Virus record (IMG/VR): IMGVR_UViG_3300034096_000665
Location: 1 to 50,671 of that record
Length of the DNA: 50,671 bases
Source of the DNA: a virus
Reading direction: 5' to 3' (one strand)
The notes below the pieces were generated by a model that made no database searches, had not been told where the DNA came from, and was given only the letters and a program-made list of their open reading frames with translations. The position numbers were made by a program, and so were the translations under genes. This document shows, one piece after another, positions 1 to 50,671 of this stretch. The stretch's first letter is position 1. The number at the start of each line of letters is the position of its first letter.

Positions 1-8
1 AAAACATT

Positions 9-1031
9 ATGAATTCATGTATAAAATGTGGTTGTCAAGAAGCTTTTCCTTCTTTACCACCTTGTCCAGTTCCAGCAGCTTGTCCTAATCCACAACCGTG
101 TGAAGAAGTATTTGATGCACAATGTATTGTATTTACTTTACCTGATATAGAATGTGGTAATGATGTAGTTGTAGCACAAGATAGTACAACAGCTGAAGCT
201 ATTTCAAGTATAGTAGATTATTTCTGTGGTAAAATTACTACCATTAATACATCTTTATTAATAATAAATGAACATTTAGCAACTATTGATGAAGAAATAA
301 TTACTATCAACAATGCTTTATCAGGAACAGTTTTATCTGTAACAGGTTTAGATACAGATAATACAGATCCTCAAAATCCTATTGTTAAAATTTCAGTAGA
401 TGGTACAACTATTACTGGTCTTGGTACACCAGCTAGTCCACTTGTTGCGACTGGTGGAGGTGGAGGAAGTATTAGTGGTTCGGGTACTACTAATTATATA
501 CCACGTTGGACACCAAACGGTACTACATTAGGTGATAGTTTGATTAGAGATAATGGTACTAGTATTGCAGTGGGTGCAGCTCCTGTAGCAAATTATAGAT
601 TTTATATTGAGACATCTACACAATTATATGGTTTGTATGCTAAAACAAGTTTAGCAGGTACAGGTAATCAGATAGGTATATTAGGTACGTCAGATGGTGC
701 AAGTACTGGAGGTATAAATGCGGGAGTAGTTGGTACTGCATCAGGAAACTCAAACATAAATGTTGGAGGTAGTTTTTCTGCAGTCTCAGCAACAGTTGGT
801 GCCAATATTGGTATTCAAACTCAAGTTCAATCTGGTGCTAGTAACTATGGTGCACAGTTAAGAGATGGTACAGAAGGTATTGGAAAAATGCTTGCTTCAG
901 TAACAGCAACAGGTCATTCCAATTGGAGTAAAGTTACTTCAAGTTATACTACTGGTGCATCAGGTTCTTTTACAAGTGTTGATGGTAAAACGATCACTGT
1001 AACAAATGGATTAATAACTAGTATAGTTTAA
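9..1031 (+). CDS. Phage fibre protein with Cys-rich N-terminal anchor
   Basis: Probable virion fibre (head or tail fibre, host adhesion). The first 50 residues are full of Cys and Pro (C4, C7, C9, C19, C25, C31, C39, C49), a type of anchor seen on fibres of Bacteroidota phages. Residues 60-105 look helical or coiled. A Gly/Thr/Ser-rich beta region follows, including GGGGGSISGSGTTNY near 150-164 and the phrase NYIPRWTPNGTTLGDS, typical of repetitive trimeric fibre shafts. The C-terminus, TVTNGLITSIV, is also a common fibre ending. There is no visible enzymatic domain or intramolecular chaperone. The start is ATG at 9; anything upstream lies outside the window. A strong terminator follows. The fibre role is inferred from composition and position just before the tail genes; head versus tail fibre cannot be decided. 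Confidence 0.65.
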   Translation: MNSCIKCGCQEAFPSLPPCPVPAACPNPQPCEEVFDAQCIVFTLPDIECGNDVVVAQDSTTAEAISSIVDYFCGKITTINTSLLIINEHLATIDEEIITINNALSGTVLSVTGLDTDNTDPQNPIVKISVDGTTITGLGTPASPLVATGGGGGSISGSGTTNYIPRWTPNGTTLGDSLIRDNGTSIAVGAAPVANYRFYIETSTQLYGLYAKTSLAGTGNQIGILGTSDGASTGGINAGVVGTASGNSNINVGGSFSAVSATVGANIGIQTQVQSGASNYGAQLRDGTEGIGKMLASVTATGHSNWSKVTSSYTTGASGSFTSVDGKTITVTNGLITSIV

Positions 1032-1045
1032 AAATATGTCGCAGT

Positions 1046-1107
1046 TTGTTGGTTTCTGTGGCTAACAACAAGACCCCGGTATGTGCTCATTACCGGGGTT
1101 ATTTTTT
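1046..1107 (+). terminator. Rho-independent terminator after the fibre gene, with an extra hairpin
   Basis: A perfect 9-bp stem, ACCCCGGTA (1073-1081) with TACCGGGGT (1091-1099), has a 9-nt loop and is followed by TATTTTTT (1100-1107). Just upstream is a weaker 7-bp hairpin, TTGTTGG (1046-1052) with CTAACAA (1062-1068), with one G.U pair. This is one of the few GC-rich stretches in the window and clearly ends the fibre transcript. Confidence 0.9.
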
Positions 1108-1155
1108 ATATATGAGTTATAAGTGCTATATTTGTTTTGACTTGTATTCTTTTAT

Positions 1156-1190
1156 AAGTCTGAAAATTTTAGTATATTAATATATAGGAT
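1156..1190 (+). promoter_or_regulatory. Candidate phage promoter, copy 1 of a three-copy motif
   Basis: The gap after the terminator contains AAAATTTT (1163-1170) and TATATT (1173-1178), then an AT-rich leader up to the ATG at 1191. The same pair of blocks, 9-10 nt apart, recurs before the genes starting at 11888 and 16768. Because a terminator closes the fibre unit just upstream, a new promoter is expected here. No experimental support is available. Confidence 0.5.
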
Positions 1191-1778
1191 ATGGAAAGTA
1201 GAGTATTTAAAAGACCTGATGTAAAAGGTAAAAGATTTAGACCTGAAGTTCATCACATTATGAATCCAAAGTTTTTTAATGCATTTAGAGAAAAGCATAA
1301 AAGATTTAGTGATATAAGTAATGAAGATCTAAGAAAAATATGTAATGCTTTTCATACTGCTTTTTGGGAAACTGTTATTGATGTAAGAGACGGTGTAGAG
1401 TTACCAGAAAACATAGGACATATATTTATTGGTACATGTCAAACAAGTAAAAAGAAAAATATTGACTTTGCCAAATCAAGCAAGTATGGTGTAATTGTTA
1501 CAAACAATAACTGGGACACTGATGGTAAATTAGCAAAAATATTTTATACTACTTTACAAAATAAGTATAGGTTCACTAATAGAGAGTGTTGGGCATTTAA
1601 TGCATGCAGAACTTTTAAAAGAAGTGTAGCAAAAACGTATTCAACAAATTGGCCAATTTATATACAGGTTGATCCAATGAAAAAAATACGTAAGATGTTT
1701 GAATCAACTGTTATGAAAAGTTATGCTAAACAAAGAGATGATTTAAAATTAAAAACATATAATGAATTTGACATATGA
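1191..1778 (+). CDS. Conserved structural-module protein, function unknown
   Basis: A 195-aa basic protein that opens the tail operon, directly before the two ring proteins, and overlaps the next gene by 4 nt (ATGA). I do not recognise a firm family. The stretch from about residue 60 to 100 (an AFWETVIDV helix, then GVELPENIGHIFIG and a basic segment) has a helix plus beta pattern that loosely resembles the arm-forming half of HU/IHF proteins. crAss-like phages are reported to encode IHF-like proteins in this module, but the match is only by eye. The second half is rich in Lys, Arg, Trp and Tyr, which suggests nucleic-acid or protein-surface contact. The candidate promoter lies just upstream. 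A head-tail joining or DNA-binding role is possible but unproven. Confidence 0.5.
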   Translation: MESRVFKRPDVKGKRFRPEVHHIMNPKFFNAFREKHKRFSDISNEDLRKICNAFHTAFWETVIDVRDGVELPENIGHIFIGTCQTSKKKNIDFAKSSKYGVIVTNNNWDTDGKLAKIFYTTLQNKYRFTNRECWAFNACRTFKRSVAKTYSTNWPIYIQVDPMKKIRKMFESTVMKSYAKQRDDLKLKTYNEFDI

Positions 1779-2446
1779 CAACTATAGGTGAAGCAATATC
1801 AAGAGTAAGAAATGCTCTTAAAGCAGTTAAGGAGGATCCATTCTTAACTGATAGAACAATATATTTTGCAATATCAAAATATGGTAAAGCACTATTAAAG
1901 AGAGAGGATAATCAAAACAGGTTAATGAAAATCAGTTCTATCTTTTCTACATTGACATATGTTGAGTTAATTGATGTAGATAAAGTTGAAGCAGGTTGTG
2001 TAGGTATTACTTCAGGTTGTACTATTAAAAGAACTAAAGAGAGATTACCTAAATTCTTTGATGGACTTAATGGACCTCTTATACGTACTGTATCTTCATT
2101 AGATACATCAGTTGAATTATTCAGAACTGATCCAGGTACGTATTCATCAATGACTAAAGTATCTAGTTTTAAATATAATACTAGAAAATATTTCTGGTAT
2201 CTTGACGGTTATTTATACATGCCAAATGTACAGTGGGAAGCAATTAAAGTTGAAGGTGTATTTGAAGATAATATATCAGGATTTACCTGTGATACTACAG
2301 ATGAATGCAAGTTTAGAAATGATGATCAATTACCTTTTCCAGATTATTTATTTGGTGAGATTGAACAATATGTATTAAAAGAATTAACAATGACTATTAG
2401 TGTACCAAGTAATGGACCAGATGATAGTCAAAACTCATTAAGATAA
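1775..2446 (+). CDS. Tail ring / tail-tubular protein (crAss-like)
   Basis: A 223-aa protein between the 195-aa protein and a second ring-like protein, with a 4-nt overlap upstream and TAATG stop/start coupling downstream. The N-terminus is helical (IGEAISRVRNALKAVKEDPF, then TDRTIYFAISKYGKALLKRE), the middle is beta-rich, and the end has PFPDYLFGEIEQYVLKELTM followed by a polar tail with SVPSNGPDD. This helix, beta, helix arrangement with a PDYLF..IEQ..LKEL segment fits the connector or tail-tubular proteins stacked below the portal in crAss-like phages. It has four Cys residues. The assignment rests on gene order and overall pattern. Which ring of the phi-crAss001 tail it corresponds to cannot be told from sequence alone. 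Confidence 0.55.
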   Translation: MTTIGEAISRVRNALKAVKEDPFLTDRTIYFAISKYGKALLKREDNQNRLMKISSIFSTLTYVELIDVDKVEAGCVGITSGCTIKRTKERLPKFFDGLNGPLIRTVSSLDTSVELFRTDPGTYSSMTKVSSFKYNTRKYFWYLDGYLYMPNVQWEAIKVEGVFEDNISGFTCDTTDECKFRNDDQLPFPDYLFGEIEQYVLKELTMTISVPSNGPDDSQNSLR

Positions 2447-3465
2447 TGGACTTTAACTATACACTCAAGTTTAGAACATTTGACCAGTTACTGGAAGATG
2501 TTACAATTGATTTAAACACATATGCTCTTGAAAATATGATAGAGCCTCAACAACTTATTAAAGTTGCTAAGAGAGTCACATATGACTTAGGGTTAAGAAT
2601 CAATATGACTAAAGAAATTATTCTAGAGGTAGAGCATCATAAGGTTAAATTACCTGATGATTTCTACACTATGAACTTTGGCTCTATATGTGGCAGCTTT
2701 CAAGAACACGTAGGATACCAACATGGTGGTACAACTATAGTAGAAGTACCATATACTGAAGTACCAAGTACTGTTGATGTATGTGCGGCACCTACAGTTA
2801 ACTGTTCTACATGTAATGCTAATCCATGTAATCATACAGCAGCTTGTCAAGGTCATGTACCTGATTGTTCATCAACAGTTATAGTACCGGGATACGATCC
2901 TGTTAATCCTTATGGTGATACATGTATTAGACCAAGAGTGTTTTCTAACTGTAAAGGTGAAAAGTTTGAGTTAATACAATTGTTACCTTCAGGTACTACA
3001 AGAGTTTATGATGCTTTAATTCCATTAAGATTCAGAGCGTCACAAGATATAGAATGTGATTGTCCAAATCTTTACTTAAATACACCAAATACAGCTTGGC
3101 TTAAAGATGGATTTTTACATACTACATTTGAATGCGGTAAAGTATATCTTAACTATCAAGGAGCACTAGAAGATGAATCTGGCAACTTATTAGTTCCAGA
3201 TCATGATGAGATTAATGAATACTATGAGTATGCAATGAAGCAAAGAATATTTGAAAACTTGTATCTTAATGGTGAGGATGTTGTACAAAAATTACAGCTT
3301 ATAGAACAAAGACTTAAAGCAGCAAGGAATTATGCATTATCAATTGTAAATACTCCAAACTTCTCAGAGATGAAAGGTTTATGGATGGCTAACAGAAGAG
3401 CACAGTATGCTAAGTACTATGACATGTTCAAAAGTTTCAATTACAATAGTATGAGAATACTATAA
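2446..3465 (+). CDS. Tail ring / tail-tubular protein with Cys-rich insertion
   Basis: A 339-aa protein translationally coupled to the previous ring protein (TAATG). The N-terminal half has FDQLLEDVTIDLNTYALENM, then a helix and KLPDDFYTMNFGSICG, a pattern seen in crAss-like tail ring proteins. Residues 105-145 form an insertion with six closely spaced Cys (C113, C120, C123, C128, C134, C141, including CSTC), which may bind a metal or form disulfides on the tail surface. The C-terminal third is helical (YEYAMKQRIFENLYLNG and onward). It lies 11 nt before the muzzle gene. A structural role in the tail is likely; the precise ring number is unknown. Confidence 0.55.
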   Translation: MDFNYTLKFRTFDQLLEDVTIDLNTYALENMIEPQQLIKVAKRVTYDLGLRINMTKEIILEVEHHKVKLPDDFYTMNFGSICGSFQEHVGYQHGGTTIVEVPYTEVPSTVDVCAAPTVNCSTCNANPCNHTAACQGHVPDCSSTVIVPGYDPVNPYGDTCIRPRVFSNCKGEKFELIQLLPSGTTRVYDALIPLRFRASQDIECDCPNLYLNTPNTAWLKDGFLHTTFECGKVYLNYQGALEDESGNLLVPDHDEINEYYEYAMKQRIFENLYLNGEDVVQKLQLIEQRLKAARNYALSIVNTPNFSEMKGLWMANRRAQYAKYYDMFKSFNYNSMRIL

Positions 3466-3476
3466 CACTTTATATT

Positions 3477-6400
3477 ATGGCAAAAAAAGGTATACAAAAT
3501 ACAAGTCAAAATAAAACAAATACTTTTGTAAAAGGTTTAAATAAAGATTCAGATCCTACATTCATTGCTGAAGGTATGTGGACACACGCGCGTAATGCTG
3601 TGAATAATACTAAAGAAGGTGGATTAGGTACTTTATCAAATGAAACATCAAATACATATTGTATAGAAGCAGGTGCAACATTACCTGGTAAAAAGTATAT
3701 TATTGGTACGGTTCATTTATATGCTGATAAATATATTTTATTTACAGTAGCTTATCCGGCTACAGGAGTAGGTTCACCTACAGGACATGAGATAGGATTA
3801 TTTGAAGAAGATACTTGTAAGTATAGAATTATAGTACAAGATGCTTGTTTAAATTTTGATAAAAGATATCTAATTACAGGTGCATCAAGAGAGAAAGAAG
3901 ATTGCTCTTGGGCAGTATATTTTGCTGATGGAAATAATCCAGACAGATATTTAAACATTGGTGATGATGCACTATGGCCAGGATCAGATTATATATGGAT
4001 TGGTAATAACACATATAGTAATGGTACATCAGCTACATTACAATGGCCAGGTGTAGCATGGAATCAAAATTGTCAAACAGTTAATAATTGTACAATATGC
4101 ACTGACTTAACTACTTTAAATTGTGAAGACATAAGGCTTGCGCGTTTAATGCAAACACCAACACTTCAAGTTAAATCTGGAGTTGGTGGAGGAGTATTAA
4201 GAAATGGTTCTTACTTTGCAGTAATTGCATATACTATTAGAGGTCAGAAAGTTACAGATTATTTTTCACCAAGTAATACACAACCCTTATGGAATGTTGA
4301 TGATGTTTCAAGCTGTATTGATATACTTATTACAGCTGACTCAGTTCATTTTGATGAATTTGAATTAGTAGTAGTACAAATTATTAATCAAGGTGCAGTA
4401 GCAAAAAGAATTGGTTTATACTCAACTAAAACATCAGTTGTTCACTTAGATCAAATTAAAGATGATTTAATAACTATTCCAATTGAGCAAATACCTTTAA
4501 GAGGACCTGTGTATGAAACATCAGATCAAATTACTGAGGTTAATAACTATTTATTAAGAATAGCTCCTAGGTCTAAGTTTGATTTTAACTACCAACCTTT
4601 AGCTAATCAAATACAAGCAGAATGGGTGTCAGTAGAGTATCCTGCTGATTACTATGTACAAGGGGGAAGTAATACAAGTTACTTAAGAGATGAAGTATAT
4701 TCTTTCTTTATCAGATGGATATATAATACAGGGGATAAATCTGCATCATATCATATACCAGGTAGAGTAGCTGTAGGAGATGAATTATTACCATCAACAA
4801 GTGTTAACGCAATAGATTCAGATGACAGAGTTTTTGAAGTAACAAATACTGCATCAGTAAATCCGGGATTTGGAACTTTACCAGATGGTGGTATCATCAA
4901 AGCTCAAGGACCTATGGCTTACTGGGAATCAACAGAAAAGTATCCTGATAATAAAGATGAAGTATGGAATGCATCTTCTCATTGTTGGACAGGTGTACCT
5001 AAAGATTCAAATGGAAATCCAATTCCTAGTCCATCATATGATTTATGTGGTTTACCTATAAGACATCATAAGTTTCCTGATAATATCACAGGAGGGTCTA
5101 ATTTAACTAATCACTATGCAAATGGTGGTCAAGCTATTAGATTAATGGGTGTTACTTTTAAAAATATTATATTACCAAAAGATAATGATGGTATTGATAT
5201 ACCAGGTATAGTAGGATATGAAATACTAAGAGGTTCTAGAGAAGGTAATAGAAGTATTATTGCTAAAGGTATGCTTAATAATATGCGTACTTATAAGATT
5301 ACAGGAAATAATGCAGCAGGTAGAATTGGATTATATCCTAACTATCCTTTTAATACTATTACACCTTTGTCATCATCGTTAGGCGGAGCTGTAACTGGTT
5401 ACAATGATCCATATATAAAATTAACAGATGGTACTTTTCCATTTACTAAAATTATAAATCAAGATGTACCATTTAACATGATGACGTTTCATTCTCCTGA
5501 TACTAATTTTAGAAATCCATTTTTATCTGTTACTGAATTAAAACTATATGGTTCACTATCTGGTACTTCAACGCAATTTTTTCAAGAACCAGATCAGCAT
5601 CCTAAGTTTAAATTACTAGCAGATTTTATACTTACAATAGCACTTGTGGCCGGTGTAATTGAAATGGCAATTCAAAATGGTGGTAAATGGACCATTCAAC
5701 AAAATGGACCAACTGCAGCAACAGGCGGTGGAGATATTAGTGCTACAGCTGCACGTGTAGCTGCTGGTGTTTTTCAAGGAGCACAATTAGCATATGATGC
5801 AAGTTTACAAGCTTATTTTGGTCTTGGAGGCTATCTTGCTGACTCCATGGTTCCATTTTTTGATCCTTTCTTATTTACACCACCTCCAGGAATTCAAGGA
5901 ACTTATGACGCAGCAACTGTTGTAGCTGCATCAGCAGGTGCTATATCTCCTGTAGGAAATACATATATAAAAGAAATTGCTAAATATCAATATGGAGGTA
6001 TTTTTGGTGCATCAAGTTTTTTACAACAATCAATTTTTTATTTTGCGGATGGTGCAAATACTGCAATAAGACTTGCTTATACTTTAATACCTTATAGACA
6101 ATATGCTTTACAATCTATAGCAGAAGGTTTTTATAATAACTTTAATGCTCCTGATTTATCTCAAATACAAAGATTTAGTATTGATGATAGTTTTTACTTA
6201 AAAAATAATATTCAAAATGTTAAATCTTTCAGTGGTAAAAACTATGTGATTAATAATCTTAAAAGACAAACAAGTGTTACATTAAGAACAACAAATAAAA
6301 ATGTAATTAATCCATCTACAGGAACACATGATGTTGGGCCAGCTGAAATAACAGGACCTATTGCAGATAAATCCTTAGTAACTTTAGGTACTGCAATACA

Positions 6401-8777
6401 AGCTGGTATTGGACTTCCAGTAGATATGGTTGATAATAAAACTAATACATTCAGATTACCTATTAGTAGTCACTATGGAGGTATAAAAGTAAGATTGAGA
6501 AATCAATATGGTCAACTTGATTCTATTAAACAAATACCAATTACTCCATCAGAACAAAAGTTAAACTACAATGGTGAGAACATACCTCAACAACAATCTA
6601 GTTTTTGGTGTACTATTGCTACTCCATCAGGAACAAGAGCTATTCAAGTTTTTATAAATGCTATTTCTCAAACTCCAGTATTCTTTGGTGGTGATACATA
6701 TGTAAACAGATATACTGAAAAGAATAACATGTTCTTTTTTTATGATTGGTTATATGGTCAACCAGATGGATATGAATATAACTACATTTTAAGACATATG
6801 ATTGCTGAACCAAGATTTTGGGTTAATAGTCAAACTTATGATGTAGGTGAAGCAACACCAACTTCAGTTGCAGATTTAATTTCACCACCTCCAGGTACAG
6901 GTTTATTTCCAACTGATTATTATAATTTAGATTATTATATAAATAGTAGTAGAAAATATAATTATGCAACTGATACACCAGACAATGATCCTCCTAATCC
7001 AGATACATATCCTGGAATATTCAGTGCTAAGAATTCATACTTTTATTTAGCTAACTCATCAGTAAGAGATTTCTTTGTTGAGTCAGATGTATTAGTGGAT
7101 TTTAGACAACCTGGTACTGCAGTATGGGAACAACATTATGATAATAATACCTATACTAATTTACCAGCAATGTTTAATATGAATCCTGAAACTATTACTA
7201 AAGGAAACTATTATGCATATGACTATTCATTAAGTATATCAAAAGTATTTACTCAATACTTTTCACAAGGTAACTTACAATCAAGATACTATAATCCAAC
7301 AGTGTCTCAGTTATGTTATACATATTATCCTGATAGAGTAGTATATTCTTTACCACAACAAAATGAATCAGCTAAAGATGCTTGGTTTGTATACTTGGTA
7401 AATAACTATAAAGACTTTAAAAACAGAATTACTAGTATAAAAGCATATGCTAAAACTGGTATGTTTATTACATTCCAGAATGCCAGTCCTTTAGTTTATC
7501 AAGGTGTTGATACTCTTGAAACAGATTTAGGCACTAAGCTTACTATAGGTGATGGTGGTTTATTTTCTAATCCTCCTCAGAATGTAACAATCTCTGATGT
7601 TGAGTATGAATATGGTTCATCACAAAATAAGTTTGGGGTAATTGCTACTCCTGCAGGAATGTATTATATATCTCAGAATCAAGGAAGAGTATTTGCATTT
7701 GAAGGTGGTCTTAAAGAAGTATCTCAACAAGGTATGAAATGGTGGTTTAGTTTATTCTTACCATATAAACTTACTGAAGACTTTCCTGATTATCCACATA
7801 CAGATAATCCTGTTGCTGGTATTGGTACACAAGCAGTGTATGATAATTACAATGGTGTAATATATTTCTGTAAAAAAGATTATCAATTAAGAAAAGATTT
7901 ACCAGCAAATACTAGAGTAGAGTATATTAGATATGGAGACTACTTCTTAGTTAATGGAGTTACTAAATTAGAATTAGGTGATCCATTAATATTTGAAAAT
8001 GCTTCATGGACAAATAGTTATGACCCAAAAAGTAATTTTTGGATTTCACATCATGACTGGCATCCGGATTTTGTGTTACCAGCAAGACAATTCTTTATGA
8101 CAACTAAAGGAGGTAAACTATGGAAACACAATGTATCATGTAGTAGTTACTGTAACTTCTATGGAATTCAATATCCATTTGAGGTTGAGATACCATTAAT
8201 AACGGGACAAACAATTACTACTCTTAAATCTATGGAGTATTTACTTGAATGTTATAAGAATAGTACATTTAACTGTGTTGATCAATTCCATGTTCTTGAT
8301 TTCAATTTTGATAAAGCTGTAGTATATAACTCAGAACAAGTATCAGGATATTTAAACCTTAATATATTCCCTAAGAATAATATTACATTGGCAGATACAT
8401 ATCCTAAAATTAATCCAGGTTCTATTGACATATTATTTGCTAAAGAGGAAAACAAATATAGATTTAATCAGTTCTGGGATATTACAAAAGATAGAGGAGA
8501 ATTCCCAATAGGTTCTAATTATCCTCCTACTGGACCACTAGTTCCAGGTACTACTGTTCTTGCTGGAAACTACAATCAAGAAGTAATATGGAATACACAG
8601 TCTAATGGTTATATTAAAACATTAAACTCAACAAATTTAGATTATAACAAGACTCAACTTGAAAGAAAAAAATTCAGACACTATTTAAATTTCTTATATT
8701 TGAGCAAAGCAGATTCTAGAGATGTAAACATGATAGTTAAAATTAGTAATAGTAAAAATCAAATATCACTCAGATAA
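3477..8777 (+). CDS. Tail stabilisation / muzzle protein
   Basis: A 1,766-aa tail protein. The N-terminus, FVKGLNKDSDPTFIAEGMW followed by ARNAVNN, GGLGTL and SNETSN, is the signature opening of crAss-like stabilisation (muzzle) proteins: a KG.N.D..P.....G.W..ARN..N segment leading into beta-propeller-like repeats. Most of the protein is beta-rich with many Tyr and Asn residues. A hydrophobic stretch near 715-735 (LLADFILTIALVAGVIEMAI) is followed by an Ala/Gly-rich segment to about 860, which could be an insertion or pore-lining region. A Cys cluster lies at C199, C205, C208 and C216. In phi-crAss001 the equivalent protein closes the distal tail. It follows the ring proteins and shares TAATG coupling with the next gene. 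The family call is confident; the domain boundaries are not. Confidence 0.75.
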   Translation: MAKKGIQNTSQNKTNTFVKGLNKDSDPTFIAEGMWTHARNAVNNTKEGGLGTLSNETSNTYCIEAGATLPGKKYIIGTVHLYADKYILFTVAYPATGVGSPTGHEIGLFEEDTCKYRIIVQDACLNFDKRYLITGASREKEDCSWAVYFADGNNPDRYLNIGDDALWPGSDYIWIGNNTYSNGTSATLQWPGVAWNQNCQTVNNCTICTDLTTLNCEDIRLARLMQTPTLQVKSGVGGGVLRNGSYFAVIAYTIRGQKVTDYFSPSNTQPLWNVDDVSSCIDILITADSVHFDEFELVVVQIINQGAVAKRIGLYSTKTSVVHLDQIKDDLITIPIEQIPLRGPVYETSDQITEVNNYLLRIAPRSKFDFNYQPLANQIQAEWVSVEYPADYYVQGGSNTSYLRDEVYSFFIRWIYNTGDKSASYHIPGRVAVGDELLPSTSVNAIDSDDRVFEVTNTASVNPGFGTLPDGGIIKAQGPMAYWESTEKYPDNKDEVWNASSHCWTGVPKDSNGNPIPSPSYDLCGLPIRHHKFPDNITGGSNLTNHYANGGQAIRLMGVTFKNIILPKDNDGIDIPGIVGYEILRGSREGNRSIIAKGMLNNMRTYKITGNNAAGRIGLYPNYPFNTITPLSSSLGGAVTGYNDPYIKLTDGTFPFTKIINQDVPFNMMTFHSPDTNFRNPFLSVTELKLYGSLSGTSTQFFQEPDQHPKFKLLADFILTIALVAGVIEMAIQNGGKWTIQQNGPTAATGGGDISATAARVAAGVFQGAQLAYDASLQAYFGLGGYLADSMVPFFDPFLFTPPPGIQGTYDAATVVAASAGAISPVGNTYIKEIAKYQYGGIFGASSFLQQSIFYFADGANTAIRLAYTLIPYRQYALQSIAEGFYNNFNAPDLSQIQRFSIDDSFYLKNNIQNVKSFSGKNYVINNLKRQTSVTLRTTNKNVINPSTGTHDVGPAEITGPIADKSLVTLGTAIQAGIGLPVDMVDNKTNTFRLPISSHYGGIKVRLRNQYGQLDSIKQIPITPSEQKLNYNGENIPQQQSSFWCTIATPSGTRAIQVFINAISQTPVFFGGDTYVNRYTEKNNMFFFYDWLYGQPDGYEYNYILRHMIAEPRFWVNSQTYDVGEATPTSVADLISPPPGTGLFPTDYYNLDYYINSSRKYNYATDTPDNDPPNPDTYPGIFSAKNSYFYLANSSVRDFFVESDVLVDFRQPGTAVWEQHYDNNTYTNLPAMFNMNPETITKGNYYAYDYSLSISKVFTQYFSQGNLQSRYYNPTVSQLCYTYYPDRVVYSLPQQNESAKDAWFVYLVNNYKDFKNRITSIKAYAKTGMFITFQNASPLVYQGVDTLETDLGTKLTIGDGGLFSNPPQNVTISDVEYEYGSSQNKFGVIATPAGMYYISQNQGRVFAFEGGLKEVSQQGMKWWFSLFLPYKLTEDFPDYPHTDNPVAGIGTQAVYDNYNGVIYFCKKDYQLRKDLPANTRVEYIRYGDYFLVNGVTKLELGDPLIFENASWTNSYDPKSNFWISHHDWHPDFVLPARQFFMTTKGGKLWKHNVSCSSYCNFYGIQYPFEVEIPLITGQTITTLKSMEYLLECYKNSTFNCVDQFHVLDFNFDKAVVYNSEQVSGYLNLNIFPKNNITLADTYPKINPGSIDILFAKEENKYRFNQFWDITKDRGEFPIGSNYPPTGPLVPGTTVLAGNYNQEVIWNTQSNGYIKTLNSTNLDYNKTQLERKKFRHYLNFLYLSKADSRDVNMIVKISNSKNQISLR

Positions 8778-11700
8778 TGGGATTCAATAAAAGAGTATTA
8801 TCTAAAGCTGTATCAGAATTAGGTAAAGCAAAAGCACCGGCAAAACCAAGAGACATAATAACTGATCCTGCAGGTCAATGGAAATATCCAGGACAGAAGA
8901 CTAGAATACCTGGTAATGATATTACTATGCAAGGAGTTAACTATCCTGTATGGGCTCAACCTAATGTTGGGCCTGGTACATTAATGCAACCTGGTCAAGA
9001 TTATAACTTTCCTGATGCTGATTATGTTGATGAAACACCATTAGCTAAAAAAGGTGGTACTCTTAAAAGTAAGAAGTACTCTAAGAGTATGTCTGCTACT
9101 AACAAACTATTTACTAAGAATAAATTATTCCAAAATAAAAAAAGTAAGATATTTGATCCTAATGCTAAGTTTCAAGATGGTGGGCAGTCAGATGGTTTAT
9201 ATACTCATTCAGGCCACAATTATAAAAAGATAGATGGAAAGTGGTATATTGAACCTGTAGAAAATTCAGGTAAATATAAACTTATTGAAAAAGGTAATGT
9301 TAAATCTAGGATTGCTGAATTAGAAAAAAATGCACAAAGTTACAGAAACTCTACTCCAGAACAAGTAACTGCTAATAGAAAAAGACTGGATAGTCAACCA
9401 CAAAGTGCAGGTTCTGCAGATTGGTTCTGGACTTTACCTATTGCAGGTCCAGCAGCTTTAGAAGCAGCAGGTTCTTTAGGTGCTATGCAATTACCAGGTT
9501 TATCTGGTGTATCAGGAGCTACATTAGGTAATGCAGCTAATGCAGGATTTATTGCTCATGGTATTACGCAAACACCTGAGACTATAAAAGCATGGAATGA
9601 TGTATCAAAAGGTAAAAAGAAATGGCAAGATGCAGCATTAGAAACAGGTATAAACTTAAGTGAATTTATTGGTTCAGGTGCAGGTATTAAATCACTTGCT
9701 CAAGATGTAAATCAAGGTGGTAAATATCTAGGTAAAACATTAGGTACAGAATCAGGTTTACTATCTAAAGTTGATAAAGCAATTTATCCAACAAGGACTT
9801 ATAGAGCTCATTTACCAGGGGGAAATGAAACTAGTTATGAAGCATCAGAATTAGCAAAAAAAATAAATAAAAAAGGTGATTGGAGTACTAAAGACTTAAC
9901 TGAAGCTCAACAATATTTAGCTGGTACAGAAGCATTTGGTCGTAAAAAAGGATTACTTACTGGTAATGACATGTTATTGACTGAGTATAAAGTACCCTTT
10001 TGGAAAAGAAATGTTTCTTATGATAAAGATGTTAAAGCATTAAAAAAATTACAAAATGTAGATGTAAATCCAAATGAGTTTATTATTCCAAATAATAAGT
10101 TTTTATATCCTAGAAGAACTAATCTTATAAAAGCTGTACCTGAAGAATTAAAAAACTTTGAAGAGGTATTACCTAATGGATATAAAACTAATATGTATTC
10201 ACCTAATGGTATACCTTTTAGTTACACTAGTACACAATATGCATCAAAACCTTATCAATATATTGAGGATCAAATAAATGCAGTTACTGGACATGACATG
10301 CCATTAACTTATAAGTTTAATCAAGAGTTAGGATGGAATCAAAATGTACCTATGCATAATTGGACTCAAAAACAATTTGCACCTAATAAAGGATTAGGTA
10401 AATTTAATGCAAAAGAATTACCAGGTTCTCCTAATACATTGCAAACACCGGCTGGTTTTCAAAATAGAGTATTTGATTCAAACATACAATTAGGTTCTTT
10501 TAAAGGAAAAGGTCATTTATCTGAAAAAGGTTATAATTATAGAACTCTAGGAGATGCAGAGATAAAAGCAATACAAGAATCAAAAGGAGTTTTTCCTAAA
10601 ACAGGTAAGGCAAAAGGAGGTAATGAAAATGTTAAATATTGGACCAAAGGAAATGAAAAAAACTGGTATGCTGAAAACCCTAATCAACAAGTCATAAGAA
10701 TAAAAGATAATAAATTTAGTACTGATAAAGTTGCAGATGCAAATGATATAGAAATATATAATCATGAAACAGGTGCTTTTGAATCTATAATACCAGAATC
10801 AAAGTCTATACAAAAACTTACTAAAGGTAAAGCTTCTATTAATGAAGTTAAAAATACTTTTACACCAAACTCTTTAATTAATCATTCTGATAATAAATTC
10901 ATACTACAGAACACTCCTGTAAAAGCATCAGGAATTACACCAAAAATAAAAAATTTACCTACTATTGAAACACATGGTTTTGAAGTTACTCAAAATGAAG
11001 TGCAACAACTCATAGATCAAAACATTGAGTATTTACAAAATCCTGAATATATAAAAAGACGTATAGCTACAACAGGAGAAACACAACAAACTGTAGAAAA
11101 AGATATTGAAAAATATATAAGAAGATTAAAAAATTCAATAATTGATTTAAATTCTAAAGATATACGCGGAGAAGGTCTTGCAACTAGAGGTAAAGAATTT
11201 TTAAAAAAACCCTTAATTAAAAGTAAAATACATGTAGCATCTTCAAATAATACAATTAAATCAAAAGAAGATGTATTACATATACTTGATCATGAAATTA
11301 AACATATTTTATCACCAGCAACTGAGACAAATTATGCTTTACGTAAATATAAAAACTATCCTCATATAGATATTAAAAAGGGTGTAAAGAATGAAAACTA
11401 TATTGCTGATGATGCAGAACAACAGGTTAGATATCTTAGAATAAAAGATTACCTAAATAATAAATATGGAGTTTCAAAAAATAGTCCAATCTCAGAACAA
11501 GATTGGGAACTTTTTAGAAATGATTTAAGTAAGTGGGCAAATGAACAACATGCTGGATTAGAAAAAGGACAAATACCAATAGGTTTAAAAGATGTAGAAC
11601 AGTTACTTCTTAAAAGATCTTCTGATGTAACATCAGAAGATTTAAGAAGAGCTATTAATAAAGCTTGGGGTATAGTCCCTATTGCTGGCACAATGGGTGT

Positions 11701-11827
11701 AATAGGAGCAGGGGCATTAAAACAACAAAAAACGGGAGGAGTAACTGAAACTTGGGAAGATGAACTATCTGATGAAGAGATAGAAGAATTAAGAAAAGCA
11801 GGATACATTATTGAAGAACTTGATTAA
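8777..11827 (+). CDS. Cargo-region protein with C-terminal zincin-like HExxH motif
   Basis: A 1,016-aa protein coupled to the muzzle gene (TAATG). The N-terminal 140 residues are basic and disordered-looking, with GG motifs (LAKKGGTLKSKK near 90, KFQDGGQSDG near 134). Residues 215-265 are Ala/Gly-rich and hydrophobic (LPIAGPAALEAAGSLGAMQL). The centre is not recognised. Near the C-terminus, H839-E-I-K-H843 in ILDHEIKHIL, followed by DDAEQQVRY with E881, fits a gluzincin metallopeptidase (two His and a downstream Glu as zinc ligands). A short hydrophobic segment (IVPIAGTMGVIGAGAL) and QKTGGVTE precede an acidic tail. The protein has no cysteine. A maturation protease or an injected protease are both plausible. 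Position supports a virion or cargo protein. Confidence 0.55.
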   Translation: MGFNKRVLSKAVSELGKAKAPAKPRDIITDPAGQWKYPGQKTRIPGNDITMQGVNYPVWAQPNVGPGTLMQPGQDYNFPDADYVDETPLAKKGGTLKSKKYSKSMSATNKLFTKNKLFQNKKSKIFDPNAKFQDGGQSDGLYTHSGHNYKKIDGKWYIEPVENSGKYKLIEKGNVKSRIAELEKNAQSYRNSTPEQVTANRKRLDSQPQSAGSADWFWTLPIAGPAALEAAGSLGAMQLPGLSGVSGATLGNAANAGFIAHGITQTPETIKAWNDVSKGKKKWQDAALETGINLSEFIGSGAGIKSLAQDVNQGGKYLGKTLGTESGLLSKVDKAIYPTRTYRAHLPGGNETSYEASELAKKINKKGDWSTKDLTEAQQYLAGTEAFGRKKGLLTGNDMLLTEYKVPFWKRNVSYDKDVKALKKLQNVDVNPNEFIIPNNKFLYPRRTNLIKAVPEELKNFEEVLPNGYKTNMYSPNGIPFSYTSTQYASKPYQYIEDQINAVTGHDMPLTYKFNQELGWNQNVPMHNWTQKQFAPNKGLGKFNAKELPGSPNTLQTPAGFQNRVFDSNIQLGSFKGKGHLSEKGYNYRTLGDAEIKAIQESKGVFPKTGKAKGGNENVKYWTKGNEKNWYAENPNQQVIRIKDNKFSTDKVADANDIEIYNHETGAFESIIPESKSIQKLTKGKASINEVKNTFTPNSLINHSDNKFILQNTPVKASGITPKIKNLPTIETHGFEVTQNEVQQLIDQNIEYLQNPEYIKRRIATTGETQQTVEKDIEKYIRRLKNSIIDLNSKDIRGEGLATRGKEFLKKPLIKSKIHVASSNNTIKSKEDVLHILDHEIKHILSPATETNYALRKYKNYPHIDIKKGVKNENYIADDAEQQVRYLRIKDYLNNKYGVSKNSPISEQDWELFRNDLSKWANEQHAGLEKGQIPIGLKDVEQLLLKRSSDVTSEDLRRAINKAWGIVPIAGTMGVIGAGALKQQKTGGVTETWEDELSDEEIEELRKAGYIIEELD

Positions 11828-11887
11828 ACTTTTAATGTTTATTGAGTAAACTAAAATTTATTATATTTAATATATATTACATATTAT
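11825..11887 (+). promoter_or_regulatory. Candidate promoter, copy 2, with upstream inverted repeat
   Basis: A 60-nt gap between two cargo genes. It starts at the stop codon with TAAAC (11825-11829) and GTTTA (11837-11841), a short inverted repeat, then GTAAACT, AAAATTTA (11853-11860) and TATATT (11862-11867), and ends in AT-rich leader before the ATG at 11888. The order of elements matches the gap at 16703-16767, so the two are probably homologous control regions. Confidence 0.5.
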
Positions 11888-14092
11888 ATGAAAAAAAGAG
11901 TAAGAGTATATAAAGCTGGTGGTCAATCAAACCAACCTACTCAAGAACAGATAGTAAATTATATTGCACAAAGAATGTCAGCTGATGATTTTGATGGTGA
12001 TACAGATGCACTTAAAGCAGAATTAGCTCAAGCAGGTATTCCTGAAGATAATGCTGATGAATATATATCTTATGTGAGTGATAATTTAGGTTTAGATGAT
12101 AATGAAGAAGGTGATCTAGAAGCTCAAGCTGCAGCAGAAGAACAAGCAAGAGCTCAAGAAGAAGAACAACAAGCTTTACTTGAACAGCAAAGAGCCGCAG
12201 AAGAAGAAGCTTATAATGCTCAATTAGAAGAAATGTATAATATCACTGGAGAAGAATCAGTTGATGAAGATATGACTTATGCAAAACAAGGCGGTACTAG
12301 TTTAAGCAAAAGAAGTTTTATTAAACAATATACTAAATTTGCTAAGATGGCTCAAGGTGGTGATACACCTAATCCAGGTCCGGATGATGTACTTAATGGT
12401 AGAGAGGCACATGTTAATGGATTCTTAGGTGCTGTTAAAAATACTGCTAATGATGCTGTACTAAGACAAGAAGCAGAAGCTCAGTATAATGCAGTATATG
12501 GTACACCACAGATAGGTGCTTATCAAGAAGGAGGTATACCACAAGAAGAGGTTGATTTTGAAAATCCGTTACATCACTTAAGTACTTATGGTGCTGATAC
12601 AAGACATATCTTCTCTGATAACATGTATACTGAAAATGATGTTGCAGCAATGGAGCAATTTGGAGGTAATACTGGTCAAGGATTATATAGATTTATAGGT
12701 GGAGGAGATAATGAATCTGCTTATGAAATGTACCAAGACTCTGATATAGACTTCAATCAGGAAGAGTATCAAATGGGTGGATTCAGAATGCCTAAAAGAT
12801 CTGGTAGACAATATACTCAAGCGGTAGGTTCTCCTTATTATACCGCTACAGGTGAAGCAGCTAACCCTGTTGATCTTGCAAATAGAAAAGTAACAAGTGT
12901 TGATGTAACTAAAAGAGGAATCTTTGGTAGACCTAAAGCATATACTGTAAACTATGATGGTACTACATCTACAGCACCAGCTGTTAATCCTGCAACAACA
13001 CCAACAGGTGAATACACACCACCTAATGAGTTTACAGGTAAAAGACAACCAATTGCTAATTGGATGATGAGAACGGGTATACCAGGAGTAAGAGGTTTAG
13101 GTGCTAAAATGATTGAGTCAAAACAGTTACCTGATAATGATGTACAAAAAAATGATCCAGATGAAATAGCAAGAGTCAAGAAAATTTATCCAGATTATAC
13201 ACCATTTGGTCAACAAGAAGAACATGTAGAAAAAAAATATTTTAAACCATCTGTATTAAATTATGCTAAACCTTCTGTAATGGAAAATGCTGCTCAAATT
13301 GAAGCGGCAAATGCAATTAAAGATTTACAAAGTCAATCAAGAACTATGAGAGAATTTGGTGGCCCAGTAGATTATACTGAATATGCATATGGTGGTGATA
13401 TATCTGTACCAGAATTATACAGAGCTCAAGCAGGTATGGAAACTAACACCTTTGATCCAAATGCTAATCCTTTAGACTTAAATAAAAAAGACTATAAAGG
13501 TGATACTGTTGATTTTACTGGTAAAGTGATTAAAAAAAGAAATACTGATTTTAGTATTGGTAATGGATCAATGGATTTAAAAGTTCCAGGTACTATAGAT
13601 AAAAATTATACTAATCCATTAACCGGTGAAAAACCAGCAATAACAGCAGGTTCAGATGGTAAGTATGTAGATAATACAGAAAATGATTTATCAGTTGACG
13701 CAAAAACTAAACAAGGTACATCAGAAGATTATCAAGTTAAAAAGAACTGGGATAAAACTAGAGATAACTTTGATATGGGTATGATGGCTGTTAATGCTGG
13801 ATTAGATATTGCTGATCAAGTAAAAGCACGTAGACAAGAGAATCAAATGCTCGCAAATACAACTGCAGCTGAAACTAATTATGGTATAAGCAATCAAGAT
13901 GATAGAGGTGACTATGATCCTAACTCAGGTTTATTTAGACCAGATCAAATGGGATTCACTGGTGTTGCAAGATATGGTGGTGTTTATGCTAATGGTGGAA
14001 GCACAGAAGATGAAGATGAGGATGTTCAATACATGACTCAAGAAGAAATAGATGACTTCATTGCTAATGGAGGAGAATTAGAATATTTATAA
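11888..14092 (+). CDS. GG-motif virion/cargo protein (734 aa)
   Basis: I do not recognise a named domain. The N-terminus (KKRVRVYKAGGQSNQ) is followed by an acidic region and a Glu/Gln/Ala-rich predicted coiled coil at about residues 79-118. The remainder is low in hydrophobic residues and dotted with short motifs ending in GG: YKAGG, AKQGG, MAQGG, YQEGG, YQMGG, REFGG, AYGGD, ARYGG, ANGGS and finally ANGGELEYL at the C-terminus. The region near 625-690 (FDMGMMAVNAGLDIADQ, then NYGISNQDDRGDYDPNSG) resembles a segment of the next protein. It has no cysteine. It sits in the cargo block behind its own candidate promoter, so an abundant internal capsid, scaffold or ejected protein is likely. The function is unproven. 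Confidence 0.5.
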   Translation: MKKRVRVYKAGGQSNQPTQEQIVNYIAQRMSADDFDGDTDALKAELAQAGIPEDNADEYISYVSDNLGLDDNEEGDLEAQAAAEEQARAQEEEQQALLEQQRAAEEEAYNAQLEEMYNITGEESVDEDMTYAKQGGTSLSKRSFIKQYTKFAKMAQGGDTPNPGPDDVLNGREAHVNGFLGAVKNTANDAVLRQEAEAQYNAVYGTPQIGAYQEGGIPQEEVDFENPLHHLSTYGADTRHIFSDNMYTENDVAAMEQFGGNTGQGLYRFIGGGDNESAYEMYQDSDIDFNQEEYQMGGFRMPKRSGRQYTQAVGSPYYTATGEAANPVDLANRKVTSVDVTKRGIFGRPKAYTVNYDGTTSTAPAVNPATTPTGEYTPPNEFTGKRQPIANWMMRTGIPGVRGLGAKMIESKQLPDNDVQKNDPDEIARVKKIYPDYTPFGQQEEHVEKKYFKPSVLNYAKPSVMENAAQIEAANAIKDLQSQSRTMREFGGPVDYTEYAYGGDISVPELYRAQAGMETNTFDPNANPLDLNKKDYKGDTVDFTGKVIKKRNTDFSIGNGSMDLKVPGTIDKNYTNPLTGEKPAITAGSDGKYVDNTENDLSVDAKTKQGTSEDYQVKKNWDKTRDNFDMGMMAVNAGLDIADQVKARRQENQMLANTTAAETNYGISNQDDRGDYDPNSGLFRPDQMGFTGVARYGGVYANGGSTEDEDEDVQYMTQEEIDDFIANGGELEYL

Positions 14093-14101
14093 TTTTGCAT
14101 T

Positions 14102-16702
14102 ATGTACTTTAAAGTAAAAATAACTAAGGGATTACCACAAGCTAAAACGGGAGGTTTTACAGGTAACAATTTAAATAAACAAGTAATTAGTTTTGGTGGA
14201 GCTGATATGAATGCTGCATCAAGACATCTTGAGAATACTAGATATTTAAAACAAGTTCCAAGAGATGAAGCTAATCTAGAAGCTGAAAAAGGTGAGACTG
14301 CATTTGGTGACATCAATGGGGATGGCTTTCCAGAGCACATGCTTATTGGTGGTAAAAGACATAGTGAAGGTGGAACACCATTGAACTTACCTGATGGTAC
14401 TTTTATTTTTAGTGATACTGCATCTATGAAAATTAAAGATCCTGCTATACTTGCTAAGTTTGGTAAAAAGAAAGGTTCATATACTCCTGCTGAATTAGCT
14501 AAACCTTATGACTTAAATGTTTATAGAAAGATATTGGAAGATCCTAACTCAGATAAAGTAGATAAAAAATCTGCTGAGTTAATGATTAAAAATATTAATC
14601 TTAAGCTTGGTGCATTAGCATTAGCTCAAGAATCTAAAAAAGGATTCCCTCAAGGTATTCCTGAAGTAGCTAGACCCTATATGGAAGAAATGGGTATTAG
14701 AGAAAAAGATTTAATGCCACAAAAAATTCAACCAGAAGCACAGGTTAATGAACAAGCTATGCAAAATCCATATGAAAATCAAGGTATGGGTATGCAATCT
14801 CCTGAAGAAGAAATGATGGAGCAAGGACAAGGTATGCAAAATCCACAAGAAGAGATGATGGAAGTACCTCCAATGGCTCAGTACGGTATTCAACTAGGAG
14901 ACTATAACTCTACAGCTAATTATCCTGGTGATCAATTATATAAAACTGGAGGTTCATTAGAAAGATATCAAAGTAAGGGTGAAGTAAAACAAAAAGTATA
15001 CACTGTAGAAAATTTACCTAAAGATGCTATTATAAGAGATAGAGTTACTACTGATACACAACCTGGAGACTTTATTAAACAAGCAGATGGTACTTATAAA
15101 AAAATAACAGGAGCTGCATTAAACAGAATTGCTACAGCAAATACAAATTCATTAGGTATACCAGTAGAAGAATTTAAAAAACAATCTCCTGAAAATGCTA
15201 AACTTATTGCAGATGCAAATAGTATTATTGAACAAGGTATTAAAGATAAAACTATAAGCGTTGATAAAAATAATAATATAAAAATTACTGGTAAATGGAC
15301 TGGTAGTTTTAAAGATAGAGTATTATTATCAAGAGCATTAAATGCTACTAATGCTAAAGGTACATTTGGTACTGATAAATATAAAATTATCAGTCAAGGT
15401 GCAACAGGTCCTTATTCTAAACTTAATGAAAAAACTGGAAAACTTAAAGATTCTGGATCTTTTGTTGCAGGATTTACACCTGAATTATATGAGCAAAGAT
15501 TCATATATGAACAAGCTAAAGGTTTAGGTATGACAGATGATGAAGCATTTGCTGAAGTTGACCGTATACAAAAAAATGATAAATTAAAAGCGCAAGCAAG
15601 AAGACAGTTTGCATCAACACTTGGTATTAAAGATATACCTAAAGATGATGCTGCATTATTATCTACAGACTTTTATAAAAAGAATTACGCTGATGTTACT
15701 AGAGGTATTGAAAAAACATTAGGTGAAGGTTCATATAGACCAGCAATAGGTAACGAACTGTTAGCAGGATTTGAACATTTTGATGCATTAGGTTTTAAAC
15801 CTGAATATCAATATGAAAATGAAACACCTATAGTAGCAGATGAGACAAAAGCAGATGAAATAGTTGCTCAAGAAGAAACACCTGAAATTCCTTATCAAGG
15901 TACTCCAGAATGGTGGAAACAAGATAAAGTAAATCTTGGTCTTGCTGCTGCTGATTATTTTGATGTAGATAAAGCTTTACCGTGGGCAGCAAGATATGAA
16001 CCACAATTATTGTCTCCTACATTTTATGATCCTACAAGAGAACTTGCAGCTCAGTCTGAACAAGCTAATATTGCTAATCAAGCTTTAGCTCAATTTACAG
16101 GACCACAAGCATTATCTGCTAGATCAGCATCTATTCAAGGACAAGGTGCTAAACAAGCCGCAGATACATTATCAAGATATAATAATCTTAATGTTGGTGT
16201 TGCTAATCAGTTTGAAGGTAACAATGCACAGATTGCTAATGAAGCTCAAAGATTTAATCAAGCACAGAACAAACAATTGTATGATCAAAATGTAATTGCT
16301 AACCAACAGTTTAAAAATACTAAACGTGCATTAAGACACAACTTAGGTGAAGCATATAATACTGGTACAACTAATATGATGAAAACTGATGCTTTAAATC
16401 AGTTATATCCTCAATACTCTGTTGATCCATCAACTGGTGGTAGAATGCATTATACAAGAGGTAAACAATACAAACCTGAGTTAGCAAGTTCATTTGATTC
16501 ATTAGTGCAAAAATATATGGGACCTCCTTACTATATGGAGGGAGCGGATGCTATTAAAGCAGCTAAAACAGCTTCAGGATATTCAGGTACAACTGATGGA
16601 GTTGATCCAGATATGATAGGAAAAATATACAGTAAAAAAGGTGGACCTGTAGAACTTGGATATGTAATGGGTTCAAATGTATTCCCATTCATGTTCTACT
16701 AA
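14102..16702 (+). CDS. GG-motif virion/cargo protein (866 aa)
   Basis: This protein shares style with the preceding 734-aa protein and lies 9 nt after it. The N-terminal domain (about 1-200) looks folded and conserved: it contains EKGETAFGDINGDGFPEHML, then IGGKRHSEGGTPLNLPDG and FIFSDT. DINGDG is a calcium-loop-like sequence. A Met/Gln/Glu tandem repeat lies at 227-254. GG motifs occur as AKTGG, SEGG, YKTGG, STGG and, near the end, YSKKGGPVELGY. The C-terminal third is Ala/Gln/Asn-rich and helical (QANIANQALAQF and ANQFEGNNAQIANEAQRF), which could be an amphipathic or coiled ejection segment. It has no cysteine. It is probably a virion internal or ejected protein; the enzymatic role, if any, is not visible. 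Confidence 0.5.
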   Translation: MYFKVKITKGLPQAKTGGFTGNNLNKQVISFGGADMNAASRHLENTRYLKQVPRDEANLEAEKGETAFGDINGDGFPEHMLIGGKRHSEGGTPLNLPDGTFIFSDTASMKIKDPAILAKFGKKKGSYTPAELAKPYDLNVYRKILEDPNSDKVDKKSAELMIKNINLKLGALALAQESKKGFPQGIPEVARPYMEEMGIREKDLMPQKIQPEAQVNEQAMQNPYENQGMGMQSPEEEMMEQGQGMQNPQEEMMEVPPMAQYGIQLGDYNSTANYPGDQLYKTGGSLERYQSKGEVKQKVYTVENLPKDAIIRDRVTTDTQPGDFIKQADGTYKKITGAALNRIATANTNSLGIPVEEFKKQSPENAKLIADANSIIEQGIKDKTISVDKNNNIKITGKWTGSFKDRVLLSRALNATNAKGTFGTDKYKIISQGATGPYSKLNEKTGKLKDSGSFVAGFTPELYEQRFIYEQAKGLGMTDDEAFAEVDRIQKNDKLKAQARRQFASTLGIKDIPKDDAALLSTDFYKKNYADVTRGIEKTLGEGSYRPAIGNELLAGFEHFDALGFKPEYQYENETPIVADETKADEIVAQEETPEIPYQGTPEWWKQDKVNLGLAAADYFDVDKALPWAARYEPQLLSPTFYDPTRELAAQSEQANIANQALAQFTGPQALSARSASIQGQGAKQAADTLSRYNNLNVGVANQFEGNNAQIANEAQRFNQAQNKQLYDQNVIANQQFKNTKRALRHNLGEAYNTGTTNMMKTDALNQLYPQYSVDPSTGGRMHYTRGKQYKPELASSFDSLVQKYMGPPYYMEGADAIKAAKTASGYSGTTDGVDPDMIGKIYSKKGGPVELGYVMGSNVFPFMFY
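14780..14863 (+). repeat. Two tandem 42-nt repeats in the 866-aa cargo gene
   Basis: Two in-frame 14-codon units encode QGMGMQSPEEEMME (residues 227-240) and QGQGMQNPQEEMME (241-254). A partial related unit (NEQAMQNPYEN) comes just before. The protein repeat is clearer than the DNA repeat, so it is probably maintained for function, such as a flexible acidic, Met-rich linker. Confidence 0.75.
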
Positions 16703-16767
16703 ACTTTTTAGGTTTAGTAAACTTATAAAATTTTAATATATTTACAGTATAGACAAACATTAACAAT
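16697..16767 (+). promoter_or_regulatory. Candidate promoter, copy 3, with perfect 8-bp hairpin at the stop codon
   Basis: TACTAAAC (16697-16704) and GTTTAGTA (16712-16719) form a perfect 8-bp stem that includes the stop codon of the upstream gene. GTAAACTTAT, AAAATTTT (16727-16734) and TATATT (16737-16742) follow, then a 25-nt leader to the ATG at 16768. No U-tract follows the stem, so this is not a classical terminator. It parallels the gap at 11825-11887 in order and sequence. Confidence 0.5.
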
Positions 16768-19722
16768 ATGAGTACTTATCTACAGGGCGTAACCGATTAT
16801 ATACCTCAGTTTCAACCATTTCAACCTGATTTAAACTTTTATGCAAATGCATTGCAGACTAAGCAAAATCAATATGATACAAACTATAAAGCATTAAACA
16901 ATGTTTATGGTCAATATTTTTATGCAGATTTAACTCATGGAGATAACCTTAAGAAAAAAGATGAATTGATTAAAGCAATTGATTTTAATCTTAAACGTGT
17001 TTCTGGTTTAGATTTATCTCTTGAACAAAATGTTACTCAAGCTCAACAAGTATTTAAACCTTTCTATGAAGATAAACATCTTATGAAAGATATGGCTTGG
17101 ACTAAAAATATAAATAGTCAAAAAACATATGGAGCAGGTTTAAAAAATGCTAGAGATGAAAAGTTAAGAGCTCAATATTGGGATGCAGGTGTACGTGCTT
17201 TAGATTATAAAACTGAAGAATTTAAAAATGCTTCTCTTGAAGAAACAATGAATATTGGTAATGCTTCATATACTCCTTATGTTAATGTAATGGAGAAAGC
17301 TCAAAAGATTGCTAAAGATTCAGGTTTATCAGTTGAAACTGTTGATTTTAGTCCTGATGGAAAATGGATTGTTAAAACTAAAAACGGTGAACAATTAATA
17401 CCTAAGTTATCTCATTTATTTGAAGCAACTCTTGGATCTGATCCAGCTGTAATAGATGTATACAAAACTCAAGCATATGTAAATAGAAAAGATTACGCTT
17501 ATTCTAATGCTGCACAATTTGGTGGAGATCAGAATGCTGCTGAAATGAGTTATTTATCTGAAAGCTATAAAATGCTTAAAGCTGAGAATGAAGCAAGATT
17601 AGCTAAACTACAAAACAACAGTAAAGTATATGATAAAAAAGCTGCTGATGTTGAAAAGTCTATAGAAGAAGGTGATGCAACACCAGAATCTAATGACTAT
17701 TTAACAAGATTACAAGAAGCAAAACAAGTAAATAACACACTATTAACAAATACTGATAATAATGTAAATTCATTATCTGAAAGATCAGGTACTTTAACAA
17801 CAAGCACCGGATTTGAAAATCCTTATGGTGATGTTGAATCATTAAGATGGAAAGTTGATAATGCAATGGCATCTAGATTAATGCAAAAAGATCTTGGTGA
17901 AGCAGCTAATGTGTTTGCTTTTAAAGATGCTAAACAAGATATTAATGCAAATCCATATGCAGTACAACAAATAGCTCATCAATATAGAATGCAAGAAGTT
18001 GCTTCTGCTAATGCTAGTAGAGAAAAAGCAGCAAACATTGCACGTCAAACTGAAATTGATAAAGAAAGAGTTGCAACAGGTGCATGGGAATGGGATAGAG
18101 ATCCAAATAGTTCAACATATAATCAAGCAATACCTAGAGATGAAGCTAATTTACTTACTGTAGCTAAAAAAAGTAAAGGTACATCAACTGATATTGTAAA
18201 CTTAAATGAGCAATCAGCTAAATATACAAGTAATCAAATTACTGATAAAGTAGTACCATACGTTACTAACATGCTTGTATCAATTAGAGAATTACAAAAA
18301 CAAGGTAAATTATCTAACAGTGATATAAAAACTATATTTGGTAATACAGGTATGAGTGCAGAAAAATTAAATGCACAATTGCAATCTGATCCTTATAAGT
18401 TAATTACAAAAACATTAGGTACAACTAAGTTAAAACAAATTACAAATGGTTTCCAACAAGTAATTAAACAGAATTATAATAAAGGTATAAAAGGATTTGA
18501 TGCTGTTGGTCAACAAATGAGTAGTTATAACATAGATTTAAATGATTACTATACTTATGTTTCTGACTTACAAAACTGGAGAAAAGAATCTAAAGATGCA
18601 GTTGTAGATTATGTTAAAAGTACTATTGATAAAGATATAAAAGGTTATGTTGATAAGATGTATGATAAAAATGGTAATTTATTATCTGAGTCTGAATTTA
18701 ACAAAATATTTGGTTTTGTATCAAGTAGTCCAAATTCAGAAGTAATACAGGTTGGTAGTCAACCGTTAATGGGTGGATCTGGTAAAGGTTTTAATAGTAC
18801 ACAAGATTACACAAAATCAAAAATGTCACCTGGAAAAAGTGTTAGTCCATATAAAGAACTTAAAAGAGCAATTCACAAAGCATATGGTTCAACTAATGTA
18901 AAGTTTACTTCCGCACCTCCACAATTAACATCTATTGGTCAATTTAAAGATGCAGGATTAACTACTATTGGTGAGCATGGTGTGCAAGTATATCCAGATG
19001 ATAAAACTTCAGCTGGTGCTTTTGGATGGGAAACTTTTAAAAATGATTTTAATAATCTTGATTTTGATGCTGATGCAGATGTATCATTTGTTGGACCTAC
19101 AACAACTGGTGCAAAAAGAAACAAAGAAGGTAAATTATTAATACAAGAAATGTTTAAAGAGACATCTGAACCAGGAGGAAAGTTTAGAGGTTTCAGACTT
19201 GCAGCTCAACCATTAGCACAAAATAAAGCTGGTAAAGGAGCAATGATTATTTATCCAGATTCTGAATGGTTAAAGAAACATACATATACTGAAAGTGGTG
19301 AGGGAGAAAACTATAAAAAAGGTCCTGGTATCATTAGTGCAAAGTTAGCTAGATATATTGCAGAAAATGGTATATCTATTACTGCTGATGAAAGAAAATG
19401 GAAAAACAGTATTTATGAAGCTACAAAAATAACTCCATTTGAAGCACATGTAAATTATAGTAAAGGTCCTGTTACAATTAATGATCCTAATGATGATCTT
19501 AATATGAACAGTATCACATTTGAAAAAGATAATATACTTGGTGGATACAGTTACAATTTTAAATTTAAACAATGGGATCCTCAAAAAAATGCATATATTC
19601 AAAAAGAAGTAGCAGATCATGTTTATACTGGACAAGAATTAGAAAATGCAAGAGTTCTTGCATATAGATCATGGCCAGTATCTAACAAATCAAATAATGA
19701 AATCTTTAACAGTAATAGATAA
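16768..19722 (+). CDS. Cargo-region virion protein (984 aa), function unknown
   Basis: The N-terminus contains DYIPQFQPFQPDLNFYANAL followed by QTKQNQYDTNYKALNNVYGQ, a segment I associate with internal virion proteins of crAss-like and related Bacteroidota phages. Helical, probably coiled regions lie near 255-300 and 385-430. The C-terminal half (about 670-960) is more beta-rich, with WETFKNDFNNLDFDADADV and GGYSYNFKFKQWD. I see no catalytic motif, signal peptide or membrane segment. It has no cysteine in 984 residues. It follows a candidate promoter and overlaps the start of the 2,030-aa gene by one base, so it is probably made with the giant cargo proteins and may bind or chaperone them. 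Confidence 0.5.
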   Translation: MSTYLQGVTDYIPQFQPFQPDLNFYANALQTKQNQYDTNYKALNNVYGQYFYADLTHGDNLKKKDELIKAIDFNLKRVSGLDLSLEQNVTQAQQVFKPFYEDKHLMKDMAWTKNINSQKTYGAGLKNARDEKLRAQYWDAGVRALDYKTEEFKNASLEETMNIGNASYTPYVNVMEKAQKIAKDSGLSVETVDFSPDGKWIVKTKNGEQLIPKLSHLFEATLGSDPAVIDVYKTQAYVNRKDYAYSNAAQFGGDQNAAEMSYLSESYKMLKAENEARLAKLQNNSKVYDKKAADVEKSIEEGDATPESNDYLTRLQEAKQVNNTLLTNTDNNVNSLSERSGTLTTSTGFENPYGDVESLRWKVDNAMASRLMQKDLGEAANVFAFKDAKQDINANPYAVQQIAHQYRMQEVASANASREKAANIARQTEIDKERVATGAWEWDRDPNSSTYNQAIPRDEANLLTVAKKSKGTSTDIVNLNEQSAKYTSNQITDKVVPYVTNMLVSIRELQKQGKLSNSDIKTIFGNTGMSAEKLNAQLQSDPYKLITKTLGTTKLKQITNGFQQVIKQNYNKGIKGFDAVGQQMSSYNIDLNDYYTYVSDLQNWRKESKDAVVDYVKSTIDKDIKGYVDKMYDKNGNLLSESEFNKIFGFVSSSPNSEVIQVGSQPLMGGSGKGFNSTQDYTKSKMSPGKSVSPYKELKRAIHKAYGSTNVKFTSAPPQLTSIGQFKDAGLTTIGEHGVQVYPDDKTSAGAFGWETFKNDFNNLDFDADADVSFVGPTTTGAKRNKEGKLLIQEMFKETSEPGGKFRGFRLAAQPLAQNKAGKGAMIIYPDSEWLKKHTYTESGEGENYKKGPGIISAKLARYIAENGISITADERKWKNSIYEATKITPFEAHVNYSKGPVTINDPNDDLNMNSITFEKDNILGGYSYNFKFKQWDPQKNAYIQKEVADHVYTGQELENARVLAYRSWPVSNKSNNEIFNSNR

Positions 19723-22700
19723 TGGAAAATAATAACTCATTAGATCCACTAGGTCCAGAATTTGGCCGTATTAATGCACCAGCAATTGATTCTAAAAGCT
19801 TAACTCCATTTGAAGGTGATACATTAAAAGATAATAAAATAAATTTTTTTCCTGTTACTGGACCATTATCTTCTACAAATCCAAGTATTGCAATACAAGA
19901 TGCTGTTACTGGACGTGCTCCACGTATACAAAGCAAAAATAATCCAAGAAAAGGGGTAACTGCAAGTCAAGTTGGAGATGCTTTTGCTCAAAACTTTAAA
20001 ATGGAACTTGCAGCAAATAGAGATAGAAATCAATATGCTAAAGTAAATGCATATAATGCTGGTCCATCTGGTAACTCTTTCTATAAAAGATATGCTGCGT
20101 TTGGTCAAAAGAAATTTGATGAGATAGGTTTTTCTCCATTGAGAGATAATGAGGCAATGTATAATGCCAATACATCATGGTCAGATAAGTTTGTTAGAAG
20201 TATGACTTATGGTTTAATACCATTAACAGCAAGAGGATTTATTTCTGGTCCAAAGAGTTTAATAAAAATGATGCAAGGTGATTTTAGTACAGACCTTGAA
20301 GATGCAAGAATAAATGCTGAAGCTAGTGCAATTGGACAAGATACATCAAAAGGCTTAGGAGCATTCTTTAACAACACTGCAATGAGTTTTGGTTATACAG
20401 CAGGTATAATTGCTGAATCAATATTAGAAGAAGTTGCAGGTGCGTTGCTTTCACCATTAACAGGAGGGGGTTCTTTCTTTGCAGCTACAGCAAACAATGC
20501 TAGAAAAATTGGTAAAATAGGTGAAGCAATTGATATGGCAGTAGATGGATACAAAGCTGTTAATCAAACACTTAAGGAAGCAAACAATATTAATGGTGCT
20601 AGAAAAATGTGGAAAGCAGCGGAAAATATTAATGCAAGTAAGATAACTAAGTTTATAAATCCATTTGAAAATACATTTGATGCAATAGTTGGTATAGGTA
20701 AAAATACTGATAACTTAACAGGATTAGCAAGATTATCACAAAGTACAAGTAGAACAGCTGGTGGACTATTTAGAGATGTAAGGAATATCAATATGGCATT
20801 AGCTGAGGCACGTCTTGAAGGTGGTTTAGTAGAAAATGAACTATATGATAAAGCTTATGATGCATTTTATTTAAAAAATAAAAGAGCACCAAATGATGAT
20901 GAGCAATATCAAATGACTAAGACTGCAAAAGAAGCAGGTATGCATACATTAATGTGGAATACAGGTTTAATTCTTGCATCAAATAAAATAGTTATTCCTA
21001 ATTTATTAAAATCAGGAGTATCTAAAAGAGCTTTACAATCTAAACTTGATGATGTATATTCATTTAAAGGTGGTAAAGTAGTACTTGAAAAAACATTTAA
21101 AGAAGGTAAAAAAATTGCTAATGGTACATTTACATATGTAGAAGATTCATTTAAAAACTCACTTAAAGGATTTAAAAAAGCTCCTGTAATGACAACAGCT
21201 AAAATAGCTGGAAAATACCTTAAAGGAAACTTAATGGAGGGTGTACAAGAGAATTTACAAGATGTAATATCCACATCTAATGAAGAATACTATTTAACTG
21301 CATATAAAAATAAAGAATTAGGAGCACATTTATATAACAAGTCTCTTGATTCTTTAATGTACAATGGAGTTAAAAATCAATTTTCAGCTCAAGGTTTTGA
21401 AACATTTTCTTCTGGTTTATTAATGGGATTATTTTCTGGAGGCTTAAATCTTTTAAAAGGTGGATTTGATTATGGATATAATAATACATTTAATAAAGAA
21501 AAGTATCAAGAGTATAAAGAAACAAGAGAGAAACACGGTAAAGAAGTTGCTCAACAGTTAACAGCATTATACAATACTCCATCACAATTCTTTAACTCAA
21601 GAATATTTAATTATGGTACACAAAATAATATCATAACTGAAATAGATGACGCTGATACTAAGAAAGCAAAAGATGAATTAGCTAGAGCATTTGTTACTCA
21701 AGTAACTACTGCATTAAATACTAATACTCTTAATTATTTTAAAGATCATATTGCATCATTTAAAGAGTTAACTCAAGAGGAATATGAGGAAGCATTTGGT
21801 TTTGAAAAAGGTACAGGTACTAATCAACAAGAAAAAATTGATAGCATATTAGCCAATGTTGATTCAGTACAAAAAGCTTATACTTATGCAATGGATAGAT
21901 TTAAAGATCCAATTGATTTAAGTGATTATAAAGAAGGTACACCTGAGTATGAAGATGCTGATATGTTAAAAAATGCATGGAGACAAGGTATAAATAGTTA
22001 TGTTTTTAAAAACCATGCATTTATGAATGCTACTAAGAGAATGACAGATATCTCTGGTAGTATATTAAATAATCCTTCAATGAAAAACATGTCTCAATTA
22101 GACATGAATTTTATACTAGACCCTTCTAATATTGGTAATGAAATAGATTTACTTAATTCAGAAATAGAAACATTAAAGCAAGCTACTGATAAAAAATCTA
22201 AAGATGACTTACTAAAAAAACAAAAAAGAGTAACTGCACTTGAAGACTTTGCTGCTGCTCATAAACAATATGAGTCAAGACCTTCTAAAGTTAAAGTTGC
22301 AAATGCAGTATTTGAAGAAATAAAAAAACAAAACAACTTAGAAGAATTAACTAATGAGCAAAAGCTGCAAATACTAGAAGAAAACAAAGACAAATTAAAA
22401 GAGGTTTTTGGTGAAGAGTTGAGTGATTCTGAAATTGAACACATACTTGATGCAGAAAAAGGTGAGACATTGTTAAATTCTAAATTAGAAATAGCTTACA
22501 AAAACTATTTAAAAAATACAAATGGTATTGATCCATCATATGTATTTGATACTGATATTGATAATAGTTTTGTGACACTTAAACATTATTATGAATTATA
22601 TAAAGAATCAAAACAACTTGTAGAACAAATAAACCTATTACATGATCCTCAAGGATTCATGGATCATATTGATAAAACTCGTGTATGGATGAGTAACATG

Positions 22701-25700
22701 TATAATAATAGACAGGATTATTATATAGATATGGTTAATAAACAAATGGCAGCTCTTGAAAGTAATGAGTTATTAAATAGATTAGCTGACATGAATATTT
22801 TCATAGATCTTGATGAGTTTCAAGACTTTATGGAAAATGGTACACCACCAAAAGAATTCTTTGATCAGACAACTAAACAAGTTGTTCCAATTGGTAGTGA
22901 AAAATATAAAGAATTATTTTTTAAATTATTTCAAGCTAAAGCATTAAGAGAAAAAAATGTAAAACAAGAAACACTTGATGAAAAGTTACAAGTTCAAATT
23001 GATAAGCTTAACGTAGCTGAACAAATAGAACTTGATGCATTAGAAAAAGTTGAAGTAAAAACTAAAGGTAATACTGTTAAAAAAGATGATTTGACAATTA
23101 AAGACATTGCTGTTGCAGTTGCATTAGGTGAATATGTAGATATTACAGATGCTAGTAACGGTAATGTTATCACTCTTTATAGTTCTGAGCAAGGTTTAAG
23201 AAGTAATGATAATGATGGTGACTTAATATCAATTAAAGATGTTACATCTAAATTTTCTCAATTTACTACATATAAGATTGAATTTAAATCTGACCCAGAA
23301 CAAGTAAAAGTTATTAATGAAAAATACAATAAACTTAAAGAAGAAACAATAGCAAAATATAATGCTGAAAAAGAAAAAAATGAGTTAAAGGTATATTCTA
23401 TTAATACACCACTTAACCAATTTCCTAAAGATTTATATAAGCAGTTACAAGATGCATATAACGAATCTGAAGAAGCACAATCAGTAGATACTCTTGATTT
23501 AGAAGATGAAGACATTGAGATAATGTTTTCTAATTTTATATTAAAAAATCCTGTTGCAAAAGAGATTATTGATGCATATAATGCAAAAAATGAAGAGGAA
23601 GTACAAAATGAAAAGTCAGGTGCTATTGATGAGTTTGATTTCCAACAAGGTAAAAAAACTGTTAATACATCTAAGTATACTACTGATCAATTAACTGCAA
23701 TAGTTGCACAATTAAAATTATTAAAAGATGCTGAAAAAGAGATAGTTAAAAAAGAAATCTACTCTACATTGATTAATAAGTTTGAAAAATTAATTGCAAC
23801 ACGTAAAGGAAAAGAGTTTACTCCAGAAGTGCAAGAGATGATCAAAACACTAGAAGAGAAACTACTTGCTCAACAAAAAAATATAGAAAAAATAAATGAG
23901 GACAATTATAAAGTTAAGTCTACAGGTGTATTGCTTGAAAGAGTAACTAACTTTCTAAAAAAACTTAAAAAAGGTTTATTTAAATATAAAGGTGTAGCTA
24001 CAATTGCAAAAGCATTTAATAATTCAATTGATAGAATTGGTTTAAATAAAGAAAGTATAGATGACTTTGTAAATGAGTTAGATGACACTTTATTTAAATT
24101 AAAAAAATCTGGATACACAAAAGATACAGTTGATGGTATTAATTCAACATCTGATATACTTAGAACTTATTTAAATAACATATTAGAGAATAAAGAGAAC
24201 CAACCTGTTAAAAGTAAAAAAGCTTTATTACTTGATATACAAAAATTTATAGCTGATAATGTATATGTTTATACTCAGGTAGCTGGTACATACTTAGATG
24301 AACAACTAAGAAACTTTTTTACTCCTGGTAGTGTACCAAAGTTTGATGAGTCTAAAATTACAAGAGAAGCATATGATGAATTATTTGGTGCAGATAGTTT
24401 TATTAGACCTTTAAAGAAAAAAATAGACTCAGGTGAATTATATGTATTAGCAAATAACATTAAAGTATTTGATGAAGAAACTGGTGTAGCTGGTGAGATA
24501 GATTTACTACTTATTGATAAAGAAGGTAAACTACAGATAATAGATTTTAAAACAGGTGATCAAGAAAAGTGGAATGGTTTTGTTAATAAAACTGAATCTG
24601 GGTTAAATAAGCTTGATGAATATACTTTACAACAATACACATATGCAAGATTGTTGAAAAAAATGACAGGTTTAGATGCTGAAATAAATATCATGCCTAT
24701 TGAGGTTACAATCAATCAAAAAGAGTATAGAATCTATTCAGTTAATCAACCAACTAATACAAAATTACTTGGTCTTGATAAGTGGTATTTTAAACTAGAT
24801 CCAAATTTTAATGATATTAAATCTAGAATAGATGCTAAGATTAAGATTGAGAAAAAAGATACAGGTAAACAAACACCACCTCCTGCAAGTAATCAATCTG
24901 ATATTGAAGCTAAAAAAGCTGATATAGAAAGAAGAAGACAAGAAGATTTAAACTTCAATAAAATTACAAAATCAAGTACAGGAATAAGTGCTCCTGCTTT
25001 GTGGAGTAGTTTAGCAGAAATTCAACAAAAGATAGAAAATGATTTCAAAGGAAATCCTTCACTTTCAATTTCTACATACATTAAAAACAATAAAGCTGTC
25101 TCCAAATACACACAAGAAAAAATAAATGAATTTAATCTAGCTTTAGAAAATGTAATCAATGCTAAATATGATGCAGAACTTGCTGCTTTAGAAAAGAGTA
25201 CTACAGAAACTACTGATCCTATATCAGATGAAGTGTATGACAACTTTATTGATTATGGTGTTGTACCACAAGAAATAATAAACTATATTGCTGATAAAAT
25301 AAAAAATAAAGAGCAGTTATCTGAAAGAGAGACAGCAATAGCTACTTATAAAACAGCAGAGATAAATAAAAGATTAGAAGAATTATACAAGTTAGAGCAA
25401 GAAAAAATCACAAAAGTATCTGAGCTTACACTTAAAAAAGGTGATACAGTAATTGTAGAAAACACAATCTTTGGTAAAAATGAAGGTATTGTTTTTGCAA
25501 ATAAAGGTGCTGTAATTACTGTACTTAAATCTACTGAAAAAGGTGTAACTTTTACATATAATAAAAGACAAAAAACCGTACCTTTGTCTGAGTTAGATAA
25601 GCATGTTACTACTATGCCTATTGCAAAAGCTAAAGAAGCTCAAAAGGCAGATGAAAAACTTGATGAAATAGATAAAGATATCATTGCAGAATCAAGTAAA

Positions 25701-25814
25701 ATTGTAAAAGATTTTATTAAAAAAGATGAAGCAATGACTAATGCACAAACAAAAGCTGATAATAAAAAATTAGCTGATATTTACAATGATTTATTAAATG
25801 ATTTAGATTGTTAA
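19722..25814 (+). CDS. Giant cargo protein with PD-(D/E)XK nuclease domain
   Basis: A 2,030-aa protein immediately upstream of the RNA polymerase gene. Residues 1-130 are polar. Residues 130-300 contain amphipathic, Gly/Ala-rich stretches (GLIPLTARGF, GAFFNNTAMSFGYTAGIIAE, EVAGALLSPLTGGG) that could contact membrane. Long charged helical regions cover about 600-1550. Residues 1560-1680 hold a RecB/Cas4-type nuclease core: GEIDLLLID with D1594, IIDFKTGD with D1608 and K1610, and the trailing helix LQQYTYARLL, so all three motifs are intact. A small beta domain (KKGDTVIVENTIFG and onward) lies near 1905-1965, then a Lys/Glu-rich tail. The only cysteine is the very last residue. In crAss-like phages the proteins at this position are virion cargo, so this nuclease may be injected with the polymerase. 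Confidence 0.7.
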   Translation: MENNNSLDPLGPEFGRINAPAIDSKSLTPFEGDTLKDNKINFFPVTGPLSSTNPSIAIQDAVTGRAPRIQSKNNPRKGVTASQVGDAFAQNFKMELAANRDRNQYAKVNAYNAGPSGNSFYKRYAAFGQKKFDEIGFSPLRDNEAMYNANTSWSDKFVRSMTYGLIPLTARGFISGPKSLIKMMQGDFSTDLEDARINAEASAIGQDTSKGLGAFFNNTAMSFGYTAGIIAESILEEVAGALLSPLTGGGSFFAATANNARKIGKIGEAIDMAVDGYKAVNQTLKEANNINGARKMWKAAENINASKITKFINPFENTFDAIVGIGKNTDNLTGLARLSQSTSRTAGGLFRDVRNINMALAEARLEGGLVENELYDKAYDAFYLKNKRAPNDDEQYQMTKTAKEAGMHTLMWNTGLILASNKIVIPNLLKSGVSKRALQSKLDDVYSFKGGKVVLEKTFKEGKKIANGTFTYVEDSFKNSLKGFKKAPVMTTAKIAGKYLKGNLMEGVQENLQDVISTSNEEYYLTAYKNKELGAHLYNKSLDSLMYNGVKNQFSAQGFETFSSGLLMGLFSGGLNLLKGGFDYGYNNTFNKEKYQEYKETREKHGKEVAQQLTALYNTPSQFFNSRIFNYGTQNNIITEIDDADTKKAKDELARAFVTQVTTALNTNTLNYFKDHIASFKELTQEEYEEAFGFEKGTGTNQQEKIDSILANVDSVQKAYTYAMDRFKDPIDLSDYKEGTPEYEDADMLKNAWRQGINSYVFKNHAFMNATKRMTDISGSILNNPSMKNMSQLDMNFILDPSNIGNEIDLLNSEIETLKQATDKKSKDDLLKKQKRVTALEDFAAAHKQYESRPSKVKVANAVFEEIKKQNNLEELTNEQKLQILEENKDKLKEVFGEELSDSEIEHILDAEKGETLLNSKLEIAYKNYLKNTNGIDPSYVFDTDIDNSFVTLKHYYELYKESKQLVEQINLLHDPQGFMDHIDKTRVWMSNMYNNRQDYYIDMVNKQMAALESNELLNRLADMNIFIDLDEFQDFMENGTPPKEFFDQTTKQVVPIGSEKYKELFFKLFQAKALREKNVKQETLDEKLQVQIDKLNVAEQIELDALEKVEVKTKGNTVKKDDLTIKDIAVAVALGEYVDITDASNGNVITLYSSEQGLRSNDNDGDLISIKDVTSKFSQFTTYKIEFKSDPEQVKVINEKYNKLKEETIAKYNAEKEKNELKVYSINTPLNQFPKDLYKQLQDAYNESEEAQSVDTLDLEDEDIEIMFSNFILKNPVAKEIIDAYNAKNEEEVQNEKSGAIDEFDFQQGKKTVNTSKYTTDQLTAIVAQLKLLKDAEKEIVKKEIYSTLINKFEKLIATRKGKEFTPEVQEMIKTLEEKLLAQQKNIEKINEDNYKVKSTGVLLERVTNFLKKLKKGLFKYKGVATIAKAFNNSIDRIGLNKESIDDFVNELDDTLFKLKKSGYTKDTVDGINSTSDILRTYLNNILENKENQPVKSKKALLLDIQKFIADNVYVYTQVAGTYLDEQLRNFFTPGSVPKFDESKITREAYDELFGADSFIRPLKKKIDSGELYVLANNIKVFDEETGVAGEIDLLLIDKEGKLQIIDFKTGDQEKWNGFVNKTESGLNKLDEYTLQQYTYARLLKKMTGLDAEINIMPIEVTINQKEYRIYSVNQPTNTKLLGLDKWYFKLDPNFNDIKSRIDAKIKIEKKDTGKQTPPPASNQSDIEAKKADIERRRQEDLNFNKITKSSTGISAPALWSSLAEIQQKIENDFKGNPSLSISTYIKNNKAVSKYTQEKINEFNLALENVINAKYDAELAALEKSTTETTDPISDEVYDNFIDYGVVPQEIINYIADKIKNKEQLSERETAIATYKTAEINKRLEELYKLEQEKITKVSELTLKKGDTVIVENTIFGKNEGIVFANKGAVITVLKSTEKGVTFTYNKRQKTVPLSELDKHVTTMPIAKAKEAQKADEKLDEIDKDIIAESSKIVKDFIKKDEAMTNAQTKADNKKLADIYNDLLNDLDC

Positions 25815-25818
25815 TACT

Positions 25819-28800
25819 ATGAAATTAAACTGTTCCTTATCAGAGACACAAGTTGAAAACTTATACATGGCTGTATATAAAGAGATGTTGCTTGCTAAAG
25901 AAGCAGGTAAAGCTTTTGATCCTGAGCCTTTTATGATTAATTTATTTGAGAAGATACAAAAGAAAAAAGATGTTAATGTAGCATCTACTTTTTTACAAGT
26001 TGTACCTACTTTAATGAAACAAGCTAGAGATCAAGAAGCATTAAAAGGTCTTGATTTTTCTTTAGATGCTAATCAAAAATTAATTGATGAGTTTAGAGAT
26101 ACTGATAATGGTTTACTTAAAACACTAAATTATTTTAGACCAACAGCTACATTAAAAGATTTAATGGTTAATGTTAGTATTCAAAAAAATATTATCAATG
26201 ATCCGGCAAATGTTACTGATGAGGAATTTGATGAAATAATTAATGATCCATTTAGATGGCAAGCAAATGATGCTTTCTCATCTACTATGCAAGAACTAGA
26301 GCCAAGAAAACCTGAAGATAAAGATAAACAAGGTAAAGAAAAAAAAGATCCTAATAAAATTACAATATACAAAACTATAAGAAGAATAAGATTAGAGGCT
26401 AAACAAGAAACGGCTTTAAGCCCTTTAACTTACCAAGGTGTAAATATTTATCTTAGACCTGTAATGTTATCTACTCTTAATGCTACTGAAACATTAGATG
26501 CAACTACTGTTGCACATATTATTAGAAGTAATAGTATGGTAGATCAGGGTACAGCTGATCCAAATGTTACTCAAGCTAAAGATATTGTTGTACTTGTTTT
26601 ATCTGATCAATCAGGTAATGCAATACATTTTGACAATCAAGGTTCAATAACATCAAAAGAAAATGGTGGTCAACCTGTATATCAATTCTTAAGAGATGTA
26701 AGAAATGTTGAAGGGTCAGATAAATTAAGAGTTACTGATATATATGGTATTGAGGATAGAATCCTTTCTCCTGCAGATATAATTGAGAGAGCTGCAAATC
26801 AAGTTAAAATGAGTGTAGAATCTTGGGTAAAATCACAAGGTACTACATATGAAAAAATGCTTGAGTCAGTTGAAAAACAACAACAAGAACAATTTGAAGA
26901 GTTAAAAAAATTAAGAGACAAGGTACGCGCTGGTGACAATACTATATTGTTAGATATAACAGGTATATCTGCAGGTATTGCTGATATATTTGGTATTGGA
27001 GAATCTGCTACACTTAATTCATTATTAAATGAGTTTAAGATACCATATCAAGAAATGCAAATTCAAATATTACCAGGAGATGAAAATTCAATGGCTGCTG
27101 TATATGTTGATGGTGTATTTTATAAAATTGATAGACCAAATCTTAAAGAAGAATATATTAAACAAATTGCAGCTGTGTTATTGGATCCTAGTTTATCTAA
27201 TAAACAAAAAAATGATTTTTATTTGCAATTTACATCAAATGCAATTACTACACAAAGAAGAAAATTATTTGTAAATTATAATGATACAAATAATACTTTA
27301 ACTGTATTATACAGAACAGGTCCTGGTAAAACTACTGAATTAATTTTATCTGATCCTGCAGCTGAACAAATCATTATTGATAGCTTACTTAAAGAAACTA
27401 TAAAAGATAATGGTAAAACATTTGCTACCAATTTAAACTTTAATGATGACTTGTTAAAAGGAGAAAAAACTTTTTATACATATGATACTGTAAATAAAAA
27501 ACTTGTACCAACATCATATAAAGAATTTCTTTATAATTTAAATTTAAACATTACAAGCACATCAGAAAAAACAACTGATAAAAAAGGTGAGACAACTAAC
27601 CCGTACTTTGTATTTCAAGTATCTAATAGTTTTATAGAGAGTCTTAGACAATCTGAAAAAGAAGTTAATGCTGATACAAGATCACTTATAAGAAGAACTA
27701 AAGATAAATTAGTAACTAAGCTTAAAAAAAATAATAAATTAGCAGGTAAAATTAGAAGTGCTAAAGCTCTTACTGATGCAACATTTTATATGACTATAGA
27801 TGGTGTACTAGTAGAAGGTAGATACAATAAAGGTGTATCATCTAAAAATATTAAAATAGATGATGATGTAACATTTATTGTTGCTGATGAACAGTATGGA
27901 AAAAAATTATATAGAGATGTAATATCTATATATGATGCAAATAATAATAAAATTGGTGTTGTAAGTGAAACCGATTTTCAAGCTGGTGAAACACAAAGAA
28001 CACCTGAACAAGTAAAAGAAGCTGCAATAGAAGCTGATAAAGAATATACAAGTAAAGAAAATGTAAGTACACCCGAAGATAATACAGGTATAGATGATTT
28101 ATTATCTATGCTACCTAGATCTAGTAAGCTACCAAATAATGTAACTCAAGAAGAGATTGATGCAGCTAAAGAATGGTGGGAAAATTCTCCATTATCTAAG
28201 TTGATTAAGCTTGAGCACATGGCTAACATAGTTAACTCTGATGTTTATGCAAGATTTATTATAGCTGGTAAAAGATTAGAAGATACAGCAATACAATTAG
28301 ATACTGCTACTGGAAGTTCTGCAGTAGATTTATACCATGAAGCATGGCATGGATTCTCTCAATTGTTTTTAACTAAAAAACAAAAGACAAAGTTATATGC
28401 TGAAACAAGAAAAAGATTAAATAAATATGATCTTTCTCCAATGGAGGTAGAAGAAATACTTGCTGAAGAGTATAGAGAATATGCTAAAAATCCTAAAACT
28501 GTAGGTGATGCACCTGTAAGAAATACTATATTCAGAAGAATATGGAATTTTATTAAAGCACTATTTGGTAAAAGATCTACTCAAGAAGATTTATTTGAGA
28601 GATTATTTTTTGCTGGTAAGAATCCTAAACTTTTAAACAAATTTACTCCACTTGTTGATAATGCAATGTTTAATAAATTAAACAGAGCTAGAGGAGTAAT
28701 GAATACAGAGACAAAAGAATTAGTATTAAACTATCAAGATAGTCTTAAAGTATCTAATCAACTTGACTCAGCATTATCTGAATTTATTGATAAAGTATAT

Positions 28801-31800
28801 AACAAAAGAGAAGCAGCCAGTGCAAATAATGTTAAAGATGCTGCGGGTAATCTTGTTAGATCAAATAAATCTGGTACTATTTATATTTTAGCTAATGATA
28901 AAGCTAGAGAAGTAGCTTATAAAGAAATTAAAAAAGAGTTTCAAAAAAAACTTGATAACTTTAATGCTGACTTAGAAAATACTTCAGAAGAAGATTTTAA
29001 TAAAAGAGCAGTATTAAATGATAAAATTAGAATCATTAATACTACATTAGAAAACTGGGATGCTGCTATTATATTCCATAAAGAACATAGTACATTTGAT
29101 TTAATTAAACAGAAGTATATTGAGCTATCTGAGGAAGAAGAAGAGTTAGACAATGATGTATCTGCTCCAGAAAATGTAGATTCATCTGAAGCAGTAGCTA
29201 AAAGTGATGTAGGTGCAAAATCTTTATTACAATTAGCTGAAAAAGAAACTCTTTATATATTAAAAAGTTTATTTAAACAGGTTGATGGTAAAGAAGTAAC
29301 AGGACCATTAGGTTTTCCTGAGCTTGCTGATTTCAGTAAGACATGGAATATTGTTACTAAAGTAATTGGTGGTGAAAAAGATCCATCTAAAATGTATGAT
29401 AAACTTGTTGCAGCTGGAGAAATGTATCCTGAGTTGCGTCAATTAATTAATACTAAACTACCAAACCCAAGAAGTATTGATACTATTGAAGAGTTTAATA
29501 TTAAAGCTGCATTTTGGCAAGACTTTAAAAAGACTCAACTTAGATATATTCAATTAACAGTTGATAAAGATGCTGAAACAGGTCAGTATAAATCTGAAGT
29601 AACAGATGCCTCTATTGAGTTTAAAAATGTAATTAATAAATTCAAAAGTGATTTTAACTCATCAGCAGAGACTAAATTTATTGGTAAGACAGCAGATAAC
29701 AAATCTGTATTAAAAATTGATAAAGTAGTAGATGCATTCTCTAATGTGGATACTGTACAAAAACAAATTGAATTTGCTAACGCATTAGGTATAGACTTAC
29801 AAGACTTAAAAAGTATTAAAGATGAATTAGGTAAAAATCAAAAAAAATATGGTATTCCATATTTATTTGGTATTACAAAAGCTGTTCATGCATTACAAAA
29901 AGATCCTAAAGCAACACAAGCACAAAAAGATTTTATTGATAAGTTCTTAGCAAATCCTATTAATGCATTATATGGTAAAATACCAGAAGGTATATATCCA
30001 AAAACAGAAAGTGAGAAAGCTGTATTACAAAACTTGGCTAAACTTCAAAGTAAATTTGGTACAAACTATTCAAGTTTTAGTGTATTAAATGCTGAGAAAA
30101 ATCTTGTAAATGAGTTTATAGAAGATAACACAGTCTCAATGATTGTTGATGCTATAAATACTGTAGCTAATGGTAGAGAGTTATGGACTAATAGCAAATA
30201 CAAATACATGAGTTATTTGAATCCTACTATCAATGGATTTACAGAACACTCAAAATTATTAAATAGTATATTTGAAGCTGAAGAAAATACATGGGACAGA
30301 AGGAAAGGTGGTAAATTAGACCTTGTAATGATATCTGGTACACAAATGGTACCTACTAATGAAGGTGCTAATACAACATCATTAGATGTACATAGTAAGT
30401 ATATTCAGGAATTAAACATGATGTTAAAATTAGGTTTTCAAGAATTTATGAGACATGCTTCTAAGTCTTCATCATTTGGTATGAAGTCAGCTAAAGGTAT
30501 TGTTGGTGGTCCTGGTAAACCAAAAAGTAATTTATATGTTGATATAGAACAATTTACTCCTAATGGAGATGCTGATCAATATGCTGTAAACAATATATTT
30601 TTAGGTTATATTCAAGCTGAGTTAATCAGAATACAAAAAATCAGATCTAATAGAGATGAGTATAAAAAATATGCAGGTTATAACAGAGAAATTAAATCTG
30701 CTGATGGTAAAACGGTTATTGGAATGGCTGGTGAATTTTTTACAGCTTTTGATAATGTATTAACTGATAAAACTAAAAATGAGATAATTGATAAAGTAAA
30801 AGATGGTAATCTTATTGATTATTTAAAATCAGACCTTGAGTTAAAGAAAGATATCACGGAGCAGATTACTAAATACTTTAATGATCAGACTTATGTTAAT
30901 CAAAAAGATTTTCAAAAAGCTAAATGGATTGATCCTGCATTACGTAATAAGTTAAAAGCATATGAGCTATCTGCTGAGGAAGAAGAGAAAATGCTTGTAA
31001 AAGCTTATACTATGAATGCGTGGATTCATAACTTTGAGACAGCAAGTTTAATATATGGTGATATAGTACAGTATAATCATGCTAAACAAGAGATGCATAA
31101 AAGAAATACAGGTTCTACTTCAGGTGGTAGAGGTTTCTTAACTGATAAATACACTCAAATGTTTATTAACAGCAATCTAATTGCTGGTACATCATATGGT
31201 TCTAAACTAGCTGAGTTATCACAATTTGGTCCTGATTATAATGTTTTTAATTATAATGGTACTTATAACACTGCAATTGCTCAAGATATAAAAAGAGATT
31301 CAGTATATGTTAAGCACATTGAGAAAGCATTAAGAGAAGACTATGAAAAAAGAGGTTTAGTAAAAGAAGAAATTGATAAAAGAGTTGCCATTGAGATTGA
31401 TAAATATAATAAAATGGAAGAAGGTGATGGTCAAGGTTTTATTACTTTTGATGCATACCGTACTTTAAAAATGACTGAAAAAAGCTGGGGAGCAGATCAA
31501 GAAAAACTATTTCAAGATATTATTAATGGTAAACCAGTTAAAGCTGAAGACATTACTCATTTCTTTCCAGTATATAAATTACAGCACTTTGGTCATTTAG
31601 CTAATACATCATTACCGGTTAATGCAATGCACAAGTTTGCATTGATGCCATTGATTCCATCAGTGATTAAAGGATCTGACTTAGAGTCTTTACATCATCA
31701 AATGATGAAAGGTAATATACAATACTTTACATTCCAAACAGGATCTAAAGTAGGTAGTGTAACATCTGATGGTAAAGCAGATAAAATATATGACGATAAT

Positions 31801-34800
31801 GGAGAGCAAAAATCATTAAAATCTGATATAGCATTTACTCCAAACACCATCTATTTAGAAAATCTTAAAAATGTTACTGCAGTTCCTGATAAATATAAAT
31901 CTAAAACAGTATTTGCAACTCAGTTAAGAAAACTTATACTTGAAGGTTTATATGAAAATGGTGAGATAGTAAATAAAGATTATACATCATATGTTAAAGC
32001 ATATGAACAAGCTGTTGATGATTATACAGATATCCTTAAAAAAGAATTACTTGAGGAAATTGGATATGAAATAGTTAATGGTAAATATGTAAGCGGTGAT
32101 GTATCTAAATTCATGGATGTAGTTCAGAGAGAACTTGAAAGAAAAGATATTCCTGAGCACTTAATTGATTATATTCAAGTAGGTACAAATAATAAGATTA
32201 CAAAAGATTTATCATTACACTTACTTTCAGGTGATATTGAAAAAATGATAACATCACTTGTTGAAAAAAGAATAGTAAAACAAAAAGTAAAAGGTGAAGC
32301 CTTAGTACAAGTAGCAAGTGCTATGTCTAATGGATTGTGGGATTCAGGTTTTAAATTTGATAAAGCTAATACTGCAGATATAGAGAAATATTTAGGTAGT
32401 AATAACTTACCATTTTACTATCCAGGTGAAGATGGTAAAACAAATGCAATGAAAGTTGCTATTGCATTACAAGGTGATTTTACTAATCTTTTAAAACTTA
32501 AACACAATGATGGAGAAGTCATTGGTACAAGAGAGAGATTAAATGAGATGATCAAGAATGATGAGTGGTTGAATAAAGGTAATAACCGTAAAGCAATCAC
32601 AATGACAGCTGTAAGGATTCCAGTACAAGGATTAAACTCTATGGAGTTTATGGAAGTGTATGAGTTCTTGGATCCAGCTGCAGGTAATATTATTATTCCT
32701 CCATCAGAAATTGTTGCTAAGTCAGGAGCCGATTTTGACGTTGATAAGCTTACTACATTTATGCCTAACATAGATGCAAGAGGTCAATATGTTGAGTCTG
32801 GAATGGATACAGAAACATTAGATAGACTTATTGCTGCTTCTAAAAAGAAAGGTGATAAAGCTGAAATGACTAGACTTATTAAGTTACAAAAAGCTGCTTT
32901 AGAAAATAAATTAATTGATTCAATTAGAGGTATTTTACAATTACCAGATAACTATGCTACATTAGTAAGACCTAATGATACTTACTTAATGAAAGATATA
33001 GCTGATGATTTAGTTGACTTGTTACCTGAATATGGTAGATATAAAACTATTAGCCCTACAAATGTATTAGAGGTAGGTTATAACCTACATAAACATGAGG
33101 CAAATATGATTGGTAAAGATGTATTAGGTATTATTGCACTTGAAAATGCATTAAATCCATTATACACATCATTAGGTGCAGCTCTTCCAAAAACATATAA
33201 AGGTTTAGTAAAAAATAAAATCACTAAAAAGTATGAAGAAGATCCAACTGTGGATTATGAAATGAGATTACTACTCAACCATAATAAAATGGATGATGGA
33301 AGAATTTCTTTATCTGGTATAAACAGTGAAGATGGTCAAGATAAAATTGCGGATTTAATATCACACTTGATGAATGGATCTGTGGATGTTGAGAAAGATG
33401 CGTGGATATTCTTTATTCAAGCTAATAAAGAAATAGTACCTATATTATTAAACTTACTTAAAGCAGGTGTACCAAAAAGAGAAGCCGTATACTTTGTATC
33501 TCAACCATTAGTAAAAGAATATGCAAGACAGCAAAGATTATATGGTAGTGCATTTGCTAATCTTATTGGTAAAAATACAGAAGCAGATGAAAGTGCAAAA
33601 TATAATGCTCTTCAAGCTACATTAAGACAAACAGATATCAGTAATGCAATTTATGATGCAAATGAAACTAAGTTAAATAAAGTACTAAATAGTGCATCTC
33701 CTAATACAGAAATAAGTGTAAGAGTAGCATTTGAACAAAAACCTTTTAAAACTACAATTAAAGAATTAAAAGATGATATTAAAAACTATAGAATAAATTT
33801 ATTTGAGATTGAGAACATATATGACAAAAAGGGTTCATTATTTAAAGGTATTGTAGTTAATCCATTTGATAAATTTTATCACCCATTATCAAATGCAAAT
33901 TATAAAGATGTTGCTTTAGCTGCAACTAAAGGTATTGATAAATTTAACTTATCTGATTTAGAAAAACTAGTTAAAACTAATGACACAACAAGTAAAACAG
34001 CTATTGCTGCATTCTTGCATTATTTAGAATATGAAAAACAAATAAAAGGTATTGCTGATCTTAAAAGACAATCAAATCCAGATACTACTACTTCTAAAAC
34101 TATTCAAGAGATAATACAAAAACGTCTTGGACTAGATATGTTAGCTGAGTCATCAAAATTAGAAACACAATTAGTAAGTAAATTAAGAAATCAATCTATA
34201 TTAGGTTCTTTCTTTGATAATACACTTACTGAAGACTTGGTTGAGCCATTGTTTCCATTAACTGATGATAAAAGAGTATCTGAGTATTTATTAAAATACC
34301 TTAAAGAAAACGATGTGCCTGCTAAATTTGGTGAAGGTGCTGATGGTGTAACTAATTTTATATCATCTTTTAAAAATGCAATGGTTAATTTTATATACCA
34401 AAATAAATTAAACCAGATAGTAACTAGAGGTGAATCATTTCCTGGTGTACCAGAGTCTTTTACATCAGTAGATCATCAAAAATTTGTAGTTGACTTCATG
34501 GGTATGCTAAGTGAAAATACTCACTTAAAAGAGTTATACTCTGTACTAGAACAAATAACTGACGTACCTGTAAACATATATGATACAAAAACTAAAAAAG
34601 TTAAAAGTCAAATTGCTGTTTTAACATTAAATAATAAAGCTGTAGTAAAAGGGGCTTTAGCTCAAGCATATCACCAAAACTTAATTGACTTAGCTGATGA
34701 TAATGTTATCAAAGTAAAAGACCCGGTTAAGAATAAAGAGATATCTGACATGTTTAAAATGTTACCTCTTATGTCAATTCTTCAAAATGGAGTAGGTAAT

Positions 34801-35397
34801 ACTAAATATGGATTAAGTTATGTCTTACCTGATACTACTTACTTTGAAATCATTGAACCAGCATCAAGGAAGTTTATTCAAAACGGTATGACTACTAGTA
34901 TGTTTGATAGAATTGCTAGAATGATGATAGCTAATGACCCAAATGTAAATAATTATATTGATGAAGCATTTGTAGTTAAACCTACTCAACCTACAGTACC
35001 GGCTAAGATTACTACTCAACAAGTAAGTGAAGCACCAGTATCTGAAGGTGAACCAGATGGACAAACAGGAGAAGTGGAAGTTCAAGAACAAGTCCCAGAC
35101 AGAACTATTAAAGTACATGATTTTTCTATTGTTGTAAAACCTGATGGTAAAATGTATTATGCTAATGGTAATGATTTAACTGATCAAACTACAATTAATA
35201 AAGCAAAAATCAAGATGGAATATGAAGATGGTAAACTAAGAATGTCTAACTTTAACAAGTCTAATTATTATGTGCTTTCAGACAATACAATTCTTGGTTC
35301 AGGTGCAACTAATTTAGGTAAAGAATCAGTTAATAATGCTGAAACTAAACAGATAATATTAGATAGAGCAACACCATATAAAAAATCTTGTAATTAA
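25819..35397 (+). CDS. Giant virion RNA polymerase with N-terminal zincin-like domain
   Basis: A 3,192-aa protein, the largest here and longer than phi14:2 gp66 (about 2,180 aa). The catalytic motif is D2305-F-D-V-D2309 in PPSEIVAKSGADFDVDKL, preceded by VRIPVQGLNSMEFMEVYEFL. This matches the double-psi beta-barrel active site of crAss-like RNA polymerases, where three Asp bind magnesium. Upstream conserved segments include KLQHFGHLANTSLPVNAMHK. Residues 840-844 (HEAWH in DLYHEAWHGF), followed by EVEEILAEEY (876-885), form an apparent gluzincin metallopeptidase motif. A coiled segment lies near 350-375, and an acidic low-complexity linker comes before a small C-terminal domain. Only two cysteines exist, C5 and C3191. 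Known homologues are packaged and injected to transcribe early genes. Confidence 0.85.
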   Translation: MKLNCSLSETQVENLYMAVYKEMLLAKEAGKAFDPEPFMINLFEKIQKKKDVNVASTFLQVVPTLMKQARDQEALKGLDFSLDANQKLIDEFRDTDNGLLKTLNYFRPTATLKDLMVNVSIQKNIINDPANVTDEEFDEIINDPFRWQANDAFSSTMQELEPRKPEDKDKQGKEKKDPNKITIYKTIRRIRLEAKQETALSPLTYQGVNIYLRPVMLSTLNATETLDATTVAHIIRSNSMVDQGTADPNVTQAKDIVVLVLSDQSGNAIHFDNQGSITSKENGGQPVYQFLRDVRNVEGSDKLRVTDIYGIEDRILSPADIIERAANQVKMSVESWVKSQGTTYEKMLESVEKQQQEQFEELKKLRDKVRAGDNTILLDITGISAGIADIFGIGESATLNSLLNEFKIPYQEMQIQILPGDENSMAAVYVDGVFYKIDRPNLKEEYIKQIAAVLLDPSLSNKQKNDFYLQFTSNAITTQRRKLFVNYNDTNNTLTVLYRTGPGKTTELILSDPAAEQIIIDSLLKETIKDNGKTFATNLNFNDDLLKGEKTFYTYDTVNKKLVPTSYKEFLYNLNLNITSTSEKTTDKKGETTNPYFVFQVSNSFIESLRQSEKEVNADTRSLIRRTKDKLVTKLKKNNKLAGKIRSAKALTDATFYMTIDGVLVEGRYNKGVSSKNIKIDDDVTFIVADEQYGKKLYRDVISIYDANNNKIGVVSETDFQAGETQRTPEQVKEAAIEADKEYTSKENVSTPEDNTGIDDLLSMLPRSSKLPNNVTQEEIDAAKEWWENSPLSKLIKLEHMANIVNSDVYARFIIAGKRLEDTAIQLDTATGSSAVDLYHEAWHGFSQLFLTKKQKTKLYAETRKRLNKYDLSPMEVEEILAEEYREYAKNPKTVGDAPVRNTIFRRIWNFIKALFGKRSTQEDLFERLFFAGKNPKLLNKFTPLVDNAMFNKLNRARGVMNTETKELVLNYQDSLKVSNQLDSALSEFIDKVYNKREAASANNVKDAAGNLVRSNKSGTIYILANDKAREVAYKEIKKEFQKKLDNFNADLENTSEEDFNKRAVLNDKIRIINTTLENWDAAIIFHKEHSTFDLIKQKYIELSEEEEELDNDVSAPENVDSSEAVAKSDVGAKSLLQLAEKETLYILKSLFKQVDGKEVTGPLGFPELADFSKTWNIVTKVIGGEKDPSKMYDKLVAAGEMYPELRQLINTKLPNPRSIDTIEEFNIKAAFWQDFKKTQLRYIQLTVDKDAETGQYKSEVTDASIEFKNVINKFKSDFNSSAETKFIGKTADNKSVLKIDKVVDAFSNVDTVQKQIEFANALGIDLQDLKSIKDELGKNQKKYGIPYLFGITKAVHALQKDPKATQAQKDFIDKFLANPINALYGKIPEGIYPKTESEKAVLQNLAKLQSKFGTNYSSFSVLNAEKNLVNEFIEDNTVSMIVDAINTVANGRELWTNSKYKYMSYLNPTINGFTEHSKLLNSIFEAEENTWDRRKGGKLDLVMISGTQMVPTNEGANTTSLDVHSKYIQELNMMLKLGFQEFMRHASKSSSFGMKSAKGIVGGPGKPKSNLYVDIEQFTPNGDADQYAVNNIFLGYIQAELIRIQKIRSNRDEYKKYAGYNREIKSADGKTVIGMAGEFFTAFDNVLTDKTKNEIIDKVKDGNLIDYLKSDLELKKDITEQITKYFNDQTYVNQKDFQKAKWIDPALRNKLKAYELSAEEEEKMLVKAYTMNAWIHNFETASLIYGDIVQYNHAKQEMHKRNTGSTSGGRGFLTDKYTQMFINSNLIAGTSYGSKLAELSQFGPDYNVFNYNGTYNTAIAQDIKRDSVYVKHIEKALREDYEKRGLVKEEIDKRVAIEIDKYNKMEEGDGQGFITFDAYRTLKMTEKSWGADQEKLFQDIINGKPVKAEDITHFFPVYKLQHFGHLANTSLPVNAMHKFALMPLIPSVIKGSDLESLHHQMMKGNIQYFTFQTGSKVGSVTSDGKADKIYDDNGEQKSLKSDIAFTPNTIYLENLKNVTAVPDKYKSKTVFATQLRKLILEGLYENGEIVNKDYTSYVKAYEQAVDDYTDILKKELLEEIGYEIVNGKYVSGDVSKFMDVVQRELERKDIPEHLIDYIQVGTNNKITKDLSLHLLSGDIEKMITSLVEKRIVKQKVKGEALVQVASAMSNGLWDSGFKFDKANTADIEKYLGSNNLPFYYPGEDGKTNAMKVAIALQGDFTNLLKLKHNDGEVIGTRERLNEMIKNDEWLNKGNNRKAITMTAVRIPVQGLNSMEFMEVYEFLDPAAGNIIIPPSEIVAKSGADFDVDKLTTFMPNIDARGQYVESGMDTETLDRLIAASKKKGDKAEMTRLIKLQKAALENKLIDSIRGILQLPDNYATLVRPNDTYLMKDIADDLVDLLPEYGRYKTISPTNVLEVGYNLHKHEANMIGKDVLGIIALENALNPLYTSLGAALPKTYKGLVKNKITKKYEEDPTVDYEMRLLLNHNKMDDGRISLSGINSEDGQDKIADLISHLMNGSVDVEKDAWIFFIQANKEIVPILLNLLKAGVPKREAVYFVSQPLVKEYARQQRLYGSAFANLIGKNTEADESAKYNALQATLRQTDISNAIYDANETKLNKVLNSASPNTEISVRVAFEQKPFKTTIKELKDDIKNYRINLFEIENIYDKKGSLFKGIVVNPFDKFYHPLSNANYKDVALAATKGIDKFNLSDLEKLVKTNDTTSKTAIAAFLHYLEYEKQIKGIADLKRQSNPDTTTSKTIQEIIQKRLGLDMLAESSKLETQLVSKLRNQSILGSFFDNTLTEDLVEPLFPLTDDKRVSEYLLKYLKENDVPAKFGEGADGVTNFISSFKNAMVNFIYQNKLNQIVTRGESFPGVPESFTSVDHQKFVVDFMGMLSENTHLKELYSVLEQITDVPVNIYDTKTKKVKSQIAVLTLNNKAVVKGALAQAYHQNLIDLADDNVIKVKDPVKNKEISDMFKMLPLMSILQNGVGNTKYGLSYVLPDTTYFEIIEPASRKFIQNGMTTSMFDRIARMMIANDPNVNNYIDEAFVVKPTQPTVPAKITTQQVSEAPVSEGEPDGQTGEVEVQEQVPDRTIKVHDFSIVVKPDGKMYYANGNDLTDQTTINKAKIKMEYEDGKLRMSNFNKSNYYVLSDNTILGSGATNLGKESVNNAETKQIILDRATPYKKSCN

Positions 35398-35410
35398 AAA
35401 TATTAATACT

Positions 35411-36139
35411 ATGGCCTGCATAATAGCAATAAAAGAAGAATTAAATAATAGTATTGATAAAATACTAGGAGGATATAGAGATGCAACACATTCATACAAA
35501 GAAGCTCAAAGGCGGTCAAAAGAAATAAATGACCGCTGGAGTAACTTATCTAGAGTAGATAGATTTGGTGATGACAGAGCTAAAGTTGATATATCTGATA
35601 GAGTATTTGAACAAGTAGCTAATGAAGCTTTAGAAGTGCAAAATCAACTTGATGATGAACTTATTAGTGAGCTTGATACTACTGAAGAAATTAAAGATGT
35701 TGTTGAGTTACCTGAATCAAAAAAAGAAACTACAGTAACAGAAGAAAATATAGAAGAAGAGTATCCGATTCAAACTGCATATAAAGAAGAACTGGAAAAA
35801 ACCGGTTCTAAACCTAAAGTTATTTTAATTAGAGGTACTAAAGCAATACTAAATGATAATGGTACATATGATATCATTGATCCAAGTAATAATTTTATAT
35901 TACAAAAAAATATTGATTTAGATACTATGCAAATTGTGCCATCTCCTGATTCTTTTGTACCTTATGATAATAAAGTATTTGATGATTTTGTAAGAAACAC
36001 TATGATGCATCCTTATACTGAAGCGTTACTTGCTGAAAAAGGTATTGATATTAATGATATATTTGATCAGTTAGGTACAATATCTACAAAAGAGGAATTA
36101 AGTAATATAATAGGTAAAATATTAAAGAATATATGTTAA
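35411..36139 (+). CDS. Small cargo-block protein with Cys at both ends (242 aa)
   Basis: No recognised domain. The N-terminal 75 residues are helical and charged (KEAQRRSKEINDRWSNLSRV). An acidic Glu/Thr/Val-rich linker covers about 85-125, and a short predicted beta unit (PKVILIRGTKAILNDNGTYD) and helices follow. It has two cysteines only, C3 and C242, the last residue. It lies 13 nt after the RNA polymerase gene and overlaps the next gene by 7 nt. Note that the final TGT codon shares bases with the downstream ATG. Its place between two giant cargo proteins suggests an adaptor or a split-off piece of one of them. Whether it is packaged is unknown. Confidence 0.55.
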   Translation: MACIIAIKEELNNSIDKILGGYRDATHSYKEAQRRSKEINDRWSNLSRVDRFGDDRAKVDISDRVFEQVANEALEVQNQLDDELISELDTTEEIKDVVELPESKKETTVTEENIEEEYPIQTAYKEELEKTGSKPKVILIRGTKAILNDNGTYDIIDPSNNFILQKNIDLDTMQIVPSPDSFVPYDNKVFDDFVRNTMMHPYTEALLAEKGIDINDIFDQLGTISTKEELSNIIGKILKNIC

Positions 36140-39100
36140 GAATAAGCTGCCCAATTAAAACTAGTAAACAATGGATTGATTTACTAGAAAAATGTAATGG
36201 AAATGAGCAAGAAGCTTATGAAAAATGGTATGAACCAAAAAATGGTTATATTTTAAATGAAGAGATAAACTACATACCAGAAGAACTTGAAGAATTAAAA
36301 CCTGAAGATAGAAAAGATGATGTATCAAAAATGGTTGATGATATTAGAATTTATTTAAGACAACAACTAAATGCTCTTAAAAAACAAAAAATACCTAATC
36401 AATCATATAAAGAGAAAAAACAAGAGAATCTTATTAAAGAGTTTGAAGTTCTAGATGGTATTGATGCTATAACAATGTTTATTAAAAGCACATATGAGGA
36501 GTCTCAAAAGATTTATAAAAGAATGCAAGTTGTCATTAATAAAGTTGATGATGGTACTCCAGAGTTTAAAAAAAATCTTATTAAAGAATTAACTGCTATT
36601 AATACATTTGTTAATGGTTATAACATATTAGATGAGATAAGTAAAGCTGACATTTATAATTATTTTTCTTCTGAATCAGATGAAGTGCAAGAAGGTGAGA
36701 AAAAATCAATTAAAAAAATGTTAAAAGAAGCTATTGAATTAAGAGACTCAGTTAAACAAAAATATATTCAAAATGGTATACCTTTAATGGCCTCATTTTT
36801 ACTTAATTATAAATCATTAAATATTGATAAACAAGTAGATGAAGAGATTGAAGGTTTAATGAAAAGACTTGTTGAAGAAAAACAATCACCAAAACCTAAT
36901 GCAAAAGAGATTGAAAGATTAACTGAAAGAATAAAAAAGTTTCAGTCTTTTACACTTACTCAACAATCAATGGAAGACTTGTTAAAGTTTGCTTCTGAAG
37001 ATGAAGGTTTACTAGATTTTTGGTTTAACCCATTAATATCTTCTAAAGATGCTTCTCTAGGTTTATTTGCAAGAGTAATTAAAACTGAATTAGAAGATGC
37101 AAGATTAAAAGATGATGCTATATTAGAAATTGCTGGTAAAGAATTTGATAAATATAATGCTGCTACTTCTGCAAATAGAGATAATCCTGCAAAATTTAAT
37201 GAAGGTATTTATGAAGATATACTGATTCATACTAAAGATAAACAAGGTAATAAAGTTGTTGCTAAGAGAAAAGCTTTTGTACAGAAATATGATGTTAGTA
37301 AGTATGAAGAAGCAGAACGCGCAGCATGGCGTGGTCCAGAATTAAGTGAAAATCCTACAAGAGAAGAGTTAAAAGCAAAAACTGACTATGATGCAAATAA
37401 AAAAACTTATATGGCTGCATGGTATGCTAAAAATGCTCAAAAGAAAAGTGATGCAGAAATAAATAAAATTATTGCAGAAAAAGAAATGCTTAAAGCTTCT
37501 GGTGTATTAACACAACAGGAGTATGATGATTGGTATAAATCTGTTTTACTTATTAAAAAAGATGGTACAAAGGTATACATGAAAGAATTTAGTGAGCCTT
37601 CAGCTGACTATATTAATAGTAAATGGACAGATTTATATGATAGTAATGATAAACCTAAAAATGCAAAAGGTGAGTATCATGAGTATTTGTTAAATTTATA
37701 TCTTAACGCACAAGAAAAGTTACCAGATGCTCAGAAACCAGGATATGTATTACCGTCCATACATAAACAAGATAAAGAAAGAAGAAATGTAAAAGGTATA
37801 CTAAAAGATAAATGGAAAGATGCAACATCAATAAGAGCAGATGATACTAGATTTGGAGTTGCTGATTTCTCTGAAGGAGATAAAAAATTCTTACCTGTTT
37901 ATTATACTCAAGAAATGGATGCTGATGAAGTAAGTACAGACTTAATAAGATCTGTATTACTTTTTAGCTCAATGGCTAATAGATATCAAGCATTAAATAA
38001 TATTGAACCAGAAATTAATCTATTCAAAGTAATTATTGGTGATAGAGATGTAGCTGAAACAAATTCTAAAGGTGTTGCAAAACTTGATTCATTTGCAAAT
38101 AAATTAGGTATTAAATCTTTTATAAAAAAAGGAGAAGAGAGTTATTCTCAAAGACATGTTGATGCCTTTATTGATATGATAGTTTTTAATGAAACTCAAA
38201 AAGCTCAAGAAATATTTGGATTCTCTGCTGCTAAAATTACAAATGGATTAATGGGTTATTCTGCATTAACAAGTATTGCAGCTGATTTATTAAAAGGTGT
38301 TGCAAACAACTTACAAGGTAATATCCAATTGATCATTGAAGCAAACTCAGCTGAGTTTTTTAGCAAAAAAGATTTAAGAATTGGTAAAGGTTATTATGCA
38401 AAACATTTAGCTGACTTTTTAGGAGACTTTGGTAAAACAACTCCTCAATCTTTAGTTGGTAGATTAATAAGACTATATGATCCAATGCAGGGTAACTTTA
38501 AAGATCAGTATGGTAGAAATGTATCACCAAGTACATTTGCTAAGTTAATGAGGACTGATACATTATTCTTTAACCAGCATTTTGGTGAGCATGAGATTCA
38601 AGTATCAAGCATGTTTGCTTTAATGAATGCAACTAAGGTGATTGATAAAAACACTGGAGAAGAAATATCTTTACTTGATGCTTATACAAAATATGGTACT
38701 ACTGATATTGAGGAAAATACTGATTTTACAAAGTCTAAAAAACTTGATTTACAAAACAGAATACATGCAATAAGTAAAAAATTACACGGGGTTTATAATG
38801 AATTTGATAAAGGTACAGCACAAAGATATTCAGTAGGTAGATTAGTATTAATGTATAGAAAGCATTTAGTACCTGGTTATAAAAGAAGATGGGGTAAACT
38901 ACAATCTGATCAAGAATTAGGTAGTGCAGTTGAGGGTTATTATATGACTTTTTATCATACAATGATAAAAGACTTGTTTAAAATGAAATTAAATGTAATG
39001 AAAAACTGGTCATCATATACACCTTTTGAAAAAGCACAGATTAAAAGAACCTTAGCAGAAGCTGCAATTATCTTAGGTACTACAACATTAATACTTATTA

Positions 39101-39459
39101 TGACTAAAATGTTTGGTGGAGATGATGATGATGAAAACAGTTATGCTTATAACTTTATGTTATATGAATTAACAAGGATGAATTCTGAAACAGCATCATA
39201 TTTATCACCTCCAGATGCATACCGTACAATTAAATCTCCTACAGCAATGGTAAGTACAGTGGAGAGAATGACAAAATTTATTAATCAATTTTTCTTAACA
39301 TGGGATCCTGAGAAGCTAAGTTATCAAAGAAGAGAAGGTGTATGGAATAAAGGTGATAATAAATCTTGGGCATACTTTTTAAAACTAATTGGTTTCTCAG
39401 GTTACAACTTTAGTCCAGAAGCAGCTGTTAAATCATTCAATGCTACATTATTAAAATAA
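36133..39459 (+). CDS. Large cargo protein with C-terminal membrane segment (1,108 aa)
   Basis: This is the third large protein of the crAss-like transcription/cargo cluster. The N-terminus has SCPIKTSKQWIDLLEKCNG and EQEAYEKWYE, a C-P-x-x-S-x-x-W...L pattern I associate with this family. Most of the protein is helical and charged. Near 725-760 (MGYSALTSIAADLLKGVANN) and again at about 975-994 (AAIILGTTTLILIMTKMF) there are hydrophobic stretches. The second is a good single membrane helix and is followed by an acidic GGDDDDENS segment. C6 and C21 are the only cysteines. A membrane-spanning role during ejection is attractive: it could help cargo cross the host inner membrane. No catalytic motif is visible. 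Confidence 0.6.
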   Translation: MLRISCPIKTSKQWIDLLEKCNGNEQEAYEKWYEPKNGYILNEEINYIPEELEELKPEDRKDDVSKMVDDIRIYLRQQLNALKKQKIPNQSYKEKKQENLIKEFEVLDGIDAITMFIKSTYEESQKIYKRMQVVINKVDDGTPEFKKNLIKELTAINTFVNGYNILDEISKADIYNYFSSESDEVQEGEKKSIKKMLKEAIELRDSVKQKYIQNGIPLMASFLLNYKSLNIDKQVDEEIEGLMKRLVEEKQSPKPNAKEIERLTERIKKFQSFTLTQQSMEDLLKFASEDEGLLDFWFNPLISSKDASLGLFARVIKTELEDARLKDDAILEIAGKEFDKYNAATSANRDNPAKFNEGIYEDILIHTKDKQGNKVVAKRKAFVQKYDVSKYEEAERAAWRGPELSENPTREELKAKTDYDANKKTYMAAWYAKNAQKKSDAEINKIIAEKEMLKASGVLTQQEYDDWYKSVLLIKKDGTKVYMKEFSEPSADYINSKWTDLYDSNDKPKNAKGEYHEYLLNLYLNAQEKLPDAQKPGYVLPSIHKQDKERRNVKGILKDKWKDATSIRADDTRFGVADFSEGDKKFLPVYYTQEMDADEVSTDLIRSVLLFSSMANRYQALNNIEPEINLFKVIIGDRDVAETNSKGVAKLDSFANKLGIKSFIKKGEESYSQRHVDAFIDMIVFNETQKAQEIFGFSAAKITNGLMGYSALTSIAADLLKGVANNLQGNIQLIIEANSAEFFSKKDLRIGKGYYAKHLADFLGDFGKTTPQSLVGRLIRLYDPMQGNFKDQYGRNVSPSTFAKLMRTDTLFFNQHFGEHEIQVSSMFALMNATKVIDKNTGEEISLLDAYTKYGTTDIEENTDFTKSKKLDLQNRIHAISKKLHGVYNEFDKGTAQRYSVGRLVLMYRKHLVPGYKRRWGKLQSDQELGSAVEGYYMTFYHTMIKDLFKMKLNVMKNWSSYTPFEKAQIKRTLAEAAIILGTTTLILIMTKMFGGDDDDENSYAYNFMLYELTRMNSETASYLSPPDAYRTIKSPTAMVSTVERMTKFINQFFLTWDPEKLSYQRREGVWNKGDNKSWAYFLKLIGFSGYNFSPEAAVKSFNATLLK

Positions 39460-39464
39460 ATACA

Positions 39465-39590
39465 ATGACAAGTAAAAAAACAGGAGTCTCAGTAAAAGTG
39501 CAAAGACCAGGTATCCATGCTAAAACTAAAACATCTAAGCTGAAAAGCTCAAAGTTGTATAAGAAAGGTAACCGCGGTCAAGGCAGGTAG
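39465..39590 (+). CDS. Small very basic protein (41 aa)
   Basis: ATG at 39465, 5 nt after the preceding stop, and TAG at 39588-39590. The product begins MTSKKTGVSVKVQRPGIHAK and ends KLYKKGNRGQGR. It has about 14 Lys or Arg and no acidic residue. The core (RPG.HAKTKTSK, then SSKLYKK and RGQGR) looks like a conserved phage microprotein that I believe is widespread in Bacteroidota and other phages, usually without annotation. It is the last gene of the plus-strand operon, right before the terminator. It could bind DNA or RNA; function unknown. Confidence 0.7.
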   Translation: MTSKKTGVSVKVQRPGIHAKTKTSKLKSSKLYKKGNRGQGR

Positions 39591-39634
39591 AAAAAAAAAG
39601 GGAGAACCGTTATGGCTCTCCCTCTTTTATTTTA
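39591..39634. terminator. Bidirectional terminator between convergent operons
   Basis: GGGAGA-A-CC (39600-39608) pairs with GG-C-TCTCCC (39614-39622) around the loop GTTAT, with one A.C mismatch. On the plus strand the stem is followed by TCTTTTATTTT. On the minus strand it is followed by nine T (complement of 39591-39599). It serves the long cargo operon on one side and the early minus-strand operon on the other. Confidence 0.88.
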
Positions 39635-39782
39635 AATCTTTAATGTTTATATCAGTTAAATCTGATAAGTTTACTTTAAATAAACCTATAAGTTTATTTT
39701 TGTCTCTAGATACAAGTACATATTCACCACATCCAGATTTGTGTTTAATATAAACTGTTTTGCTGTTATATTTTGCTTTCAT
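39627..39782 (-). CDS. Small protein, function unknown (51 aa)
   Basis: Last gene of the minus-strand operon. I take the ATG at 39782-39780 as start (MKAKYNSKTVYIKHKSGCGE), 7 nt after the stop of the MazG-like gene. A longer frame using a TTG at 39809 would overlap that gene and is less likely. The product looks like a compact beta-rich domain (KTVYIKHKSGCGEYVLVSRD, then LIGLFKVNLSDLTDI). Its stop codon is directly followed by the terminator stem. No family recognised. Confidence 0.55.
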   Translation of the reverse strand: MKAKYNSKTVYIKHKSGCGEYVLVSRDKNKLIGLFKVNLSDLTDINIKDLK

Positions 39783-39789
39783 ATCCGTA

Positions 39790-40188
39790 TTATTTAATGA
39801 ACTGCTCAAGGTTTGGTTTAAAATAACCAGGTCCTTTTAAAATTTTGCCATCCTCACGCAACATAGGCTTACCATCTGGGCCTAATTTACTCATATTAGA
39901 GTTGTGAATCTCAGCAAACACATCTTCAATAATATGCTGCATCCCGTGTTTCAATATGGTACCGCACAAAATATAAAGCTGATCACCTAATGCATCAGCA
40001 ATACCTACCAGTCTTTGTTCTGCACTCATAACACCTTCAGTAGCTGCTTGAATATATTCATCATTCTCTTCAGCCATAAGTCTATGTCTCAATTGAACTT
40101 CATCATGACTAATTAATACTGGCTCTGTACCATTTATTTGTTGAAATCCCTCATGGAAATCCTTCACTGCTTGCAATTGTACTTTCAT
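39790..40188 (-). CDS. MazG-like nucleotide pyrophosphohydrolase
   Basis: A 132-aa all-alpha NTP pyrophosphatase-type protein. The metal-binding signature is present: E40, E41 and E44 in LMAEENDEYIQA and D65/D69 in IADALGDQLYIL, the E..EE...D..D pattern of the MazG/HisE/dUTPase-2 superfamily. The C-terminal segment (EIHNSNMSKLGPDGKPMLRE, then GKILKGPGYFKPNL) is typical of the phage branch annotated as phosphoribosyl-ATP pyrophosphohydrolase-like. It probably hydrolyses nucleoside triphosphates or a nucleotide alarmone, adjusting pools during infection. It is 3 nt from the upstream gene stop, so it is co-transcribed with it. Substrate cannot be told from sequence. Confidence 0.8.
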   Translation of the reverse strand: MKVQLQAVKDFHEGFQQINGTEPVLISHDEVQLRHRLMAEENDEYIQAATEGVMSAEQRLVGIADALGDQLYILCGTILKHGMQHIIEDVFAEIHNSNMSKLGPDGKPMLREDGKILKGPGYFKPNLEQFIK

Positions 40189-40191
40189 AAT

Positions 40192-40470
40192 TTATTTTTT
40201 AAGTTTATCAATTCCTATTGTTAAGTTAGCATCTTCAAATTGAACAAATTTAAACATGTAACCTGTTTTAGTGAAGCCTAATTTCTCTGACCACCTGCTA
40301 AACCAAGAAGGTTTAATTACAATTATTTGCCAATTTTCAGTATAGTCAATTGCTTTTTTATGACTAATTAAGCCATCTCTTTCAAGACGCTCTAAAACAA
40401 GTTCTTTTACTTGATTAGCATTTAGAGTGTACTCTTCCATTGACATTAACATTGAGTCTATTTGTGACAT
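40192..40470 (-). CDS. Small conserved protein, function unknown (92 aa)
   Basis: I place the start at ATG 40470-40468 (MSQIDSMLMSMEEYTLNANQ). A longer frame from a GTG at 40530 begins inside the terminator hairpin of the previous gene and can be discounted. The N-terminal helix region contains VKELVLERLERDGLIS, and the C-terminal half is beta-rich with Trp and Phe (WQIIVIKPSWFSRWSEKLGF). No catalytic motif. It heads a three-gene tail of the operon (this gene, MazG-like, 51-aa) after a strong terminator, so a promoter may lie in the AT-rich stretch at 40471-40500, where TATCTTTAC resembles the Bacteroidota -7 box. Confidence 0.55.
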   Translation of the reverse strand: MSQIDSMLMSMEEYTLNANQVKELVLERLERDGLISHKKAIDYTENWQIIVIKPSWFSRWSEKLGFTKTGYMFKFVQFEDANLTIGIDKLKK

Positions 40471-40499
40471 ATGTATTATTTGATTTTTTTTTGTAAAGA

Positions 40500-40530
40500 T
40501 AAAAAAAAGTGGATACATTTCTGTACCCAC
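40500..40530 (-). terminator. Terminator after the DUF932-like gene (GNRA loop)
   Basis: Read on the minus strand, GTGGGTACA (40530-40522) pairs with TGTATCCAC (40517-40509), nine pairs with one G.U, capped by the tetraloop GAAA and followed by eight T. It lies 46 nt beyond the DUF932-like stop codon. Confidence 0.9.
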
Positions 40531-40576
40531 TTGATTGATATATTTGTTTAACTATACTCCCTTGGAGCAAGTGTCT

Positions 40577-41995
40577 TTATAGGAAGAATTCACCTCCTAG
40601 TGTATCTTTTTTATCATCATTATCAAAATCTAAATCAAAGTCATCCCAATCATCAACTACCTTAGTTTCAGTAGGTTTAACTTCTTCTACTTCATCCATT
40701 ACTTTAATTGAATCACCAAAAACTAATTCTTGCTCAATTTTAATTAAATCATTTTCCAATTTCTCAAATGCTTCAGGATTACTAGCTTTTAACTCAGATA
40801 CTACTCTTTTAATTTCTAGTTCTTCTTTTTCAGCTTTAGCTTCATCTGCAGCTTTAAGTCCTTCAAAAATAATCTGATCAGTAGTTGGTAACTCTAATTC
40901 CTCTTCTACTACATCTTGATATTCTTCAATTGTAAACCCTTCTTCAGGTTCACCTTCTATTGCAGCTACTCTAGCATTATATTCTTCATCAGATTCAATA
41001 TGAATCTTGATATCATCAACTACTGCTGTTGCTTCATAAATAGTAGTAACTTCATCAACTACTGGTGCCTCAAAAGTATTACCTACTGGATCCTCATACC
41101 ATACAACATCTCTTTCAGCTTCTTCTCTTTCTTCAATAGCTTGAACTAAGTCAGCTTCTTCTTCAGCTTTTTCAATCTCAGTAAGAATATTTAACTGATT
41201 CTCAGGCTCACCATAATTTAACGCTAATGGATCAACAATATCTAAGTCAATGTCTTCTGTTGTATCATCAGTAAAGTTAACTAAATCAAACTCCATTGCA
41301 ATAAACCAGTGTAGTTTTCTTTGATCATCCATCCAATCTTTTGGATGTGATTTTTTCAATGCATAAGTAACATGATTATAAAATGCCCACAATGAATTGA
41401 AGTCACAGTTATAATCATAACTTGGTTTTTCCATCTGATTTTTTACAACTGATATTTGCTCATTAGTAAGAATCTCATATTCAGCATATAAGATACCTAA
41501 TAACTCAGCTTGTTTTCTTTCAGTCAATGTAATCTTTTTCATTGTGTCTTTATCAGCAACAATCTGAGTAAAGTACTCATCTGCATTACCAATCTGATCA
41601 ATGATAGTTTTAATAGTATCAGCATCTGCAGTTCCAGAGTGTCTTCTGCTATATGAACCCATATCTCCAGCTACCACTCCATTCATGCATATGAATACAT
41701 ATCCACCAATACCACACTTGAATCTCATAGTTTTGTTATAACTGTTTGACCATGCAAACATCATCCCAACTTCTGGATCTTTTGTGTAGTTTAAATAATA
41801 AATACCTTGAGCAATAGAGCCATCTGAATTAGCTCTATATTTCTCATCAGCAACAGTAAAACCATGTAGAGCTAATTGCTCTAATGCATTACTGATTACA
41901 AACTCATGTGATATAACTGTGTATGTATCAGCATGGTTTGGTAAAGGAATAGTTCCTAAATATTCTCTTGTACAATTTTGTGTTCTTACGGCCAT
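40577..41995 (-). CDS. DUF932-like phage protein with acidic C-terminal half
   Basis: A 472-aa protein. Residues 20-150 match the pattern of DUF932 phage/plasmid proteins: YTVISHEFVISNALEQLALH, GF, then FAWSNSYNKTMRFKCGIGGY, ICMNGVV and RRHSGTAD, where the family shows L.NSHDG..., CxNG and RHTG. Residues 160-245 are helical. From about 255 on, the protein is highly acidic and low in complexity. It ends in DDWDDFDLDFDN and GGEFFL, a short motif almost shared with the 431-aa protein encoded at 47023-48318. The DUF932 function is not established; such genes are often next to replication and recombination genes, as here. A homing endonuclease gene separates it from the DNA polymerase. Confidence 0.6.
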   Translation of the reverse strand: MAVRTQNCTREYLGTIPLPNHADTYTVISHEFVISNALEQLALHGFTVADEKYRANSDGSIAQGIYYLNYTKDPEVGMMFAWSNSYNKTMRFKCGIGGYVFICMNGVVAGDMGSYSRRHSGTADADTIKTIIDQIGNADEYFTQIVADKDTMKKITLTERKQAELLGILYAEYEILTNEQISVVKNQMEKPSYDYNCDFNSLWAFYNHVTYALKKSHPKDWMDDQRKLHWFIAMEFDLVNFTDDTTEDIDLDIVDPLALNYGEPENQLNILTEIEKAEEEADLVQAIEEREEAERDVVWYEDPVGNTFEAPVVDEVTTIYEATAVVDDIKIHIESDEEYNARVAAIEGEPEEGFTIEEYQDVVEEELELPTTDQIIFEGLKAADEAKAEKEELEIKRVVSELKASNPEAFEKLENDLIKIEQELVFGDSIKVMDEVEEVKPTETKVVDDWDDFDLDFDNDDKKDTLGGEFFL

Positions 41996-42014
41996 CTTAA
42001 AATAATTTTTTATA

Positions 42015-42707
42015 TTAAATATATTTACCTGTTATTTTTTCTTTTGTTAAACTTTTTACATTACTATTAGGATTACACAAACTAGATACATTACCAGAAG
42101 AGGTATTTAAAAATTTTGCAGCATCTAATATTTTATTAAATACACCTAAACTTTTACCATGTTTATTAAAAAGTTCTAATTTTTTTCCTCTTGCCCGTAA
42201 TTTTTCAGATGCTGCGTCATCTCTTAAATAGTTATTTTTCATGTTTTCTGATCTTGTTACCCATTGTAAATTACTTACTCTATTATCAAATTTTACATTA
42301 TTTATATGATCAACTTGATTTCTATTTTGACAAGAATTTAAAAATGTTTTAGCAATTAAAATATGAACCAAATATGTTTTAAGTTTACCATTAATTCTAA
42401 AAGCAACTTGCAAATAACCTGTTGTATTTTTTACACATGATCTAATTTTAAAACCATATCTAATAGAAGCAATTCTTCCCATGTTACTTGCTTGGTATAA
42501 GCCTTCATACCCTGGTATATCTTTCCATATTTCTTCAGATTCATCAAATGTTACTAAAACATCTTTTAATTTTTTTTTATGTTTTGATTCAAAATATTCT
42601 GATAACAAGTCTTCAACTGTGTGTGATAAAGGTTTACCTCTTAAAGAGGAAACTTCTGCAATAAGATCATATGTATGATCTTTTAAAATGATTTTTATAT
42701 TTTTCAT
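42015..42707 (-). CDS. HNH homing endonuclease with NUMOD4 and N-terminal RHH-like domain
   Basis: Start at ATG 42707-42705 (MKNIKIILKDHTYDLIAEVS); a longer frame would need a TTG. Domains in order: residues 1-45 look like a ribbon-helix-helix DNA-binding unit (a beta strand, then DLIAEVSSLRGKPLSHTVED); NUMOD4 at about 58-105 (EIWKDIPGYEGLYQASNMGR, ending in GYLQVAF); HNH at about 115-150 (VDHINNVKFDNRVSNLQWVT); and a C-terminal NUMOD1-like helix-turn-helix (GVFNKILDAAKFLNTSSGNV). It is a free-standing mobile homing endonuclease, inserted between the polymerase and DUF932-like genes. It probably nicks or cuts a neighbouring site in phages lacking it. Confidence 0.85.
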   Translation of the reverse strand: MKNIKIILKDHTYDLIAEVSSLRGKPLSHTVEDLLSEYFESKHKKKLKDVLVTFDESEEIWKDIPGYEGLYQASNMGRIASIRYGFKIRSCVKNTTGYLQVAFRINGKLKTYLVHILIAKTFLNSCQNRNQVDHINNVKFDNRVSNLQWVTRSENMKNNYLRDDAASEKLRARGKKLELFNKHGKSLGVFNKILDAAKFLNTSSGNVSSLCNPNSNVKSLTKEKITGKYI

Positions 42708-42765
42708 AACAATATTTATATGTACAAATATATAAATATTTAAAATAATAATATACAACTTTATT
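42708..42765 (-). promoter_or_regulatory. Candidate host-type promoter of the HNH endonuclease
   Basis: Minus-strand TATATTTG (complement of 42725-42732) equals the Bacteroidota -7 consensus TAnnTTTG and lies 17 nt before the ATG. A GTTG near 42756 could be a -33 element, but its spacing (about 23 nt) is slightly long. The AT-rich context makes chance matches likely. Confidence 0.35.
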
Positions 42766-44928
42766 TTAAAAAAGTGAAAGTTGATTAATAATTGGTTCTA
42801 ACTGTCTAATCTCTTTATTTATCTTTTCTAGATAAAACTTGGGATTGACTAAATACTCTTCAAATGGTTTCTCTACATAGTTGATAAAAACGGTTTGCAT
42901 CCACTTACCACTTTCAACTTGTATTTGTCTACCATCATCTTTATTCTTTTTAACTATTTTGGACCCGCTTTCAGATATATAATATCTAATTGTGTGTTGC
43001 AAGTCTCTTTCTACATATTGACCACCTATTCTAGGTGCTGTTTTTCTAAAAGCATACTCTGTTGGTAACCCGTGATCTTTATTTTCTTGATCAGGTGTTA
43101 CCCAGTTATCATCTGACCAAGATTGCTCCCAACCATTTTGAAGTAAGTATTCTCTTTGTTGCTCTATAGTATATGCTGCATATTCAGGATCCATACTTGA
43201 AGCAACAAGATGTTCAACAAATTCCCAGTTACCTTTTATCTTAACTCCTCCACAATAATCAAAGATATTATTTTGGGTTTTCAGATAATCTTCTGGTGCT
43301 GTACCATGTACAAAATAGTTATATATAGTTCTTGGAATAATTAAAAAGCTTTTGTTTTTGTGCAAGGCCAGATTGTTAAACTCAAATCTACCTTTACATT
43401 TAGTTGCAGCATAATAGAACTTACCATCTTCTTTTTTAAAAACATAGTGTGGGTTCTCTTGCTTAATTTCATTATATTTATCTTCATCAACAAGTTTGTA
43501 ATCATGTACAGCAATATAATTGTTTACATCACCTATGATCATTTTACTATATGTATCATGTTCTAGTTGAAGACTTGTAATTTTTTCCCATCTAGCACAT
43601 ATCTCCAAATATTTTTCCTGATACTCTCTTGGTATGATAGTTTCTAAACCATCAGTATTCTGCATTAATGGTACCGCATTTGGAATCTCCTCAACTATCA
43701 TTTCATATAGCATACAAAGACTCAGCTGACCATTAATGGTTATTCTCATAGTAAATTCTGGATCATACAGAAAACTATTAGCATCATTACTTAATCCATA
43801 AGTTGAATTAAGAATAATCTTATACACATAATTCCTTACATCTTTCTTGCTTATCTTTTTTCTCTCATCAAAAAACCATTCATACAATTCACAGAATTCT
43901 ACTTTAGGTAAATGTGCAGGAGCCCAACCATTTCTAATAGCTAAGTTTGGATAATAACTAACAACATCTGAAGTCATAATTATCATATCCTCATTAGACT
44001 TATAGATACCGCTTGTCTTTGCACCATGAATACCACCTAAACCAAAGTCAGTTTTTACACCTTTATAGTTTATAGAATATTTGAATCCTCCTTTTGTATG
44101 TTCTGGATACACAACTATATCATTAAATACTGATAATAGTTTCTGAAAAGTTGCAGTCTCAAACTTTACATAATCAAGAATGATATCCTTTACCTGGATA
44201 CTATCTCTCTTAGTTCTTAACTGTCTTAACTCATATTTTTTAATTCCAGTTCTCTCACTCAAGAAATGTAAGAATAACTCTTTACTAATTCTTGGCTCTG
44301 ATGCACTGAATAAAGGAATATTATACTCCTCTGTTAATGTCTTTCTTAATGCAATTTGATTTTTACTAAGCTGCATTATTCTCTTAGTTGATACAACATC
44401 ATTAATACAATAACCAATTATCATATCAATTTGTTCAAATGTGGTTACCTTAGTAGTATGGTGTAAAGGCATGTCTTGAATACTTTCCCAATCCATACTA
44501 TACTGAATCCACTTTAAACTTGATCTCTTAGCAGGATTATCCCAATGATTTAACTTGAATACATCTACTTGCTTAATGCTCATAGTTTTCTCATAAAAAT
44601 CTAGAAACTCACCGGAACCTTGTTTATTGATAACATACTGTGCTTTACTATAAATCCATTCAGCAATTTCACATCCGCTCATAAAGGATAAGCTACCTGC
44701 ATTTTGAATTATATACTCAGTTATCTGACCATCAAATCCTAATCCATTATAAGATACATGCCATTCACCATACAGTACGTTTCTTTTAAGGAATTCAATA
44801 TAGTCATCCCAATCATTTTGTAAATCATGTATTACAAAGGTTCTTGTATCATCTGACTTAACATCCTGAAACACAGCAATAAAGCAATTGCTCATTGTTT
44901 CATAGTCCATTACCCAATTCTGTTTCAT
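42766..44928 (-). CDS. Family B DNA polymerase with 3'-5' exonuclease domain
   Basis: A 720-aa replicative polymerase. Exonuclease motifs: D8 and E10 (VMDYET), N61 to D66 (YNGLGFD), Y173/D177 (YCINDV). Polymerase motifs: A at 319-327 (TSDVVSYYPNLA, D321), B at 370-378 (KIILNSTYG) and C at 422-427 (MQNTDG, D426). In motif C the usual first Asp is Asn424, a variant of the canonical DTD. A TKCKGRFE segment matches the KxxG DNA-binding loop. The last eight residues are INQLSLF plus the preceding Ile, and QLSLF is the textbook bacterial beta-clamp binding motif. A terminator precedes the gene; AAGGA lies just before the ATG. crAss-like phages use either PolA or PolB, and this one has PolB. Confidence 0.88.
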   Translation of the reverse strand: MKQNWVMDYETMSNCFIAVFQDVKSDDTRTFVIHDLQNDWDDYIEFLKRNVLYGEWHVSYNGLGFDGQITEYIIQNAGSLSFMSGCEIAEWIYSKAQYVINKQGSGEFLDFYEKTMSIKQVDVFKLNHWDNPAKRSSLKWIQYSMDWESIQDMPLHHTTKVTTFEQIDMIIGYCINDVVSTKRIMQLSKNQIALRKTLTEEYNIPLFSASEPRISKELFLHFLSERTGIKKYELRQLRTKRDSIQVKDIILDYVKFETATFQKLLSVFNDIVVYPEHTKGGFKYSINYKGVKTDFGLGGIHGAKTSGIYKSNEDMIIMTSDVVSYYPNLAIRNGWAPAHLPKVEFCELYEWFFDERKKISKKDVRNYVYKIILNSTYGLSNDANSFLYDPEFTMRITINGQLSLCMLYEMIVEEIPNAVPLMQNTDGLETIIPREYQEKYLEICARWEKITSLQLEHDTYSKMIIGDVNNYIAVHDYKLVDEDKYNEIKQENPHYVFKKEDGKFYYAATKCKGRFEFNNLALHKNKSFLIIPRTIYNYFVHGTAPEDYLKTQNNIFDYCGGVKIKGNWEFVEHLVASSMDPEYAAYTIEQQREYLLQNGWEQSWSDDNWVTPDQENKDHGLPTEYAFRKTAPRIGGQYVERDLQHTIRYYISESGSKIVKKNKDDGRQIQVESGKWMQTVFINYVEKPFEEYLVNPKFYLEKINKEIRQLEPIINQLSLF

Positions 44929-44960
44929 AATCCTTATTCAGTTAAGCTGTTTCCCCATAT

Positions 44961-44995
44961 ATAAAAGCACAGAGGGAAGTTGATTTCCCCCTGTG
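44961..44995 (-). terminator. Terminator or attenuator upstream of the DNA polymerase gene
   Basis: On the minus strand CACAGGGGGAA (44995-44985) pairs with TTCCCTCTGTG (44978-44968), 11 positions with one mismatch and a 6-nt loop, followed by CTTTTAT. It follows the stop at 45012 and leaves only 32 nt before the polymerase ATG, so polymerase expression may depend on readthrough. Confidence 0.8.
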
Positions 44996-45011
44996 AAATT
45001 TGTGTAAATAA

Positions 45012-45398
45012 TTATTTTACTGCTGGAGCAGGTATTTCTAATATTGACTCAATATCAAACTCTTCAGCATTAGACGCTAAATAATATACTAATTCCTTAA
45101 TATCTGATTTATTATCTAAATAATATTCTTGGAATGTTTCACTTGATACTCTTTCTTCTTTAACATTTCTACCATTAGGTCTTAATGCTACAGTAGCTGT
45201 TGGATCACCATTCTCATCTAATTTTGGTAACATGTGCAAAGTAGTCTTAGTTGTTTTACTAATGATAACAAACAACTGTGATGTTACATCATAAATACAC
45301 TCTACATACGGGCAATCATTAGATACTGGTATTAATCTAAATGTTTTGTGACCATTCCATTCAGAATTAATAGCCAACATTGTTCTTTTTCCTGACAT
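45012..45398 (-). CDS. Conserved replication-module protein, function unknown (128 aa)
   Basis: Not a family I can name, though the opening SGKRTMLAINSEWNGHKTFR and LIPVSNDCPYVECIYD looks like a well-conserved crAss-like phage gene. Predicted mostly beta in the first 90 residues, then a helical acidic tail (DNKSDIKELVYYLASNAEEF) and the end IPAPAVK. No catalytic or metal motif. It is encoded between a 188-aa unknown and the DNA polymerase, right before an attenuator-like terminator. A small accessory or single-strand binding protein of the replisome is possible from location and shape only. Confidence 0.55.
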   Translation of the reverse strand: MSGKRTMLAINSEWNGHKTFRLIPVSNDCPYVECIYDVTSQLFVIISKTTKTTLHMLPKLDENGDPTATVALRPNGRNVKEERVSSETFQEYYLDNKSDIKELVYYLASNAEEFDIESILEIPAPAVK

Positions 45399-45422
45399 AC
45401 TATTTTATTTTTAGTTTACAAA

Positions 45423-45989
45423 TTACTCACTTATTTTTGGATTCTGCAACTCTTGTACAGTAACCATTAATATTTCTTTTTCCATGTCTGGTTTAGTACA
45501 TAGTTCCCCTACATTTTTAAGCAGTTCTTCATTTACTCCTAGCAACTCAGAATAAATGTTGAAATACTTTTCAGGAAACAAGAAACTATCCATATACATG
45601 TGATTACTCCCATTCTTATCAAAATGGTCCCTTATTTTGCGCTTTACTGTTGGATTCATCTTACTATATCTACCATTGATTAAATGCATCCAATCTGATT
45701 CCATATCAGAAAAATCAAATGTATATAATACTTCAGTATCATTTAGTTTAATGTAATCACTCAGCCGATTATGTTTCAGTAATACATTTTTTTCAAAGTT
45801 GATGTAATCTTGATCTTTTCTTTCATGATATACAGCAACTAGTTTCATATCCTCGGGTGATACATAATCATTCCAGCCAAAATATGTTTGAACTGGAGTG
45901 ACACTTACACCCTTTTTAATACCTAAGAGCGGATAGACAAATATCTTAGATTTTTGAAAATAATTCTTATAAAGCGCATCAATACTCAT
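45423..45989 (-). CDS. Conserved replication-module protein, function unknown (188 aa)
   Basis: No recognised domain. It begins SIDALYKNYFQKSKIFVYPL, and contains FGWNDYVSPEDMKLVAVYHE and a central DFSDMESDWMHLINGRYSKM. The C-terminal half is helical with conserved-looking MDSFLFPEKYFNIYSELLGV. It is rich in aromatic residues, soluble, and without signal or membrane segments. It starts 3 nt after the stop of the RecE-like nuclease, so the two are probably translated together, which hints at a partner role in recombination or replication. Function is unassigned. Confidence 0.55.
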   Translation of the reverse strand: MSIDALYKNYFQKSKIFVYPLLGIKKGVSVTPVQTYFGWNDYVSPEDMKLVAVYHERKDQDYINFEKNVLLKHNRLSDYIKLNDTEVLYTFDFSDMESDWMHLINGRYSKMNPTVKRKIRDHFDKNGSNHMYMDSFLFPEKYFNIYSELLGVNEELLKNVGELCTKPDMEKEILMVTVQELQNPKISE

Positions 45990-45992
45990 AAC

Positions 45993-47042
45993 TTACAATT
46001 TAATTTTACCTGTTGCTAATTCATATGGTAATGTAAAGTCTTTATTGCTATAATGATAGTCTACTACATTCAATATCTCTTTAAAGTCTTCTTCCCATAC
46101 CTTCAATGTTTCTGGTGATACCTGAAATGGATAAATTAAATTAGCTCTGTCAATCACTATAAAGGTAATTACAACTTTCCATTCAGACGCATCAGGTAAA
46201 CCTTTAAGATATTTACCTAAACTCAATTGTTTATACATGACGGCCTGTATCCAATATTTATAATATTGCACTGAGTCTGGAAAGTCTTGAATAGCTTTAC
46301 CTGTTGTCTTTAAATCATTAATGAATAAAGTTTTAGTATTGTGATCCATAACCACATTATCTAAGATACCTTTAAAACCAAACTTGTATTTGCTTGATCT
46401 TAACTGTACTCCTTCTTCATTATATATTTTTACATTTTCATCTTTATCATTATCAAGTTGCATAAGACTTCTTACAGTCTCATGGTTTCTCAATAACTCT
46501 ACAGATTCTTTTGCTGAGTCTAGTGTAGTTTGATCTACAATAGTCTTGTTTTGTTTTACTTTTAAAAATTCAAAGTATTGTATATTCTGTTCAGTCAGCA
46601 TTTTTGCTACTTTTTTCTCATCACCTGTAAGCATTACGCCTTCTTTATTAGGTTTCTTATCATCAACAAGTGATTGATGAAGATTAATACCTAGTAGCAC
46701 ACTAATGATTGTATCAGAAAAATCAGCCAATGTTAAATCAGTATCAGGTTGTGATTGAAAAACCTTAAAAACTTCATCCACAAGTAATCTATTATTATCT
46801 TTTGGTAGATTACTTGGTATTACAATAAATTCATCATTGAACTTATCCGGTTCAAGTAGTAAACAATGTACTACTTTCCCTGCCACTAAATGGGCATCAA
46901 CCATATCTTCTTTTTGATTTAAGATATAGTGTTTATAAAAAGCTGCTGGTGAATACAACAGCTTATTTATACTTGAGTAACTAAAATAAAAGTCACTTTT
47001 ATAAAATTGATCTAATTCTTCATTATAAGAAATACCCATCAT
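45993..47042 (-). CDS. RecE/exonuclease VIII-like PD-(D/E)XK nuclease
   Basis: A 349-aa protein with the layout of the DUF3799/RecE exonuclease family. SYSSINKLLYSPAAFYKHYI (21-40) is the entry helix, GKVVHCLLLEPDKF (55-68) matches the GxxxHxxLLEP signature, the catalytic core is GILDNVVMD (D228) and INDLKTT (D243, K245), and the Q-motif helix is YYKYWIQAVMY (260-270). All catalytic residues are present. It probably resects double-stranded DNA ends to feed recombination or replication of the phage genome. The gene overlaps the end of the upstream 431-aa gene by about 20 nt. Two adjacent ATGs (47042 and 47039) are possible starts. No obvious annealing-protein partner is in the window. Confidence 0.82.
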   Translation of the reverse strand: MMGISYNEELDQFYKSDFYFSYSSINKLLYSPAAFYKHYILNQKEDMVDAHLVAGKVVHCLLLEPDKFNDEFIVIPSNLPKDNNRLLVDEVFKVFQSQPDTDLTLADFSDTIISVLLGINLHQSLVDDKKPNKEGVMLTGDEKKVAKMLTEQNIQYFEFLKVKQNKTIVDQTTLDSAKESVELLRNHETVRSLMQLDNDKDENVKIYNEEGVQLRSSKYKFGFKGILDNVVMDHNTKTLFINDLKTTGKAIQDFPDSVQYYKYWIQAVMYKQLSLGKYLKGLPDASEWKVVITFIVIDRANLIYPFQVSPETLKVWEEDFKEILNVVDYHYSNKDFTLPYELATGKIKL

Positions 47043-48318
47043 TATTTGTTTTAGGTTCTATTATTACGTTGTCAAAGTCTATTAACTCTTTTGTAGATGT
47101 GTTAACTATTTCTTCAACTGTCTCTACCACTTCTTCAACAGTTTCTTCTACAGTTGCAAGTACAGCTTCTTCTTCAAGAGATACTGGTTCTTGTACAACT
47201 TCTTCTTCAATCTCAGGAGTTTGTGGTACAAAATCATCAAATACTTTATACTCATAATTTAAATTCAAAACAGCTAACATATCTTCTGATAAGCTAATTG
47301 TTTTAACTCTAAAGTATTTAGTATCACCGTTGCCTGTGATTTTTTCTCCTAGTTTCTTTAGCACTACATCAACATTTTCTTTAGTCAACTGATTATTATC
47401 TTTTAATTTTTCCATGATGTCATCAACACTTAGATAAAAATATCCACCACGGATATCCATCATTGCAAGTAAAGACTTAAAATTCACATGACTTTTAGTT
47501 CTTGACTCTTGTATGCGATTACTATACTCATGAAATAACAAACATAAATACAAAAGACTACCTTCAAAGTTTGAATTAGCCATGATCTCCATTGCCATTG
47601 TATGATTATCTCTATCTGAGCTTTCAAACATTTCACACAAACTATCATACATGTTCTCTTCAATAGCTAATGCATCATCACCGTTTAAATACTTAAGAAG
47701 ATCAGATTCATTATAAACAGGACATGTTGCATTTAGAATCTCATTATATGATGCAAAATACGTATCACTGATATAATACATTCTTTGAGATGAAAAAGAT
47801 GTACCATTTTTTATATGAAATGGAATATTTTGATGTTCAAGTAAAACTCTTGTATGATAAGGTATTGCAATAAATTCATTTGTATAAAATTCCAATGCGT
47901 CTTTTACTTTTTCAACATAATAATCATCTATAACACCATGGTTTACTGCTTCTTCAATAAAACTTTTAAAAGCTTCAGTTGTAACTTTATAGTTCCATAC
48001 ATCTTCAGTATATTTTGAGAATGCATTATTAGATACAAAAATTGCAGTTGCATCTTCCACTTTTGTTGTTGCTTTAATTTTATAATCTTTTGTAAGATTT
48101 TTAAGTTTTACTCTAGGTATAGTTACAGCTTTACCAAAGAATAATTTATCTTTTTGAACAGGTTCATAACCTTCAGTTATATTTGTAAACAAATCTTTTC
48201 CACCTATAAACGTACCTATTTTAGATTCAAAATTTACATAAAGTCCTAAATCAGCTATATTACCTGTATTATGAAAAGTGCTATCTACTCCTAACTCTGC
48301 TATTAAAATTTTTTCCAT
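47023..48318 (-). CDS. Conserved replication-module protein with acidic tail (431 aa)
   Basis: Not recognised. Residues 1-345 appear folded: MEKILIAELGVDSTFHNTGN, then GTFIGGKDLF, and helical parts including a cluster near 240-280 (MAMEIMANSNFEGSLLYLCL). From about 368 the sequence becomes a Val/Glu repeat (EETVEEVVETVEEI) and ends TKELIDFDNVIIEP, then NNDGYFL. The DFDN plus terminal aromatic-Phe-Leu pattern is also found at the end of the DUF932-like protein. An attenuator-like terminator lies 13 nt before the ATG. Position next to a RecE-like nuclease suggests DNA metabolism; a docking role for the tail is inference. Confidence 0.5.
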   Translation of the reverse strand: MEKILIAELGVDSTFHNTGNIADLGLYVNFESKIGTFIGGKDLFTNITEGYEPVQKDKLFFGKAVTIPRVKLKNLTKDYKIKATTKVEDATAIFVSNNAFSKYTEDVWNYKVTTEAFKSFIEEAVNHGVIDDYYVEKVKDALEFYTNEFIAIPYHTRVLLEHQNIPFHIKNGTSFSSQRMYYISDTYFASYNEILNATCPVYNESDLLKYLNGDDALAIEENMYDSLCEMFESSDRDNHTMAMEIMANSNFEGSLLYLCLLFHEYSNRIQESRTKSHVNFKSLLAMMDIRGGYFYLSVDDIMEKLKDNNQLTKENVDVVLKKLGEKITGNGDTKYFRVKTISLSEDMLAVLNLNYEYKVFDDFVPQTPEIEEEVVQEPVSLEEEAVLATVEETVEEVVETVEEIVNTSTKELIDFDNVIIEPKTNNDGYFL

Positions 48319-48330
48319 ATTTTAAGTTAA

Positions 48331-48357
48331 AAAAAGCGGCTTTTTACACCGCTTTAT
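48331..48357 (-). terminator. Terminator or attenuator after the AAA+ ATPase gene
   Basis: Minus-strand AAAGCGG (48355-48349) pairs with CCGCTTT (48339-48333) around a 9-nt loop and runs into seven T in a row. It sits between the ATPase stop (48367) and the ATG of the next gene (48318), only 13 nt away from that start. Confidence 0.8.
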
Positions 48358-48366
48358 ATTTATATT

Positions 48367-49542
48367 TTATTTAACTGCCATCTTAACCACCAATGGATTT
48401 TGCATCAATCTAGCAAACTTGGGTTTATTACCTGCTAAAATTTCTTTTACCATGTAATACTTAAGATCATTAGTGAATGCATCACAATCTGTAGTCAATT
48501 TAACCAAACGGTTAATCATTGTATCACTTACTGAATGATCAGCTGCATGCTTCAATGAATAATTGATTAATCTGGTAGTGATAATACTACTGATGTCAGC
48601 TCTATAATCATCTCCAGTACCTACCGCACCATTTAATGCTCCTATAACATATGCCTCATTAGTATTAGTCAATATATCTTGAGGAGAAATAATTTTATCC
48701 ATTTTATTATTAATGAACATAGTAAACATACTGGAGAACTCAGCTCCAACAGAACCTTCACCAATCATTTGGATTAATGGTAATTGCTCTTCAAACTTTT
48801 CAATAGAACTGATAGCATTAAAGAAAGTAGTAATAGCTCTTGGATTAACTCTTTGAGTAACTACTTCTGGATTCATCAACATAAAATTGATACATCTACC
48901 ATCAATACCAACTTGTTCTGCCCACTTAGCCCATACATTGATATCAAATTTAACCTCAACTGAGATAAATCTGGTCTTTTGAGCAACATCTAATGCAGTT
49001 ACATTATAGTCACCATTATCTGGATTTGAGGTCAATACAATATGCCAGTTCTTTGGTAATGACCAAGAAATATATTCTTGCTGATCAATTAACTCCATAG
49101 TAGCTTGCATGAATCTGTGATCAGCTCTAGTGTAATCATCTAAGATTAAGAAACCACCTTCACCTTTACCTTGAATCCACTCTGGTGCAGCATGAGACAT
49201 TCTACTGTTACTTGTTGGCTTATATCTATTCTTGATATAAGTTTCCATCAAGCTCTCTTGAACCCACTTAACAACACCATCTTCTCTTACCATCTCAAAC
49301 TCTTTGAATGGAAAACCAATCAAATCACCTAACTCTTCAATCTGTGAAAGATTTAATTTAATAATATCCATACCCATCTCAGTTGCTAATTGCTTAACAG
49401 CTGAAGTCTTTCCTAAACCAGCATCACCCTCTACGTTAATTGCAACAGGTACTTTACCTTCAGCTTGGATGTATTGATTATTACTAACAATGTGTTTTAA
49501 AAACCCTTTTAACTCTTCTACGTTTAATTGAACTTGACTCAT
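48367..49542 (-). CDS. MoxR-type AAA+ ATPase
   Basis: A 391-aa AAA+ protein. Walker A is GDAGLGKTS (39-47), Walker B is FLILDDY (131-137) with D135/D136, sensor 1 is VLTSNPDNGDYNV (N in SNP), and the following VAQKTRFISVEVKF matches the MoxR arginine-finger/sensor region. The C-terminal half (about 240-391) is helical lid and unassigned sequence. MoxR ATPases usually act as chaperone-like remodelers with VWA-domain partners, and a VWA-like gene lies just upstream on the same strand, separated only by a homing endonuclease. The pair may remodel a host or phage complex or mature metal enzymes; the target is unknown. A terminator follows the stop codon. Confidence 0.85.
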   Translation of the reverse strand: MSQVQLNVEELKGFLKHIVSNNQYIQAEGKVPVAINVEGDAGLGKTSAVKQLATEMGMDIIKLNLSQIEELGDLIGFPFKEFEMVREDGVVKWVQESLMETYIKNRYKPTSNSRMSHAAPEWIQGKGEGGFLILDDYTRADHRFMQATMELIDQQEYISWSLPKNWHIVLTSNPDNGDYNVTALDVAQKTRFISVEVKFDINVWAKWAEQVGIDGRCINFMLMNPEVVTQRVNPRAITTFFNAISSIEKFEEQLPLIQMIGEGSVGAEFSSMFTMFINNKMDKIISPQDILTNTNEAYVIGALNGAVGTGDDYRADISSIITTRLINYSLKHAADHSVSDTMINRLVKLTTDCDAFTNDLKYYMVKEILAGNKPKFARLMQNPLVVKMAVK

Positions 49543-49555
49543 CTTTTTTAATTTT

Positions 49556-50296
49556 TTAAATTTCTAACTTGATAACCTTTCCCTTACACTTATGTCCATG
49601 TGTAAGAGCTTTTCTAACTGCGCCTTCATTAGCATTAAGATATACAGCTGCTTCTTTTATACTTTTAACTTTGATTTCAATTCCTTGATCAATAATTATA
49701 AGATCTTTAACGGTTCTAGGATTTCTTTGGGGTTTAGAAATACATGAGATTTTATCTAATTTTTCTTTTCTCCATTGATATCCTCCAGCAGATTTAGTAT
49801 CTCCTTTTGCAGCATCTCCAATAGAAGAAGCGTTTCCATTAATTGCTAAAGCAGCTTTTCTTATTGTATCATACTCATTTATATAAGTACCTTCCAAAGT
49901 ATATTGATATACTTTTACTGAAGCATGATTTTCAGCACCTAACCTTTTATTTGTGTTAGCCATACTTAACTTTTTTCTTGTTTCAATACTTTTTATTTGT
50001 GTTACAGGATTTCTTTCTACATTTACATCAGAATCATAAAACTCAATATAATAAGCTTCTCTTTCTATATAATTATCACATATTTCAATAAGCTTAAAAC
50101 TTATATCATTGGGATATTTATCATAGATTTTTTGCAAAAAGTTATTATAATGTTTTCCTTTTCTTAGTGCAAGTGTATGTTGTTTATACCTTTCATACAA
50201 ACTAATACTGCTTCCAATATACTTATGAGAATTACACTCAATTAAGTATACTCCAGATTTTTTAATTAAATCTTCTTTTAGTGTCAATAATTTCAT
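49556..50296 (-). CDS. GIY-YIG homing endonuclease with NUMOD modules
   Basis: Start at ATG 50296-50294 (MKLLTLKEDLIKKSGVYLIE); the longer frame would need TTG. The GIY-YIG nuclease core covers about residues 13-95: GVYLIE (G15, Y17), KYIGSS (Y26-I-G28), ERYKQH with the catalytic-type Arg, and EREAYYIEFYD with the catalytic Glu. NUMOD3-like SIETRKKLSMANTNKRLGAE follows, then a NUMOD1-like helix-turn-helix unit (YDTIRKAALAINGNASSIGD, ending in SAGGYQWRKE), and a second such unit at the end (SIKEAAVYLNANEGAVRKAL). It sits between the MoxR ATPase and VWA genes. The last residues, GKVIKLEI, nearly repeat the end of the VWA protein, GKVIKLEL. Confidence 0.88.
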   Translation of the reverse strand: MKLLTLKEDLIKKSGVYLIECNSHKYIGSSISLYERYKQHTLALRKGKHYNNFLQKIYDKYPNDISFKLIEICDNYIEREAYYIEFYDSDVNVERNPVTQIKSIETRKKLSMANTNKRLGAENHASVKVYQYTLEGTYINEYDTIRKAALAINGNASSIGDAAKGDTKSAGGYQWRKEKLDKISCISKPQRNPRTVKDLIIIDQGIEIKVKSIKEAAVYLNANEGAVRKALTHGHKCKGKVIKLEI

Positions 50297-50342
50297 ATAC
50301 AAATATACATATAAAAAATGTGATCACGTAATTTAATTGGAA
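50297..50342 (-). promoter_or_regulatory. AT-rich spacer with TATATTTG box before the GIY-YIG gene
   Basis: Minus-strand TATATTTGTA (complement of 50298-50307) lies immediately before the ATG, with the TTTG only 3 nt away from it. The same TATATTTGTA occurs before the HNH endonuclease gene. As a promoter it would give an almost leaderless transcript, so it could instead be part of the mobile unit's conserved edge. Confidence 0.25.
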
Positions 50343-50671
50343 TTAAAGTTCAAGTTTTATCACTTTTCCAGGAAGGTCATTATTCATGTGGGATTGTTCA
50401 GACAGCACCCATAATACAGGAGCTTTTGGTTTCACACTTGTATAACATTCACCATCAGTGAAATATACCAAGCTAGTAAACTTTCTTATATTCTCATTAT
50501 AATACTCAAGGACGGGATCAAATTCAGTCCCACCTCTACCATATATAGTAATTTCATTTTTGCCTTTATACGGCTCTATACTTTTAATAGCCGTATCACA
50601 CTGAACTATAGTAATGTCAACACCTTGTTTATAAATATGGTGAATCTCATTCATAAATTCATGTAACTCCT
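50343..50671 (-). CDS. VWA-like (DUF2201-type) protein, C-terminal part
   Basis: The frame is open to the window edge; the visible part reads ELHEFMNEIHHIYKQGVDIT and on to a stop at 50343, about 108 residues. The segment VQCDTAI, then NEITIYGRGGTEFDPVLEYY, SLVYFTDGECYT and APVLWVLSE, matches the C-terminal VWA-like domain of DUF2201 metallopeptidase-like proteins, where RGGTdF.P and YFTDG are hallmarks (beta strands of a Rossmann-type VWA fold with MIDAS-like residues). These proteins are the usual partners of MoxR ATPases, and the ATPase is encoded two genes downstream. The N-terminal part lies beyond the window. The internal ATG at 50654 is not the real start. Confidence 0.8.
   Translation of the reverse strand, partial: ELHEFMNEIHHIYKQGVDITIVQCDTAIKSIEPYKGKNEITIYGRGGTEFDPVLEYYNENIRKFTSLVYFTDGECYTSVKPKAPVLWVLSEQSHMNNDLPGKVIKLEL

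Follow-up and report, generated by a model that had tools for sequence, protein, structure and literature searches.

Why should four consecutive giant proteins of a virus carry cysteine (Cys) only at their ends? The question arises from a viral sequence of 50,671 nt (IMG/VR record IMGVR_UViG_3300034096_000665), analysed at full length and called here the window. Its relevant features are the following, the four proteins from position 19722 onward being referred to as the chain.

3477-8777: muzzle-like gene, upstream of the next three proteins.
8777..16702, plus strand: three Cys-free proteins (1016, 734 and 866 aa), between the muzzle-like gene and the chain.
16768..19722, plus strand: 984-aa upstream cargo-type protein at the crAss001 gp46 position, Cys-free and outside the chain.
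19722..25814, plus strand: 2030-aa cargo protein, counterpart of gp47 (crAss001) and g067 (phi14:2), first link.
25809..25811, plus strand: codon of Cys2030, the final residue of the first link.
25819..35397, plus strand: 3192-aa catalytic virion RNA polymerase, counterpart of gp50 and g066, middle link.
25831..25833, plus strand: codon of Cys5 of the 3192-aa protein, putative partner of Cys2030 in the preceding protein.
35389..35391, plus strand: codon of Cys3191 of the 3192-aa protein, putative partner of Cys3 in the 242-aa protein.
35411..36139, plus strand: 242-aa extra link, with Cys at both ends (C3 and C242).
35417..35419, plus strand: codon of Cys3 of the 242-aa link.
36134..36136, plus strand: codon of Cys242 of the 242-aa link, putative partner of Cys6 in the 1108-aa protein.
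36133..39459, plus strand: 1108-aa cargo protein, counterpart of gp49 (crAss001) and g065 (phi14:2), last link.
36148..36150, plus strand: codon of Cys6 of the last link.

A sequence-only reading of the window had reported seven Cys in the four proteins, all terminal, and our recount agrees exactly, with zero others in 6,572 residues. Its chance figure of roughly 1e-11 was also about right: with a limit of 21 residues from any of the eight ends we obtain 7e-12 for all seven Cys, and with a limit of 6 residues 1e-12 for six or more of the seven. Cys occurs only at the C-terminus of the 2030-aa protein (C2030), at both ends of the 3192-aa protein (C5 and C3191) and of the 242-aa protein (C3 and C242), and at C6 and C21 of the 1108-aa protein. 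The last of these is private, since Ser stands in its place in the nearest relative (L007, 88% identical), where C6 is the sole Cys; the N-terminal C6 is the conserved one. All three junctions have Cys near both facing ends, and the outer ends of the series (the N-terminus of the 2030-aa protein and the C-terminus of the 1108-aa protein) have none. The absence of Cys extends upstream through the 1016-, 734-, 866- and 984-aa cargo-type proteins (8777-19722); minus-strand genes of the same window contain 0.88% Cys.

Judged by homology, the four proteins are the virion RNA-polymerase cargo of crAss-like phages, known as gp47-gp50-gp49 in crAss001 and g067-g066-g065 in phi14:2. The 3192-aa protein matches phi14:2 g066 (tblastn E 9e-16) and carries the DxDxD catalytic motif (GADFDVDK at residue 2303). 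The 1108-aa protein matches gp49 (E 5e-52) and the 2030-aa protein gp47 (E 2e-08), and by E values and domain HMMs these partners stand in the same order as in the reference module. Homology, order and motif are thus shared with known Crassvirales cargo (crAss001, phi14:2; catalytic subunit PDB 6vr4). Pfam and PHROGs searches with the chain proteins returned no useful family, and a PDB search with the 242-aa protein returned no useful match; an AlphaFold model of this link (pTM 0.34) is too weak to place its two ends. In four relatives (L005, L006, L009 and L010) the RNA polymerase and the C-terminal half of this link make up one fused protein, and there the junction Cys are absent.

The phi14:2 counterparts are annotated as virion-carried and ejected. 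In crAss001 the cargo proteins were found in the virion by mass spectrometry, with an estimated six copies of each polymerase protein; the polymerase cargo of Crassvirales is ejected ahead of the DNA, and that of crAss001 must partially unfold to pass constrictions below 50 Å (PMC10172136).

Comparison of homologues, which the sequence-only reading had proposed as a test of terminal-Cys conservation, came out in its favour: the Cys are kept across relatives and pairs are present at split junctions. Sixteen relatives with 38-83% identity retain terminal-only Cys despite lengths from 3,192 to 4,449 aa. Among reference phages (negative positions count from the C-terminus), phi14:2 has Cys at -1 of g067, 3 and -2 of g066 and 3 of g065; crAss001, with gp47 on the opposite strand, has them at -3 of gp47, 5 and -9 of gp50 (with others in between) and 5 of gp49; and Fpv1 has a fused 4401-aa protein with Cys at -2, followed by one with Cys at 3. 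DAC15 was a further reference phage counted for the junction rule. Suoliviridae have gp47 and gp50 fused and keep the gp50|gp49 pair; Intestiviridae have gp50 and gp49 fused and keep the gp47|gp50 pair. A partial case is csAssE-Sib, with a 2208-aa gp47-type protein (Cys at -1) and a 752-aa linker (5 and -2); its gp49-type gene, whose start is unclear, is some 9 kb distant and lacks an N-terminal Cys. The junction Cys of the polymerase lie at residues 3-6 of the N-terminus and no more than 9 residues from the C-terminus.

We then classified 255 loci for gene architecture, blind to Cys. Where gp47 and gp50 are split, Cys occurs on both sides in 117 of 126 junctions (raw count), against 0/46 where they are fused; for gp50|gp49 the figures are 177 of 185 (raw count) and 0/36. 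Of 314 control junctions taken from these loci, 11 are flanked by Cys on both sides. Extra cuts in the chain bring an extra Cys pair, and every extra piece has Cys at both ends. On a tree the architecture changes eight times at gp47|gp50 and six times at gp50|gp49, giving phylogenetically independent contrasts of 8-0 and 5-0 for the Cys pair with split genes; presence of an extra link changes nine times. The head-to-tail pairing proposed from the window alone could be followed into fused lineages: pairs are lost where genes are fused, arise where new splits occur and do not mark the outer ends. Found across Crassvirales and beyond, the terminal-Cys pattern is, in the sequences surveyed, a general rule and not a local oddity.

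The partners are suggested by joint loss, as fusion removes a C-terminal Cys together with the N-terminal Cys of the next protein; each C-terminus would thus pair with the next N-terminus. An intramolecular ring in the two-Cys links finds no support in the same evidence, this co-removal being invariable.

The outer ends bear on the idea, also raised from the window, that the terminal Cys serves each cargo protein as a tag, recognised in packaging or proteolytic processing. Every chain member in the window does have Cys near its ends. However, a tag would mark the outer ends too and survive full fusion, and the outer ends carry Cys in 0/43 and 0/163 cases; among the eight full fusions (5,005-5,677 aa) none has a terminal Cys and six have no Cys whatsoever. 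Other cargo (gp45- and gp46-type proteins, the 984-aa protein and others) has no terminal Cys, and the two sides of a junction change together. We therefore set the tag aside, giving it almost no credence.

Equally hard to credit is that the cargo is simply depleted of Cys, the terminal residues being remnants or a side effect of start signals that overlap stop signals. Aquatic-type lineages do have nearly Cys-free polymerases (67 Cys at internal positions over 538,688 aa), and one window junction overlaps. The virion RNA polymerase of N4 (3,500 aa), likewise giant, ejected and Cys-free, resembles the fully fused crAss-like forms; it is, however, a single polypeptide of unrelated catalytic fold and so has no junctions to link. 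The window polymerase, of the DxDxD two-barrel type and in several pieces, falls outside the N4-like class of one Cys-free, T7-type-related chain. Depletion was rejected as the whole explanation by the gut-type lineages, which have 777 internal Cys in 256,547 aa and yet keep the terminal pairs; the earlier expectation that relatives would lack internal Cys thus fails in these lineages while that of retained terminal pairs stands. Judged from these counts, a low internal Cys content is a trait in its own right, belonging to other lineages that are mostly aquatic-type.

Overlap was rejected as a cause as well. Most junctions have no start/stop overlap and the distances between genes vary. The pair persists with gp47 on the other strand, to which an overlap constraint cannot apply, and where ferritin-like or endonuclease genes unrelated to the chain have been inserted, the pair spans them. 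In the window, C242 had been suspected of being constrained by overlap with the next ATG, but in L002 and L003 that ATG lies 19 nt downstream and the Cys is kept.

Since the Cys stand at facing ends and are gone on fusion, it is probable that cleavable sulfur bonds link each protein to the next, end to end. The reading we consider likely is that head-to-tail disulfides turn the separate cargo proteins into one linear thread, ejected single file and released by the reducing cytoplasm. In the window, C2030 of the 2030-aa protein would bond to C5 of the 3192-aa protein, C3191 of the latter to C3 of the 242-aa link, and C242 to C6 of the 1108-aa protein. A disulfide would substitute for the peptide bond at each junction, so that between two and five chains, each made separately, would act as one unbranched polypeptide. 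The linked cargo would leave the narrow tail in fixed order and equal stoichiometry; the host cytoplasm would cleave the links, and the freed subunits would then fold and transcribe. We infer from the sequence pattern each of these elements: the disulfide, its presence in the virion, the single thread and release by reduction. Somewhat less assured, though still favoured, is the broader notion of a redox-reversible polyprotein in crAss-like and related phages, in which terminal disulfides formed after assembly make one chain of ~5,000-7,000 residues that is threaded into the host and cut in the cytoplasm, the disulfide being evolutionarily interchangeable with a peptide bond.

Junction disulfides might instead staple the virion RNA polymerase subunits together, to stabilise the quaternary structure or fix the stoichiometry, and play no part in threading. 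Three of the proteins are annotated as polymerase-associated, and the protein ends must lie close together because they are fused in some lineages. A staple could, however, occupy any interface site, yet essentially all junction Cys lie within 9 residues of the very end; the folded complex could not pass the tail (PMC10172136); and in phi17:2 and the Leptolyngbya phage Lbo-JY46 the rule is obeyed by proteins of the gp47 and gp49 types, with no detectable catalytic subunit in the chain. We regard the staple as unlikely.

Gut members inhabit a reducing lumen, have many internal Cys and keep their pairs, which is a point against a disulfide thread; therefore, if the bond does not form there as well, the pair must have some other chemistry. 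Metal bridging, or a thioether or small-molecule linkage, would accord with two Cys per junction kept in reducing gut environments. But no other conserved residue, be it His, Asp or further Cys, was found around the junction Cys, two ligands are few for Zn, and other parts of the crAss001 particle, its tail included, are already known to contain disulfides (PMC10172136); such chemistries seem to us distinctly improbable.

The known crAss001 disulfides that connect different virion proteins (tail barrel, fibre hubs, gp57 dimer; PMC10172136) brace a rigid shell and tail, whereas the window Cys sit at the termini of cargo chains, which have to unfold and exit; the putative cargo chain would be linear and head-to-tail and should be reversible.

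Covalent joining of separate subunits after assembly is familiar from the isopeptide chainmail of the HK97 capsid. There the bonds are permanent and lie in the shell; they do not run end to end, are not reversible by redox and do not give way to gene fusion. We found no earlier report of the terminal-Cys rule in the open-access literature searched, a set that does not include the primary phi14:2 gp66 paper; the main texts of the structural atlas and of the 2023 Crassvirales review do not mention the rule, nor does the word 'cysteine' appear in them.

Among the viruses of the human gut the crAss-like phages rank first in abundance, and the rule bears on the way in which phages pass folded protein, hundreds of kilodaltons of it and in a set order, through a narrow tail. 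It leads from sequence to a concrete claim on the state of the cargo, one covalent thread with named bond partners. If true, this would be a new way of making and unmaking a polyprotein, and a natural design for reversible protein delivery.

The rule is also of use in annotation: in published as well as metagenomic records it brought to light wrongly placed starts, introns, frameshifts and reassigned stop codons. All raw exceptions were traced to one of these, several after the fact through other frames, starts or codes, except L162 and L241, whose Cys are 24 and 32 residues from the end. Frameshifts lie in A-runs near the start in L003 and L302 and within a fused gene in L294. The start was picked too far upstream in L114, and in L105 the annotated start is 32 codons too early, with MSC following. 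TAG is read as Gln in L137 and L228, TGA as Trp in L138, and L224 is fused once TAG is taken as Gln. In L020, L118, L149, L156 and L214 an intron or endonuclease interrupts the gene, and the true C-terminal part carries the Cys.

At 19722-39459 the window, a 50,671-base virus record, encodes four consecutive cargo proteins whose only Cys residues are C2030 of the 2030-aa protein, C5 and C3191 of the 3192-aa protein, C3 and C242 of the 242-aa protein, and C6 and C21 of the 1108-aa protein. The sequence-only reading had Cys confined to the ends of these proteins and proposed head-to-tail disulfides; its counts were exact on recounting. The probability of such placement by chance in the four proteins is ~1e-11 to 1e-12, a single-genome statistic that is far outweighed by the comparative evidence. 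The 2030-aa protein matches crAss001 gp47; the 3192-aa protein matches g066, the catalytic virion RNA polymerase of Cellulophaga phage phi14:2, and contains the DFDVD motif; for the 1108-aa protein the matches are crAss001 gp49 and phi14:2 g065. A structural atlas found gp47, gp49 and gp50 in crAss001 virions, at an estimated six or so copies each, argued that they need partial unfolding to pass constrictions < 50 Å, and described disulfides in the tail (PMC10172136).

The pattern is kept in sixteen relative loci (38-83% identity), with Cys at the C-terminus only of the gp47-type protein, at both ends of the polymerase and of the 242-aa-type link, and at the N-terminus of the gp49-type protein; internal Cys is nearly absent despite lengths that differ by over a thousand residues. 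The second Cys of the 1108-aa protein, C21, lacks conservation among close relatives. In four loci (L005, L006, L009 and L010) the polymerase and the C-terminal half of the 242-aa protein form one fused chain (34% identity to the L005 fusion, E 8e-16), and the junction Cys between these two are gone. Reference phages agree (Cys positions in parentheses, negative when counted from the C-terminus): phi14:2 g067 (-1), g066 (3, -2) and g065 (3); crAss001 gp47 (-3, gene on the opposite strand), gp50 (5, -1079, -9) and gp49 (5); phi17:2 gp039 (-1), gp038 (4, -2) and gp036 (3); and Fpv1, in which gp34 (3, -136) comes after a fusion protein of 4401 aa (-2). DAC15 and cr111 are also consistent. Suoliviridae, with gp47 and gp50 fused, retain the gp50|gp49 pair, while Intestiviridae, including the original crAssphage, with gp50 and gp49 fused, retain the gp47|gp50 pair. 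Each pair is thus lost separately with its own junction, which indicates that the bonding partners would be the C-terminus of one protein and the N-terminus of the next. The original crAssphage also has an upstream 857-aa cargo-type protein (L103:588-3161) with a C-terminal Cys (-2), the next protein having no N-terminal partner.

For a larger comparison, 300 loci from four IMG/VR scans with catalytic-domain alignments (best 80 per scan), close relatives and reference genomes were reduced at 90% identity to 255. Junctions were called split or fused blind to Cys, using domain models of the gp47 N-terminal and gp49 C-terminal parts, and in raw counts a terminal Cys was one within 15 residues of the end. 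This comparison of homologues, which the sequence-only reading had suggested should include fused-gene lineages, found terminal Cys kept at split junctions and gone at fusions, so that the pattern generalises beyond the window. Raw counts of Cys on both sides were 117/126 at split gp47|gp50 junctions and 0/46 at fused ones, and 177/185 and 0/36, respectively, at gp50|gp49; control junctions of the same loci gave 11/314. The outer ends lack Cys (gp47 N-terminus 0/43, gp49 C-terminus 0/163), and where all three are a single protein of 5,005-5,677 aa none of the eight has a terminal Cys and six are entirely Cys-free. On a tree of the polymerase catalytic region, architecture changed 8 times at gp47|gp50, 6 times at gp50|gp49 and 9 times in extra-link presence. 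Phylogenetically independent pairs went in the predicted direction 8-0 and 5-0 (the latter alone too few for significance, p 0.06), or 13-0 combined.

Every raw exception was inspected individually, and by these post hoc readings no genuine counter-example is left in the 255-locus set. Near-start frameshifts explain L003 and L302, a frameshift within a fused gene explains L294, and a start chosen too far upstream explains L114; in crAss002 (L105:12088-12190) the conserved gp33 start is probably the MSC at residue 33, the annotation being 32 codons too early. TAG is read as Gln in L137, L228 and L224, and TGA as Trp in L138; on this crass-like contig the cargo genes (1613 aa and > 3400 aa) are open only in that code, TAG-to-Gln loci being the commoner. 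In L162 and L241 the Cys stands 24 and 32 residues, respectively, before the end. In cr108_1 (L020), L118, L149, L156 and L214 an intron or endonuclease interrupts the gene; the Cys is on the true C-terminal part and the interruptions themselves have no Cys pair. Outside the locus set, csAssE-Sib follows the rule only partly.

Cys marks both ends of every extra piece (165-1167 aa) in the polymerase-gp49 interval (window group, L057, L063, L071, L074, L082, L086, L097, L101 and L182), and L097 has five chain pieces with four junction pairs; L078 has one extra piece upstream. Inserted unrelated genes lack the terminal pair, and pairing skips over them (ferritin-like in L139, L235, L238 and L256, LAGLIDADG in L118). 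An iron or peroxide protein in the cargo operon is unexpected and may be relevant to redox conditions. Interruptions of the polymerase gene, at or adjoining the catalytic DxDxD motif, occur in several gut crass-like phages, three times with an endonuclease-type ORF; the interrupting sequence itself has no Cys pair.

Inserted genes and interruptions (coordinates within each comparison locus; ferritin-like stands for ferritin-like/rubrerythrin-family, PF00210, 163-167 aa, with the polymerase gene on one side and the gp49-type gene on the other)
L139:14306-14797, ferritin-like gene
L235:14965-15462, ferritin-like gene
L238:8017-8520, ferritin-like gene
L256:14452-14949, ferritin-like gene
L020:28409-28718, polymerase-gene interruption
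L118:11632-12531, polymerase-gene interruption, LAGLIDADG confirmed
L156:11947-12877, polymerase-gene interruption
L214:12475-13570, polymerase-gene interruption

The polymerase Cys lie at residue 3-6 and 1-9 residues from the end, encoded mostly by TGT and in some by TGC, with no other conserved residues around the junction Cys. With bonding at the extreme ends the resulting thread has no branches; stapling folded subunits together would require no such placement. In phages phi17:2 and csAssE-Sib and a cyanobacterial phage (L304 for the cyanobacterial one; L021 and L305/L306 for the others), gp47- and gp49-type cargo proteins are encoded, and no catalytic crAss-like polymerase could be detected in the interval separating them. 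Since phi17:2 and the Leptolyngbya phage Lbo-JY46 (L304:12355-25261; 1552 aa (-1) and 2748 aa (4), Cys otherwise absent) follow the rule with no detectable catalytic subunit in the chain, it belongs to the cargo and not to the polymerase as an enzyme.

Near-absence of internal Cys is seen in many lineages, cultured aquatic phages included (67 in 538,688 aa of polymerase), but not in gut-type lineages, where internal Cys is normal (777 in 256,547 aa); the groups were divided by this count itself and their habitat labels are based on reference phages only. Terminal pairs are kept in both groups, and the two traits should be kept apart. Avoidance of internal Cys would fit the prevention of wrong bonds under strong oxidation. 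Phage N4 likewise has a Cys-free virion RNA polymerase, made as one chain of 3,500 aa.

The most economical reading of these sequence comparisons, which amount to repeated natural experiments and support the earlier structural interpretation, is that a disulfide joins the facing ends of neighbouring cargo proteins. The bond would be made upon virion exposure to an oxidising environment, the linked cargo would leave as a single thread in fixed order, and the host cytoplasm would reduce the bonds. In gut phages such a bond would have to arise and persist within a reducing lumen. The predicted structure of the 242-aa link was a poor model, too weak for an end-to-end distance. The terminal Cys rule is a general one, and no report of it turned up in the literature searched; the word 'cysteine' is absent from the main text of the crAss001 atlas (PMC10172136) and of a 2023 Crassvirales review (PMC10136315).

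Elsewhere in the window, a 340-aa protein at 9-1031, with zero matches in Pfam and PHROGs, has nine Cys within its first 73 residues and zero thereafter.
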